Source: Capitulum mitella (Eukaryota > Arthropoda > Thecostraca > Pollicipedomorpha > Pollicipedidae). Taken from it: a DNA stretch of 64,000 nucleotides. The stretch is from contig CP099849.1 of the NCBI GenBank assembly GCA_030062745.1, positions 17,778,144-17,842,143 on the forward strand, in the 5' to 3' direction. Both the position numbers and the translations under genes were made by a program. Numbering within the stretch: the stretch's first letter is position 1; each line of letters opens with the position of its first letter. This document shows positions 1 to 64,000 of this stretch, piece after piece. Below the pieces are notes generated by a model, which was given only the letters and a program-made list of their open reading frames with translations, searched no databases and was not told the DNA's origin.

Positions 1-2380
1 ATGAGATCATATCATCACCAACAAACCAGAACTAATATCCGAAGTGCGAGTGTAAGCCTGCAACATCAGCCACCACGACCTGGTCCCAGTGTCAGTGACT
101 GCTGCCAGAGCCCGACGGAGCTGTAGGAAATATCTGTCCGGTCCACACGGCGCCTCAACGTGACGCCCTGTGTCTAGACTTCTCCAGGCCGATCGGAACT
201 CAGTCCATGAGGCAGGATCCACTACTGAGAAGCGGGACACTTGGCTGTCTGTTTGGGACCCAATCATCGATCTCCATATGTCACAATGCAGGAAAAAACT
301 CAAATTCCGTCGTACCCGTGGCTTCAAGACGACGATGTCAGAGCTGCCGTGGCGGCCCGCGATCAGGCACGCGCCGACAAGGAACGAACTCCGCGTGAGG
401 AGGCCGAGCGGGAGCTTCGCCTTCGCCGGAACGCACTGCACGCGCTCCTCATACTTCCTAACCGCTTTCAAGAGCTCCAGATCCACAACATGGAAAGATA
501 TCCGTTAATTCCTGGTCGTGTCCAAGAAACCGCAGCCGAAGACGACCAATCCGGCCGAAGGAGAGCCACGCTGGGCCAACAAACTCAACCATTTCTGCGT
601 ATCAGGGAGCCCAGCGTGGCGGGCGCCCTGGCCGCGTCCCACGTGCCTCTCTCGCCGCGCCCGCCGCGCATGAGCAGCGGCGCGCTCGCCCTGCGCCCGG
701 CTACGCTCCCCGAACTGTCCGCGGCGCTGCAGAGCATGGGCTCATCCCGCACTTGTGGAAAGGACATCACCGGCAGTATGCTTAAAGTGACTTTTCCCGT
801 GGTGGAACCTCACCTCCTCCGAGTCATCAGCAGCTCGATTGTTAGCAATGAGCAATAGCCGCATCAGTGGAAGGCTGGTACTACGACTCCACTGCACAAG
901 AAAGGCGACCCTAGCGACCCTTACAACTACCGACCGATTTCTGTCTTATCAGTGGTGACCAAGCTTTGCGAACGTGTAGTGTGCAATCAGCTGACGGACT
1001 ATTTGCCCTCAGCAGTATGGCTTTCGCCCAGGACTCTCTACCAAGGTGGCATCGCTCGGCGTTGTCACGTATTCTCCTGACAACAACGACAAAGGCATGG
1101 TGACGTCACTTGTCAGCCGGTACGTCTAAGGTGTTTGACAGCGTCGGGCATGGCCGTCTCCTGGAGAAGCTGTGGTGTCACGGTATAGATGCCGAGTGGT
1201 GTGGTGCGTGGCTCCATGGTGGCACACAGTCAACACGCGGCGGAAACAGCGTCCTCGATGTCACGCACGGAGTGGTCCAGGGATCAGTCCTGGGCCAGTC
1301 TTGTAGTCGATCTTTACCAAGGACCTGACGCCACCTATACCTTACGGGAAGATCATCATGTGCGCTGATGACACCCAGTTTCTTGACGCTAACTTACCCT
1401 TAAACCTTCCGGAATTCAAAAGTCGTGTGGAGAAAAATTTGTCCCTGTCCGGCAAATACTCATAACAGCTTGAAAATAAATCCCCTTAGTACAGAAATGA
1501 TCCTCATACAATCTCGCCGCCAAAACGTTGATCAAGCAGTTTTCCATGACTTCCGACAAAATGAGATTAAACCTTCATTTGACGTCAAGGTTCTGGGTGT
1601 CGCCATAGCCTCTTGCCTCACATAGGAGAGACATATCTCGACCATAGGGTGCCGCTATTTTTGCATGCTCATAGGATTTGCTAGGATGCAAAACCGTCTA
1701 CCGAAACTGATTATGCGTCTGCTGACCGAGGCACCAGTTTTTCCCCATGTACGTTACCACATGTCGGCGTGGGGTAGTTGCTCCGCGGCACATAGGCGCA
1801 GCCAAGGAGGGGGCCCGGGGTGCCCGGGTCCGTCCCTTCGGCCCGCAGTTTTTGTGGAAACCATTACGCATCGTTCTCCCGGCAGGCGGTTTTTGTATGA
1901 TTTCAGTCTACTGAGCTCCACTCTCCCCCCATCTCAACAAAATCCTGGCTGCGCCCTGCCGCGGCACAAAGAAAAAGGGCGCAAAAAGTCGTAAACTTCG
2001 GCGCCCGTGTTGTCAACAACATGAGAAGCCACGATTGGATAATATCAGCACAGTTAGATCTAGGATGGCACGGAGTTGAAGATATGATTACTGAACGAAA
2101 TATCGAAATCTTGCGGGGCCTTCTGCCGGCCACTCACGCTTCTGACAGGTTAAGCAAGCGTCTAGTTCGTCGATCTGGAGTATCTGTCAGCACCATTCAG
2201 GCAACAGCTGGCGAACTGCAGCAGCTGCCGCGAGTTCGCACAGAGTCTGCGCGGCGTTCATTTATGTTCCGTGCTTGTAAAAAATGGAACACGCTGTCTT
2301 CGCACGTCCGAATGTCAGACGCCGCCAGCAACGCGACATTCAAGGCTAGTCTAGCCGCATGTATGTCTCAGAAATGAGCG
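1..2380 (+). mobile_element. Degenerate non-LTR retrotransposon (CR1/L2-like), truncated at window edge
   Basis: Broken reading frames on the + strand follow the order of a LINE ORF2. Bases 1-330 resemble the end of the endonuclease region. Around 325-470 is the linker, with the start PWLQDDDVRAAVAARDQARA. Around 620-860 is the run-up to the reverse transcriptase (RT). Around 870-1010 is RT text matching HKKGDPSDPYNYRPISVLS, and 1361-1372 encodes the active-site box as CADD (usual form F/YADD). The thumb and C-terminal tail run to about 2376, with the RRSFMFRACKKWN motif typical of the LINE tail. Many stops and frameshifts show it is dead. A hAT MITE splits it at 1791-1958. Clade assignment is inference from motif style. 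Confidence 0.85.
1791..1958. mobile_element. hAT-type MITE inside the LINE
   Basis: 168-bp insertion with imperfect terminal inverted repeats: left end CATAGGCGCAGCCAAGGAG, right end (reverse complement) CAGGGCGCAGCCAGGATTTT. It is flanked by a perfect 8-bp duplication, ccgcggca, at 1783-1790 and 1959-1966. Removing the insert and one duplication restores the LINE frame across the site. An 8-bp duplication and CAGGG-type ends are hallmarks of the hAT superfamily. No coding capacity. Confidence 0.9.
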
Positions 2381-4180
2381 TCGATTGTAATATGCCGTCT
2401 CTTAATACCGATGTTTTTAATCTTCCGTGACGCCTGTAAATCGATGTGAATGCCAGAAAATCCGTTATATGGAGGATCCGAAATACATGCATACATACAA
2501 AGATACATGGATACAAAAATGGATGGTATATTTTGACGCTGTGACAAACGGTTTTCGCGGTACAAGCAGAAGTTTGGCGAGCCGCACCAAATTTAGCCCA
2601 CTTTTTGACCTTATTTAACCTAGAATGCGAGAATGTGGAAAGATCAAACTTCCACACAAGTTCCTTTCTAGAGTTGCATCTGCGCTGCAAATCAGATGGA
2701 TACCCGTTAGTTTTCGAGATATTGGGGAAACTGAGCACCCCCTCCCACCCGAGCGCGTTGTATTTCACAGGCAACTCATGCGAGAGTTAAAGGAAAAACC
2801 TGCAGTTGCGACTGCAACGGTGATATCAGAAGTTCTGTAGGTGCATGTGCTGGTAATTATAACCACAGCACTTGACTTATTGGCTTGAATGAACCTCAAC
2901 AGAATATCTGATAAACATCAACAGGCACGTTCAACATGTCCATCAAGGTCGAGCAGGTTACGGTGAGCCGGTGGGCATTTCCTCCATTGCCTCAACTACA
3001 TCGACTGCTCCTTGGCAGGACCTCCTGCATTACGGAGGAACAGCGGGCATCTCTGGTCCTATGCCATTAAGTTAGCCATCTCTTCCTTTAGGTGATTAAC
3101 AAAAATACACCAAATTAAGTGTTTTTATTACCTGCAAATGCAATCATATCAAAATGGCATTGAATGAATAATGAAAGCTGGAAATGGACATACAAGGAAA
3201 ACGAACAAATAGAACAGGTAACTGGGCGCCGAATGACCCTGCAGTCGGTGCGCCCCTAAGCCCCAATGACCAACCAACCAACAGGTAACAAACGGGGTCT
3301 TGCCATGAATATCAAGTCACATTTCCTTCTTTAAAAGCATGCATTCATACATCGCATTTTTGCGCATTCCAACTTCTGAAGCTTCAAAATGTGCTGGTCA
3401 TTGGAGTTTGTCCTTCCGTGCAGTCGCGAACGATGAGCTCCAAAGCATTCTACATTGGCTTCTGTTTGGTCTCCATCAGGTCCGAGCTAGTTTTGAGTTC
3501 GAGTTCGATGCGAGAGCTAGAGGACCAGTTTTCACTGAGACGGATTTTAAATGTTTCCCCATATGAACTCTCAGGTTTTAAAGTTTTATTTTGTTTCAAA
3601 TGGCATAAGAAACACGGACACTGACAAATGATTTTATTGAATGTCACGATACAACAGACAATGACACTAAACATTGCTAGGGAAATTAGCGTTTAGAACA
3701 TGCAAAGTCTTCAGTTTTCCAGGTGCTGGCCTGCAATAAGAGCAGGTCCAGACCATGTCCTGTGGGGAGGCAAGTCCCAATTCACTTAACCTAACCTACC
3801 CCGATACGTTGATTTCTCCCCGGATTTCGGCCATTTTGTTTGCGATCGTCGAAGACAAACATCTTATATCTGTTTCGAAAAGAAAATATTGCGAATTTCT
3901 GTCTCAAAGTAGGGGGAGGGAGACCTGCTGAATACGGATTTTCCAACGAGAGGGGTATGGCTTCTTGATCCGCCAGTGACCTACACATAAAGGTTCGTAC
4001 GGAATCCTTTTAACAAAACATCCGTGTATTGCCTTTGTCATATGGTGTCGCAGCGAAAGCGAGGCAGACGCCTGAATATGCGTGGAACAAAAAGATATTA
4101 TAGGAATATGTGTTTATCCAAAAATATGTGCAGCAAAATGCGCGATAGCCCTGCTTAGCAGCCAGACAAATGTTACATTC
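2381..4180. other. Non-coding stretch with a LINE-type 3' tail
   Basis: No convincing gene. Around 3218-3285 is a GGGCGCCGAATGACCCTGCAG / AACCAACCAACC segment of the kind that ends many LINE 3' regions, so 2380-3290 may be the 3' untranslated part of the LINE upstream or another element's tail. The remainder is AT-rich without recognisable structure. Confidence 0.4.
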
Positions 4181-4184
4181 CGTC

Positions 4185-4480
4185 AAGATCAGAATCGATC
4201 CCGGAATCGATTCCGTTCCAGCCAGGGTCAGAATCAGAAAAAAAATTCCACCGATAGGTACTAGAATCAGAGTCGGAAATGAACGATACGGTCGTCTACA
4301 GAGCCAAAAATGGAACTGATTCTATTGGGTTTTCCAGTCCAAAGGATCTCAGTGAATCGATTCCGGAATCAACCCATTTCGAGTCGGAACAGGAATCGAT
4401 TCAGTTTCGGAAAAAACTCATTGAGTCAGAAACAGTGCCAGTTCAACAAGCCACATACGGAATCGATCCCCCGGAAGTGG
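4185..4480. repeat. Degenerate GGAATCGATTCC palindromic repeat
   Basis: The palindromic core ATCGAT, in GAATCGAT or GGAATCGATTCC contexts, recurs about five times within 300 bp, with related GAATCAGA/GAGTCGGAA variants between. It looks like a decayed simple or MITE-derived repeat. The apparent open frames here are only the repeat read through. Confidence 0.55.
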
Positions 4481-4632
4481 AGTCAAGCACAGCACTGTTA
4501 GTCACAGGCGTTACACTCAATGTAAGTAATTTCCGTTCGCATGGCGACAAGTGACGAGGAGTGCGAGGCTGAAGTGGCGCTGGCATCACACCGAATGCGT
4601 TATTCAGAGCGTGCGCTCCTGCGCACAGACGC

Positions 4633-5313
4633 TCATACAGCCGGCTCTACGCTGCAAAGGAAAGACTTTGAGCCACAGTTGTTGTCATGGAGACCCATCT
4701 CTGGCGGCCTGATGGAACTGCAAGTCTCCGCAGAGTAGTTGTTTGGCTGGCCAGACGCCCAGGGCAGGAACGAGGCTGGTGTGCCGTCCACCAGCTGCCA
4801 AACGCCGCTGACCTTATGTATTCCCACGTGCATACCGGACCGGTCGCTGAGTGCCGCCCGCAGGCCGTCCAGCTGCGCCTGGCTGCGGAGCAGCGCCGCC
4901 CGGGCGCCCTGGTGCCGGAGGGCGCATTTGGCGCCCACCTCGTCCCAGCGCGCCAGCTCGTCGCCGCTGTGAAGGAAACAGCCGCCGCCGGCCGGGATCC
5001 AGCCGGCTGGGCACCGGTTCACCAGCAGAAACGTCAGCACCGGCTCGTCGGCGGGCGCGCCGGCCGACTCGGGCGGCACGTACTCGAACAGCGCGCAGCG
5101 GTCGCCGGGCCGCGCCTCCAGGCCGCCGCACGTGGCGCTCGCGGCGCACAGCACGGCGCACTGCAGCCTGGAGGCGGCGGCCGAGCGCAGCGGCCGCGCC
5201 GTCGGGATCACGCCGTCGCGCACCGCCAGCCGGAACAGGTGGCCCGCGCTGGTCCCGGCCGCAGCCCAGAGAGCGGTGGCGGCCAGCAGCGCGGCGGCAC
5301 GGCGCCAGGCCAT
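4633..5313 (-). CDS. Secreted C-type-lectin-domain protein, intronless
   Basis: A 226-residue open frame with start and stop. Residues 1-24 form a classical signal peptide (basic start, Ala/Leu-rich core, Ala-Gly end). Residues about 45-85 hold a short Cys-containing segment (CAVLC...CGG...CALFEY) resembling part of a PAN/apple domain. From about residue 103 to the end is a C-type lectin fold: CPAGW...GGCF, a W...C helix, LL.SQAQL, HVGI, W.LVDG, then WASGQPNN and a final C...NNC...FLC. The sugar-specificity tripeptide is QPN (canonical forms EPN or QPD), and the usual WND is replaced by LHDNN, so calcium and sugar binding may be altered. The likely role is an extracellular recognition or adhesion lectin. 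The ATG has a good context (gccATGG). GC content is far higher than in the surroundings. It could be a single-exon gene or a retrocopy; a missed 5' exon cannot be excluded. Confidence 0.8.
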   Translation of the reverse strand: MAWRRAAALLAATALWAAAGTSAGHLFRLAVRDGVIPTARPLRSAAASRLQCAVLCAASATCGGLEARPGDRCALFEYVPPESAGAPADEPVLTFLLVNRCPAGWIPAGGGCFLHSGDELARWDEVGAKCALRHQGARAALLRSQAQLDGLRAALSDRSGMHVGIHKVSGVWQLVDGTPASFLPWASGQPNNYSAETCSSIRPPEMGLHDNNCGSKSFLCSVEPAV

Positions 5314-7150
5314 GGCTGCGGCGGCGGGCTCCGGCAGCGAGCCGACCCGGCGCCTGGTCCCGGCCCACTGACGGCCAGCCTACCGGCGCGGCGGAAGGAC
5401 GCGACACGGTCAGGCCATTGATTTTTGGAGTAGCGTAGGAACGCCGTGTTGACCCAGCTTTGGTGCTGCGTTACCCATGAGTACCCGTCTTCTTGTCCAT
5501 GGTGAAGTGAGAACGATGTAGAACGAGCTCGGGTCGCATAACCTCCTTCTCAGCTTTGTGAAACTGGTCCTTTTCCTTGTCTGGTGCCCAGTGACCTCAG
5601 AAGGTGGTTGACGTCGGCGGTGTCTTAGGCTTGTTCTGGTTTTTGGCATTCAGGGTAAAGCTGGGTGCTTTGATAGATTTTTGGATTCGAATGTTCTGAT
5701 AATCATGTTCAAATATTTGGATCGAATGCTCGAGTCATTCGAAGTTAATGCCATTTCGTCCCGAGACGTGTGATTAGAGCAATATATAAATATCAGACAG
5801 TTTTACAATTACGTGACCAAGTTACAAGACTTAAAGCTACTGCCGACGCCGAACACGGCAGACGGCTGCCGGGCGCCGCCGAGGCAGTGCAGAGGCACAA
5901 TGACGCCAGCGGCAGAAAGCGCTTTGGTTGGCAGTCATACTGCTGTGTAACCAGAGGTACAAACCGTTAAGCCCACACGATGGGGTGCTCCGGAATGATG
6001 AGGTCCAGAAGACATAACTCTTTTTTTTTAAACCACCACCTGTTCTCATGTGGACAATACTGCTCCCGCCCGAATCCATCACGGCGCAAATCACCTTACG
6101 TTAGCTCCCATGGAAATCAAAGTCGTAAACCAGAGAGAAATACACAAGTCGTGGCATTCCCTGCTAAGAAAGGAGGACAAAAAGCTACTCTTAATACTCT
6201 TAATTCCTAGCCACCATGTTCTGTGGTAATATTAGAGCGATGATTAGATTACGTTCGGCGTTCGATATTGCAGTACCCATTCGGTAGTTTGCGTTTGCAT
6301 CGTCGGCAGCAAATTGTTTTTTTTGTGACGGTCTACATACACTTTTCCTTTTTTTGGAAGGGAGAAATAAAACGTGTTAAGGTCGTGCTAAATACAATGT
6401 GTTACGGAATAACCACATTTTTACCGAAAATTTGAACTATACTCGCCAGGATAGCCATGTGAATATGTGAATATCTGAATATCGTGATGCCGTAGTTTCT
6501 CGCTTCGATTTCTGACCAATGTATGCCCGTGATATCCTGACGAATGCAAGACATTTTCATCATGAAAAATCAGCACAAGTGCAAAAGCCCATTGTTCCTA
6601 AAAAGCCAGTTAATGTACTGGGAGATGGCTATTTCCCCATATTCGTCTCAACAGGCAAAAATAAAAACGGTCACTGCCCGTCATTGCTAGACACGGACAA
6701 ATGGGGATGAATCTCGAGGTAAATCATCGCCCCACGAAATATGACAGACAGAACAGTTTTCATTGGGGGGGGGGGGCGGAACATATCTCAGTATCACCCT
6801 GAGCAGTGCTCTTATCAATACTCCTGTGTCACGTGACATGGTGCATAGAAGCTGAAACATCGCTGCACATTGCCCGAATTGAGTCAATAGTAAGATTTTG
6901 ACCGAGCGCTTACTTCGAGGGAAAATAATCGTAGTAGTAGTTGCATGGTGCTTGAAATGCAATAATGGTAAGTACTACTTACGATTTCGGCCGGAAAAAA
7001 CCTGAAACACACATTACTTACCCCGAAACAGATTGCGTTGTCACTGGTATGCTAACCGCCAGACGCTCGCGTAGGGATTTTTGATGTTTCTGCGTTAAAT
7101 AGTTTGTTTCCGTAAGATCTCGACGCTGATTGGTCGTCGGTCGGTCTCAA
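5314..7150. other. No recognisable gene
   Basis: Upstream of the lectin frame on its coding strand. Holds a GC-rich 100 bp next to the lectin start that may be its promoter region (no TATA box seen), then AT-rich DNA. A long poly-G run lies near 6765-6776. Short open frames here match nothing I recognise. Confidence 0.4.
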
Positions 7151-7234
7151 GGTCCAATCAAGAGTAATAAAAAAGGTTGGGGAAATAATTAATGCGATAT
7201 AAATTTATCTTTAAAATAAAAGTTAGTCGTTGTA

Positions 7235-7310
7235 TAATAATAATAGCAACAATAATAATAATAATAATAATTAGTAGTAGTAATAAAAATAACAGACAGC
7301 AATAATGAAA
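7235..7310. repeat. AAT-rich trinucleotide microsatellite
   Basis: Runs of aataataat followed by tagtagtag and interrupted AT-rich units. Simple sequence, no gene. Confidence 0.85.
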
Positions 7311-7439
7311 AGTAAAAATATTACAAAGATGGAAAAGTGAGGTTATAATTTGAAAAATACAAAATAAAAGTAAAAAGCAGTGAAATGAAATATCTGAAAA
7401 AGAAATCACGGGACAAAACTGGAAAATATTAGGAAGTGA

Positions 7440-7612
7440 ACCAAAACAATAAATAAAAATTTACCATAACCTAACATAGTAACCTAACCCAACCTCACCT
7501 AACCTAAGCTAACCTAGCCTAGCCTAGCCTAGCCTAACCTTACCTAACCTAACCTAACCTAACCTAACCTAACGTTATATAACCTAGCCCAGCACAACCC
7601 AACCTAGCAACA
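7440..7612. repeat. Interstitial telomere-like (CCTAA)n block
   Basis: About 170 bp of CCTAA units and CCTAG/CCCAA variants, with about six uninterrupted CCTAA copies at roughly 7543-7573. CCTAA is the complement of TTAGG, the ancestral arthropod telomere repeat. The block is internal and decays at both sides, so it is an interstitial array rather than a chromosome end, unless the contig is terminal nearby. Confidence 0.8.
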
Positions 7613-8094
7613 TAATGTAATTTAACGAGTATTAAATGTCATAATGTAATAATACTGATATCAGATATCCCAACAATTATCTAATACAATAATATAACGG
7701 CATAACAATTCAGCAGTTCCTCCAAGTTCAGTTTGTGTCAACAAAATATAATTTTCATATATATGACGTCATTAATCGCTTGAAGATGCATGCAGGGTCT
7801 ACACATCCTTGATGTCAATAACCTTAACCTTGGCGGCACTACATTTTCCGCCGCGGAATAATGTTGTTCTCCGCCAGTGAACTGCAGCACGGTATTACTG
7901 CGTGGTACGTTATCGTTCAATTTTGTTGTTATTTTTTTAGAAAATCGAGTAATGGAAAGTATGCTTAGAAACAGGATGATACATTGTTTACATCGGTGGC
8001 AATTATGCAAAGGATTGTGTGCGATTTTGTCGGGCAGAAACTTACCTTTAGCCCCGAATTAAAATTAGGCTTGGTCATCACGGTTGGGCATTTT

Positions 8095-10390
8095 TGGAAA
8101 TTCTGAAAATCGTGGACGACCAAAACTTTTCTCATGATTTGGTTCATTTGGAGCACACACAGCGATTTTTTAAACAAAACCGAACGATATTTACGGGATG
8201 TGCATCGACCTTGAAAATCCTAGTTTCTGGTCAAATTAAGTCAATGAGCAACTTCTCACTGAACTGAGATAATTGATCATTAGCCATACTTGCTGGATCC
8301 ACTCGATGTAAAACGTCGTTTAAGGTACTTCCCAAGTTTGTAGAACACGTGATTTAGGCGTTTCATGTATTTAGAAGCTGATCTGTAATCGAATCACGCA
8401 CATGTGCTTGACCTAGCGCGGAAAAGAAAAATGCCATCTCTAGAAGCGACCAGGACTTGGTATGATGGTGCTGTTACAACAGGAGCGTTGGACATCTATT
8501 TGCTGAAATTATTTCTGAAGTGTGCCGCCCTCAAACCCCGGGGCTGCACGCGCCTCTGTGCGCCGCGAGCGGCTTGTGTTACAGGTGCCGGCAGCGGCGG
8601 CAGCGGAGATCGTCCGGGGAGTCTGCGCGGCACTCGGGGAGACCGGTGGAGACCGGTGGACCTCGAAGTACTGGGAATGAGTGGTGGGATAATTCGGTAG
8701 GTGGGACCTCAGAGTAGTAAGAGGTAGAGGAGGATAGTGTAAGGTGTGCCGCTTTCGTATGCCCCGCAGCTGCGGCGGCGTATTCCGTATTCCGTATTCC
8801 GTATATATATCGTATTCCAACGCGCGTCTGGCGGCGGCAACGTGCGACATGAGTTTTTTGCTCGCGTCAGCCGGATTTTGCGATCTGTTCGCGTCTGGGG
8901 GGGTCTGCATGGGTTCGTGGAACAGCTAAGGCGATTGGTACTTTTCTGATGAGCATATCGTTTACACTGAATAAATCAACAACAACCAGAAGTGGGAAGA
9001 CTCCGAAAGCTACCAATGCGACGAGAGAACAGCGTGTGAAAGCACCAACAACAACACTACTTTTTCTAAGGTCAGCCACAGACGTATTCTTAATTGGCCA
9101 GTGAAAGTAAAAAGAGAGTCAGTGACGCAGGTAAAGACAGGGGGGAATTCTCGGAGAGTATGAACAAGGCATATGACATCGGAACTCCCGAAGCTGGAAA
9201 GAGACTAGAAGAAACTGACTGCTCTCGGACGAAGCCAAAACGCAAAACATAGTTTTACGAGGATCAACGGGGCCCACGACAGGCAGCGATGGATGGGAAC
9301 GACAAACTGCTCCTTGCCAAAGGAAAACGGCAACTCTCAAGACAACCGTTTGGCGCGTCACTGACTCTATTCTTGCTCTTCTGCAGCAAGGCCGATCTTC
9401 CCACAGTAAATCCAGCCTTACTTCGCAATTCCGAATCTTGACCGTCTTTATACGCACCATGTTCCAAAACGTCAGAACATTTTCGGCAGTGGATATGAAC
9501 GTCGCCTTCTAGTCACAAGTTCCCTGATTTGCATAGAGGAAGCAATGGAGCACATAATGCTTGGTTGGCAATCTGGCGCCACAGATGGAGGAAGAAGGCT
9601 GACCAATTCAGAATACGTCCATAGCTAACCTTAGAGAAGGTGGTGCTGTTGTTGATGCTTTCACACGTTGCTCTTTCGTCAAATCGGTAGCCTTCAGAGT
9701 CATCCCACATCCCACATCATCGCGTTCAGCTGCGGGGGATACGAGGGCGGCACACCTCGCACCATCCCCCTCTACCTCTTACTATTGTGAGGTCCCACCT
9801 ACCTATTTTTCCCACTACTCTTACCCACTACTTCGAGGTCCACCGGTCTCCACCGGTCTCCCCGAGCCCCATACAAATCCCCAGGACGATCTCCGCAGCC
9901 GCCGCCGCCGGTACCTGTAACAGCAGCCGTTCGCGGCGCACAGAGGCGCGTGCAGACCCGGGAGTACGAGGGCGGCACACTTCAGAAATTTCAACAAACA
10001 GACCCACAACGCTCCTGTTGTGACAGCAACACCATACTACGTCCTGGTCGTTTTCAGACATGATATTTTTTTCGGCACTAGGTCAGGCACGTATGTTGGG
10101 CATGAGTCGAAAACAGGTCAGTTCCTAGATGTGTGTAACTTTTGAACCACGTGTTCTACAAACTTGAGTGCGTGAAACGACCTTTCCATCGAATTTATTC
10201 AGAAAATATGGCTACATGACCAATTAACGTGATTCCATGAGAAGATGGTGATTAGCCCAATCTGACCAAAAAGTGACATTTTCAAGGTCGATGCGTGACC
10301 CCCAAATACTGTTCAATTTGGCTAAAAACCGTTGCGTGTGCTTTCAGTGAACCGAATCATGGGAAATTCGTGGATAATTTTTCACATAGT
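8095..10390. mobile_element. Large foldback element (long imperfect inverted repeat)
   Basis: About 8095-9075 reappears inverted at about 9590-10390. Matching landmarks are the cgaccttgaaaat/attttcaaggtcg pair (8208 and 10280), the GC-rich gagaccggtgga/tccaccggtctc tract (8645 and 9845), the gtgccgcc...aggcgcg tract (8520 and 9970), and gtgtgaaagcaccaacaacaac against gttgttgatgctttcacac (9035 and 9650). The arms are about 900 bp and roughly 75-85% alike by eye. The centre (about 9076-9590) has no recognisable coding sequence. No clean target duplication was identified. Confidence 0.8.
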
Positions 10391-10774
10391 TCAGGCCACG
10401 AAATCGCTGATTTTGTTCAAAATATCGTATTATTTGGCCTGTACTTTATTGACCAAAGGCCATGGAAGTTTACTTTTAAATAAGCTTTCTACAGGCACCA
10501 CATCCTTGCGAAATTTCGTTAGAAAGTTCCCTCTCCGTCTCCAGGTATCCTCTGACCCCTCTTCGGTGCGCATGGCAAGCTTGTGTTTCATCATTGTGAT
10601 ACTGCGAAGACGGGGCCAGTTATGGGGAATTTCTATTGATTTAAAAGTCGTTCACCTCAAGACTTGATACACGTATAACTCACACCTATACCAACATTCA
10701 ATAATCCATTAATGTAAGGCACTAAATGTAGAACACGTGTGAATATCCCATGTTCAGGTTCCCATACAGGCATG

Positions 10775-10857
10775 AGGATTCGCGCCGGATGGGGTCGTGG
10801 CCCACTGGTCACGACTGAAAAGGGGTAGCAGTACCAAAAGTTTGGGAACCACTGATG
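10775..10857. mobile_element. Possible hAT terminal fragment
   Basis: The complement of 10835-10857 reads CAGTGGTTCCCAAACTTTTGG, a terminal inverted repeat common in hAT transposons. The partner end was not found, so this may be a solo fragment. Confidence 0.4.
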
Positions 10858-10859
10858 TG

Positions 10860-13270
10860 AATCGTGGTGGTTCTCTATTTCACAGCGTCTCAACGTGCGA
10901 CCCAAGCAGTCCTCTGGCTATTGAATTGCTACCGATCGTGCTGGTGAGCGCACAATGACGGCTTCAAATCCAGTTGGCCATCACTCCTGACTGCCTTGGA
11001 ACATGGAACGTCACGTGCAGCCGCCTGCTTACTCGAAGGTCGACGTCGTTCAAATATGAAGTTCATTGAGCGGCTTAGGCAGCTGGCCAGCTCGCACCGG
11101 CCGGTAATGGCGTGTTTGGCGCTTGGTGCGCCAGGAAATTTCAGCCGTTGCTCACAACAGTCACAGCCCCGGGTCGTGGAGGCGGAACCTGACACGTGCG
11201 TCCAATCAGCCTCGGCTCAGGTCTGAACGACGCGCTACGATCGCGTGTCGGTAGTGCAAATAATGAGCGTGGCGGACCGCAGTGCTGAAGATGATGGGTG
11301 CGATAGAAGTGACAGAACAGGAACACAGAACAAAAACGGGGAAGTAGTTGTTTTGGTTGTAGCTAACGCATGCATCAAATGATTACATGCATCAAATGAA
11401 ACATGTAAAGGCTGCGTAGGCATTCAAAGGTTTCATTTTTGTAACGACGGACTAGCTTGCTAAGAGAATGCGGTTTTGGGTTCTCGTGCAGCATGTAACT
11501 GAGGGTATGACAGCACTATGTTGCTTCATGGTATTTTAGACAATACCATCAACTCTAGAGTCTGCGCAGGTATGAGCAGACGCACACAGACATCTATGTC
11601 CGCTGAGTGACGTCATTGTGAGTCTGTGTTTGCGAAATGTGTCTTGTTAACAAAAGGCACCACTTTTTAACTGCTGACCACGCCATTAGACTGTATTACT
11701 AGGGACGAACGATTCAGTCCTAGTCATGGACGAAGCTGGCTCATGACCAAAGCTCGTCGGCCAGTGGTCATACTAACGCATCGCACGTCAAACATTTGGC
11801 GTCTTCGATTTCTTTTTATGTGGCGGCACTCATGCTCAACAAAGATCTGTAGCCCAAGTTCTTCCATGCATTGTTACCGTCTATAAACGACAGCGTCCAA
11901 GGGGCAAACAACCATTAGCCAAACAACCGGCCATTGGCAACCAGGGGCCATGATATAACAGTGCCGACTCGGAAACGCAACACAGCACGCCCAGTAAACA
12001 CGAGGTCAAGACGGCAATTTAAACGTTGTTTTTCGATACACAATTTTTCGTCCAGGCAGCAATCGCCTGTTTATTGTTTCTACCTCAATCAGCACCATCT
12101 GCTATCTCATTCACAACCAGCTGCGAAAATTCAAGAAAACCAATACATAAAAGACATTAGCTTAAATTTCAAGACATTATGACACAAAATGAGAGATACA
12201 CACCACCAACAATGAATTGCACTAGGACGGGTCCTTCTTCGTAATCAATGGAAACAATTTTCCACCCACTTACGATCTAATCAGCAAGCCAAAAAAAGAT
12301 CGCGTCTCGATGACAAACTCCAACATGAGCTGTTGATGAGGCTATTAATATGCCGATGAACTCAGAACCAACTTGGCCACTTAGGGCTTTTATTAGTTAT
12401 CACTTTTGTTACTACAAGTTATTATTTTTATTACGCATACTTCTATTATTACTAGAAGTATTATTATTACTGCAGTCATTTATGTACGAAGTAAAAATTG
12501 ACAAAGCTACGCAGGGATCAGCCCTGCGTTCCTCACTACGCATTACCCCTTTCTAGAATTCGGGATTTGTCTCTGTTGGCTTGCACGTACATGGATATCA
12601 CGCGCGTCACGGTCTCCTTCAAAGCTTTGCCCTTTTGTTTGCGACCCGCTGTATAGAGGCCAATCAAAACGCTGACGGAGTCGTTTCCTGTATATTGTTC
12701 GAAGCACGGCCCCGGTGAAAGACTTCGAGTTTAAGCAGCAGCGCATTGCGAGGCAACGGGCATTGTTGTTGTGAAACAGAGAGGACACGCGCGCGAGCGC
12801 GGCGGAGCCACTCCTAGACAGAACGGCATACCGCCACCACCCCACGACGGAGCGACGCAGATTACAAAAGACAAAGGAAGCCGCCAGTCTGAGCCATAGC
12901 CTTCCTCACGACTTCAAATGCGATAATGAATGGTCAGGAACAATCGCAAAGTAATAGTCCGACGCTTTGGACCCGTGACGCCCGACACAATAGCCTTCCA
13001 TTGAAGCCACGGTCATGCAGTTAAATTAAATGGTCATTGACTATCGGCGACATTTAGTGATAAACCCATCGCGATAACATCAACCTGTTCATCGTGCACA
13101 GCGAGACAGCTATGTCTTAGCCCTATTCTCGGCGAGGGGGACTGAATCCGCCCGCCCTCGGGTTTTTGCTTGCCAATTCCAGGGTTTTTAACGCAGCTTC
13201 ACGAAACCTGGTGACTTTTCCTAGCTATTCTTTTTACGTATTGTGACAAAATTACGAAATTTTTTTCTGC
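10860..13270. other. No recognisable gene
   Basis: AT-rich DNA with short open frames only. A TTATTATTACTAGAAG-like simple stretch lies near 12410-12475. Nothing with domain-like composition. Confidence 0.4.
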
Positions 13271-13271
13271 T

Positions 13272-13849
13272 CAGGGGCGGAGCCAAGCAACGTTTTTTGG
13301 GAGGCACCTCAGGCCAATTTTGGCCCTGTTGAGTATAAAAGGAAAAAGGCTGCCAAAAATAGCGTTTTTAAGATAGAACTTAAAACTTTATATGGATGTA
13401 TAGCTAAATAGGTCGGCAATGTGCAAATGCAATTTTGTTCATCTGAGGCCACTTTACAAGGTCAGATCAAGGTCAAAAGTCAAAATTTGGTTTTATAGTA
13501 ATGACTTCAGCGGTATTTTTTGCAATGCCAAACCCGGAATACATATGACGTAGAATGATGCCCTCTACTTGTGTACCAAGTTTCAGCTTGATATCAGGTC
13601 GGGTCACGGAGCTATGACCTAAAATGTTAGTGCACGTACCCTATAACACAATAGCCATGAAATGGAATTTTTGAAATAAAATAAATTCGAATGATTGAAA
13701 ACGTTTACAGGCAATATCAAATGCACACGAGATCATTGCAAGTGACTCAAGGTCACTGGAAGTCATTTACGGCCAAAGGTCACAAGTTGACCTGAAGGGC
13801 ATATAACCATGATTGTTCCCCCTTTTTCATGTCCCTGGCACCGCCTATG
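13272..13849. mobile_element. Candidate hAT-like non-autonomous element
   Basis: Left end CAGGGGCGGAGCCAAGC and right end (complement) CATAGGCGGTGCCAGGGA match at about 12 of 16 positions and resemble the hAT ends seen at 1791 and 18457. No 8-bp duplication is visible (tttctgct against ctaacatt), so the limits are tentative. The interior carries TCAAGGTCA at 13467 and 13747. Confidence 0.45.
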
Positions 13850-15530
13850 CTAACATTACGCAAACATCGTAATATGATTTGTACTTGTTTAGCATGACAT
13901 GATTAGCAGAAACCAAAAAAGTGTTTTTACCTTTTTTCTTCATTCATTTGTCAGAAAGCTAATCCTCCTATTTTTAAAATCCTGTAAACGCCTATGAATT
14001 TTCAAAAAATTTAAATGTGTGCATCAATGGCAAAAATCCCATCCATAGTCTCTCGATTCATGTCCATTTCATTGGAATCGGTCCATAAACAACGGAGTTA
14101 TAAGAAGTCCAAAAGCACCCCCCCCATTTCGATATTTTTGCCGACCTGTATCCACCCCTTCCAAAATTTTGAAAGTTTCTTTTTTTAAATGTAGTTTGCA
14201 TCATGGCAAATCGATTGCCGTTTGTTGCGATAAAATTGGATCTGCAGTTCTCGAGATCTCGGGGAGGAGGGACGGGGCGAATCCGCGTCCCTGTCGGAAA
14301 TCGTCCATACTGTCTAGCCCTCCGGGAATAGGGTTAGGATTTAGCAAGTGTCAGTTTTTTCAACCATTTACCACAAAAGTTAACATAGGATATGGTTTCG
14401 TAAGCAAAAGCAATTAAGGGTCATCTGCGACCTAGTTCTAGGGTTTTGCCGATGAGCTACGATAATTGCGTTGCAGCTTATACAGCAAAACTAAAATGCA
14501 TGCAAGCGTGAAAAGTAGTGGTAATACGCTTCCAAACAATGGTGATTGCTTCTAGAGCGGTTTTTAATTACATTCCTTGAAGAGGTTGAACTTTTGCATC
14601 ACAAGACCTGTAACTAGGTTAGACATTGGCCATGCAGAAAACAAAGGCCTATTAGGACTTAAGTACGGCAATTAAGTGCCAGCTATGGAATGACCAATGC
14701 AGAAAGCAAAATGACCAGTGCTGTCAATAGAAAGGTAAGGATAAGTGAGTTAATCCGACAAAAATCACTAAGGTCATCAAGACGTATTATGAGGCTCATC
14801 CAACAAGTGACCTACCACAAGCGCATTAAAGGGGGACCCTACGTTCCAACACCCTACGCTTCAGTCTGCCTGGATGAGCAAAAAAAAAGAGAAAGAATCG
14901 TGAATGGAACCTATCTGCCGACAGTTCAAGCATCGTTACTTTCATCCCCTGCTCAGAAAAAAAATATTAGCTGCGCCCATGGCACTATTCACCTGCTCGC
15001 AATGGGAAACCAAACCAAACGCCAATTCAGCCGAGCAATTCGAAGGATAAATTCTGCAGACTTTTCGTTGCTTGTCTTATGCTGAAGAAAAACGAAGCAT
15101 GATGTTGCAGTGTCTGAGAATGCGGCGCGTTCGGAGACTGTACCATGTTTTGTGGAGTTCGGCCGGATGCGGGAGCACGTGCTCGGCGGCGCAGCGTGCC
15201 GCAGGGGAGCGGTGCCGCGGTGAGCCAATGGGCGGCCGCCGCCAGTGCACAGGTCACCGGCGGTGTGGGACCGGCACCGGGGTCAGAAATCGGAAACTGA
15301 CCGCGTGCCGCGGCAGAACGAAGGTGGCGTGCTTTGTAATACTTTTGTTTACTTTGTCCATTGCGTGACAGTTGTTAAATATGCCATGCCAAGCTGCTGG
15401 GTTCAGCTGACTAATACGTGGAGCATCCTATATTGTAGTGCATTGGCAGTAAAAACACTCCATTGTTTAAATGGCTGTTCCGAGTGTCGCATGAAAGTTA
15501 AAGGAAGGACATGTTGAACGACACTCAGCA
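13850..15530. other. No recognisable gene; one CpG-rich patch
   Basis: Mostly AT-rich. About 15115-15300 is strongly GC- and CpG-rich and contains a CCAAT-like agccaatggg near 15222, so it could be a promoter or a first exon of an unseen gene. No coding match supports that. Confidence 0.35.
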
Positions 15531-15539
15531 AACACACAA

Positions 15540-17530
15540 AAAACAAAAAAAACAATGTCAGTGAAGTTAGCAACGAAAACGAAAATGAAATCACAAACAA
15601 TAACGTATTTCGACGGAATACGTCTGAATCTTGTATAACATCCAGGGATTACGGTCCGTTTTCCGAGGTCCGAGGTCCGTTTCCACATAAGGTCAAAGGT
15701 GCATAGACAAGGGTGCGGGAACGCTCCTTTAGTGGAGAGAAGGGGAAGGCGAGAGGCATTTTTGGCCAATTCTTTTCAGACAACGCCCTTAGGGTCAATG
15801 TTAAATTTCATAAAAGTTGAGGGGCTGGAGCCCGCTCGCCCCATGGCTCCCGCGCCTATGTGCAAAGGTCAAGGTCAAATGAAGCGTCCTAAACGTATGT
15901 ACCTTTTTACGAATAGGTGACCCCACATAACATTAGTGATGGGCACCAGTAAACAGAACAACTTAAAATCTAGATGGGTCATCCACCGAAATTGGCCTCA
16001 ATGTCAAAGGTCCAAGTTAAAACAAGCGTTAAAAACTTACGTACCTTTCTACGAGTAACTGGCGTCCGCTACCACTTCGTGGTGGGCACAAATAAATATA
16101 ACACGTAAAAATAAAGGTGGGCCATCCGCAAGAACTAACCTCAAGGTCAAAGGTCACGGTCAAAACGAGCGTTGAAAACTTACATGCCTTTTTACTAGTA
16201 GGTGGCGTCACCTACCACAAAGTGGTAGACACCATTAAATGTAGTGCATTACAATATCGGTGGGCCTTTCGCCGAAAATGATCTCAAGGTCAAATGTCAA
16301 GGTCAGAACGAGCACTGAACATTTACGTACCTTTTTACGAGTAAATGGTGTGAACTACCAATACATGTGATGGGCACCAATGAATAGAACACATAAAAAT
16401 CGAAGTGGGTCATCTGTCGAGGTGAGCCTGAAGGTGAAACGTCACGACCAAATAGTGTTAAGAATTTAGGTACGTTTTTACGCATAGGTGGCGATATCTA
16501 CCTCCAAGTGTTGAGAATCAATACCAGAACACAAAAAATCTAGATGGGTCCTCTGCCTTCTCCTCCGTAAAAAGGCACGTAATTTTTCAACGCCCCTTTT
16601 TGCTCTGACATTTCACCTTGGGATCAATTTCAGCGGATGCCCCATCTAGATTTTAATTTGCTATATCTGTCGCAACCCATCATTTAGTTGTAGTTAACGC
16701 TAGCTACTCTTAAAAAGTAGAATTAAGAGATTTATTTATAAATAGATTCAAATGTAACAAATAGATAAATAAATAGAATTAAGAACTTAAATTCTTAATG
16801 CTCGTTTTGACCTTGGCGCTTGACCTTGCGGTCAGTTTTAGCGGATGACCCATCTAGATTTTCATGCCCTCCGTCTATTGACGCCCATCACTTGGTGATA
16901 AGTGAAGCCACCTACGAGTAAAAAGGGATACAAGCTTTAAACTTTCGTTTTCACCTTGACCTTTGATCTTGAGATCAATTTCGGCGGATGACCCACCCAA
17001 ACTGTTATGTGCTGTATCCAATGGGGCCTATGACTGTGTGATAGGTAGCGCCATCCTCGTAAAAAAGCACGTGAGTTTTCAACGTTCGTTTTGACCTTGA
17101 CCTTTGACCATGAAGTCAATTCTGACGAATGGCCCACCTATATTTTTACGTGCCATATCTATTTGTGCCCGCCATGTAGTGGTAGTGGACGCTAGTTACT
17201 GGTAAAAAAGTACGTAGGTTTTCAAGGCTTGTTTTGGCTTTGACCTTTGACGATGAGGTCGATTTTGGCGGATGACCCACCTAGATTTGAAGCTGTTATG
17301 TTTATTGGTGCCCATCACTTAATGGTATGTGGCGCCACCTATTCGCAAAAAGGTACATATGTCTCGGACGCTTCATTTGGTCTTGACCTTTGTCCCTCTG
17401 ACCTTAAGTGAAAAAGAACCTCGGACTCGTAATCCCTGTATGCTATATGACGTACAGATGTGTTTTCGTCGAAATATGTTATTGTTTGTGATTTCGTTTT
17501 CGTTTCCGACAGTGTTGTACAAATAGCGTT
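15540..17530. mobile_element. Foldback element with arms of 143-bp tandem repeats
   Basis: A ~2-kb imperfect inverted repeat centred near 16530. The left terminus (gcaacgaaaacgaaaatgaaatcacaaac, 15573-15600) mirrors the right (gtttgtgatttcgttttcgtttccgac, about 17486-17511). In the left arm the landmark acctttttacg recurs at 15901, 16043, 16186, 16329 and 16472. In the right arm its complement recurs at 16566, 16709, 16917, 17058, 17201 and 17344. Spacing is 141-143 bp except one 208-bp gap caused by an AT-rich insertion at about 16720-16795. Arms made of internal tandem repeats are typical of FB/Galileo-like foldback transposons. No coding sequence. Confidence 0.85.
15701..15861. mobile_element. 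Probable hAT MITE inside the foldback left arm
   Basis: An extra 161 bp absent from the mirror position in the right arm. Ends GCATAGACAAGGGTGCGGG and (complement) ACATAGGCGCGGGAGCCATGG are partly inverted. The flanks tcaaaggt (15693-15700) and gcaaaggt (15862-15869) form an 8-bp duplication with one mismatch. Confidence 0.55.
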
Positions 17531-18456
17531 GTGTGCAAGTTTTATGCCGCATGAAAAAGCTAGATTACTGTCTTGGCGGGTGTGAGGAGAGCGGAGTTCT
17601 GAGTTGGCATGAAGATGAGAGGTGAGAGCTGGTGGTTCGCCGACACGGAGATTTTTGTACAGAAAATTGAAAGAATGCATTTCGTGCAGCTGGCAGGCAA
17701 AGGGCCAACCAAGCTCAGCTCGCACTTCCGAAATATGTTCGAACTTACGCCGGTCGAATATGATTGGCGAAGCAAAATTTAGATTTCTTGTGGGTATTTT
17801 CTTCTTCTTTGGTTCTTTTCCAAACCATTACAAAAAAAAAAACAACTGTGAAGCGATAACGGATGTACGAGATGACCAAGGCACTGACAAGGATGGGCAA
17901 GAGGGAGAGGGGATCTGATGACGTACGATGATGATGATGACAGGCCAGCGGGGATACCGTTACATTGTTTGACCAGGGCAGATACGTGAGAGTCCCGGTT
18001 GACATTCTCATTGAAAAGCACCCCAAGACTTTTCAGTGGGGCTCTCATGCACTATGCCGTCGCGGAACCGAATGGAGGTCGGGGACAAGCCACGACCATT
18101 TTGGCGGGAGCCAAAAACTATGGTCCTAGTTTTGCTGGCGTTGGTTTTCAAACCGTATCAGTAGAACCAGAGGTCTAAAGAGCCTAAAACCTGTTCCATG
18201 TTCGCAATGAACTAAGGAGCCCTTTTTGTTACAGGCCAGAACTTGGGTACCAACAGCATACTGTGTCACGTGCACCTCAGGTGCTTGAAGGGACAGGCCA
18301 TTGGCAAATATCTGGAACAGGAGAGGGCCATGTGAAGAACCTTGGAGTACACAGATGGGATTGGGCTGGACAGGTGTCGATTTCCACGCCCGTCAGCTGT
18401 ACAAACAGACTAAGTATGTCCACTTAGCTAAGAACAGAACCAGGCTGTGTCGATAG

Positions 18457-18718
18457 CAGGCACGTAGCCAGGATTTTCCTCAGGAGGCGGCCAAATGTCA
18501 GATTTTGTCATATGCCACTGGCATGTGACGAAATTTATAAGAAAAAAAAACAGCATTTCTATGCAATTGTCTTCATCCTTAACGCACAGCAAAACATATA
18601 TTTGCTTTTGCAACATATATATGGTCACTATTACGTATTCTTGCGAAGTCGCCATACATCTAGTGCAGACCGCCTGGCTAGGGGGGGGGGGGGCATGGCC
18701 TCCTTGGCTACGTCCCTG
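18457..18718. mobile_element. hAT-type MITE with perfect 8-bp duplication
   Basis: 262 bp. Left end CAGGCACGTAGCCAGGATTT, right end (complement) CAGGGACGTAGCCAAGGAG. Flanked by gtcgatag at 18449-18456 and 18719-18726. Contains a G-run of about 13 near the right end. No coding capacity. Confidence 0.9.
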
Positions 18719-18726
18719 GTCGATAG

Positions 18727-18805
18727 AGAAAGTTTGGAACTTGGTAACTTGTAATTTGGAACTTGGTAACTTGTAACTTGGAACTTGGTAACTTGGAACT
18801 TGGAG
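18727..18805. repeat. Short tandem repeat (ttggaacttggtaac...)
   Basis: Alternating ttggaacttggtaac and ttgtaa units, about four to five copies. Lies inside the decayed minus-strand LINE. Confidence 0.8.
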
Positions 18806-19200
18806 CTTTGCGTGGTCGATGACGTCGAATCATTTGCATCGATCAAAGGGTGAGAAAACTGTAAGCTCCTGCCGGTCTGTAGTAGAAAGTATGTGATCAG
18901 ATACGATAAGAAGCGCAGTTTTCGTGGAGAGATGAGAGCGGAAACGGTCCTGGGAAGAGAAAAAAGTGGTTGTCAGCCATGTAGAAGTAGGAATGGCGCT
19001 GAACCACTTTCTCGACGAGCTTGGCGAAGGCAGGGATGGTGGAAATAGGTCAGAAGTTAGAGACTTCAGAGGAGCTACCAGACGTGGACCAAGACGGGAA
19101 AATACTGTAGGTATGCGTAAATACACCAAGTATAGGCCCGGAACTTGCTGGAAAACTGCCATCACGCTGCTAATGCTACCTATGGAGAAAATATCTAACT

Positions 19201-20930
19201 TGGCAGATACCGTAAGCTTTGACGAATCGTAAGCGAAATGGAAATGACGAGATGATTAAAACGGACCCAAAGCGATTAATCTGTTCCCTATGTTAATGCG
19301 ATTAATCTAGGGATTAGTTATAACACAAACTGGTTTACTCTTCCTTTTCATTCGTGTTGAAAACACTCACTTGTCTGGCAACGACTTTTTAATAAGTCAT
19401 CCCAGAGGGGCCTACCAAAACTAAGCAAGGCACGCTGACAGCAAGAGAACCTCCCCCTTCCCGGATTATCTTCGGACGTTTCAAGCTATGCAGATGACAC
19501 CAGAACTGTTTGCTTGTTTGTTTGTTGTAGATTAGGACGCACAACCTCTTGAGCCCAAGCGTCCGTGTCTTCAGTCTTGTCTCGTCAAACGTCAGTCAGT
19601 CAGTCGTCTACAGACTGTTTATTTCGGTGCAAGGCTTGGCCGGGGATCAGCCGACCGACTACCCGCAGAGCTGCCTAGCAGAGGCAGCGCCGCGGGCATC
19701 CCAGCTGCGACAGAGCGCGGATGATGCTGGAGGGGTCGGCTCCGCGCGAGTGCACCGTACCAACCGCGTCAACGCCCGCTCACGTTATGAAAAGGACGTA
19801 AACCATCGTTTGAGCTTTGTTGCAGCTTTCGTTTCTCGTGCATGAATGCATAAGCCGTGCTTAAAGATTTGAATGAATCCGGGAATTATTATCAGTTCGG
19901 CAAGTGGGGAAGACGCCCTCATGTCGTGAGCTCGCTCTACAGCTGGCGAAGGCACATCTGAATGACTGCTTCATCTGATCTCAGATGAAAGATTGACCTG
20001 TCCGAGTAATTCCGAGTATATCCGATGCATGCTGAATGAGGCACTGAAGAAGCCCTTCCAGGCAGTGCACGACCTGCTGATTATGCCTGAAAGTGGCCGA
20101 ATAACTGGACAAAAGTCTCGACACCACATTTCTACCCGTCACAGCTTTTCCAAAGGCGCCGCAGCCAAAACCGGGGCCGAATGTATTGGCGTTACACTGG
20201 AGGCGCACCCTTACAGCACGCGCCACCGGCCGTAAGGCACTGGCCAACAGGGCCGGGAAGCGGAAACTTCCACGCGGAGGCAGGTACACGGTCCGCGTGA
20301 CAATCGACGCGCCTGTGGCGAGTCCATCCTTTAAGTAAAAGCCACGAGTTGTCCGCAGCGGCACAACAAACACAGCTCGAATGAGTCGCCGAGTTAAACA
20401 CCGCCACAACGGTCAATGAAAATAAATACGAAAATGACTAGCACGTTACATTATCAGCATTAAATTGAGCGACCCATAACATTATTGGCTTTTTCTGCTC
20501 GAGGAAGATGCCACTAAACTTCGCAAAACGAGCACTCAAACACGAATCGTGCCTCCACTTGACATCCGGTCCATCCCAACAGAACAGCCCCACAGCCTTG
20601 CCTCTGGCCATCCCAATTCGGCACCTGCCAGACACAGATGACGCAAAACAGCCGTGCGCTCCCATGACACCACCCCTCTGAGGCAGTGTTGCCGCGGTCG
20701 GCCCACCACCAGCGCTGGTGGCAGCAGGAAACGGGAGGCCGAGGCGGGGGACGGCGACAGGGTCGGTCCGGAGGTCACCGCGCGGCGCAGACGCCGCGTC
20801 CGGCGGCCAGCTGAGCTCCTCAGCTACGGGAAGACGCGCCAGCCGCCGTCCCAACAGAGCCGGGCGCCTACTCACGCCCGGGTCAGGCTTGCGAAGCTGC
20901 TCAGACATAGCTGGGAAGAGTCATAAACGC
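19201..20930. other. Region downstream of the DOCK gene, no recognised gene
   Basis: Holds open frames of 98-156 codons at 19549-19845 (+), 19981-20409 (-) and 20438-20908 (-) without recognisable domains. The DOCK 3' untranslated region should begin just below 21006, but no clear AATAAA signal was seen on the - strand. About 20660-20900 is GC-rich. Confidence 0.35.
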
Positions 20931-21020
20931 AGCTGGGACAGCAACGAACGCTGAGAACATCCACAAACGGAGCTGCGGCAGCCTCACACGGAGCTGGGGA
21001 CCGCCTCAGACGGAGCTGGA
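20930..21020 (-). repeat. Stop-codon-anchored degenerate tandem repeat
   Basis: On the - strand the end of the DOCK reading frame, AGCTCCGTCTGA, is followed by AGCTCCGTGTGA, AGCTCCGTTTG and more distant AGCTGCGTTTATGA and AGCTATGTCTGA, each preceded by a C-rich stretch ending in CAG or CCAG. The terminal Ser-Ser-Val-stop segment is thus repeated in the 3' untranslated region. Confidence 0.6.
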
Positions 21021-21353
21021 GCCGGTGACATTGCTCAGCAGCGTGTAGACGCTGAGGTGCTGCGAGTGCCGCGCCGGGTCCACGTCCACCGGGAAGCTCT
21101 CGCCCATGATGAGGCCGAGGGCGGCCACCAGGTCGCGGAAGCCGGCCAGCAGAGAGCCGTGGTAGTCGGCCTGGTCGTCGGCGCGCAGCCGGCCGTTGAG
21201 CAGCAGCGCGCGCTGGCAGGCGGCGACGAACTCGCGGAACGCCTGCTTCAGCCGGTACACCTTGTCGCCCGGGTAGGCCGCCTGCACGCTCTCCTCCAGG
21301 AAGGCGGACGCGTACGCCAGCGGGCCGGCGTTCACCTGGACGCTGACGCTGCC
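21006..21353 (-). CDS. Ziz: DOCK exon 37 (terminal, catalytic loop and C-terminus)
   Basis: Starts GSVSVQVNAGPLAYASAFLE, the loop that in DOCK9 forms the alpha-10 insert with the nucleotide-sensor valine, so the GEF centre looks intact. Then YPGDKVYRLKQAFREFVAAC and a variable tail ending GSSSV before TGA. Vertebrate DOCK9 ends similarly in SSSVV; a PDZ-type ligand is possible. Acceptor gacag, phase 0. Confidence 0.97.
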   Translation of the reverse strand, partial: GSVSVQVNAGPLAYASAFLEESVQAAYPGDKVYRLKQAFREFVAACQRALLLNGRLRADDQADYHGSLLAGFRDLVAALGLIMGESFPVDVDPARHSQHLSVYTLLSNVTGSSSV

Positions 21354-24300
21354 CTGTCGGCGCGAGCGGCACGGTGCCATCTCAGAGGCGCCTGGCACAG
21401 GCGGTCTCCCAGCCCCCAGGACGGAACACGTCCACGTACAACACTTTCGAAATCTGTGATCACGGCACGTGCTCACGGCGAAGAAACCATGATGACATGC
21501 GTCCGGAACTTTCGCTCCACACTTTGCCATCCACCAGTTTCGGGCTAGGACACTTCGTAGAAAGGACCACAGCAGTCATTATCAAATGTCATCATCCACA
21601 AAACGTACGCGATGCGACGAAATAACGCATGCGGAGAACAAAATGACCCATTCTGGTACGTGTTCGTTTTAAAACGAAAGGGCTAAAGCTTCATTTGCGA
21701 ACCTCTTCCACATCCTTGGCGTTACCAAAGTTGGAAACAAGTCCCTTTTCGTCAAAGTTGCCTTTTCGGAGTAAACCAGAGTTACATTTTTTGATTATCT
21801 CTATATTTCGACACCTTTTTCGGATTCCTCGCCGGTGGCATGTAGCATACAACCAGCATAAAAATCATCGATAAAACACACCAAAACAAAATATTTCCAC
21901 GTGCAACGACGAAATCAAAATCTTCATTACAATACGAATCACAATCGAAATAGAAAATTTTCGTTGTGGAGACCTGATTTCTTCGTTTTACGTGTCAACT
22001 TCTTATACCGTCTTTTATCGATGGCCGTCTCATGCTACATTTCACTGACGAAGAAACCGCAAAAGGTATCAAAATATATGAATAATCGAAAAAATGCAAC
22101 GCCTGCACGCTCCGAAAAGACGAATTTAATGATCACATTACCCTGGGTTATTAACATAACTATGACATTAACAAACAACTTTCTACAATCGGGGTAATGA
22201 TTAACGTAATTAAGTACAGTAACCAGGCTCTACGAAATATTTTCCACAATCGACTGAATAAGCGTGATTTGATCAACACAATGAACTTAGCGTTATCCGA
22301 AAGATAACTTGTCGAGAAATCTGTGCAATGATTTTACTTGACGACAGGGACGCTATCATTGAAAGTCCTAAAGGTTCTGGGGTTTTCATGGACGAGAACG
22401 CGAAACTAGAAATGCGACGACGTAATCCAACACACCAGCTCTGAAATGAACGTTGATGAATAGGTCTGCAAAGCCCTTTACCATTAGAGATCATAAGGAA
22501 AATCGGATAATGAGGCGTAGTCACACACAGGACGGCAAAAGTAGTTTTTGATGTGAACGACCACAATGATTAAGTTGATCGGTGCATCAGCTGATTCATT
22601 AATTCCAAAATGACGGTGCAATCCGTCCAGCATTTAAATCACAAACTGTGTAACACGAGCTCCTGGACCTTTTAATTTGGTCAAACACGTGCAGCTCTTC
22701 ACGGACGAAAGCATCCAGACTGCCAAACCTAAGATTCTCAGAGTCTTCAGTCGCATGGTAATAGTCTTTTTACGGGAAATCTCTGGCTGCCTACGCCTGT
22801 GACGTCTATGGCGGCCTCTCAGCATCTGATGCCTGTGATGTGCATCGGCGGCTTCGATGTGTTTGCGCAAAATACTCATATAAACACTAAACATCTTGCA
22901 TCGGGCTTCATGTTTTTAATCGTTATTGTTAGTCGTATTTGACGGCAAATTATCGTAATTATTGTTTTTTCTTCGCTTCCTTCGAAACTGACTCAAACAT
23001 GAATCGTGAACAAAAACAAGCAAATGACACTTTGAAACCAGTTGTCTACATATAGCGTCGAAAACTATCAGAGCATTACAATGAGCCCACATCCTGAGTG
23101 CACTGGTCAAACAAAGGAGGAATGAATCGATAAAAGACAACTCTGCACTTTTTTCGTAAAGTGCTGTTTTTTCTTGTATCACGAGATCGACCCGTGATTC
23201 ATGCTACTTGCAATTTCTGACATGAGGCTGAACTTGTCCATACCTTACGAAAATTGTTTGTTAAGTTCATAAGGTTCGAACAGCTTAACGCACGTCCCCA
23301 TACGAACAGCTATCAAGAACGTGGCGAATTTAGAGCACGGTTCTATGGCTCTTAAAACGTCAGAGACGGCATCCAAGGCGAAGGCGTCACACAAGTGTGG
23401 TGGCCTATCAGCGCGCTTGTCGCTGGGGTCCTCCGAGCCGCTGACGTCACACGAACCTGCAGCCGCAGCTGGAGCTTCTTCACGTCGGTCGGCTCCCGTT
23501 CCACGACCTCGATCAGGTCACGTGACCTCTGCGTCATCTCGCCAATGGCCACCTCGATCGGCGACAGCTCATACTCCTGCGGAGCACAACGATCGGAGAG
23601 TTAGTACTCCTGCGGTACAACATGGTCCGTCAGCTCACACTTCTGTGTACAGCAGCAGCCGGGGAGTTCGAATTCCTGCGGTACAACACGGTCCGTCAGC
23701 TCATACTCCTGCGGAAAACAACGACCATAGAGTTAATACTCCTGCAGCACAACACGGTCCGTCGGCGTACAGTCCTACGGTACACAACCGCCAATGAACT
23801 GGTACTCTTGGGGTACACGGCGGTCGGTCCGACACCCAGAGACGAGGCAGGCTGTGTGCTTCATAGAGGCGACAGACACAGCCCGATCCAACCTGCCCGC
23901 TGCCGCCGCGCTGCGCCAGTCTACTGGACAAAACAGGACGGCGCCTCCCCGCCAGCGCGTTCACCCACACACCGCCTTTCTACTGCATCCGGCACTACAG
24001 CTGAGCTCCTGTCAGCGAGGCCATTTTGACGCCGTACACTACCGATTATATGTCCCTTTGCCCGCTCTGGACGCATCATTTTCTCGAGTTCCAAACGAAC
24101 GTGAATACAAAGTCAAGAGTAAGCCACCAGGCCCCTGGATGCCTCCGACATTCACGCAGCAGCCCGTCGGCCGGCAGTTACCGTGCCCTGACCGCGGGGA
24201 AGCGCCCACCTGGCGTCGGATCACCGGTATCCGCGTGCGCACGTAGGGGAAGCAGTAGTCGGTGGTGAGCACGGTGCGGCGGCGCCACTGCTGCTCCACG

Positions 24301-27300
24301 GTGCCGCGTGGGCCTCCCTGCCGCGTGAACGGCGTCTCGTACATGAACTGAAACGGCACGGAGGTCGGAGGTCAGCAGGCAAGCTGGCACAGGTCAGAGG
24401 TCACAAATCACGGACCTGGGATCCACGTGAGAAGCCGCAGGATGTCTATCAAAGGTGAGGACCAGATTCGAGGTCAAAATTCACAGGTCTACATTACAGA
24501 TCAGTATCTACATGTCAGGTCTATCTTAAAGGTTCATTGCCACAGGCCAAGATTCTGTTCTTTCTTTTCTTGGTCAGGAGTGTCACGACATGATATCTTC
24601 CTCTCGTATACAGCTCCAGGTAAAGACACCAACGGATAGGTAAAAGTCCACAGACGGAGATGCACGTTTAATCTTTCTGGTTTGTTTAATTTATACGCGG
24701 CAACGTTGAGTGACAGACACGGCGATTTTCGCGCCATTGCACCGCGGGCACCGGTACCGAAGGCGGGATGGAATTAGGGGAAACTAATGTTAGCGTCCCA
24801 TTATTTCGGTAACATAAGCTTGGTCAGGTGGTGTTTGTCGAAGCTGGCGGTTCTTGTTATGGTTTTTCGTGCTTAGTTTTTGAATCAATTCAGTTGTCAT
24901 CCATCTACAAAACTGGTCGAGCTTCACTCGCAAAATCTGCTTGTTCCCAAAATATCCAATTTTTTAGACTTTTTCCGACTTATCGATATCATTCGTAACT
25001 GTGACAGTCAGTTCTGTCATTTCCTATCCGTTCCAAGTCATTCATCGCCGATTTTGACGGAAGTGTATTTTGACTCATAACAGCTACTGGTGGCATGACC
25101 TCAGGTCAATGGTTGGAGATCACTGGTACTTTGTCCAATGCCAGCCTGCCAGCCACTGGATGTCTACATCACGTCGCACTCAACTCGTTGCGAAAAATCG
25201 GTCAATTGCCGAAAACACAGGTCTTGAAAATCGGCTTGACTTGAGGTCAATGACCAGGAAATTTACGAAAAATCTAGGGCAGCACATTTTCTGCATCTAC
25301 TGAGATCTCTAATCCCGTAAATTTTATTGTGATATCGTGTTTTCCGAAAAGTTACAGGGCGCTAAACTTTTCTGGACATCGGTCAACTAGCCTGACCTAA
25401 GTCAGACGAATGACTAGGCCTGAGGTTAAAACTTTGATACAAGATGTAAAATGATTAAGCAAAAGGTAACCAAAATTTCATGGCGCTGCGTTTATTCGCT
25501 CTCTCGCAATCTTTGAAAAACCTCATGGGGTAGGAGGGATGCGGTTGATTGCCGCCCCCCCCCCCCAATCATGGCCGGGTTACGTCACTGCATTAATTAC
25601 ATTGCTGTATTTGCACATCCCGCTCACCTGTTTGATGCTGCGCTGTTGCGTTGCGGCACTGCTCACCTGTTTGATGTTGTTGTTGCGCTCGAACTCGGTG
25701 GGCCGGGCCTCCAGGTCGGCTTCGTCCCAGTGCGGCGTCAGGTGGGTCACCTGGACGTAGGCGAGCCGCGGGTCCAGGTCGGCCATCACCACCTGCCGGC
25801 CGGTCAGCGCCGCGTCAGCTCAGCCCGCCACACCCCGTCAGCGGCCGGCGGCGCGTCAGTCAGCCGCGTCACGCCGCACACCGCCAACGGCGGGTGGCTC
25901 TGCTGGACCGCAGAGAACGGGCTCCGGTCATCAAAACGACGTACACCGTCAGCGAATCACGCCCAGAGCTCGCGCCCCGCCGCGGCCGCGCAGGCCGCAG
26001 GCGGCCGAGGACGGGACCGAGGGGGCACGCACCGGCGCCGAGTCCATGATCATGCGGACGTTCTCCTTGCCGAACTTGGCGCAGTGCAGCTGGTGCAGCT
26101 TGTCGCTGACCTCCGACAGCGAGGTCACCTTGGGCTCCTTGTACACGTACTCGCGGTCGTGGTCCTTGTCGAAGTAGTTCTGGGAACGGCACAGAGGAGA
26201 AAGGCGGTCAGTCCAGCCGACATCTCAGACAGCGCAGCCACGTGCCGGCCCTCTTCTGGGCGGTACGCACAGGAAGTCTAAAGGATATAGGATGGACGGA
26301 AAACTGTCACTGGGCGTCAGCGGTCCCCACACACAAAAAAAATCTGCATCTCTGTACGTAGGCTGACAAGCACCCTCGTTTGAACACTAACTCGTTCTGT
26401 ATATCCGCCAGGCACCACGAACTTCAGCAGCGCGCAGCTATAGCGATCCACCATACAAGAGAGCGACGGAAATATGACAGCTCGACAACAGCACACTGGT
26501 GGGGCGGGTCGCACGACGCCAGATGGCCTGTACTGACCTGACCCAGGCAGACGACCCGGAAGTAGGTGCCCAGCAGACGGCGGCCCGACGCGTTCAGTTG
26601 GACGATGCGGCTGTAGCAGCGGTGGAGGTGATGGTACACGTCCGACAGCTCCACGTAGCTGCGGCAGAACCGCACGTGAGCAGGTGACAGGGGCGTGAGC
26701 CAGTGCATGGCACAATGAATCGCCTTTCCTCCGTAGGCCATACAGCCGGAACGGCGGACATGGTCAGAGACAGCCGAGAATGGTGCTGCGACGGGTTCGG
26801 CGCTGCTCTCACGGACACCCTTCACCATGACATGCACGCAGAACGAACATAACCGCCCAGTCATGTAGCCTCCAGCCCATGCACTCACGTACTCTACTTT
26901 TTGCCTGATCATTTCATTTTTTCTCCTGATCCAAAAGACCAGAAACACAAACAAGCGAAATATGTGTCGGCAGATGCGACATTTGCCCTGATTTCGGCGG
27001 AGAGCCACCCTGCCGTCGGCCCGACGCCCAGCGCGGACGGACCTGCGTCGCCGCCGGTAGATGGGGATCAGGATGTCGTAGATGTTCGCCATCAGCTCAT
27101 GTCGCTCACACATCTCCATGGCCTCGGCGCAAACCTTCAGCTGAGCCACCAGCGAGTCCTCCGTGTAGCAGAGATCACCTATGCCTGAGGAGAGGGGGAA
27201 GGCAGAGGTGTAAGCCACCAGTCTGCCCCAGTGTAGCAGAGGTCGCCTGTGCTTGAGGATGGGAAGTAATCACAGAAGAGCAGCCATAAGCCAGCCAGTA

Positions 27301-30300
27301 GCCAGAAGTCCTTCCGGTGGAAGGACTCGACCTTTGCCTTTGCCTCAAGCGAAGGGAGAGGGGTAGAAGTCAGACGAGATGCTGTAAACGGGTACGGCGA
27401 ACTCGGTGTACAACAGCACACTCGCAGTGAAGTCTACAGACATGAATGACGCAATGTTTCGTGTACAGCTTACGTCAAATCAAAAGCTGGTCTAAGCAAA
27501 CCAAGATTAGCACTGGTTCCACACAATTAAAACCGCAAGACTGAAATTAAATGCACAACACCAAAAAGGCGTTGTCACAGATGACAAAAACTAGGATGTC
27601 CAAAAATCGCGGGAAACTTCGGCATCCTTCATGCTTCTCGACTGAATTTCTTCGGAAAAACATTCCTCGTTCCGTCTACCCGACGCATTTTAAAGCAGGT
27701 CAGTCAGACCCAGCATTTCTGCCACGATGCCACACGCACCCAGATCAAACTTGAGGTTGCTCTCGTCGCGGACGACGTTGGGGGAGACGGAGTGGAAGGC
27801 CTTGCAGCCGGCATCGTGCTCTCCCCGCTGCAGCAGGTACTCGGCCATCAGGGCCGCGATGTGCACCTGACACATGGCCGCCTGTGGGGAGACAGGGCAA
27901 CAGTGAGGCCCGACCCGCGCGACGGGACGATCAAGTCTGAGACACAACGGGCGCGACGGGACGGTCCAGTCTGAGACACAACAGGCGCGGTGAGGCGGTC
28001 CAGTCTGAGACACAACAGACGCGGTGAGGCGGTCCAGTCTGAGACACAACAGACGCGGTGAGGCGGTCCAGTCTGAGACACAACGGGACCTCCGACACGA
28101 CCGACAGGGCGGCGGCCCTACCTCCGACAGGTGGCCGTCGCGGAAGTGGCACTTGGCCATGCTGCGCAGCCACGTCTCGCGCAGCTCGGGCGTGCTGGCG
28201 TAGCTGTTGGCCAGGCTGTGCTGCAGCTCCACCAGCACGGCCGGGTCGTTCTCGTGCTCCTTCAGCTGCGCCGTGGCCATCAGCACCGTGCGCACTCGCT
28301 TGGTCAGGTCCTTCACGTCCGACACAAAGCCTGTCGGCGACCGTGGGGCGTGACCGACTCGTCTGGCGGCTACGACGGCCGATACGCAAAAAGGTTCTTC
28401 TGTCACGCCACTGGAGACAAACATTGGTTGTCCTCACAAACATTGGTTACTGGTCACCAGGTATCAGTGCGGTAATGTTATGTCGACAACCACGCACATG
28501 GTAAAGCTGACGAAAGCTTTGGGTAAAAGCATTCCGAATTCTAACAAGCTAAGAATCCGATGAACTATCCGTCAATGCCGACGTTGCGATCACCAATCAG
28601 GCCTAGTACCCGTATTTTAGTCTCACATGTCAAATGACTTCAGCCCGTACGTGTCAAGTGCCAAAGACGTCACCACACGACAGCCAAGTGGCCGGAGAGC
28701 GCGCTGTTTAATAATGACGGGCCCTCCCTCTTTCCTACATCCGCCGGCGGGTACCGACAGCCGGCGCTTCAACACTGACGCAGCCGTGCCTGCCTCGCGC
28801 CACTCACTGGTCCGAGTCATGGCCTTGTCGCTGTTGGCGTAGCTGTTGATCAGCGCCAGGCTCTCGTAGAAGTGCGACGAGTCGAGCACCACCGACTCTC
28901 CCAGCAGCTGCGATACCTTGATGATCACCTGAAAGACCACACGGACCTCACAGAAGGCCTGGGACCCATAACTGGTGACGTCACAGGCTCATTATGTGAA
29001 GTTCGCCGGAAAGCGACACGCACGGAGCACCTGAAGATAAAACCAGGCTGCCACGCGGTTTCGACAAAAAACGACCGACAACACAGTTCGACGAATCTGA
29101 AAAGTTACGGACGTCCTGACCAGCGATCAGTTTTCAACACGGTGCACGGTCTAACAAGCAGGATAACGATCGCGACAAAGCCAGGCGAATTCTGCTCATG
29201 GCCTGTTATTGACAGCTCCGGAGTTTTGCCCACGCACGGTCTGTCGGTACGCACCTGCAGATGGACGCGCAGCATGGTCTTGCGGTTGGTGAACTCGAAG
29301 TTGCCGCGCATGAGCAGGTACAGCACGGCGCACGCCTCGTGCCGCGTGCTGGCCAGCGGGCTGTTGCAGCAGCGCAGGAGGTCGTAGCAGAGCCGGCCGC
29401 ACAGTTCGGCCGCGCCTGCCGGCCGGACCGAGCGGTCAGCCACCGCAGGGGCCACACCGAGGAGCTGCTGGAGAGCGGGCGGGACCGCAGGGTTCACGCG
29501 GACGAGGGGAGCGCAGTGGTCGGCCAGACAAAGGACCGCCAGCCCGCAGGCCAGGACAGCCACGGAAGCGGTCACGCGCCGGAAGAGGGACAGCTGGGAA
29601 ATGGGCAACGGACAACGGTGTGATGAGACGGTGAGGCCGTGGTCTGGGGTGAGACCGACGTGCAGGCGGAAATAGTTCATTACGGTTATCACTCAGGCCA
29701 ATTTGGTTGCGCAGAAACTACCCTTCATTGACCTGGATTTCATCAATAATGAGCTAAACCAGATAAATCGAGTGGGCAAATCAACAGGCGCACAAGATGC
29801 CGATATCAACACAGTAATCCCCGCTTCCCTCCACTCCCGGCGTGGGCCGGCTCGACCCACCGTGGTAAAGCGCGTCGCCGTACCGCTGCACAAACATGCG
29901 CAGCGCGGCGAACACGTGCCGCAGCACGGCCTCGGCCTGGCCCGGGTGCAGCAGGCCAAGGAAGACGTTCGAGAGCAGCGCCATCTGGGCGTTCTGGCCG
30001 CCGCGCGCCGCCAGCCGCTCCGAGAAGTGGGACGAGTAGAGGCAGGCCAGGTCGAGCGCCACCAGCGACGCCTCGGCCGACAGGTGCGACAGCGCCGGCC
30101 CGCCGCCTCCGCCGCCGCTGCCCGCTGCCGCCACCGCCGCAGGCCGTCCCGTTCCCGACTGAGGGACCGACTCGGCGTCAACAGGAGGCGGGTCTCCCGG
30201 GCGACGAGGTCCCAACCGGGGCCTCAAACGCAGAACTCGGAACGGCTCGATGGCGCGACCGAGAACGGCGCGAATGCGGCTCCGTGGAAAACGGCGACGG

Positions 30301-33300
30301 GTGACACACGCGGATGCAACATGACGCCAACGCCATCTTCCCGTAAAGGTCGCGCAATTCACGGTCCGACACCACCGAGCAGTCACCGGGAGGCAACACG
30401 CATCCCGTCTTTGGAGAGGTCCTGCGACAGACAGAACAGTTGTCAAAAGGGGCCGGCGGCACGAGAAACGCGGCGAGGTCGCTGACCTCTTCCGTGCGCC
30501 TCCGAGAAGCTGGCGTTGTTGAGCGCGCCGGCGGCGGCCGCTGACGGCTCCATCCGAGCCGGCAGGGTGAACGCCTTCTTGACCTCGGTGACGCGAGGGT
30601 GGGGACGGGCGGCACCGCCCGAGTACCGGAACTGGTTCAGACACAGCCTGCAGCACAAATGTGCATCACACACCACGGCAGAGCAGCAGGACACTCAGAC
30701 GTGGCTGACTCTGAAAACAACGCCCAGTGGACGCAACTCGCCCTATATAATCCATACAACGGCTGTGACCAGACCACAGTCAATTTGGTCCATTTGCGGG
30801 ATCGTCTTAATAACGGAATGAATTCAAGTTTTAAACAACCAGGTTCACTCGGTTCAGAAAGGCAGCCGACATCTACAAAGATAGATGTCGACTTTTTTGG
30901 CCAGCCGTGCCGTCTAGCCAAACGGCACGACGATTTGGCCAGGCGGCCAAATGGTCGTGCCATTGTCTTGTCGGCGCATAAACCTTCTTTTAACGCCATC
31001 TGTTTGGCGACTGGGCGCGTCAGTGTTAACATGCTTGCTGTGTATCCTACCCAACCGATTCAATTTAGGACTGCATCAACTTCACAACGAACAGGAGAGC
31101 GACAAAACACAGAAACACAAAAAAACAGTCATGCACGGGGGCCACAAAGGAAAGGTCATGGTCTAACAAAACTCTCGACTGCCCTCAGTCTACAACGCAT
31201 ATGCGCCATCTGAATGCTACAGTTCATGAAGACTACACAGAGCCAAGACGAGGCTGCAGGACGACTGCGCGACATTCCTCACAATGAGCAACACGAACGC
31301 CATTGGTCAGCATTTTCTTTTTACAGTTCTTCAAATCAGATCGGCCCATCCCTGCAGCGCTGTATTCGTCACAATGAAACCCCTCTGATGAGAATGCTCT
31401 GTCCAATGTTGCCAACGCCGTGGCCTGGTGGAAAACGACGCCCACGGAAAACATGGTGGAAAACAGCCAACGGAGTCCGACGTGTGGCAAGCACTGGGTT
31501 TGATTACCACAACGGACACTCGAATTAGCATTGGACTGAAAACGGCACACGTCGTGACCGGCTTGTCAAGCAATTTCGCCGCGGTCACGCAACAACATAA
31601 AAACACTCAGTAATGTCTGGTTGCAAGGCAACTGGATAGAGAGCCAGGATTCGAGAAACAAACTCGTTAGCGCGAATTTCGATCCCCCAATGTGCCCATT
31701 TCAACCGCTTGGATTGACTTACATGGTTGAATGGTTACATGGTTAAGCTTACACAAAAACCGCGCGAATCGCCGCCGCCTTCGGCCACTGACAACTCACT
31801 GGACCAGCGTGAAGAAGTTCATGACGTCCTCCTCGGCCGCGTGCCGCCACCACGTGATGAGCAGCTCGTCCGGCACGTGGCGCACCACGTGCAGGAAGCA
31901 GACCAGCAGGTCGCGCGCCTCGGCCGGCAGCAGCTTGTCGTAGCGGTACAGCGCGCCCGGGTCGTGCACAGTGCTCTGGGTCCTGCCGCCGCAACGGGCG
32001 CCCGTCAACATCCCGCAGAGAGCGGACGGTGCCGGCCACCTCCTGGCCAGCGGCGTTCACCGCCGGCTTGAAGCGCCGACAGCCCGGCGCACGTGGAACG
32101 GCAGTGTTCATGCGTGTCACGGGAGAGTGAGGACGCATTGGCCACGAAACGGCCTACGTCGCGAGTGGTCTGTTTCCTGCCACCGTGGGCATAAGGTCTA
32201 CGGCGTGCGAATCTCTCGCTGCGTGGAGCAAACGGTACACTGAGTACCTACAATGATCATGCACTGCCGTTGCCACTCCGGCTAGCTGCCGCTGAGGACC
32301 GCCAATCTGCGCTGCCAGCCAGTATCCGCTCCGAGGTCCAAGTCCAGCGTCCCATAGTAGAGGTCGGGGTTCAAAGTCCGACAGAAAGCGCTGGACTGCA
32401 CTGCCCTCTGGACATCCTACTGGCGGCGTCACTGCATTTCCTGACGTGGGCGGACAGCCTGGCTGCCCACTACCTTTTGGGTCTACCTGCACTACCACTA
32501 CCTGTTGCGGGTGGTGGGTCGTCTGGCTGTCGGTTGGTCACCTGTTGTAAGCGGTGGACCGTCTGGCTATGGGTGTATCATCTGTTGTGGGTTTACCACC
32601 TGATTGAGGGTATATTATCTGTTGAGACTAGGCCGTCTGGCTATCGGTTTATCACTTGTGGGTCGTCTGGCTGTCGGCTGGTCACCTGTTGTGGGTGGTG
32701 GACCGTCTGGCTGTGGGTGTGTCATCTGTTGAGGGTTTACCACCTGACTGTGGGTATATCGTCTGCGGCGACTAGACCGTCTGGCTGTCGGTGTATCACC
32801 TGTTGTGCGTGGAGCGCTTGCTGCCCGGCTGGCTGTCGTTGTCGGCCGACTCCCTGTCGCGGTGGCCGGCCAGCTCGCCGTTCTCCAGGTGGACCGACTC
32901 GACGGTGGTCTCCGTCTGGGAGGAGGCCGTCGACGCCAGGCTGATGGTGGAGGCGGCGCTGCTCTCCGACGCCTGCTGACCTGAGGACGGACGTAGACGA
33001 GGACAGTCAGCGGTGGCGACCAGACAGGCCACCGCCAGCTCTTGCTACATCTCAGGACCGGCATTTCCGACAAAACACGACTGCATGACACATAAACTAC
33101 CTCGTCATAACGCTTCCTTCGAATTACAATCACTGCCTGAGCGTCGCTACGCTTAGAGCTAGCAAGGCGGACTTCGGTCCAAAAGCGCATAGCAGAGAGA
33201 AATATGGGAGAACGGATATGACAAGAACCACACGACCCAAATGCAAGGCCATGAAGAACGTACTCTGTCCGGCTATGTAGGCCAGGTAGGTTGATTCCCT

Positions 33301-36300
33301 CTGGGCCGTTCGCGCATGCGCCGACGACTCCAAGTTCAGCGTGAACCTGTATATAAATGAAACAGGTGTTACAAGACGAAACGACAGCGCAGATCCATAG
33401 CACATGTGCTTCCGCGGGCATAGTTCAAAAGGTAGTGTCGGAAGTCGGAGTAAAGTTATTGGCACTCGCCCTCTGATCTTCCTCTAAAAAAAAAACGTAT
33501 TAAGACAGGGGTTTAGTATGCTCTGTGAAATCGTGAGACGTACCCGGCGAATAATGTATAGTGTTTTCATCGCCACATTACGCATCGGCCCATTATATAT
33601 GCCTGTATGTATGTACAGTAACGTCTGGGAGCAGATTCCACCCTTCTCACCCACCGAAGAACGAAGGCAAATATTCTGCAGATCGACTATAGTGTAGTTT
33701 AAATGTACACGGAACGGCACCATTGAAAGGCAGACATGTGAACCTCAAAGACGAGGACAAAATGTAGGCCTTTACATAGGTTTCCTTCATATTCATCTTA
33801 AAATAAGAATTACAGCAAAGTCCAGGGCCTGAGGTTCCGGCTCACACGGGGACAGCGTATCATTCACGGCCCCGGTCACATCACGATCGATCCAGTAGAT
33901 CGCATCACTCCTCGGAGGCAGTGAGCCTCAACATCATCAAAGGCCTGACCTGATCCCGCTGACCTGTTGCGGCGTCCCAGTGAGGAGCGGTGACCCCGCT
34001 GACCTGTTGCGGTGTCCCAGTGAGGAGCGGTGGCCCAGATAACCTGCTGTAGTGTCCCAGTGAGGAGCGGTGGCCCCGCTGATCTATTGTGGCGTCTCAG
34101 TGAGGAACGGTGACCCCGCTGACCTGTTGCGGTGTCCCAGTGACGATGTGCCGTCGGCCATGGCCCAGCTGGTGCTGGTCTGCCAGGTACTGGTGGAGCG
34201 GTGGGAGGCCGCCCTGCCGACGACGGCCGGGCCGCCGCCGCCGCCGCCTGCAGCCGGTCCTCCGGCGCCCGCGGGCGCGGCGGCGGCCGACACCTCCAGG
34301 CGGTGCAGGTTCTCCAGCAGGATGCCCACCAGCGGGAAGTAGAGTGTGGCGATGCGCGCCTTCTGGCCCTGCACGCCCGGGACGGGGCAAAACGCTGACG
34401 TCGCGGACGACCACGTCACGTCTGCACAATGCCGTGTGCGCAGTGAAATATTACGACGGTTTGGTGATATCGACAAGGTCAGACAACACCGCAAATTATG
34501 GCGTTACAGCAAATTACAGCACAATGAAATACCACTGCAATTTACCATGCGGTGGGCCCAGTCACGCTCCACAACGATTTACAATGACGTGGGCATGGAA
34601 ATTCGAAAGCAATTTACAATCCGAGGGTACAGTGATGTGTAGTAGTGACAATGAGGTTTCCTCAGAGAAATACGGTAGGCACAGGTACAGTGAAGTACAA
34701 CAAATGGGTCCAATGACGTTCAACGAGGGGGTGTAGTGACGTGCAGCAGATAGTTGCAGAGAAACCGGCACAATAACATGTGTTCACGAAATAGTGAGGC
34801 GGGCGAGGTGTGAGGTGTAATGAGGTTCTGTCAGATGCCATAGCGAGGTACATCGACATCCGCGGAATGAGATTTGGTATTTTGGGGCCTAGGAGCAGGT
34901 GAGTCACCTGGGGAAAGTGATGCATAGCGAGATAGGTACAATAACAATTGGCACAGTGACCCGGATACAGTGGTGTAGGTGCGCTTGGGTGGGGATAGTG
35001 AGGTGAGCACAGTGAGATGAGTGCAATGAGGTAGGCGCAGTGAGGTGGGTGCAGTGCTGTGGGCACACTGACGCGGACGCGGTGACATGATGTGGATACC
35101 GTAAGGAAGATACAGTGAAGCAGATACAGTGAGATAAATCAATGCTGTGGGAATAGTGGCGTGGGTACAGCGGGAGGTGCGCTCTGTACGCCTGTCGACC
35201 ACGCCCGAAGTCGCCGCCCCACCTTGGTCTGGTAGCGGTCGTCGTAGGCGTGCTTGACGATGAGGTCGCGGACGGCGTGGATGGCCATGCGGCGCACCTC
35301 GGAGATCTGGCTGAGTGCCAGCCGCAGCTCGTGCAGCACCAGCCCCGTCAGGTAGTGCTTGGCGCTGAACGACTCCGACATGAAGTACTGCTGCTCAAAA
35401 TCTGTCCCATCCCACAAACAGGCCAACGTTAGCATAACACTACAGGCGCACACCTGACGACATCGAAGACATCTCTGACCTTAGGTTTAGCACTTAGGTT
35501 TAGAAAGGCCCAGAGAAACTGACAGCACACAAGTGGTGCTAATCCATACTCATAACCTGAGGTCACGATTCGTACTTGTTTTTCGTCCATTTTGATCAAC
35601 ATAAGCACTCTCCTCCCCGGGAGCTCCCTCACCTCCCCTGCAGCCCCCTCTCCTCCCCAGCGGAGCACTCGCCTTCCCGTCAGCTCGTTTTCTCCAACCA
35701 GCCCCCTCAGCTCCTCAGCAGTTCCTTATGATCTTCACCAGGCCCCTCATTCCCCACCTGCCCTCCCTCCCACGCCAGCTCCCCCTGCTCCCCAGGAGCT
35801 CCCTCTCCTCCCCACTATCTCCCCATAACCTCCACCGTCTCCCTCTGCTCCCAACCAGCTCACTCTCCCCCCTCCCCACCAGCTCCCTTTGCTCCCCACA
35901 CCAGTCTCCTCTGCCGTCGCCGGCGGCCGGAGCCGCCTCGGCCGGTCGGCCTTACCGTGCAGAGAGCGAACGCTGATCCGAGCCGGGCTGAAGATGGGCA
36001 GGTTCAGCTGGATGTAGTGCTCGTGCGAGCACACCATCTGCAGAAATTCGAATTTGTACTCCCAGAGCAGGCGCTGGTCGCCGATGCTGAACTTCTCCAG
36101 GTAGGAGGTGATGAGGCGGAACACGAAGCCGCGGTCCATCAGGCTCAGACAGCGCTGGCGGAGAGAGGGGACACAGACGTTATCGACCGCATGCTCTTAC
36201 AGCGCTATCCCACCACAGACGCCCAAACGCCGGACCTGCACCGCCTCACGCCCATGAAGACGCCAAACGGCACTGCGTCGAAAGACAGGCAGCGCCTCGA

Positions 36301-39300
36301 AAACGGAACACGCGCTGAACAGCAGCAAAGCAGGGAGAGCGCACATTTCTCGACAGACCGGCGCGATGCCGGGCGCCCGGCCGCCGCCGTCGGCCAGCTG
36401 ACCTTGAGCAGAGCGGCCATGCTCCGGTTGGCCTCCCGCGTCTCCAGCGGCAGCTCCTTGTACTTCTGCAGGATGTACGGGTAGAACGACTCCAGCATCG
36501 TCTCCAGCTGCTTGTTGAAACTGGCCGCGAACCGTTCGTGCCGCTGCATCTGTGACGTGACGCATGTCGTCACGATGACGCCACACGTCGGCAGGGGCTC
36601 ACCGGGCGGCGGCTGCATCCACCGGTGCAGACACAACATGCGCAATCACTCATGTACAACCCAATCACCGAACCGGTGTGCAAAGACCTGACTGCCAGGT
36701 GGAACACCGCAAATTGCACGAGCACAAGGCCCGCGCTCTCGCCACATCTGGTGTGGCGAGAGCGCACAGGACCTGCGTCAGCGCACTTGGAGTGACGACA
36801 ACGCACAGAAGCTGTACACAGTCCCCTCGCTAACAACACACCGGATAAGACGACGGCGCACGGGACCGCGCTGATGTCACACGCGGGGTAACGAGAGCGT
36901 CCTATGCTGGAAATTACAAACTCCGTCTGGCCCAATTCACAGGCACGGCTGGAAGGGACCGCAAAAACTCAGGGGATCCAACAACGCGCCTGCATAGCGA
37001 AAACAAATGAAAGACAAGTAGTGGGCAATAGCTGGGTATTGGGACAGCCATGGTTACAAATCCAGGGGTGTATTCGCAGCGCGCGTAGAACATTGTATTC
37101 TGCGTGACGTCACGCAGAATCTTTTCCGGACGTGTTCGCAGCGTGCCAGTTTTTTCTTTTGTTTACAACTGTGTTACACTGATGACAATGATTGCGCATG
37201 CAAGACATCACCGTGTTAGACAATAACTGACAACGGACAACGAACATCGTGAATCAGCAGTGAACCGTTTACGAACCCACTGTATTTCGCGAGTTCGGAT
37301 AAACAAAGAGTTCAGAGAGCTCACATTGTTCAAATGCAGTTACTAGCTGGTGGGCGAGGCAATATTATAATTTGTGTCCCATTCGGTTCCTGTTTTCCCT
37401 GGCAGACACAGGCAACGTCGCCCTCACAATAAAAGATTGACCTATTAGTCACTGCCACTGCCTGATCCGCATTATTATTTAACAGTCTTGGTTCGCTTGT
37501 ACTCTGCATGCGCTATAACTCCTTGGGACAGAACGTTAACAAACCAGTTTGTAAATGAACCTGATGCGCCACTGCTGTCTATCTTTGACCAAGTAACGGA
37601 AAAATATTTTGTGCGTTCGGCAAAGATTTTACGTGACGTCACGTAAAAACTTTGTCGTCCGGGTCGCTGCAAACGCCAAAACGCGCTGAATTTGCGGGGT
37701 ATGACGTCATGGATGGCGTTGACGACGACGACGTCACGTAGATTCTACGTTGTCCGGGTCGCTGCGAATACACCCCAGATCAGAAGCCCGCGAATCACAA
37801 CCAGAGCCAATAAAACAAAGCTACAAGGTTCAAGAAGACTATGATGACCAACGCATGATAAGACTAAGACTAACAGATGATTGAACATGACAGATCACAA
37901 AGATATTGAAACCAGTAACCAAAGGACATCAGACTACAGGGCGAAATAATACGGGCTGCGTACCCGCAAGCCTACGAAATGCTGAGCAAACGTACACAAG
38001 AAGCGAAAAGTGTATCAGAGTACATGAAAAGCTGACACCTAAAAAACGTTGTTTTGCCCCACACAAAGAAGCCCTCGACGGCTGGCATTCACACATCAAT
38101 GACTGACATTTGAGCCACAAACTTGGGTTATCAGACCAGCTTCAGTGGACGGCCCAGTAATAACGCTTTTGTGTAGACCTCACGACGATATCACCACCGA
38201 GATTTTCTGGTACGGTGGATCGCACTTGACATATGAAATGAGGTCATATTCAATGGTAAAGGAGAATATCATGTCTGTTAAGACCTGCTATCCTATATAG
38301 CGTACCCAGTACCAATTACACACGAAGACAGATGTCTGAAGAGGAGTCAGTGCCTATCGCGGAGTTGCAAGCACCAATCTTAAATATACATGATCTTTAG
38401 AATAAAACCACACTCTGCAACAGCGATGGAATTACAAATGAAAAAAAAACTTATCACATCATCAAACGCATGCGGGGAGGGGGCAAAATTTTGGCCCAGT
38501 GCAGCTAGTCTGTGAAAAGCGGTGCCGCGTGGCTGAGGCAGGGTGACAACAGCGACGAGGCCGCTCGCGCCACGGACTGGCGGCGGCGCGCGCCGAGCCT
38601 GCAAGCCAGCCAATCAACTCACGTCACCAATCTCGTCACCGGGGTCCGCCTGTGGAGCCAACAGAACAGCCGTGACAGGGAGCGTCACTGACAGGGTGTT
38701 CAGTGGGAGAGACGTGGGACACGGAGGGTCACTGACAGGGTGTTCAGTGGGACAGACGTGGGACGCGGAGGGTCACTGACAGGGAGTTCAGTGGGAGAGA
38801 TGTGGGACACGGAGGGTCACTGACAAGGAGTTCAGTGCGATAGATGTGGGACACGGAGGGTCACTGACAGGGTGTCCAGTGGGACAGACGTGGGACACGG
38901 AGGGTCACTGACAGGGTGTTCAGTGGGACAGACGTGGGACACGGAGGGTCACTGGCAGGGAGTTCAGTGGGAGAGATGTGGGACACAGAGGGTCACTGAC
39001 AGGGTGTCCAGTGGGAGAGATGTGGGACACGGAGGGTCGCTGACAGGGTGTAGAGTGGGAAAGATGAGGGACACGGAGAGTCACTGACAGGGCGTCCAGT
39101 GGGAGAGATGTGGGATACGGAATACGGAATAATAGTTACCGGTGGGATACGGAAGGTCACTGACAAGGAGTTCAGTGCGATAGATGTGGGACAAGGAGGG
39201 TCACTGACAGGGTGTCCAGTGGGAGAGATATGGGACACGGAAGGTCACTGACAGGGAGTTCAGTGCGACAGATGTGGGACACGGAGGGTCACTGACAGGG

Positions 39301-42300
39301 TGTCCAGTGGGAGAGATGTGGGACACGGAGGGTACTGACAGGGAGTTCAGTGCGACAGATGTGGGACACGGAGGGTCACTGACAGAGTGTCCAGTGGGAG
39401 AGATGTGGGACACGAAGGGTACTGACAGGGAGTTCAGTGGGAGAGATGTGGGACACAAGGGGTCACTGACAGGGTGTCCAATGGGGAAGATATGGGACGG
39501 AGATCACTGACAGGGTGTCCAGTGGGGCAGATGTGGGGCACGGAGGGTCACTGACAGGGTGTCCAGTGGGGCAGATGTGGGGCACGGAAGGCTGCTGACT
39601 GGGCGCTGCATGGGATGGAAGTGACAAATAGGAGATGCAGAGGTGGGAACTGGGGAAGCGCTCCTAGCTACCAGCCAGTAACTCTGGGAAGTACGTCCGG
39701 AAAACGAGGCGAAAACGTGCGGGAACAAGGACGGGACGTTCGGACACTGAAGCCCACGTGGTGGGCAAGGGAAGGAACAGAAGATACAGGGTGGAGTTTC
39801 GGGGACACCGAAAGGTACTCAGGCGGGCAGAAACTGGACCGTGCATCAGCGGACGAAAGCCAGCGCGGACCGAGAAACTAAGCCCACACTGGCACCAACT
39901 GGGCATGTTTTCAAACCACTGTCAAACAGACGCCTGCAAAGAGAGACTGTGCTGGTGGCATACCTAAAGCCAAAACAGGCAGGAAATGAAACAAGAAGGC
40001 AATATGACGACACTCGTTTCCTGGACAAACATAAGCAACTACTATCCGTACGGCCCCACAAAAACCACCCCGTATACGCGTTTTCCGCTTTTCCTACGCA
40101 GCTGACCGCATGAGACAATCGGGCCGCGGCACGATCCGGCGACGGACTGCTCGCCGACTCATATGGCCTCTCCTCTCACGGCAAATCCTTCCCTGGGGTG
40201 GGTGCAAAGTTTTACGTAGTGATTCGTGTTGCGGAATGCATTTACAACTGCATGTACATGAGAAGGGAGCCCAGCCATGAAGGGTCACAGGATAACCAGG
40301 ATAGGTTAGTGCAGATGACAGTACTAACAGCAACACGACTCCCTGCCAACAACAGGCCAGTGCGCGGCAAACGCACGCATCGAACGTGGATAATAACGAA
40401 GACGTATTTCACATTATGGCACTTCAGCTAAATGAGCCACCAAGCGGAAGCCAAGTCCTCACACAAGGATCAGCAGAAACGCAACTACAGCCAGCAGCAA
40501 TCTAGGACAGACTACGGCATAGTGGCACCAGCAGGCCGCGCACCGGGGTTCCTGTGCGTGTCGCGCACTACTGTCCAGTGAACGGGCGCGCCCGCGACGC
40601 CCGCCGGCCGAGCGGTGCGGCCGCGGCTCGCCGTCCAGAGCCGGTCCTGAGACCCGCCACCGCCGGCGCCTACCTTGATGCGGCCCGAGTTGAGCAGGTG
40701 CAGCGCCATCGACTTGACGATGATGTCGAACAGTGCGCTCGAGTGCCGCAGCAGCTTGTGCACAAGCAGGAAGTCCATGTTGCTGGGCTGCAGCAGCTGC
40801 GAGAGGCCGCGACACAGCGCCTCGTGCACGGTGGTGCGTCCCTGCGGCTGCAGGCGAGGCTCCGAAAACACGTGCTGCAACAGAACAGACAACCGGCAAT
40901 TAGGTTTGGTGAGGTCTACAGTCGCACGTGCTGCGACAGAACAAACAACCGGCACTCAGGTCTGGTGAGGTCTACAGTCGCACGTGCTGCAACAGAACAG
41001 ACAACCGGCAATCAGGTCTGGTGAGGTCTACAGCCGCGCAGACCGCAACAGCGCAGACAACCGGCACTCACATCTGGTGAAATCTACAGCCACACGCGCC
41101 GCAACAACGCAGACAACCGACACTGACGTCTACAGCTGCACGAGCCGCAACAGCTCAGGCAACCGGTACTCAGGTCTAGTGGGGTCTACGGCTGCACGCG
41201 CTGCCAGAGTACAGACGCGCAGCACTCAGGCGTTGACTCCTCGTGCAGGTACCCCTTCACGCCAACATCGTGAGCCCAAGCTCAGAGGTGAACTCACTCT
41301 GGTGTAGATGTCGACCAAGCGCTGCCGGCCGACCTGATGCAGGGTGGTGATGGCGTGCGTCAGCACCCGCAGCGTGTTCTGTAGCACGTCGTCCGACTCG
41401 GTGCTGACCACGATCCGCAGCAGCTGGTTCAGCAGCGTCGGCAGGAACCGGATCAGCGTGGCCACGTCGATCGCGTGCAGCGCCTGGCCGTCAGGCGACG
41501 CATGTCAGTGGTCAGACCAGACCAGACCAGACCAGACCAGACCAGGTCAGGTCAGGTCAGGTCAGGTCAGGTCAGGTCAGGTCAGGCCAGGTCAGGTCAG
41601 GGAGGACCGACATGAGGCACCGATAGACCAGGCGCACAGGACAGGTCTCGTCAGAAGACAGAGAGTGGAGCCGGCCTTGGATTCCGAGAGGCGAAGGACG
41701 GGCAGGCGGGGTCTGTCGACCAGCACGCGGCAACAGAACTGGTCGAAACAAAGCCAACGGACGGCGATCTATACTGACGACTCGTGCAGTAATATGAAAG
41801 ACAGCAGAAGACGCGTATCGGCCACAAGAACCGCAGTTCCGGAAACTGACGCACCTTTAATGTGTGCACGAAACGATTATAGCGTGAACAGCGAGGGCAT
41901 GCAGAACACGACCCGGTTTGGCATTATAAAGCCACATCAGCGTTGAACAGCGGATGCCGGAGGAGATAATTCGGCAGAGGAAGTACCCCAGGCGCAGTTC
42001 CGGCAACATAAACAGCAGACCACGAGACCAACCCGCAAAACAGGCAGAACCAGGAAGCAACCATACCATCTGCTAAATCCTACACAAAACATTTCACTAC
42101 ATATCTTTGAATCACATCAGCTTCGTAAAATGACTCATCAAAGAAACACTAATCGCACCACATCAGGCATACAGAAATAGATGTCCCAAAATAGCATGCG
42201 GTGACCGGGCTGGTCCATGTACCCAATAACGCTGGTGATAGATCGCCCACGGTTACCCTGTTGATTTCACGACACATCTGCTAAGGAGTCCTGGTGGCAA

Positions 42301-45300
42301 AAATCACGTGTTTCGCTACAGACGATTTACCAGTTTTTTTTTCGGGGGAGGTGGGGGTTACCCAGCCTCCCCTGCTTTCCAACAATGGGCCCGTTATGTC
42401 GATTACGACGTCATCCTTGTGTATGTGTCAGTTTTTGAGGGCAAAGACTTTACCACTATTTTGCGTGATGTACTCTGCCCAACTGCCATGCCAAGTACGT
42501 GACCATGACATTGTATCTGCATTCCTCACCTCAATTAATCTGAGCCGAGTTAAAGTAGCAAGGATTTAGACTTTCTTTGTCACTCAGGATGATTTTCGCT
42601 ATCAGATAACTTTGATTTCGAATGCTCAGTCCAAGCCAATCACACGATATGCTAGCCGTAAGATCTGACGGTGTGACATGTCATATGATCTAACCTTGAT
42701 GATAGCAGCAAAAAACCCCATCCGATATTTCTCTGCTTCCTTTACAGTTTCAGCATACATTAACGTTACTTCCCCAGGTTGTTGATCTGAACTTTCAAAA
42801 CCTAAAGCCAAGAACACAGCCTTTTCATTATGACAAAAGATTTCTGAGCCTTTTCAGAATGTCTGGTACAAAGGAAACATTTCTGAAAAGCTCCGCTTTG
42901 CGTCCATTTCCATAACGGTTTGTAAGCCGTGATGTGAATGCTTGAGAGTGAATGAAAGGATCCCCAAAAAGGGAGCCACTTAAAAGTACGTCCCTTTTTC
43001 TCCAGATTTGATGAATGCTCGGTCGATGTTACTTTCATCTCTCTACCTCCATTAGTCCACGGAGATCTTGGGAGTTCTCGAAACCCGAGGGAACGGCAAT
43101 GGGTGCGCGGTGACACCTCATCCTATCGGGGGGGGGGGGTGGGCGATTCGACTCTGTACTCCCATTCTCTGCAGCTCTGAGACGGGAACGAGCAGCCACA
43201 CGAGGCTCTGGGCAGCCGAGTTACATTTGGTTCCGCACGTTTTGACACATACCCCAGTGTTCAATTACGCCAGCTCATAGATGTATCACGCAGTCATTTT
43301 CAGAGACGTATGGCCGTGATTTCGCAGTATTCTGTACAAACTGTGCGCAGTCAATCAAACACGAGCATTACAAGTTAAACAAGGAGGTTGCATCCACATC
43401 TTGCATCCAAGCTGGATGTGTGTTTTGAAGGTCTCATCATCTCTGGTGATCTTTCAACGGGCATGTGAGGTTAATGACTTGATTTGACATTTTGGAGAAT
43501 TCTGAACATTGCAAACAAGATGGAGACAACGTAAACGGTACAGACTGTTTGTTTGGTCTTGAAGGTTACAAGAACATCAGGTAAGGTCATTTCACATTAT
43601 TTCGAAACATAAATGCGCGCCATTTACGATTCTGTAATGATTTGCCAACTACTCAAAAGTTGATTCAAATCCTGACCTACAAAGGCCATGTCACCTGACC
43701 TGGGCTTATCATGGATTTCGAAAACTAAGCACCGGTATACCACTTACACGATACTAAAGCTTCAGAGTACTGGACGACTTTCGAACATCAACAGTGATGA
43801 AGTGTAGTCAGTGGTGTAGTCCGTGATGTGGTGCTGTACATTTCCCCACGAAGGGAAAACTGACCACTAAGGCAATGCCTAGCTTGACCTGGAGTACAGG
43901 ATCACCAGTGACAGCTACAAAAATATACACATTTAACGTTTATAACAGCACAAAAAATGAGCCATCATGCGACGTTTACCCGAACACTCTACTTTTCTTA
44001 GTTTTCGAGTGACTGGGGGCGGGGCTGCTCAAGTCGAAGGCCGTGTTAGTAAAAAGTTCCGCAGGGCGAAGGTTACTAAATACCGTGGGTGTTTTCAGTG
44101 TCCAGTACCAGTTTCACAAGCATCTGCAAATGTATATACATCACAGCCTGGACAAGGTCATGCGAAGGTCGATGACGAAGGGTAACGGTTCCCGATTTCC
44201 GGAGCAGGGCGGCCAGGACCAAGAGACAAAACCCAAGCCTCAGCGGAACAGCCCATACCCCACTACAACAAGCCACAAACAAGAGGCCGTAGCATCACAG
44301 ACAAACACACACACACACAGACTGACCGAACCTTTAGTATTTTAGGCAGATGGTGCACCACCTAGAACACAAGAAGGCGCTTCAGTTCTGTGATTCAGCT
44401 GCCTTGATTTACGTCCGCAGCGGCAAGCTCGCATCCAACCACGCCACGGAGATGCTGGCGGCACCGCGGAGGCCGCCGCCGCCGCACGGTACAACGTTAC
44501 GCGAGCCGCGTCAGTCACCAACAGTCCTCCAGGAACCAAATGATGCGCGCAGCCGACAGTGCACCTCACCTTGACCTGCTTGGTGGTCTCGTTGTCGGAC
44601 GAGTACACTGTCGGCAGGCGCGACTCGCGCAGCCGGTGCGCGTGCAGGAAGAAGTTGTGCAGGTGCTGGTCGGTGGTGTATATGGTGGAGACCAGGCGGA
44701 ACGTGACCTTGAACAGCGGCTTCTGGCCGTCCACCCAGCGGATGTCCGGACCAGCGTACTGGCGACACAGGCGGGCACGTCCGGTCACCGGACGCCCACA
44801 AGATAACAGACCGCGTGCAACAGGACGCCGACGGGTTTCCCACGTGTCACGGCGCCGGCCACCAGTGCCCGGGCGAGCCCGTGACGCCCGCGCGTCCCAC
44901 GTGACGCTCCAACAGGACGACTGGCCGGGTGCGCCGGTGGTGGTGACGCGATTGCCGTGCCTTAGGGAAGCCGTGTTCTGTGTCCCGTGCCACCGCTCCA
45001 CGTGCATCCATCTCACGTACAACAAATGGGACGAAGACAAAGACAAGTGGACGCGATCCGGGCGCGTGGACGACTTTTTCCTGACAGCCGCACACTGGTG
45101 TCCACTGAACTGCACGATTCCTCTTCGTTTACACATCAGTGTCCGCTAAACAACAGTCGGTGTACAAATAACGAGCGTTCCGAAACACATTATAGCACGG
45201 CTATAGCACAAATCTCCGGCGGAGCAAACAAACTATAGACAGCGATAACAAGGACAACAATGACGGACGCAACACGCAAGGCAACGTCGTGACCGACAAC

Positions 45301-48300
45301 CAAACATCCGGAAGTATTTCAAACCGGGCACTGTTGGGCCTGAAATCAATGGATCCCGTGACACCAGACTGTCGTTGCCTTCAACGCAATCGGAATATGC
45401 CAATAATGGTCATTTAAATTCGACGTCCGCAAAGAATTTCATGTACTTGCACGAACAAATGAGGATATCTTCTGTACTTCATTCACCGCGTTTATCACGC
45501 ACGCGACATAATGAGCACCAAGCGTTCCAATGCGAATGGTCCACTAACGAAGGCTAACTCAAAATCCGGCGAAGACCAGAGCTCAACTAAACTGTGGATT
45601 ACAGCCTATCGCGCCTTCTTCCGGTACTCCAGTGTCCAAGATTCGTGCACTTGCGAGTCCAACTTCACGTACTTTGATACTGTCTGATATATAAAACGAC
45701 TGCGGAACACATGTAGTATAGTAGTCCAATGTAGTCCAATAGTAGTTCAAACACATGTAGTAGTCCAAACGTCGTCTACATGCCGCTGCGTGAGAATCGG
45801 ACCAGGCCGCAGTGGGACGACGTTCGTTCGAGGTGCTTTGAAGGCTGTTTCAGTCAGACCGGCGTCAGACAGTAGGGGGAGGGGGGGGGGGCTCCCATTC
45901 CCCCCAGTCCAGAGGCTCATGAACAGAGACGAAGTGAAGACATGGCGGCCAGAGGAGCGCCGAGCGTCCACACACCGGACACGGTGACGCATATCAGACG
46001 GCGCCAGCTGACCGCCAACAGGCCGTCAGAGGACAGTCAAACAGCGTCCCACACACCGGACACGGACGCCCGCCCACCGTGGGACATGGCACAAACAAGA
46101 AGCCCCGCCCACCGTGGGGCATGGACACAAGCAAGAAGCCAAGGCCCACGGACGACGGACAGTACTTGCGCAGGTGGATCTTGCTCCTCAGCAGCCGGCT
46201 TGACAATCTGTCCGGCACCAAGGCGTTTCCGCACCTTAAAAACACAACCGCAAAACAGCCAGTTCCGAGGAGCACGCAATCACAGGGAAGCTGGCGTCCG
46301 GTGTGGTCCCGATAACCATGCAGTAACACACCAGACGGTTGGCTATTTTTCGGCGTTTTACGCAAACAAGCGCATGCCAAATGATGCATCACTGAGTTAA
46401 GGCCGAACCGTGCTACCTTCAACAACTACAAGGGCCATGCCGGTCATGCATTCAGATGCTCAAGATGAAAAACTGGCCACATACCGCCTCGCTACTACGT
46501 CATGATGCGAAGAGCGAGAGAAGTCACACAATGACATTTGCCTTCACCACATTCAACTGGACTACGACCCACACTTAACCGTCGCCCGTATAGTGGGGAT
46601 GGTTGATGGACCCCCCCCCCTCTGAAGTTTTCCGAGAAAATTTCCTAACGGTTTGCTTCAGCCATCTGAAACCTAGTGTGCCTAGTGCCCTCTGGGGCAT
46701 CCCATGGCAAAACAATTTTTCTGTGTTGCCATGGTAACGAACTATGACGTCATAATGGGGACCATGTCAGCCGTTTTCGCGTGCCAACGCGGCCGGTTTA
46801 CAACAGTCTCGATTTTGTCTCACTGTAAGATAGTTGGAGATGAAAAAAAAACGGATACCAGTCGCGAAACCTCGTCAAGCGCAACACGCTGCTTTTTTCG
46901 GGACGCTCTATGACGCAGAGTGTGGAAATGGCCGGAAAGGCCGTACCTCTTCCCCCCATACCTCCGCGTTATGCTGAAGTCTGCACGTTCGCGTTATGCA
47001 GAAGCACCTATACGGGCGAGGGTTAAGCTGTCCCGTCCCGGCAGCAGAGGCGGCTGCGACTCCGTGCACCCGCGCACAAGCCAAGTACGACGAGTACGAC
47101 TTGCGTACCGGCGGGGCGTCAGCAGTCAGACCAGGCGGTACAGCACAGCGCAGTCTGGTCCGCCTGGCGCGCCGCTGCGGGTATCGGGCCCCGCCGCCGG
47201 GACAGCCGGTGCCGGCTGCTCGGCGTCCAGCTGCCAAGCGGCCGGCACCGGCTGGATTCGAAACCGCCACCGGCCGGGATGGGAGGACGCCATCCGGCCA
47301 GAGCGGCGACAGGCGGACACGTCAGTGCCCGCCCGTGCAGCCGGGACGGCCCGGGACGGCCAGGACTCGGGTCATCAGTCCAGCAGCCGGCCGCCGGCGG
47401 GTTAGTGCACAATCTGCTCTACCCGGATGTCAGGCGGACGGGGCGTGCGCGCCCGCTGTCCTGGTGTGGTGCAGACAGTACCTGACTTACCCCTTTGCCC
47501 AGGCCCAGCGGCTCGACCGCTAGATAGCCCGAGGGCAGGTGCGAGGCCACCGCCACCGTTTGCGTGTCCAGGTTCAGCCTGCGGCAGGGCGATCACACAA
47601 GGTCAGGGACATCAATCTGCACAAGATGCCATCCTTCCCTCGCCTGCCCTTGTTCAACGGAGGTCTCCAGCTGTACATAAACTCATCCTCCCCTCACCTG
47701 TCCTTGTTCAGCAGAAGCACCTAGCTGTACATAAAGTCATCCTTACTCTACCCTTGTTCAACAGAGGTCTCCAGCTGTACATAAACTCATGATTCCTTCA
47801 CCTGCCATTGCTCAACAGAGGTATCCAGCTGTGCATAAACTCATAACTCCTCCACCTGCCCTTGTCCAACAGAGGTATCCAGCTGTACACGAACTCATCC
47901 TTCCCTCAACTGCCCTTGTTTAGCAGCGGAACGGAGCTGTACATACACCCATCATTTCCTCACCTGCCCTTGTTGAGCAGTGGTATCCAGCTGTAACCGA
48001 CCACGGCGTCCGGCGCCTCCTGCCCCCGCTTGCCCTGCTTCGGCTGGCAGCTGACGTGGTAGAAGGTAAAGAGCAGATGGTGGCGCTCGTCGATGGCCAG
48101 CGGCAGGGCCAGCTTCACCTCGCTGTCCCAGGTGGGGCTCGTCTCGTGGTGCAGCACCGGCGTCAGCTGGCTGGTGCAGAAGCTGGCCCCCTGGCCCGGC
48201 CGGGCGTAGAAACACTGCCGAAAATACCCGACACTCTTAAGGTTGGGGAGTAATCGAACAGTCGGTCAACGACGACTAACCACCGTTTGCGAGAGCTTAT

Positions 48301-51300
48301 CTCACCGCACATGCAATGCAGGCAAGAAATCTTCCTTTGATAAAATAAGACTAATAATCCAACCGAAACCCAACGCCCATTCTACTGCTTCCCACGGACG
48401 ATCGCACCTCAGGAGAAACAGGTCCAGGAGAGCTGCCTATCAGCCTAGCCCGGTCACTCCCCAACGTCCCAGCGGACGTTCCTCTGACAACACGGACCTG
48501 CGGTAACCTCCAGTCGGCCTAGCCCGGCCACTGCCCCCGCCCCAGCGGCCGTACCTCGAGAGGTGCCGAGCTCTCGTCGTCGCCCTGGCGCAGTTCGACC
48601 CGGCAGGCGATGTTGCGCGCCTTGAACGCCTTCTGCGCGTCGTACTTGAGGCGCCGCGGGTAGACGTAGAGCAGGTTGGTGTAGCCCATGTGCGGGGCGG
48701 CCAGCTCGGGCGCCGGCGCCGGCAGGTCCTGCAGCCGTAGCGTCGGCGGCGACGACGGCGGCACCGGAAACGGACGCAGCGGCACCAGCGACGACGACAG
48801 ACAATCTGCCGACAGACAATCACATCACAATGACGCAACGGTGACAGTCTGCCCCGCACGGCACACCACACTGACGCAACGGCGACAGATCGTTTGTGAA
48901 GCACGACACGCCACAATGGCATAGCGGCGATAGGCAGTCCGCGGAACACGTCATACCACAATGAAACAATAGCTAACCAGTCCTTTTTTCGTCCGTTCAG
49001 CTCCGCAACCAAGATGAACCCAAAACTACCGCAAGAACAGGCCATTTCCTAGAGTACAATGTCCGACTCCTGACTCACTGTCCAGCTGTTGGCCGCCGTG
49101 GACCTGGAGGATCACCTTCAGGCAGCCGGGAATCACCGCCAGTCGACTCAGTTTGTCCGGCCTGGAACGTGACGTCACAGGGCCAGTCAGACCAGGTCTC
49201 GGGCGGTGCGAAGTCTCGAACCAGGACTGACGGCGACAAAGTCGGCTCGACCGCGGCCGGCCGGCGCCGGCTGCAGACGCTGCCTGCTCGGGCACGCGCG
49301 GACGTGCTCTGCCGGCTGGCCGGGCCAGCCTGCGCGGTATTGCCACATCAGGGCCGCGGGACAAACGCCGGCGCGTGACGGCGACATACACAGAGCTAGA
49401 GTACCCACAAGAGCGACCAGATCCAGATCCAAAGGTCCAGCTGCCGCTTCAAACCTGACCTAGTGTTCTGAGCCGCACGCCTCTTCTGAAGCGGCGACGA
49501 TCGTTACGGCATGCCCTGATAATGTCCGACAGCAGGGACTGTAAGACCGGGCCTCACTTGCGCCAGTCCTGGAGCAGCTTCAGGACATCCTCCTCGGTCA
49601 TCTTGTTGGGCTCGTGTCGGTAGAGGGCGATGAAGTCGCTCGGGTCCAGGTCCGCGGTCGAACGGAACACGGGACGCGCCGTCCACGCGAAAGGCATTCG
49701 GTAGCTGCCCAGCCTGAGGGACGCGGTCCTGGCTTTACCACAGTATCCTGTTGCAGAGCCTGAGTTACCCACGTCCAGGATAACAGCAAACCGTCCACAA
49801 AACAAACTATCCAAAAATCATTCCGGCCATCAACCACTCCCATTAAACCAGTCTCAAAACTGCCCAGGCCTTCAACAAGTCAGCCGACAGACCAGCTCCT
49901 ACACCACGCAGGCCATCAGCCAATCTCACGGCCAATGGCTTGTATCACCACCTAAACCGACGCAGCCTTCCGACAGGTGTCCGCCGCACCACAGCGGCAG
50001 CCGGCGGCGGAGCCAACTCAGCGGCGGCCGGCAGGCGGCGGCCGGTCCTCCCAGAGCCCCGTCCTCGGGCCCGTACCTGTCGCACGACTGCCGGACCTGA
50101 CAGTGCATCTTGGCCACGTGTTTGGGGTCGGCCGGCCGGCAGTAGTGGTCGCACGACACGCCCACCGAGCCCTGCAGCACCTTCTCGATGCGAACGAACA
50201 GGAAGATCTCGCTGTGCGGGCTGCTGGACGGTGAAGAGAGCCTGCGGCAGCACACTGGTCGGTTGGACGGGATGCGGTGGCAGCGCGATAGCTCACGCGA
50301 TCAACATTCGGGCAGCCTGAGTCACCACAGTCAACTGCTGCCGACACATGCAGATCCGACAAATTACATAAACGGCAACCGTCAATCAATTACAATGACT
50401 AAAAGTAACAGTTTATTTCCTGAAACGCTTTCATAATGAAAAATTGCCGCCCTTTAACGCAAAGACATGGAATGCGAGACAAACGAACGCTTTACAAAAA
50501 AACATGTCACGAAATACGCTGATGCCAGCATGTCTTGCGAATGACGCAAACATAAACTACAAACGAAACAAAACAATCGTTCGAGCCACGTCCGGTGGCA
50601 GCCATCAACAATGAGGCCGCGAGCCGGTCACCTGTCTGGGGTAGCTCAACCACTCCAGGGGCGCGTGAGTCAGGTCGGGAAGCAGCGTGGTGCCGCGCGT
50701 CTTGTTCTTGGAGATGGCCTTCGGCAACAGGTTGCGGATGTACGGGTCGTTGACGTCGAAGAAAAAGTCTTCCGAAATTTTTCGACCTTGCTTGGCGTCG
50801 TACAGACAGAGTGACGTGAAGTAAGGCTCAATCTATAAAATGAGACACAATACGTGAGCAACGGCTAACACATACGGAACTGCTCGCACAACATTAACAG
50901 ATAATGGTTCCATACAAAGCCTCCAGCGCAACTGCCATACAAGACAGACTGAGCAGCCAGGTACTACAAACGACTCCATCATCATGCAACACGATCACAG
51001 GGCTGTAACACAGCATAACAACCTATTTGAGCATGAGGACACCAGAGTGTCGACGCGGCCTGGCCTGATGCCTTGACTCGACCCGAAGGAATTTCCCTGT
51101 AAGGTTTTGACCTGACTCTGGAGAGGTTCCTGCTGATGAGAACTTGACGTGACTTGGGGAAGGTTTTCGGTGCTGGGGCTCTGACCTAACCTGATTTGGG
51201 CTCTCCGCGACGAGACCTTGACCTGACCTGGGAGAGGTTTTCGCCGGAGTCGTCCACAGGCATCTGTAGCCGGAACTGCAGACTCTCGCAGCGCACCAGC

Positions 51301-54300
51301 ACGGTGAGACCGTGCACCTCGGAGAACGGCTCGGTCCGCAGGTGGTCCTCGCTGGAGGCCGTCGACAGAGGCGTGGACTGCAGGCAGCGGGGACCAAGGC
51401 ACCACGTCAACCATAGCCACCCCAACGGCTCGTACGAACATAGACAAATGAGTACACACAAAAAAAAAAGAAACGTAATGGCACCTGCCTGCAAACAACA
51501 TACGATATCGCGAAGGACAGATTGTGGCCACTTACATTGCCTAACGAGCACACAAAACTACCCTCCGGGCACACATATTGCACATCGAAAAAACAAACAA
51601 CGTTTTAAGAACTACCACAGGTCTTTAACGAAATTAGCTCCCGAACGCACCGGCACGTTCGGAAACTAATTCCATTAAAGAAAGGGCGGCTGAACACGAT
51701 CGATTTTCACAGCACTGAACCCATTACGGTACACAATGCGACGTAGGAACCAACCAACCAACCAACCAAGGGTCCCAGCACCAAGCATCCTGGCCACCCC
51801 GGCTTCGTCAGTACGGCAGGACCGGCGTCCCTGCGGCCAGGCGCCCTCTGGCGGGCAGCCGCCGTCCGGTAGCCGCCCGGACCGGCGCACCTGAATGTCC
51901 GGGTACAGCTGGAACACCGGCAGCCGGCCGTCGGCGCGAGCCTGCCCGATCAGGTAGTCCGTCTCGTGGGCGTACCGGTTCAGCTGCGGGTTCAGGCTCT
52001 GATCCAGACCCCGCAGCGTGCTGAACCGGTCATCGCCCCCGGCCGGCGGCGGCGGCGGCGGCTGGCCTGATGGCGGCCATGTCATGGGTCACGCTCGGCG
52101 TCACGGTCACGACCCACAACGCTCCGTTCGGCATGTGTCCGTTCAGAGTTCAGCATTGGACAGAAAATCGTCGATGAACACTAACAAGTAAGCAAGCAGA
52201 TTACAGGTAATGTCCAACTTTCATCATAAGTTTTGAAATGAAACAGAGAGTGGATTCTGGGATTTAGTATCACTTTCAAAGATTTATTGTGTCTCAAAAT
52301 TATACGGTCATTAAGCTCAACGCAATTTACGACGACCTACATGATGCACGATTTGTAGCTGTTTCACGACAAACAGCTTATTATGAGACATTCATTAGAG
52401 TGCTGGCTTGTAAACAACAGCACAAAAGAACAGTACGAAGAAGTAACTGACCACACGTTCTATTTCACTCACTGCCCTTGGCTGACAGCAAACAATGCCA
52501 ACACTTTGCTGAATATCACAAAACGTGCCTTGAATTTGCCACAATTGGAACTATCAAGAGGTAGTATTGCATTACCATCGATGGTTTCATTTAAACGTAC
52601 CGCAAAACATGATGCAGAAGATGTCCTCTAATCCCGCCATCTACCCCCACAAAATTACAGAAGGGATAACATCATTACGTACGCTGTTACAGCCGCGCCC
52701 AGTCTCCGGACCTAGAATGCCAACGCGGGTGAGGTGTCCCCTCCTCCCAGTCACGTCAAGGCAGCAGATGGTAATGACGGTATGTGTGGGCTCCGCGCCA
52801 CCTGAATTAAGCAGTTCACAATGTTCACCTGACTCCCAGCGAGTGAAGATCTTGCCATCTGCCCCTAGACGGCCCAACCAGCTCACACCCCTCCCGTATC
52901 TTCCCAGAGGCCGGCAGCTCTCTGCCGGTGGCAGCAATCCTCTCTCACTGGCCCAGCTCACACCCCTCCCGTATCTTTCCAGAGGCCGGCAGCTCTCTGC
53001 CGGTATGGCAGCAATCCTCTCTCACCGGCCCAGCTCACACCCCTCCCGTATCTTTCCAGAGGCCGGCAGCTCTCTGCCGGTATGGCAGCAATCCTCTCTC
53101 ACTGGCCCAGCTCACACCCCTCCCGCATCTTCCCAGAGGCCGACAGCTCTCTGCCGGTATGGCAGCGGTCCTCTCTCTCACCGGCGCTGTCAGTAGTCGA
53201 CGTCTCTGATGTGACGCTCAGCCGGTCGTCCTTGGCCAGGGCGACGGCGCGACCAACCGTCTCCACCCAGTCGTGCAGCTCGGCTTCGGTCTCCGTGGTC
53301 AGCACGTAGCTCTTGCCGCCATCTGTCGACCGCAGCTCGAAGCTGTGCTTGCCACGCTTCTGGTGCTGTGGCGAGAGAGGGCGGTCTTACAGGACCGGCT
53401 CAGGCCGGGCAGAACGAACCCACAGACCTAGACGACCGGACACCAGCACAGTGAAAACAGCGTGGGAAGACGAATCAAAGGCCGCAAAGCCGCACGCAAG
53501 ACACAAAGGATGTTTGCACGGAGCTAGCGAGCTGACCAGTGCAAAGCTTGATGCACATCAGCCTGATCTAAACCGCCTGTGCATGATCAGGTGGCCGAAA
53601 ATACAAAGGCTCTGCCTTCAACCGGACCATCCCCAGTACCTACCTTTACCACTTCCGCCACGAGATCGAGCGGTATGGCACCTTTACTCTCAGACGACTT
53701 TGAGTCTTTGTAAAACTCCAACAAGTAGCTGCCGTCGGCGCCTTGCCTGCAATCATCGAACACCTCTCGTCATATCTGGGCTTTACGTTTCACCACGCTC
53801 AATTCTGAAACGCCACCTATGACATACTTCAATATCTAGTTTTCCACGACTAACCAAAACTGCCTGAACACACACAAGCGGTCTGCGCGTCTGTCTGCCT
53901 GTCATGTTTGGGCGATCCGGTTCCGTGTTTGGGAGTCACCGAAGGTCATCGCCACCCCCTCCCCATCCCCTTCTTCAACCTTTTCTCACACACCGCTTTC
54001 GCCTTCACGCGGCGACCTTTCACCCTGGCCAGCGCGGGGGCCGATATGCGCAGTTAGCCAGCCCCACGCCCGGAATCTCGCCTCGGATTCCGACGCCCTA
54101 CCCGTCTGATCATGCCGCGTCGCTGCCATCTGCCCGCCGCCATCGCCGACGCACTGAGATATGACTCCGCCTCCCACGCACGCAGCTCGTCCCCCGCCCA
54201 CGGTCGCGCCACGGGCCCACCTGAGCCGGGCGAAGCGGCGCTTGAACGACTTGGCGAACAGCTTGTCGCCGGCGCCGTCCGTGCCGCGCAGCAGGTAGCC

Positions 54301-57300
54301 GGCCTTGGAGACCGACTGCACCTCCAGCGAGTCGGTGCAGTCCACGTCCAGGTCGGCCTCGCAAACGTACGGCGCCAGCGACGGCGAGCGGGGAAATCTG
54401 CAGGAACGGCGCACACATAACGCCCTAACCGGCACCTTCGGCGACCCGACACATCGACAGCAGCCGAGGTATTCACGTCTGCCGGCCAACGTTCTGTGTG
54501 CAGGTCACGGCAGAGAACGCTGACACAAGAAGAGGTGACACGCAGGATATTCTACAAATTCCGTGCAAACTGTACGCCAAGTTAATGACACAGATGATTA
54601 CTGTCGAAAAATCGCCAACATAAACATGCAGCTGCCGGACTAGTTTAGAACAGACGTCTCCAGCAAAGTCCGCATATAAATGACTAGAAAGTAGCTGGAC
54701 TGAACTATAACAAACATGCCGCTGGGAACTCGCACACCACGAAAGTCGAGTCGACAATACAAAAAAAAAGAAAAAAGGCCGGGCTAACACCATGCTTTTC
54801 CTGCTTGAAAAAAGATCACATCTGTCTCAACCAAGTCCACCTCTTATTCTGCCTACACGCGCTCAACGATCAAACACACCTCCACCCTCCTGTCTGCCGG
54901 GTTCACACACCGCGCGCGGCAGCAGGATCAGCTCACCTGGGCAGCTGCAGGTAGGTGGCCGCGTACGCGTCGTACTTGTACTTGACGGAGACCAGCCGCG
55001 CCGTGTATGTCTCCAGACACTCGCGGATCATCAGTCGGTCCGCCCGCTCCAGCGCCTGCTGCTCCAGAGACGGGCCCAGCGCAGCGCTGTGCTGGTCGCG
55101 CACGTGTTGCTGCGGTGACGGACAGTGCGGTGTCACAGCGCCCACCCTGCGCACGGACACGTGGCGCGGAACAGAGACAGGCCCTGCTCGGCGGCTGCAC
55201 ATGGCCAACAATGGTGTCCCGACCCACCATAATTTGACGCGTCAAGGATACATTTTTAGATTTCTGCACGGTAGGTTGACCGCATGCATAGCCAGTGATT
55301 TGTCCATGACCACCATCGAAATGGAAATGGCAGGCATATTCATTTCATGTACCAACGTTGATATGGACCACAGAATACCCACTAAGCCCCTATCAAGCAG
55401 ATAGGACATGATGCACTGAATATTGCCGGAATTATCTCGATGGTGATGCAACTGTTGATAACATCTTTTCCCTGTCCCATAACCAAGGAGCACGTGATTG
55501 AAAAGACAAGAGTTTGGTGTGTCACACGAGGCACTTTTACGGCAACAAACACTTCTACTATTTTCCTAATATTTCCACGGACTTTGGTGCTGTGGGCATC
55601 AGCTGCATTTGGCTGATATCCGATTGATCTGACTTGCCAATCGTGACAAGCAGGAAATGACACGCCACACGACCACGCCTGGACTCCACAAACATACGCA
55701 ATTCCGGCCCATTTGTGTCCCACAGAGGGCACTGTCCGCGGAATGTTTATCATCCACGGAGAAACGTCCTTCCTTAACAGCAATTTACTGGAAGAGGACG
55801 AGGCGGCAGACAGCCTGTTTGTCCTTTTTTGCGCAACGCCGTAGAAAAACAGCACGGCGTTGTTCAGTTTTCAGCAGTCCTTGACACATTAATTCTGCAC
55901 ATCTTAGTGATGTTCTGGGGGCACACCAGGTTCTGTGAAAATGATGTCATAAAGACGAAGCTTCTTTCAGACTATGATCTTGCTTCGAGCTGCCAATTGT
56001 TGCATGACACAGAACTTATTAAATTACATTTGTCCTGAGCGCTAGCTAGCGAAGTCAGCACCAAAGGACAGTGCACAGCACAAAATAACACAAGATATAA
56101 TGGTCTTCCGAGACGGCCGACAACGTGCAGTATGCACCATAACGTCATCGAATATCGATTCACGCAACCGATGGCCTCATGGGAAGTCATCACGGGTAAA
56201 AGTGGGGCATTGAGATTTTTAAAATAGTGGGTTACCGAGTTACCAAATTACTGTGTTAAACCACTGCGACAGCCCTATGAATAATTTCCGGTGCAAACGT
56301 GATTATTTCGAGCCATTTAATGAAGTTTTATGGCGTTTATGGCCTTGTACTTGCCATAATATGCATAATTTAAACTAAGAGGTAAATGACATCTTAATAT
56401 CAAATGGCCTAGGTCAGCCTTCTCCCCAACGCTTCTCAGACAGCCTGTGTTTGCATACGACGCAAGCATTTTTGCGCATTTCGGCCTCAGGATGTTAGTA
56501 GTCTGCACTGTATGAGAAACGTATGCTTCACAGCGGTCAGATTCCGCCCTCTGACGTGACCTGCGACGAAAGATAAAGAGTAAAGAGAAGTAAGATACGA
56601 TAAGAGCCCAAAATGTGGCATGGGGTATCGCATCAGCCAACGCGATAGGTTTCTCTTTCAATCGGCACAATCGGTCCACTGGCTACAGAGTTATTAAGTC
56701 ATAGGAAATAGAACGAACAGCTGGATCGCAAACCTCGTGGATGAAACAGAATGCCAACAAGTTTGTGGGATTTTGATAAAAGGCTGCAGATTTCGCTTCA
56801 TTCATAAAGCAGTCATCACCAGAGCACACCCTACCATGCAACGAATCCCTCTGATCTTCCCCTGGTGATGAAAGAATTGTTTGGCTGAACTCCTCCGAGT
56901 TCCAAAATCGTTTTGCCATAAAGCCAATGCTGGCACGTGGAGGCGTAGGTGCGCGATGAACTGCATCCACTTCCGTCGCGTATGAACCATACGCGTTGCG
57001 CGTATGCGTGTGATGGCTTTCAAAACGCAGTTCCTCTACGCACCTGACATAGCCGTATTCATTAAGGTATTTCACCACAATACGGCCAACCGAAAAACAC
57101 CTGTTCGCTGCAAAGGACGTGGATCAAGTCTTTCGCACACCTCCACGTCGTCCAGCGGGAACAGCAGCAGCTCCCGATGTGGGTCGTTTCTCAGGATCGT
57201 CATGTTCTTAGAGACGTAGCCCTCGTAGTCCAGTGGTTCAGTGATGTGTCTCTGGGTCTGCGGACAGCGGCGACACAGCCGTCAATCGAGTCCGACAGAC

Positions 57301-57646
57301 TGACCACGTACTCACCGACACCCAGAACTGAAGCCGCGGCATACGTCGCCCGAAAGGGCACCGAGATCCACGGCAAGCACCAACAACGGAAACAAGCACT
57401 GTCACGCACATTCACATTTGCCTTGCACTGCGACCACATCTACGGCAAACCCTCGCTAAGCGAAACGGGGGTCATTCCAACGTCACTGGAGGCACATGTC
57501 CGTCGTCCACGGCCCGCCCACCAATGCGGCAGCCAGAGCGGCCGGCGCACCTGTATGGTGGTCTCCTTGACCGCCTGGCTGACGTTCTCGCGGAGCTGGG
57601 CGGCCATCCCCGGCCGGCTCAGCACCTTGGTGAACTTGCGCTCCAT
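21006..57646 (-). CDS. Ziz: Zizimin-type DOCK protein (DOCK9/10/11, DOCK-D), whole gene
   Basis: A guanine-nucleotide exchange factor for Cdc42/Rac-type GTPases. By family knowledge it is cytosolic and recruited to membranes by its PH and DHR1 domains. About 37 exons (plus two candidate microexons) encode roughly 2,120 residues, close to the ~2,070 of vertebrate DOCK9. Order: N-terminal block starting MERKFTKVLSRPG (exon 1), PH domain (exons 4-6), DHR1/C2-like domain (about exons 13-14), helical middle with the MDRGFVF and HEHYI.LNLP motifs (exons 17-27), DHR2 catalytic domain (exons 28-37) and a Ser-Ser-Ser-Val C-terminus. The ATG at 57646 is preceded in frame by TGA, which fixes the start. 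The PH domain and the overall DOCK9-like text separate it from DOCK-C (DOCK6/7/8). Oddities: a one-base frameshift in exon 10, unresolved phase between exons 22 and 23, and many splice-junction-anchored tandem repeats. Individual exons are listed separately. Confidence 0.95.
21354..23456 (-). other. Last intron of the DOCK gene
   Basis: 2.1 kb, AT-rich, no recognisable element or nested gene. Confidence 0.5.
23457..23576 (-). CDS. Ziz: DOCK exon 36
   Basis: 40 codons: ELSPIEVAIGEMTQRSRDLI then PTDVKKLQLRLQ, matching DLNPIEVAIDEMSKKVAELRQ...VDMIKLQLKLQ. Acceptor ccgcag, donor CAG|gttcgt, phase 0. Confidence 0.97.
23565..23815 (-). repeat. ~33-bp acceptor-anchored tandem array before exon 36
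   Basis: About eight units at 32-35-bp spacing. On the coding strand the true junction ccgcag|GAGTATGAGCT is preceded by copies such as gttgtaccgcagGAGTACT, gttgtaccgcagGAATTCG, ttccgcagGAGTATGAGCTGA and gttgtgctgcagGAGTATT. Confidence 0.9.
24210..24347 (-). CDS. Ziz: DOCK exon 35
   Basis: FMYETPFTRQGGPRGTVEQQ then RTVLTTDYCFPYVRTRIPVI, matching [43 protein letters not shown]. Acceptor ttcag, donor CCAG|gtgggc, phase 0. Confidence 0.98.
24355..25615 (-). other. Intron 34
   Basis: Contains a C-run of about 13 near 25554-25566, followed by a hAT-end-like sequence near 25579 (complement CAGTGACGTAACCCGGCCATG). No partner end found. Several ggtcag/ggtcaa words at 24360-24480 and 25085-25260. 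Confidence 0.4.
25628..25666 (-). promoter_or_regulatory. Duplicated in-frame alternative donor after exon 34
   Basis: CATCAAACAGgtgagc occurs at the exon 34 end and again with its cut at 25628, exactly 39 nt further. The intervening 13 codons (VSSAATQQRSIKQ) are open, so use of the second donor would add 13 residues to DHR2. Confidence 0.75.
25667..25792 (-). CDS. Ziz: DOCK exon 34
   Basis: LDPRLAYVQVTHLTPHWDEA then EARPTEFERNNNIKQ, matching [36 protein letters not shown] (DHR2 lobe B). Acceptor ggcag, donor ACAG|gtgagc, phase 0. The same donor context is repeated 39 nt downstream. Confidence 0.97.
26033..26179 (-). CDS. Ziz: DOCK exon 33
   Basis: REYVYKEPKVTSLSEVSDKL then HCAKFGKENVRMIMDSAPV, matching [40 protein letters not shown]. 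Acceptor cccag, donor CCG|gtgcgt, phase 0. Confidence 0.97.
26538..26658 (-). CDS. Ziz: DOCK exon 32
   Basis: YVELSDVYHHLHRCYSRIVQ then [20 protein letters not shown], matching [40 protein letters not shown], the best conserved stretch of DHR2. Acceptor ccgcag, donor CAG|gtcagt, phase 0 end. Confidence 0.98.
27043..27184 (-). CDS. Ziz: DOCK exon 31
   Basis: LVAQLKVCAEAMEMCERHEL then MANIYDILIPIYRRR, matching [36 protein letters not shown]. Acceptor ctcag, donor GCAG|gtccgt, phase 2. Confidence 0.95.
27740..27881 (-). CDS. Ziz: DOCK exon 30
   Basis: AAMCQVHIAALMAEYLLQRG then GCKAFHSVSPNVVRDESNLK, matching AAMCYVHVTALVAEYLTRKG...GCTAFRVITPNI. Acceptor cacag, donor CTGG|gtgcgt, phase 1. Confidence 0.96.
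27930..28100. repeat. 34-bp minisatellite in intron 29
   Basis: agtctgagacacaacagacg followed by cggtgaggcggtcc; copies at 27934, 27968, 28002, 28036 and 28070 (exact 34-bp spacing). A weak echo of the exon 29 end (GTCGGAGGT) lies at its exon-proximal edge. Confidence 0.9.
28122..28330 (-). CDS. Ziz: DOCK exon 29 (start of DHR2)
   Basis: DVKDLTKRVRTVLMATAQLK, EHENDPAVLVELQHSLANSY and ASTPELRETWLRSMAKCHFR match the first helices of DHR2 lobe A almost residue for residue. Acceptor gacag, donor GGAG|gtaggg, phase 0 end. Confidence 0.98.
28808..28928 (-). CDS. Ziz: DOCK exon 28
   Basis: VIIKVSQLLGESVVLDSSHF then YESLALINSYANSDKAMTRT, matching [40 protein letters not shown]. Acceptor ttcag, donor CCA|gtgagt, phase 1. 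Confidence 0.96.
29255..29415 (-). CDS. Ziz: DOCK exon 27
   Basis: AAELCGRLCYDLLRCCNSPL then ACAVLYLLMRGNFEFTNRKT, matching ADMCAALCYEILKCCNSKL...LLYFLMRNNFDYTGKKS. Acceptor ggcag, donor CAG|gtgcgt, phase 0 end. Confidence 0.97.
29861..30158 (-). CDS. Ziz: DOCK exon 26 (5' limit uncertain)
   Basis: A Gly-rich start, then LSAEASLVALDLACLYSSHF, GLLHPGQAEAVLRHVFAALR and MFVQRYGDALYHG, matching TEVCLTALDTLSLF...LQKHQSETALKNVFTALRSLIYKFPSTFYEG. Acceptor ctcag at 30158 is phase 0 and conflicts with exon 25. An alternative start at 30193 (ggag|ACCCG) fits phase 1 but has a poor pyrimidine tract. Donor CACG|gtgggt, phase 1. Confidence 0.85.
30487..30647 (-). CDS. Ziz: DOCK exon 25
   Basis: LCLNQFRYSGGAARPH completes the ISEVCLHQFQYMGKRYI motif, then an Ala-rich linker ending NNASFSEAHGR. 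Acceptor tgcag, donor AGAG|gtcagc, phase 1. Confidence 0.9.
30660..31799 (-). other. Intron 24
   Basis: No nested gene or clear repeat recognised in this 1.15-kb intron. Confidence 0.4.
31800..31973 (-). CDS. Ziz: DOCK exon 24
   Basis: LYRYDKLLPAEARDLLVCFL then DELLITWWRHAAEEDVMNFF, matching VRCDKLDQSEIKSLLMCFLYIL...DALFTYWNKASTSELMDFF. Acceptor agag, donor CCA|gtgagt, phase 2. Confidence 0.94.
32480..32806 (-). repeat. ~38-bp donor-anchored tandem array after exon 23
   Basis: About eight imperfect units on the coding strand. CAACAG is followed by gtgata (true donor), gtgacc twice, gtagtg once, and atgaca, ataata and atgata in the rest, each then reading ...acagccagacgg. Confidence 0.85.
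32800..32975 (-). CDS. Ziz: DOCK exon 23 (Ser-rich linker)
   Basis: ASESSAASTISLASTASSQT then TTVESVHLENGEL, a Ser/Thr-rich disordered linker in the same place as the SRGSLISTDSGNSLPERN linker of DOCK9. Acceptor ambiguous (gtcag or, 3 nt on, cagcag). Donor CAACAG|gtgata, phase 2, also repeated downstream. Confidence 0.8.
33150..33940 (-). other. Intron between exons 22 and 23
   Basis: No exon recognised here, although the phase mismatch between exons 22 and 23 would be solved by a small one. AT-rich, with a short A-run at 33487. Confidence 0.4.
33943..34145 (-). repeat. 40-bp donor-anchored tandem array after exon 22
   Basis: Five 40-bp units on the coding strand, each TCACTGGGACACCGCAACAG or a variant followed by gtcagcggggtcaccgctcc. 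Three keep a perfect GCAACAGgtcagcggg donor. Confidence 0.9.
34124..34368 (-). CDS. Ziz: DOCK exon 22 (3' limit uncertain)
   Basis: GQKARIATLYFPLVGILLEN then LHRLEV, matching ARIATLYLPLFGLLIENVQRI, followed by an Ala/Gly-rich and Ser/Thr-rich linker. The donor assigned here, CAACAG|gtcagc, is the one repeated downstream, but it ends in phase 2 while exon 23 seems to start in phase 0. An earlier donor GAG|gtgtcg (phase 0) is possible. Confidence 0.75.
34830..35190. repeat. Degenerate ~18-bp tandem tract
   Basis: Recurring gtgaggtgggtgcagtg / gcacagtgagatga style units between exons 21 and 22, too decayed to count reliably. Milder versions continue to about 34480. Confidence 0.55.
35223..35401 (-). 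CDS. Ziz: DOCK exon 21
   Basis: HYLTGLVLHELRLALSQISE then VRRMAIHAVRDLIVKHAYDD, matching [42 protein letters not shown]. Acceptor gacag, donor AAG|gtgggg, phase 0 end. Confidence 0.96.
35590..35935 (-). repeat. Purine/G-run-rich intronic tract after exon 20
   Basis: About 340 bp, CT-rich on the + strand (gctccctctcctccccacca-like units of 20-25 bp) and therefore GGGGAGG-rich on the transcribed strand. It starts about 20 bp after the exon 20 donor. Many GGG or GGGG runs could form quadruplexes or act as intronic splicing enhancers. Confidence 0.75.
35956..36154 (-). CDS. Ziz: DOCK exon 20
   Basis: RCLSLMDRGFVFRLITSYLE, then LLWEYKFEFLQMVCSHEHYI and QLNLPIF, matching RCFTFMDRGFVFKQINNYI...[23 protein letters not shown]. 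Acceptor gccag, donor CACG|gtaagg, phase 1. Confidence 0.97.
36403..36549 (-). CDS. Ziz: DOCK exon 19
   Basis: 49 codons: RHERFAASFNKQLETMLESF then ILQKYKELPLETREANRSMA, aligned with NQRFPASYHHAVETVV...ITQKFRDNPEASKNANHSLA. Acceptor cacag, donor AAG|gtcagc, phase 0. Confidence 0.94.
37063..37778. mobile_element. MITE-like element with TGACGTCA palindromes
   Basis: The ends are inverted: CAGGGGTGTATTCGCAGCG at the left, and the complement of the right end CTGGGGTGTATTCGCAGCG. Inside are perfect palindromes of 24 bp (37097-37120) and 22 bp (37627-37648), both centred on TGACGTCA, plus further TGACGTCA copies near 37702 and GACGTCA near 37731. The target duplication is not clear. No coding sequence. 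Lies in intron 18 of the DOCK gene. Confidence 0.75.
38623..38649 (-). CDS. Ziz: Candidate 27-nt DOCK microexon
   Basis: Nine codons (ADPGDEIGD) between ggctccacag and a consensus gtgagt donor, phase 0 at both ends, inside the 4.1-kb intron between exons 18 and 19. Exons 18 and 19 already join in frame, so it would be an optional cassette. No homolog known to me. Confidence 0.35.
38680..39600. repeat. 44-bp minisatellite (about 21 units)
   Basis: Units of the form cactgacagggtgttcagtg followed by ggacagacgtgggacacggagggt, with point variants and a few deletions. Lies within intron 18; not a copy of a flanking exon. Confidence 0.92.
40674..40874 (-). CDS. Ziz: DOCK exon 18
   Basis: 67 codons: TTVHEALCRGLSQLLQPSNM and DFLLVHKLLRHSSALFDIIV, then KSMALHLL, matching the [45 protein letters not shown] block. 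Acceptor ttgcag, donor AAG|gtaggc, phase 0. Confidence 0.95.
40860..41215 (-). repeat. ~56-bp acceptor-anchored tandem array before exon 18
   Basis: Five to six units. On the coding strand each carries gccggttgtctgttctgttgcag or a variant, followed by (C)ACGTGCGACTGTAGACC. The true acceptor of exon 18 is the last unit, so decoy 3' splice sites with a pyrimidine tract are repeated upstream. Confidence 0.88.
41298..41483 (-). CDS. Ziz: DOCK exon 17
   Basis: 62 codons: ALHAIDVATLIRFLPTLLNQ and LLRIV...DVLQNTLRVL, matching SLHAMEGHVMIAFLPTILNQLFRVL. Acceptor ggccag, donor AGA|gtgagt, phase 0. Confidence 0.94.
41503..41605. repeat. Pentanucleotide array switching from AGACC to AGGTC
   Basis: About six copies of agacc are followed by about a dozen aggtc copies, one with a substitution. 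It lies about 20 bp upstream of the exon 17 acceptor on the coding strand, where it reads as (TGACC)n then (TGGTC)n and overlaps the expected polypyrimidine/branch region. Confidence 0.9.
41606..44412 (-). other. Large intron before exon 17
   Basis: 2.8 kb with a poly-G run near 43128 and AT-rich DNA. No nested gene or element recognised. Confidence 0.5.
44413..44454 (-). CDS. Ziz: Candidate DOCK exon 16b (42 nt)
   Basis: 14 codons (HLRGVVGCELAAAD) between gccgccag and gtaaat, phase 0 at both ends. It falls where DOCK9 has the short NELVKYLKS segment that is otherwise missing before LHA. Position and phase fit; sequence support is weak. Confidence 0.5.
44570..44758 (-). CDS. Ziz: DOCK exon 16
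   Basis: 63 codons: GPDIRWVDGQKPLFKVTFRL and [20 protein letters not shown] match the [35 protein letters not shown] signature. Acceptor gccag, donor AAG|gtgagg, phase 0. Confidence 0.96.
44759..47490 (-). other. Intron 15 of the DOCK gene
   Basis: 2.7 kb with a C-run near 46611 and a G-run near 45882, a GC-rich patch at 46990-47480, and no recognisable nested gene. Confidence 0.5.
47491..47578 (-). CDS. Ziz: DOCK exon 15 (DHR1, end)
   Basis: LNLDTQTVAVASHLPSGYLA then VEPLGLGKG, matching HIPVSANLPSGYLGYQELGMG. Acceptor ccgcag, donor GGG|gtaagt, phase 0 end. Confidence 0.92.
47605..47995 (-). repeat. ~55-bp donor-anchored tandem array after exon 14
   Basis: On the coding strand the exon end tacagctggat...AACAAGGGCAGgtgagg is followed by about six further copies ending GGGCAGttgagg, GGGCAGgtggag, TGGCAGgtgaag, GGGTAGagtaag, GGACAGgtgagg and GGGCAGgcgagg. 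Several keep a usable GT donor. Confidence 0.9.
47964..48214 (-). CDS. Ziz: DOCK exon 14 (DHR1, main part)
   Basis: [40 protein letters not shown] and VVGYSWIPLLNKG correspond to the [22 protein letters not shown]...HHLLLTFFHVSC...VGYSWLPLL core of DHR1. Donor GGCAG|gtgagg (phase 2) is the seed of a tandem array downstream. Confidence 0.95.
48555..48805 (-). CDS. Ziz: DOCK exon 13 (DHR1, start)
   Basis: A low-complexity Ser/Pro start, then HMGYTNLLYVYPRRLKYDAQ and KARNIACRVELRQGDDESS, matching the NHLYVYPKYLKYDSQKSF..RNIAICIEF opening of the DHR1 domain, the phosphoinositide-binding C2-like module. Donor GAG|gtacgg, phase 0. Confidence 0.93.
49079..49161 (-). CDS. Ziz: DOCK exon 12
   Basis: 28 codons, PDKLSRLAVIPGCLKVILQV, aligned with PEKMAKLPVILGNLDITID. 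Acceptor ttccag, donor ACA|gtgagt, phase 1. Confidence 0.87.
49558..49713 (-). CDS. Ziz: DOCK exon 11
   Basis: LGSYRMPFAWTARPVF and ALYRHEPNKMTEEDVLKLLQ, nearly identical in pattern to the LGQYRMPFAWAARTLF...MLKLLADFRK block, a strong DOCK-D signature. Acceptor ctcag, donor CAA|gtgagg, phase 2. Confidence 0.95.
50077..50241 (-). CDS. Ziz: DOCK exon 10 (contains a one-base frameshift)
   Basis: After ccgcag the frame gives ALFTVQQ, then shifts to [20 protein letters not shown]. Together these align without a gap to [24 protein letters not shown] of DOCK9. One surplus base in the GGG run at 50218-50220 (+ strand) explains the shift. Either a sequence error or a real lesion. Donor ACAG|gtacgg, phase 2. 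Confidence 0.88.
50632..50832 (-). CDS. Ziz: DOCK exon 9
   Basis: 67 codons. IEPYFTSLCLYDAKQGRKIS and EDFFFDVN match the VEPFFVTLSLFDIKYNRKIS..FHVDLN block. Acceptor tatag, donor CAG|gtgacc, phase 0. Confidence 0.93.
51040..51228 (-). repeat. Degenerate donor-derived repeats after exon 8
   Basis: On the coding strand GAAAACCTCTCCCAGgtcag (the true donor) is followed by GAAAACCTTCCCCAAgtcac and GGAACCTCTCCAGAGTCAGG at irregular spacing: decayed copies of the exon 8 end. Confidence 0.55.
51228..51377 (-). CDS. Ziz: DOCK exon 8
   Basis: 50 codons. GLTVLVRCESLQFRLQ aligns with the RILVKCNDLSFNLQ stretch of DOCK9. Acceptor tgcag, donor CCCAG|gtcagg, phase 0. Confidence 0.9.
51891..52066 (-). CDS. 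Ziz: DOCK exon 7
   Basis: A Pro-rich start, then LNPQLNRYAHETDYLIGQAR and LPVFQLYPDIQ, equivalent to the PELAKSAREAE...VKLFYLDPD segment that follows the PH domain. Acceptor atcag, donor CAG|gtgcgc; 1+2 split codon at the start, phase 0 end. Confidence 0.87.
52880..53182 (-). repeat. 77-bp donor-anchored tandem array
   Basis: Four units of 75-77 bp (landmark ctcacaccc at 52882, 52957, 53034, 53111). On the coding strand each unit ends in GGGCC(A/G)gtgagagagg, echoing the true donor GCCGgtgagagag of exon 6. Confidence 0.85.
53182..53365 (-). CDS. Ziz: DOCK exon 6 (PH domain, C-terminal helix)
   Basis: KHSFELRSTDGGKSYVLTTE followed by AELHDWVETVGRAVAL, the last strand and helix with its conserved Trp. 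The end is a Ser/Thr-rich linker. Donor GCCG|gtgaga (phase 1) is the seed of a 77-bp tandem array in the next intron. Confidence 0.92.
53644..53746 (-). CDS. Ziz: DOCK exon 5 (PH domain, middle)
   Basis: RQGADGSYLLEFYKDSKSSE then GAIPLDLVAEVVK, matching the GDGSYNLNFYKD...GSIFLD part of the DOCK9 PH domain. Acceptor ttgcag, donor AAG|gtaggt, ends phase 0. Confidence 0.92.
54221..54397 (-). CDS. Ziz: DOCK exon 4 (PH domain, first part)
   Basis: Encodes an acidic linker then KAGYLLRGTDGAGDKLFAKS and FKRRFARLR, the first strands of the PH domain (compare SFKRRFFHL in DOCK9). Acceptor tgcag, donor CTCAG|gtgggc, phase 2. Confidence 0.9.
54937..55109 (-). CDS. Ziz: DOCK exon 3
   Basis: Starts CAACACGTGCGC after ccgcag and ends CCCAG|gtgagc (phase 2). 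Encodes IRECLETY and KYKYDAYAATYLQLP, aligning with ECIKTY and YKYEDYSGEFRQLP of DOCK9. Its length from the exon 2 junction matches DOCK9 without a gap. Confidence 0.88.
55110..57140 (-). other. Intron 2 of the DOCK gene
   Basis: 2.0 kb without a nested gene. About 56317-56365 holds a ~50-bp motif (aatgaagttttatggcgttt...) that recurs at 61561-61615. Confidence 0.5.
57141..57257 (-). CDS. Ziz: DOCK exon 2
   Basis: 39 codons, TQRHITEPLDYEGYVSKN to LLLFPLDDVE, matching the IEPLDYE...LLFPYDD segment of DOCK9. Acceptor ccgcag, donor GAG|gtgtgc, phase 0 at both ends. Confidence 0.9.
57551..57646 (-). CDS. Ziz: DOCK exon 1 (initiator)
   Basis: 32 codons from ATG, MERKFTKVLSRPGMAAQLRE onward, matching the RKFT.ALSKPG block of DOCK9. 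Donor CAG|gtgcgc, phase 0. An in-frame TGA five codons upstream sets the start. Confidence 0.9.
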
Positions 57647-58043
57647 GTCGGGCGGCCGTCAGACGGTGCCGCGCCTGGCGGGGCCGACGGTTCGGTGTCA
57701 GTTCGTCCACAAACCCGACCGGAACGGGCTTGACAAGCCGGCGCGGCCCCGCCGCCTGTTTTACGTACCGCATCCGCAAACGGCGGTGTCCACCGCCGAC
57801 CAATACATACTTTGAATTTCAGCCACACGAGGGTCGCGACGCAAAACGGTCCACCGTTTTCTTCGTTTTGAACTTGGATTTTGGTCCAAAAATAAGCCAA
57901 TCCCAGACGTAGGCCTTTGGAACCTCAAGCACCAGCATCATTTCACATGAGCATTACATACCATGGTCACAGAAGATACCCCATGAGGAATACAGCTAAG
58001 GGTAATGCAGGCTGGAGTGGCACCAAGTAGAGAGGTGAAAAAC
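57647..58043. other. Upstream flank of DOCK exon 1
   Basis: Directly 5' of the initiator exon on the coding strand. CpG-rich up to about 57850, no TATA box noticed. Likely 5' untranslated or promoter DNA, but the transcription start cannot be placed. Confidence 0.35.
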
Positions 58044-59909
58044 GCCTAGTCATGCAACCAGTCAGCCTAGAAGTCTTCTGTGGACTGGAGTTGACTGGTT
58101 GTGAAGCACAACAGCCTTCTGAAACAGACCTGGCATCTTCTGGGGTTTACAGGTACTGTAGGGTGGCCCTACTGTGGTGGGAAGCTGACACAGGTGGTAT
58201 GGTATGGAGTAGTATAATATGGTATGTAGTATGAAATGGTAAGGGTCCCCTTGAATAAATGGTCAGGGAGTATGTAGACAATTCAAGCAGAATGCTGAGC
58301 ATGCAATGAAACAAAAGACCCTTCAATAATGTTGGATTCATCAAGTTCAGATAATGGCAGTTCTGCATGTTGTCACAACATTTCATTCCAGAAGCAATGC
58401 TATGTAGCATTTTTCTGCAGGCATAATTTTGCTAAATTCTGATGGGTTTCAATTTGAAATGTATAATGAAATTATCTGTTAATCAACTATCTAAACATCA
58501 ATAATGTGCACTATCAAGCACACTAACACCCAATTCTTCCATGCCAGTTGTTCTGGCTTACAATCTGTCCACCTCCAGCATTGGATCCAGCATGCACTTC
58601 TGCTGAACAGATCATGACTGGAAGCTTAGGTGACTGAGTGCTAGTTTTGTCTTGCTCACCCTGGCACAAGCTTGGGTTGCTCAACAGCTGGCAACTGGCT
58701 AATACAGGGTCAAGGTGGTTACTTTTGCCACACAATCAGCTGCTACCTTTACCTGGAAATGAGCAACCCTGGAAATTGTGTGACTGGGTATAGGGGAAGT
58801 CTATGCAACAAGCCCTGCTTAGCATCAGGTCTGATCTTAACACCTCCCTATCAAACCAAGCAGATAACATAAAAATCTTGCAATGAAACTGATTTCTTGT
58901 CCTAATTGATTTGATTAGGTCCTAAAAGGACCTAATCAAATCCAGCAAAGGCTGGCTTGCTGGACAGCTTACAAATACTGGTATCCAGAAATTGTGTCTA
59001 GAATATAAATAACAGACAACAGCATCTCTTAAAGTTGTAATGCTTTCAACTCAGAAAATAATTTAACACAAATGTTTTATGATCTGTTCAGAAATCAATA
59101 ACATCTGAAAGTGGAAAACTGTTCATATGTAGGTGTTTAGCAAAATCAATGCATAAACCACAATGATGAACACATTTCTGCCTCTTCACAGACCATTTTT
59201 GCCACATTTATTTTGCAAGAAAGCACACAGTCTTCTATATCAATGACAAATTGGTTACATTATTTGTATTGTTTCCAACAAAAATCTAGTTATATTGTAC
59301 CACTAACAAACATGACCAGCACTGGTAACATCATCTTGGTTGCACTGATTGCTCCAAGGATACCCTATATGTTTTGTAGAGTTTGGTGATGCCATGAGAC
59401 TTGAAAAAATTTCATTATAATTGCTATGACTATCAATGATGGCAATGCTTGATATTATTATCATATCATTATACACTACTTGTATTACTGTATATACTGT
59501 TATGATATTACACTACTTCTGTTACTATTCTGGACATGCCAACATTCTAAACCATGAAATTAAACTAGATACTGATGGCATTGCAATGTCTAAAATGCCC
59601 ACACCCTGGAAATTACTTTAACAAGTTCATTACCACAGAAACCAAGCAGAAATCAAACAAACCAGTGGCACAGCAGTCAGGAGTAATTTTTGTCATTTTG
59701 CATGTAACTTCTCACATCCTAATTCCTGGAATACATTATGCAATGGCATATGCTACATTTCTGCCTCAAAGTCACATGTTGCATGATTGTTTTCACCATT
59801 CATACCATTTTTCACCAGAAAATCAGTGAGAAGTAGAAATATAATATGCAGCCCCAGCACATACAGCAACAATACCTGTTTGAGATGTGTGGTCAATTCT
59901 GGGGAATTA
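58044..59909. other. CpG-free segment, 1,866 bp
   Basis: Not one CG dinucleotide between the CG at 58043 and that at 59910, although C and G are both common and TG/CA are frequent. No gene recognised. Includes a (ggtat)n-like patch at 58190-58240 and a perfect hairpin at 58908-58942. Confidence 0.85.
58908..58942. repeat. Perfect 15-bp hairpin
   Basis: gatttgattaggtcc, loop taaaa, ggacctaatcaaatc: 15 of 15 base pairs. Not followed by a T-run; function unknown. Confidence 0.8.
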
Positions 59910-60864
59910 TCGTTTATTATCTACCTACAGTTGAACAATGCCCGGAGAGCACATACGTGTGCCGGCGGAAGTGGGTTACTGGCATAACAGTGAAATGCAC
60001 AGTGGCAAAGACTTTCGACCAGCTGACTGCTGTCTCTTTCGCTATGTCAAAAACCATGTCTGCCACCGTCAACTCACTTTGTGTGTTGTTGCCGCCTCGA
60101 CCAGTTCTGGCCACTCCTACTTTCGTCCTCCGTGAATCTCACACACCCACATAGGTCATGCGGTTGGAATAACCAGTAATAGAGATGTTCAAACTCTACG
60201 CTGCATCAAAGCGTGGAAGTAAAAGTCTATCATACAGTTGAATATTTTTGGGTATGTTGGCATAGGAATAGCCATAAGAGCATCAGGAAATTGTTTATTT
60301 GGGGAATTTTTTTTAGTGACTTCTAAGACACGAAAATTATATTATACCATTTATTTATCATTTAGCAAGAGCAACTGTCGTGAAAGATGCGTTTTTCTGG
60401 TATTCTCTAATATCGTCTTAGATGCGCATATTTTGGAGTCTCTGGATTTGAAGGCCATCGCTTTGCGCGCTTTGTTTGGACGCACCCTGCGCGATTTACG
60501 GAAGCAGTGGCCACGCGAGGACTAGTGGAGTAACATTTCGTTAGTTAAAAGTTAGAAATGTGTGGCTAGCGGCTTATGGCTGGGCCTTGTGCATATCCTT
60601 GACTGATTCTGCAGAATATCTGCGGCATAAAGATGCAAAAACCGGAATGCTCCAGGAATGATGTGTATGGCCATCTCCTAGCACCGATGGCCGCGATGAG
60701 TATGATGAAATCGCGCTGCGACCAGTGTAGTGGATTCATCTTCGGCCTTCTGCATAGCTCTTATGGCTGTCAAGGTGAGGATTTTTTATCCTTATGCATT
60801 GTTATCAATTCCATATTGGTGTGTGGGTGCCAAATGACCTCGAAGAATGTGTGCTCCTAAGCCG
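59910..60864. other. Normal-CpG segment between two CpG-free blocks
   Basis: CpG returns abruptly (cccggag...cgtgtgccggcgg near 59940). Open frames up to 102 codons match nothing I recognise. Confidence 0.4.
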
Positions 60865-61790
60865 CAATAATCAGTCAATCCATATTGGTGTCAGTTTACC
60901 AATATTTGGAAACATCTTTATTCTAAGCCTATCTCTGTCAGTACTTCCAAGGCCCAGTGCACTTCTGTTTCCTCTTGTCATGGTATCAGCTTGCAGCATT
61001 AGATGGGGATTTGTAGAAAAAATGGCCTTTGGATATTGCATAAAGTATTGTCCATTTGGAACTCCAACTGTGTGATCCTTACACCACAAACTGCTGCAGC
61101 CAGGATATACCTTTACTATTTTTTGGAAATGTAACATAAATGCTATGGGGAAACATGTCTTTGCCTCCCCTACACTCACATTTTTGGTTACTCATATGTC
61201 CCTTTTTAGAGGTAATCTTTAACATGCCCATCTTGAATGTTTGCTGGTCATAATGAAATAGCATTTCTGCAAAGGAATACCAGTATGGTCAGTTTTTCCT
61301 TCTGTTTCTTTATAACTCCATCATTTGTCTGGCCAGAAATACTTAGCAATATGATGCAAACTCTGCAACATTTATACAACTACACATTCTGTTTATTTTC
61401 TGCCTGCAGTATAAAAGCCAGGCCTGATTGCTTTCACTGTTCAAGGTAACATGTGAACCATTAAGGGCCAAGCTGGAATATGCAAAAAAATATTTGATGA
61501 TTACTTTAAGATTACCTGTAACATCTTTATGCCCCAATAATCAGATATTAAGAAGCATTTTTAATGAAGTTTTTTGAAGTTTTATGGTGTTTATTTTCTT
61601 GTATATGCCATAAGACATATGCTGAATGATGTCTCATGGGCACCTCACAAAACTGATAGTGGCCTGCTTGCATGGATAACAATGATAGATTTGGGCATGG
61701 CATTTGAGAGTGCTGATCACAGCATTCTGCAGAAGCTGGCATGATATTGTATTCCATCTCACTGGCTTCATAGCTATCTCATTGGCTGTG
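60865..61790. other. Second CpG-free segment, 926 bp
   Basis: No CG between 60864 and 61791. It runs into the 5' part of a LINE fragment at 61650-61790. Contains a decayed copy of the motif at 56317 in which ggcgttta reads ggtgttta. Confidence 0.8.
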
Positions 61791-62760
61791 CGCAGATGGT
61801 TCAGGGTGGTTTCAAGCTATGGATTTTGGCATCATGGAGGTATATGTTAATGGTTCAGACTTTTTAGTATTGTCCTGGTTGACCTTCCGAGCTTTCTTCC
61901 CCACAGTCGTCTGCTGTGCTATACGGATGACACGCAGCTCCTGGACAGCTCGCCGCCTGACAGAAATAGTTTGCTTTGGCTCAAAATTCGCCAAGTGGAG
62001 TCAGTGGAATCGGTGCTCAACTGGTTCATAAGCAACTGTCTGAAGATAAATGCGCCAAAAACCGATTTTATTTTTCTTGGTGCCAAAGAAACTTTGGGAA
62101 AACGTCTAGTTTCCAGTTCAGTTTTTCTGGCAGCTCATTTCAGGCCTCGGACACGATCAGAATGTTGGGAGTGACTGTGGACCAGTCCCTGACGTGGGAC
62201 CGGCAAGTCCCCACTGTTGTGCGCCGGTACTACGGCATCCTCTTCCTTGAATATATATTGAAATCGCTTTACTACCACAGCCTTCATTCTGATCATTCAG
62301 GTCCTTTCGTTCTCGCAAATCATCCACTGCTTGCCAGCCTGGGGCGGAACAGCCGACTGTCAACTAAATCGCATCCAAAAAGTTATCAGCTTTGCGGCTC
62401 GGGTAGCGACCGGTGTACGGCCCCGCGATCACATCGCACCAGCCCTAAACTCGCTTCGTCGGTCAAGGATCGGCAAACTGGTCGTTGAACGCTGCTGCTT
62501 GAAGGTGTGCCGCGTTCTCCAGGATGTCAACGCCACGGTGGCCGCACAACCCATGTTTGCACGCTAATGTGACCTGGCTGCACGCGATACCCGCCTGACG
62601 CGCACGGAACGGTTGTTTTGTAGTACAAAATTTGCGAATAATACTGGTTTAAGTTGGCGTTCCATGTTGAAGGCTGTTATGACGCCATGCCTGCCCCTTA
62701 CTCAATGGAGACAGTCATCTGCTTGCAGAGCTAGAACTTTGTCAACATTGCTGTAACCTA
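61640..62760 (+). mobile_element. Degenerate LINE fragment (CR1/L2-like)
   Basis: + strand. About 61660-61790 encodes MAFESADHSILQKLA and CIPSHWLHSYLIGC of the RT fingers/palm. The active-site box YTDD lies at 61920-61931, followed by TQLLDSS, WFISNCLKINAPKTDFIFLG, then RMLGVTVDQSLTWDRQV, PAWGG...NRIQKVISFAARVATG, and a tail to about 62754. Frameshifts and stops throughout. The first ~140 bp lie in a CpG-free block, while the rest has normal CpG. Confidence 0.8.
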
Positions 62761-64000
62761 GTCTTTTGACGGAGACGCAAGATCAAACTTTTGGAGTATA
62801 AAATGTTTTTTGGAGTGCATATTTTCTGGTGTTTTTCAACACCAAAAACAATACGTTTTCCAGTCTTGCTGGGCTTCCAGTATCTGTGAGTTTAGGGTGG
62901 CAGTCCGCAGGTGGGGACCCAAGTTGAGAATTAAATTTGATCTGTTTGCTTTCTTCTCGGTATTAATGCGTTGTTCGTTTTTTTGCGTTATGCTTTCTAG
63001 CGGCGTTTTATTTATTGTACTTTTGTATGACGTGATGTCCTGAAAACTGCTCGCACGGATGGACACGAAATTAGTAAGCTTAACTAAACTGATCTAAATG
63101 TTACTAAACATGTAAAAGTAGCATGTATTCGCATTTTAGTACCACTTGACGTATGTTAGCCTGTGTCACCATTTTTTTGAAGGCTCTATATTGGCATCAT
63201 ATACATATTGTTCACATTGTTATTACAAACATTACGTATTGTTGATATCCGTAATGTTTGATATGCACGCAAAAAATGGGATACCCCAGGGGGTCAGATA
63301 TTAACTTTTCACGTGACATGTGATGGCAAGCCAGTCTGTAAGAGGAAGCAAGTGGCTTTGATCGAAGCCAGTATTCACCTGCAGCCATGCATTACGATGC
63401 ATTGTGCACAGTGCCCAGAAAAGACGGTATGTGTAATTAGATACAAGTGAGACCGTGTGTCGAGTCATCCTTCAGCTTGCAGAAAGACTTAGTGAGCGAC
63501 CGGAATAGATGAATCTTGCAGTTTTCATCACAGCATCGCTCAGGTCCTTAACGATTTGGCTGTCCGCCCATAATGTGTTCGCTTGCGGGTCTTTTATCCA
63601 TTTGACTATGCCAAGAATGCTGTTGGTACCCTTGGTCTTTTTTGTGTGTGTTTCGAGTCGTTCAGTAATGGCAACCGTTTATCGGCGAACGTCATGGGCG
63701 CGCTTGAATGATGCTTAAACATTCACTAAGTTGTAAAGAAATGCACAAAGGAAAATGAATGTGTTCTGTAGTATTTAAAAATGTCCGACTTTAAAGACGA
63801 ACGTTTGAGTGGCAAAAAGCTTTGCCTGTCATGCGCCCCACAAGAAGTCAGAAACTGGTTTTATTGGGGTAGGGGTGTTTATGATGCTTTTTTCAATTCA
63901 TGTGGCACAAACCGTATGTTTTGGCAGAATCGCTACGCTCTTGTTCATGAAAAAGAAAAAGGAAAAGAATAATGAAAGAAACGCTGATGATCGCGTAACG
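62761..64000. other. No recognisable gene
   Basis: AT-rich DNA. The longest open frames (62810-63043 and 63781-63972, +) have no recognisable domain. Confidence 0.4.

Follow-up and report, generated by a model that had tools for sequence, protein, structure and literature searches.

The window analysed here, a stretch of 64,000 nucleotides from Capitulum mitella contig CP099849.1, carries on its minus strand a gene of the DOCK9/10/11 (zizimin) type (Table 1). The exon model comes from a predictor that uses coding bias and splice signals only and is blind to repeats. The 38 minus-strand exons it proposed were then hand-corrected against solved DOCK relatives and by motif lookup, giving about 37 exons that match the numbering of the initial annotation, plus a possible micro-exon; a 44-bp array starts 24 bp upstream of the acceptor of the latter. 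Pfam places the DOCK_C-D_N and PH domains in the N-terminal region, DOCK-C2 in the middle and lobes A, B and C of DHR-2 at the end. As DOCK9 (2wm9, 436.9 bits) is the top solved match to the DHR-2 region, followed by DOCK10, we assign the gene to the zizimin type, and its predicted product has the combination of DOCK_C-D_N, PH, DOCK-C2 and DHR-2 by which DOCK-D (zizimin) members are recognized.

Some parts of the gene model are less secure than others. In the hand-corrected exon list, the reading frame is lost inside exon 10, where the alignment suggests a one-nucleotide break, pointing to an assembly slip or a polymorphism. Exons 22 and 23 are out of phase unless a further exon (e.g. the one predicted at 33264-33346) lies between them, and the position of the exon 26 acceptor is uncertain. 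The exon edges used for the arrays are independent of these problems at exons 10 and 22-23, except at exons 22 and 23 themselves, and the frames of exons 6, 8, 14, 18, 22, 23, 34 and 36 were taken from the predictor model. A DOCK query gave three pattern matches in a viral contig collection and 20 in a genome contig collection, none of which was confirmed, and an Rfam scan of the window at gathering scores gave no match.

Table 1. The DOCK gene and the tandem duplications at its exon edges (positions in the window; exonic or coding bases are those lying within the array).
Feature	Position	Strand	Basis
DOCK9/10/11-type (zizimin) gene, coding exons 1-37	21006..57646	-	splice/coding prediction, Pfam, DOCK9 match
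Donor of exon 6 (edge 53182): 77-bp array, ~4 copies, 4 exonic bases	52878..53185	-	TRF
Donor of exon 8 (edge 51228): degenerate array, 37/74-bp register, 17 exonic bases	51072..51244	-	relaxed TRF only, copy alignment
Acceptor of exon 13 (edge 48805): 15-bp tandem duplication across the edge	48791..48820	-	not named in the initial annotation
Donor of exon 14 (edge 47964): 54-bp array, ~7 copies, 32 exonic bases coding YSWIPLLNKG	47630..47995	-	TRF, copy alignment
Acceptor of exon 18 (edge 40874): 56-bp array, 6.6 copies, 6 exonic bases	40869..41230	-	TRF, copy alignment
Possible in-frame 27-bp micro-exon between exons 18 and 19	38623..38649	-	motif lookup, by eye
Donor of exon 22 (edge 34124): 40-bp array, ~5 copies, 23 exonic bases	33951..34146	-	TRF, copy alignment
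Donor of exon 23 (edge 32800): 74/144-bp array, 24 exonic bases by TRF	32502..32823	-	TRF, copy alignment
Acceptor of exon 34: low-identity (64%) GC-rich array over the acceptor; low confidence	25760..25903	-	relaxed TRF; not named in the initial annotation
Donor of exon 34 (edge 25667): two-copy 39-bp duplication	25614..25682	-	24-mer self-comparison, copy alignment
Acceptor of exon 36 (edge 23576): 33/66/132-bp array, 27 exonic bases by TRF	23550..23829	-	TRF, copy alignment
Last codons, stop codon and 3' flank: array, units 21-43 bp, 14 coding bases	20900..21019	-	TRF

Arrays were searched with TRF under default and relaxed scoring (the latter without periods below 10), in both cases blind to junctions. 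The initial annotation had listed eight arrays at splice junctions of this gene, and all eight (donors of exons 6, 8, 14, 22, 23 and 34; acceptors of exons 18 and 36) were recovered, by TRF or by 24-mer self-comparison; the exon 34 donor pair is not among the TRF rows at the scores used. A ninth array was found over the stop codon region, which had been described as repeated in the 3' UTR. Units differ among the eight junction arrays, from 33 to 77 bp, in agreement with the proposal that they represent separate events. That the arrays copy the exon edge holds at the junctions named, but only marginally at exons 6 (4 bp) and 18 (6 bp). The best copy in the exon 36 array repeats exactly the first 12 exonic bases (EYEL), and the exon 14 array fills most of its 385-bp intron. 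Six arrays scoring at least 100, absent from the initial list, overlap no exon, and the 15-bp duplication at exon 13 sits within a degenerate 45-bp TRF array (48750-48969). The window also holds a (TAACC)n array detected by TRF, which we take to be compatible, if weakly, with an arthropod-type telomere repeat.

Exon 14 is the only case in which copying clearly ran from exon to intron. The exonic part of the repeat corresponds to the final 32-33 bases of the exon. A consensus built from the six intron copies translates to YSWIPLLNKG, identical to the peptide encoded by the exon and recognisably conserved in DOCK6 and DOCK8. Two of the ten codons (for proline and leucine) differ between consensus and exon, both synonymously, which argues that the intron copies descend from coding sequence. 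All six copies now carry altered residues, one of them a stop, as is expected of unconstrained copies.

When 24-mers at the 74 junctions were compared with the gene itself, a copy being counted if it lay within 400 bp with at least 18 of 24 bases identical, seven junctions proved duplicated (donors of exons 8, 14, 22, 23 and 34; acceptors of exons 18 and 36). The exon 6 donor stays below this threshold because only about four exonic bases lie in its array. The threshold is reached by 0.1% of positions in block-shuffled sequence; in the real gene, the share is 10.6% in introns and 2.8% in exons. Junction positions are therefore not more repeat-covered than intron interiors (9.5%, i.e. 7/74, versus 10.6%), and no peak appears at the junction when the tested point is moved from the donor into the intron. 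The arrays extend up to the exon edge and end there, and the edge excess emerges only from a count in which each array is one event.

For this count, the placement set comprised the 16 arrays in the gene that score at least 100 (the exon 34 donor duplication being outside it); shuffled 64-kb windows gave 0.7 rows at that score (20 shuffles). An overlap of at least 4 bp with an exon edge is seen in ten of the 16 arrays, namely seven of the splice-site arrays initially listed, the stop-codon array, and two of low identity at the exon 13 and exon 34 acceptors. If arrays are placed uniformly and each may take in as many as 60 exonic bases, 2.6 such overlaps are expected (P = 4e-5); under GC-matched placement the expectation is 4.6 (P = 0.005). 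With an overlap of at least 15 bp, 7/16 arrays are observed versus 2.1 expected under uniform (P = 0.003) and 3.9 under GC-matched placement (P = 0.07), the latter P value ranging from 0.03 to 0.105 across score cut-offs of 80, 100, 120 and 150 (two mainly exonic arrays being excluded at 80); the upper figure is the weakest of the twelve settings. If seeds of unit length are placed instead, the ten observed edge overlaps compare with 1.5 (uniform) and 2.0 (GC-matched), and 0 of 300,000 GC-matched draws reached ten; without the four low-identity arrays, 8/12 are observed versus 1.2 and 1.5, respectively. All these P values are post hoc, because the gene was picked for showing the pattern. Slower decay of edge-spanning arrays was considered as a source of the excess but is not supported, as the TRF identities of edge and non-edge arrays, read from the TRF rows, overlap.

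Base composition accounts for part of the clustering, because the introns are GC-rich only near exons. Exon GC content is 0.66. In introns, with array sequence set aside, it is 0.67 in the 30 bp next to an exon and declines with distance to 0.64 (31-60 bp), 0.53 (101-200 bp) and 0.47 (more than 400 bp). As the excess survives GC matching, something beyond GC content may concentrate events at the edges.

Minisatellites spanning exon-intron boundaries are already known from lancelets as "mirages", reportedly first described in a 2002 NAR paper. The name was given to exon-intron-spanning tandem repeats of lancelet Adh3, with units of 10-72 bp, and the mirages of lancelet globin genes, with units of 150-160 bp, lie at 5' and 3' boundaries and are variable in how long the unit is and how often it is repeated; AG/GT is present in many of the copies (PMC3087553, in the portion available). 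Further lancelet cases are PGBD5 and, as cited there, Adh and TnC (available portion of PMC3902484). A boundary-spanning unit, the involvement of either splice site and a locus-specific unit length are common to mirages and to the DOCK-gene arrays. Both boundary types are represented in the DOCK gene (six donors and two acceptors, plus the 15-bp case at the acceptor of exon 13), and many copies, not all, have kept their AG/GT (22 of 33 intron copies in seven arrays). The features of mirages also include undisturbed regular splicing and length instability between haplotypes. All the mirages compared come from lancelets, whereas the DOCK gene has eight arrays in one gene (two of them marginal) and a stop-codon array; in the titles and abstract openings of the open-licence papers listed by our searches, we found no description of several boundary arrays in one gene outside lancelets. 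The placement test, the composition test and the evidence on direction presented here for the DOCK-gene arrays go beyond the mirage reports. Variable internal tandem repeats at exon-intron boundaries, with units of about 30 bp on average, also occur in human segmental-duplication genes, where they can alter splicing (PMC2812944, available portion). These human cases are found in recently duplicated paralogues and have transcript support, whereas the DOCK-gene copies have diverged. The available portions of a Plasmodiophora paper (PMC6823432) and of a lancelet genome paper (PMC6292497) have no bearing on boundary arrays.

Several explanations compete for this pattern. Chance placement, made conspicuous by the initial choice of a striking gene, is in line with the repeat coverage of junctions, which does not exceed that of intron interiors, and with the P value of 0.105 at the weakest setting; but event counts keep their excess under most settings, and we, like the initial annotation, consider chance improbable. 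A slightly better case, still a doubtful one, can be made for splice-junction DNA being itself mutagenic, for example through transcription-linked breaks or R-loops at donors that would seed duplications. The excess over both uniform and GC-matched placement argues for such a cause, as does the preponderance of donors over acceptors among the arrays initially listed. However, one array lies on the stop codon, 6/16 arrays overlap no exon, and the coding-strand GC skew across the eight junction arrays is mixed, from -0.28 to +0.36. G3 quadruplex motifs are absent from all eight; weaker two-G motifs occur in six of them (two on the coding strand, four on the other), and the sole array with coding-strand G3 motifs (35608-35902) lies away from any edge. 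Mixed skew and missing G3 motifs leave an R-loop seed, one of the causes suggested in the initial annotation, or a quadruplex seed without clear support.

Selection of the arrays as decoy or alternative splice sites had been suggested as well, and would fit the retention of GT or AG in many copies, above all in the exon 36 array, where AG is kept in 6/6. Over the seven arrays, however, the retention given above is no higher than that of other adjacent base pairs near the junction, from which 17.6 copies would be expected (P = 0.19); the exon 6 array, in which all three further copies retain GT, was left out of this test because an indel broke the ungapped alignment. GT is present in 16 donor copies from six arrays; an in-frame stop precedes 13 of them, and use of the closest copy at exon 6 or at exon 8 would cause a frameshift. 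The single open and in-frame copy lies 39 bases past the exon 34 donor; it would add 13 stop-free codons, and is the one candidate for a real alternative splice site. Both acceptor arrays have an in-frame stop upstream, 8 or 27 codons away in the predictor frames. With retention not above that of neighbouring bases and one open, in-frame donor copy in 16, there is no general support for decoy sites having been selected, and we regard this as quite unlikely. Less likely still is that the arrays are traces of intron gain, the introns being built of repeat copies. Tandem duplication is a documented route of intron gain, with cases in potato RdRp and in fission yeast, where cited genes carry multiple copies of a 24-bp AGGT-bearing segment (PMC4974935, available portion). 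This model shares with the DOCK gene a tandem duplication bearing splice signals, but it makes a new intron from exonic duplicates, whereas the DOCK-gene arrays lengthen one intron end; put forward initially as a relevant precedent, it is a related one, to which mirages are to be preferred as closer. The extent of the exon 14 array within its intron and a similar model proposed for lancelet globins (PMC3087553, available portion) would agree with intron gain, but each array-bearing intron has a nearby copy of one splice site only, the opposite site having none in the 24-mer test (18/24 within 400 bp).

The arrays are real, and their placement is partly explained by composition and survival. 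Our preferred reading, to which we give a probability of about 0.6, is that they are mirage-type minisatellites produced by a composition bias together with a survival rule; most likely, they are a by-product of DNA duplication, tolerated only where the protein is unharmed. GC-rich DNA, in this gene the exons together with some 60 bp flanking them on each side, would be where duplications start, and a short one would straddle an exon edge by chance, the resulting array probably enlarging in most cases by slippage or unequal exchange. The copy adjacent to the exon would stay the functional splice site (or stop codon), splicing presumably remaining normal, and since this copy still works, the others would have become neutral intron (or 3' flank) sequence. 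Duplications wholly within exons would be purged by selection, while edge-crossing ones would be harmless and persist. In the main, the location rule would thus reflect survival, superimposed on a composition bias. The stop-codon array marks a coding edge without a splice site; this single case suggests that the location rule extends beyond splice sites. Counting against the survival model are the excess that remains after GC matching, the complete retention of AG at exon 36 and a direction of copying that is clear at exon 14 only.

In their available portions, the comparison papers report boundary-spanning arrays singly or in small numbers per gene. The DOCK gene, having eight or nine, offers events numerous enough for asking whether a splice-specific cause is required for their placement, and composition together with the edge of coding constraint covers part of the excess, not clearly all of it. 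It is unlikely, in our view, that exon edges are duplication hot spots genome-wide and outside lancelets, driven by some transcription- or splicing-linked process, and that they offer a general, independent route to new alternative splice sites or introns. The exon 34 duplication illustrates how an event of this kind could give a new in-frame splice choice.

Tandem Repeats Finder (TRF) also detected arrays located near exon edges of the DOCK9/10/11-type gene without spanning them (see table). The acceptor of exon 17 lies about 29 bp from the start of the five-base arrays and is not spanned by them, and the 44-bp array begins 24 bp upstream of where a putative 27-bp micro-exon, between exons 18 and 19, would have its acceptor. 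Within exon 10, an alignment with solved DOCK proteins, read by eye, suggests that the frame is broken by one nucleotide, which may reflect either an assembly slip or a polymorphism.

Features of the window outside the exon-spanning arrays
Feature	Position	Strand	Method
C-type lectin domain open frame	4633-5379	minus	Pfam PF00059, E 2e-5
(TAACC)n array, ~19 copies (TTAGG on opposite strand)	7480-7573		TRF
Inverted repeat, ~1.9 kb	15574-17508		
44-bp array, 22 copies	38674-39623		relaxed TRF
(CAGAC)n and (CAGGT)n five-base arrays	41513-41601		TRF
DOCK exon 10	50077-50241	minus	
LINE-like open frame	61970-62488	plus	by eye

The (TAACC)n array may be a weak pointer to an arthropod. The plus-strand open frame, for which a Pfam search returned no matches, resembles by eye the final portion of a LINE reverse transcriptase. 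Finally, the inverted repeat, whose outer arms are 91% complementary, encloses a pair of arrays in opposite orientation, both built on a 143-bp unit; as defined by TRF, this unit contains a motif resembling CAAAGGTCAAGGTCA. The inverted repeat looks like a non-autonomous transposon.
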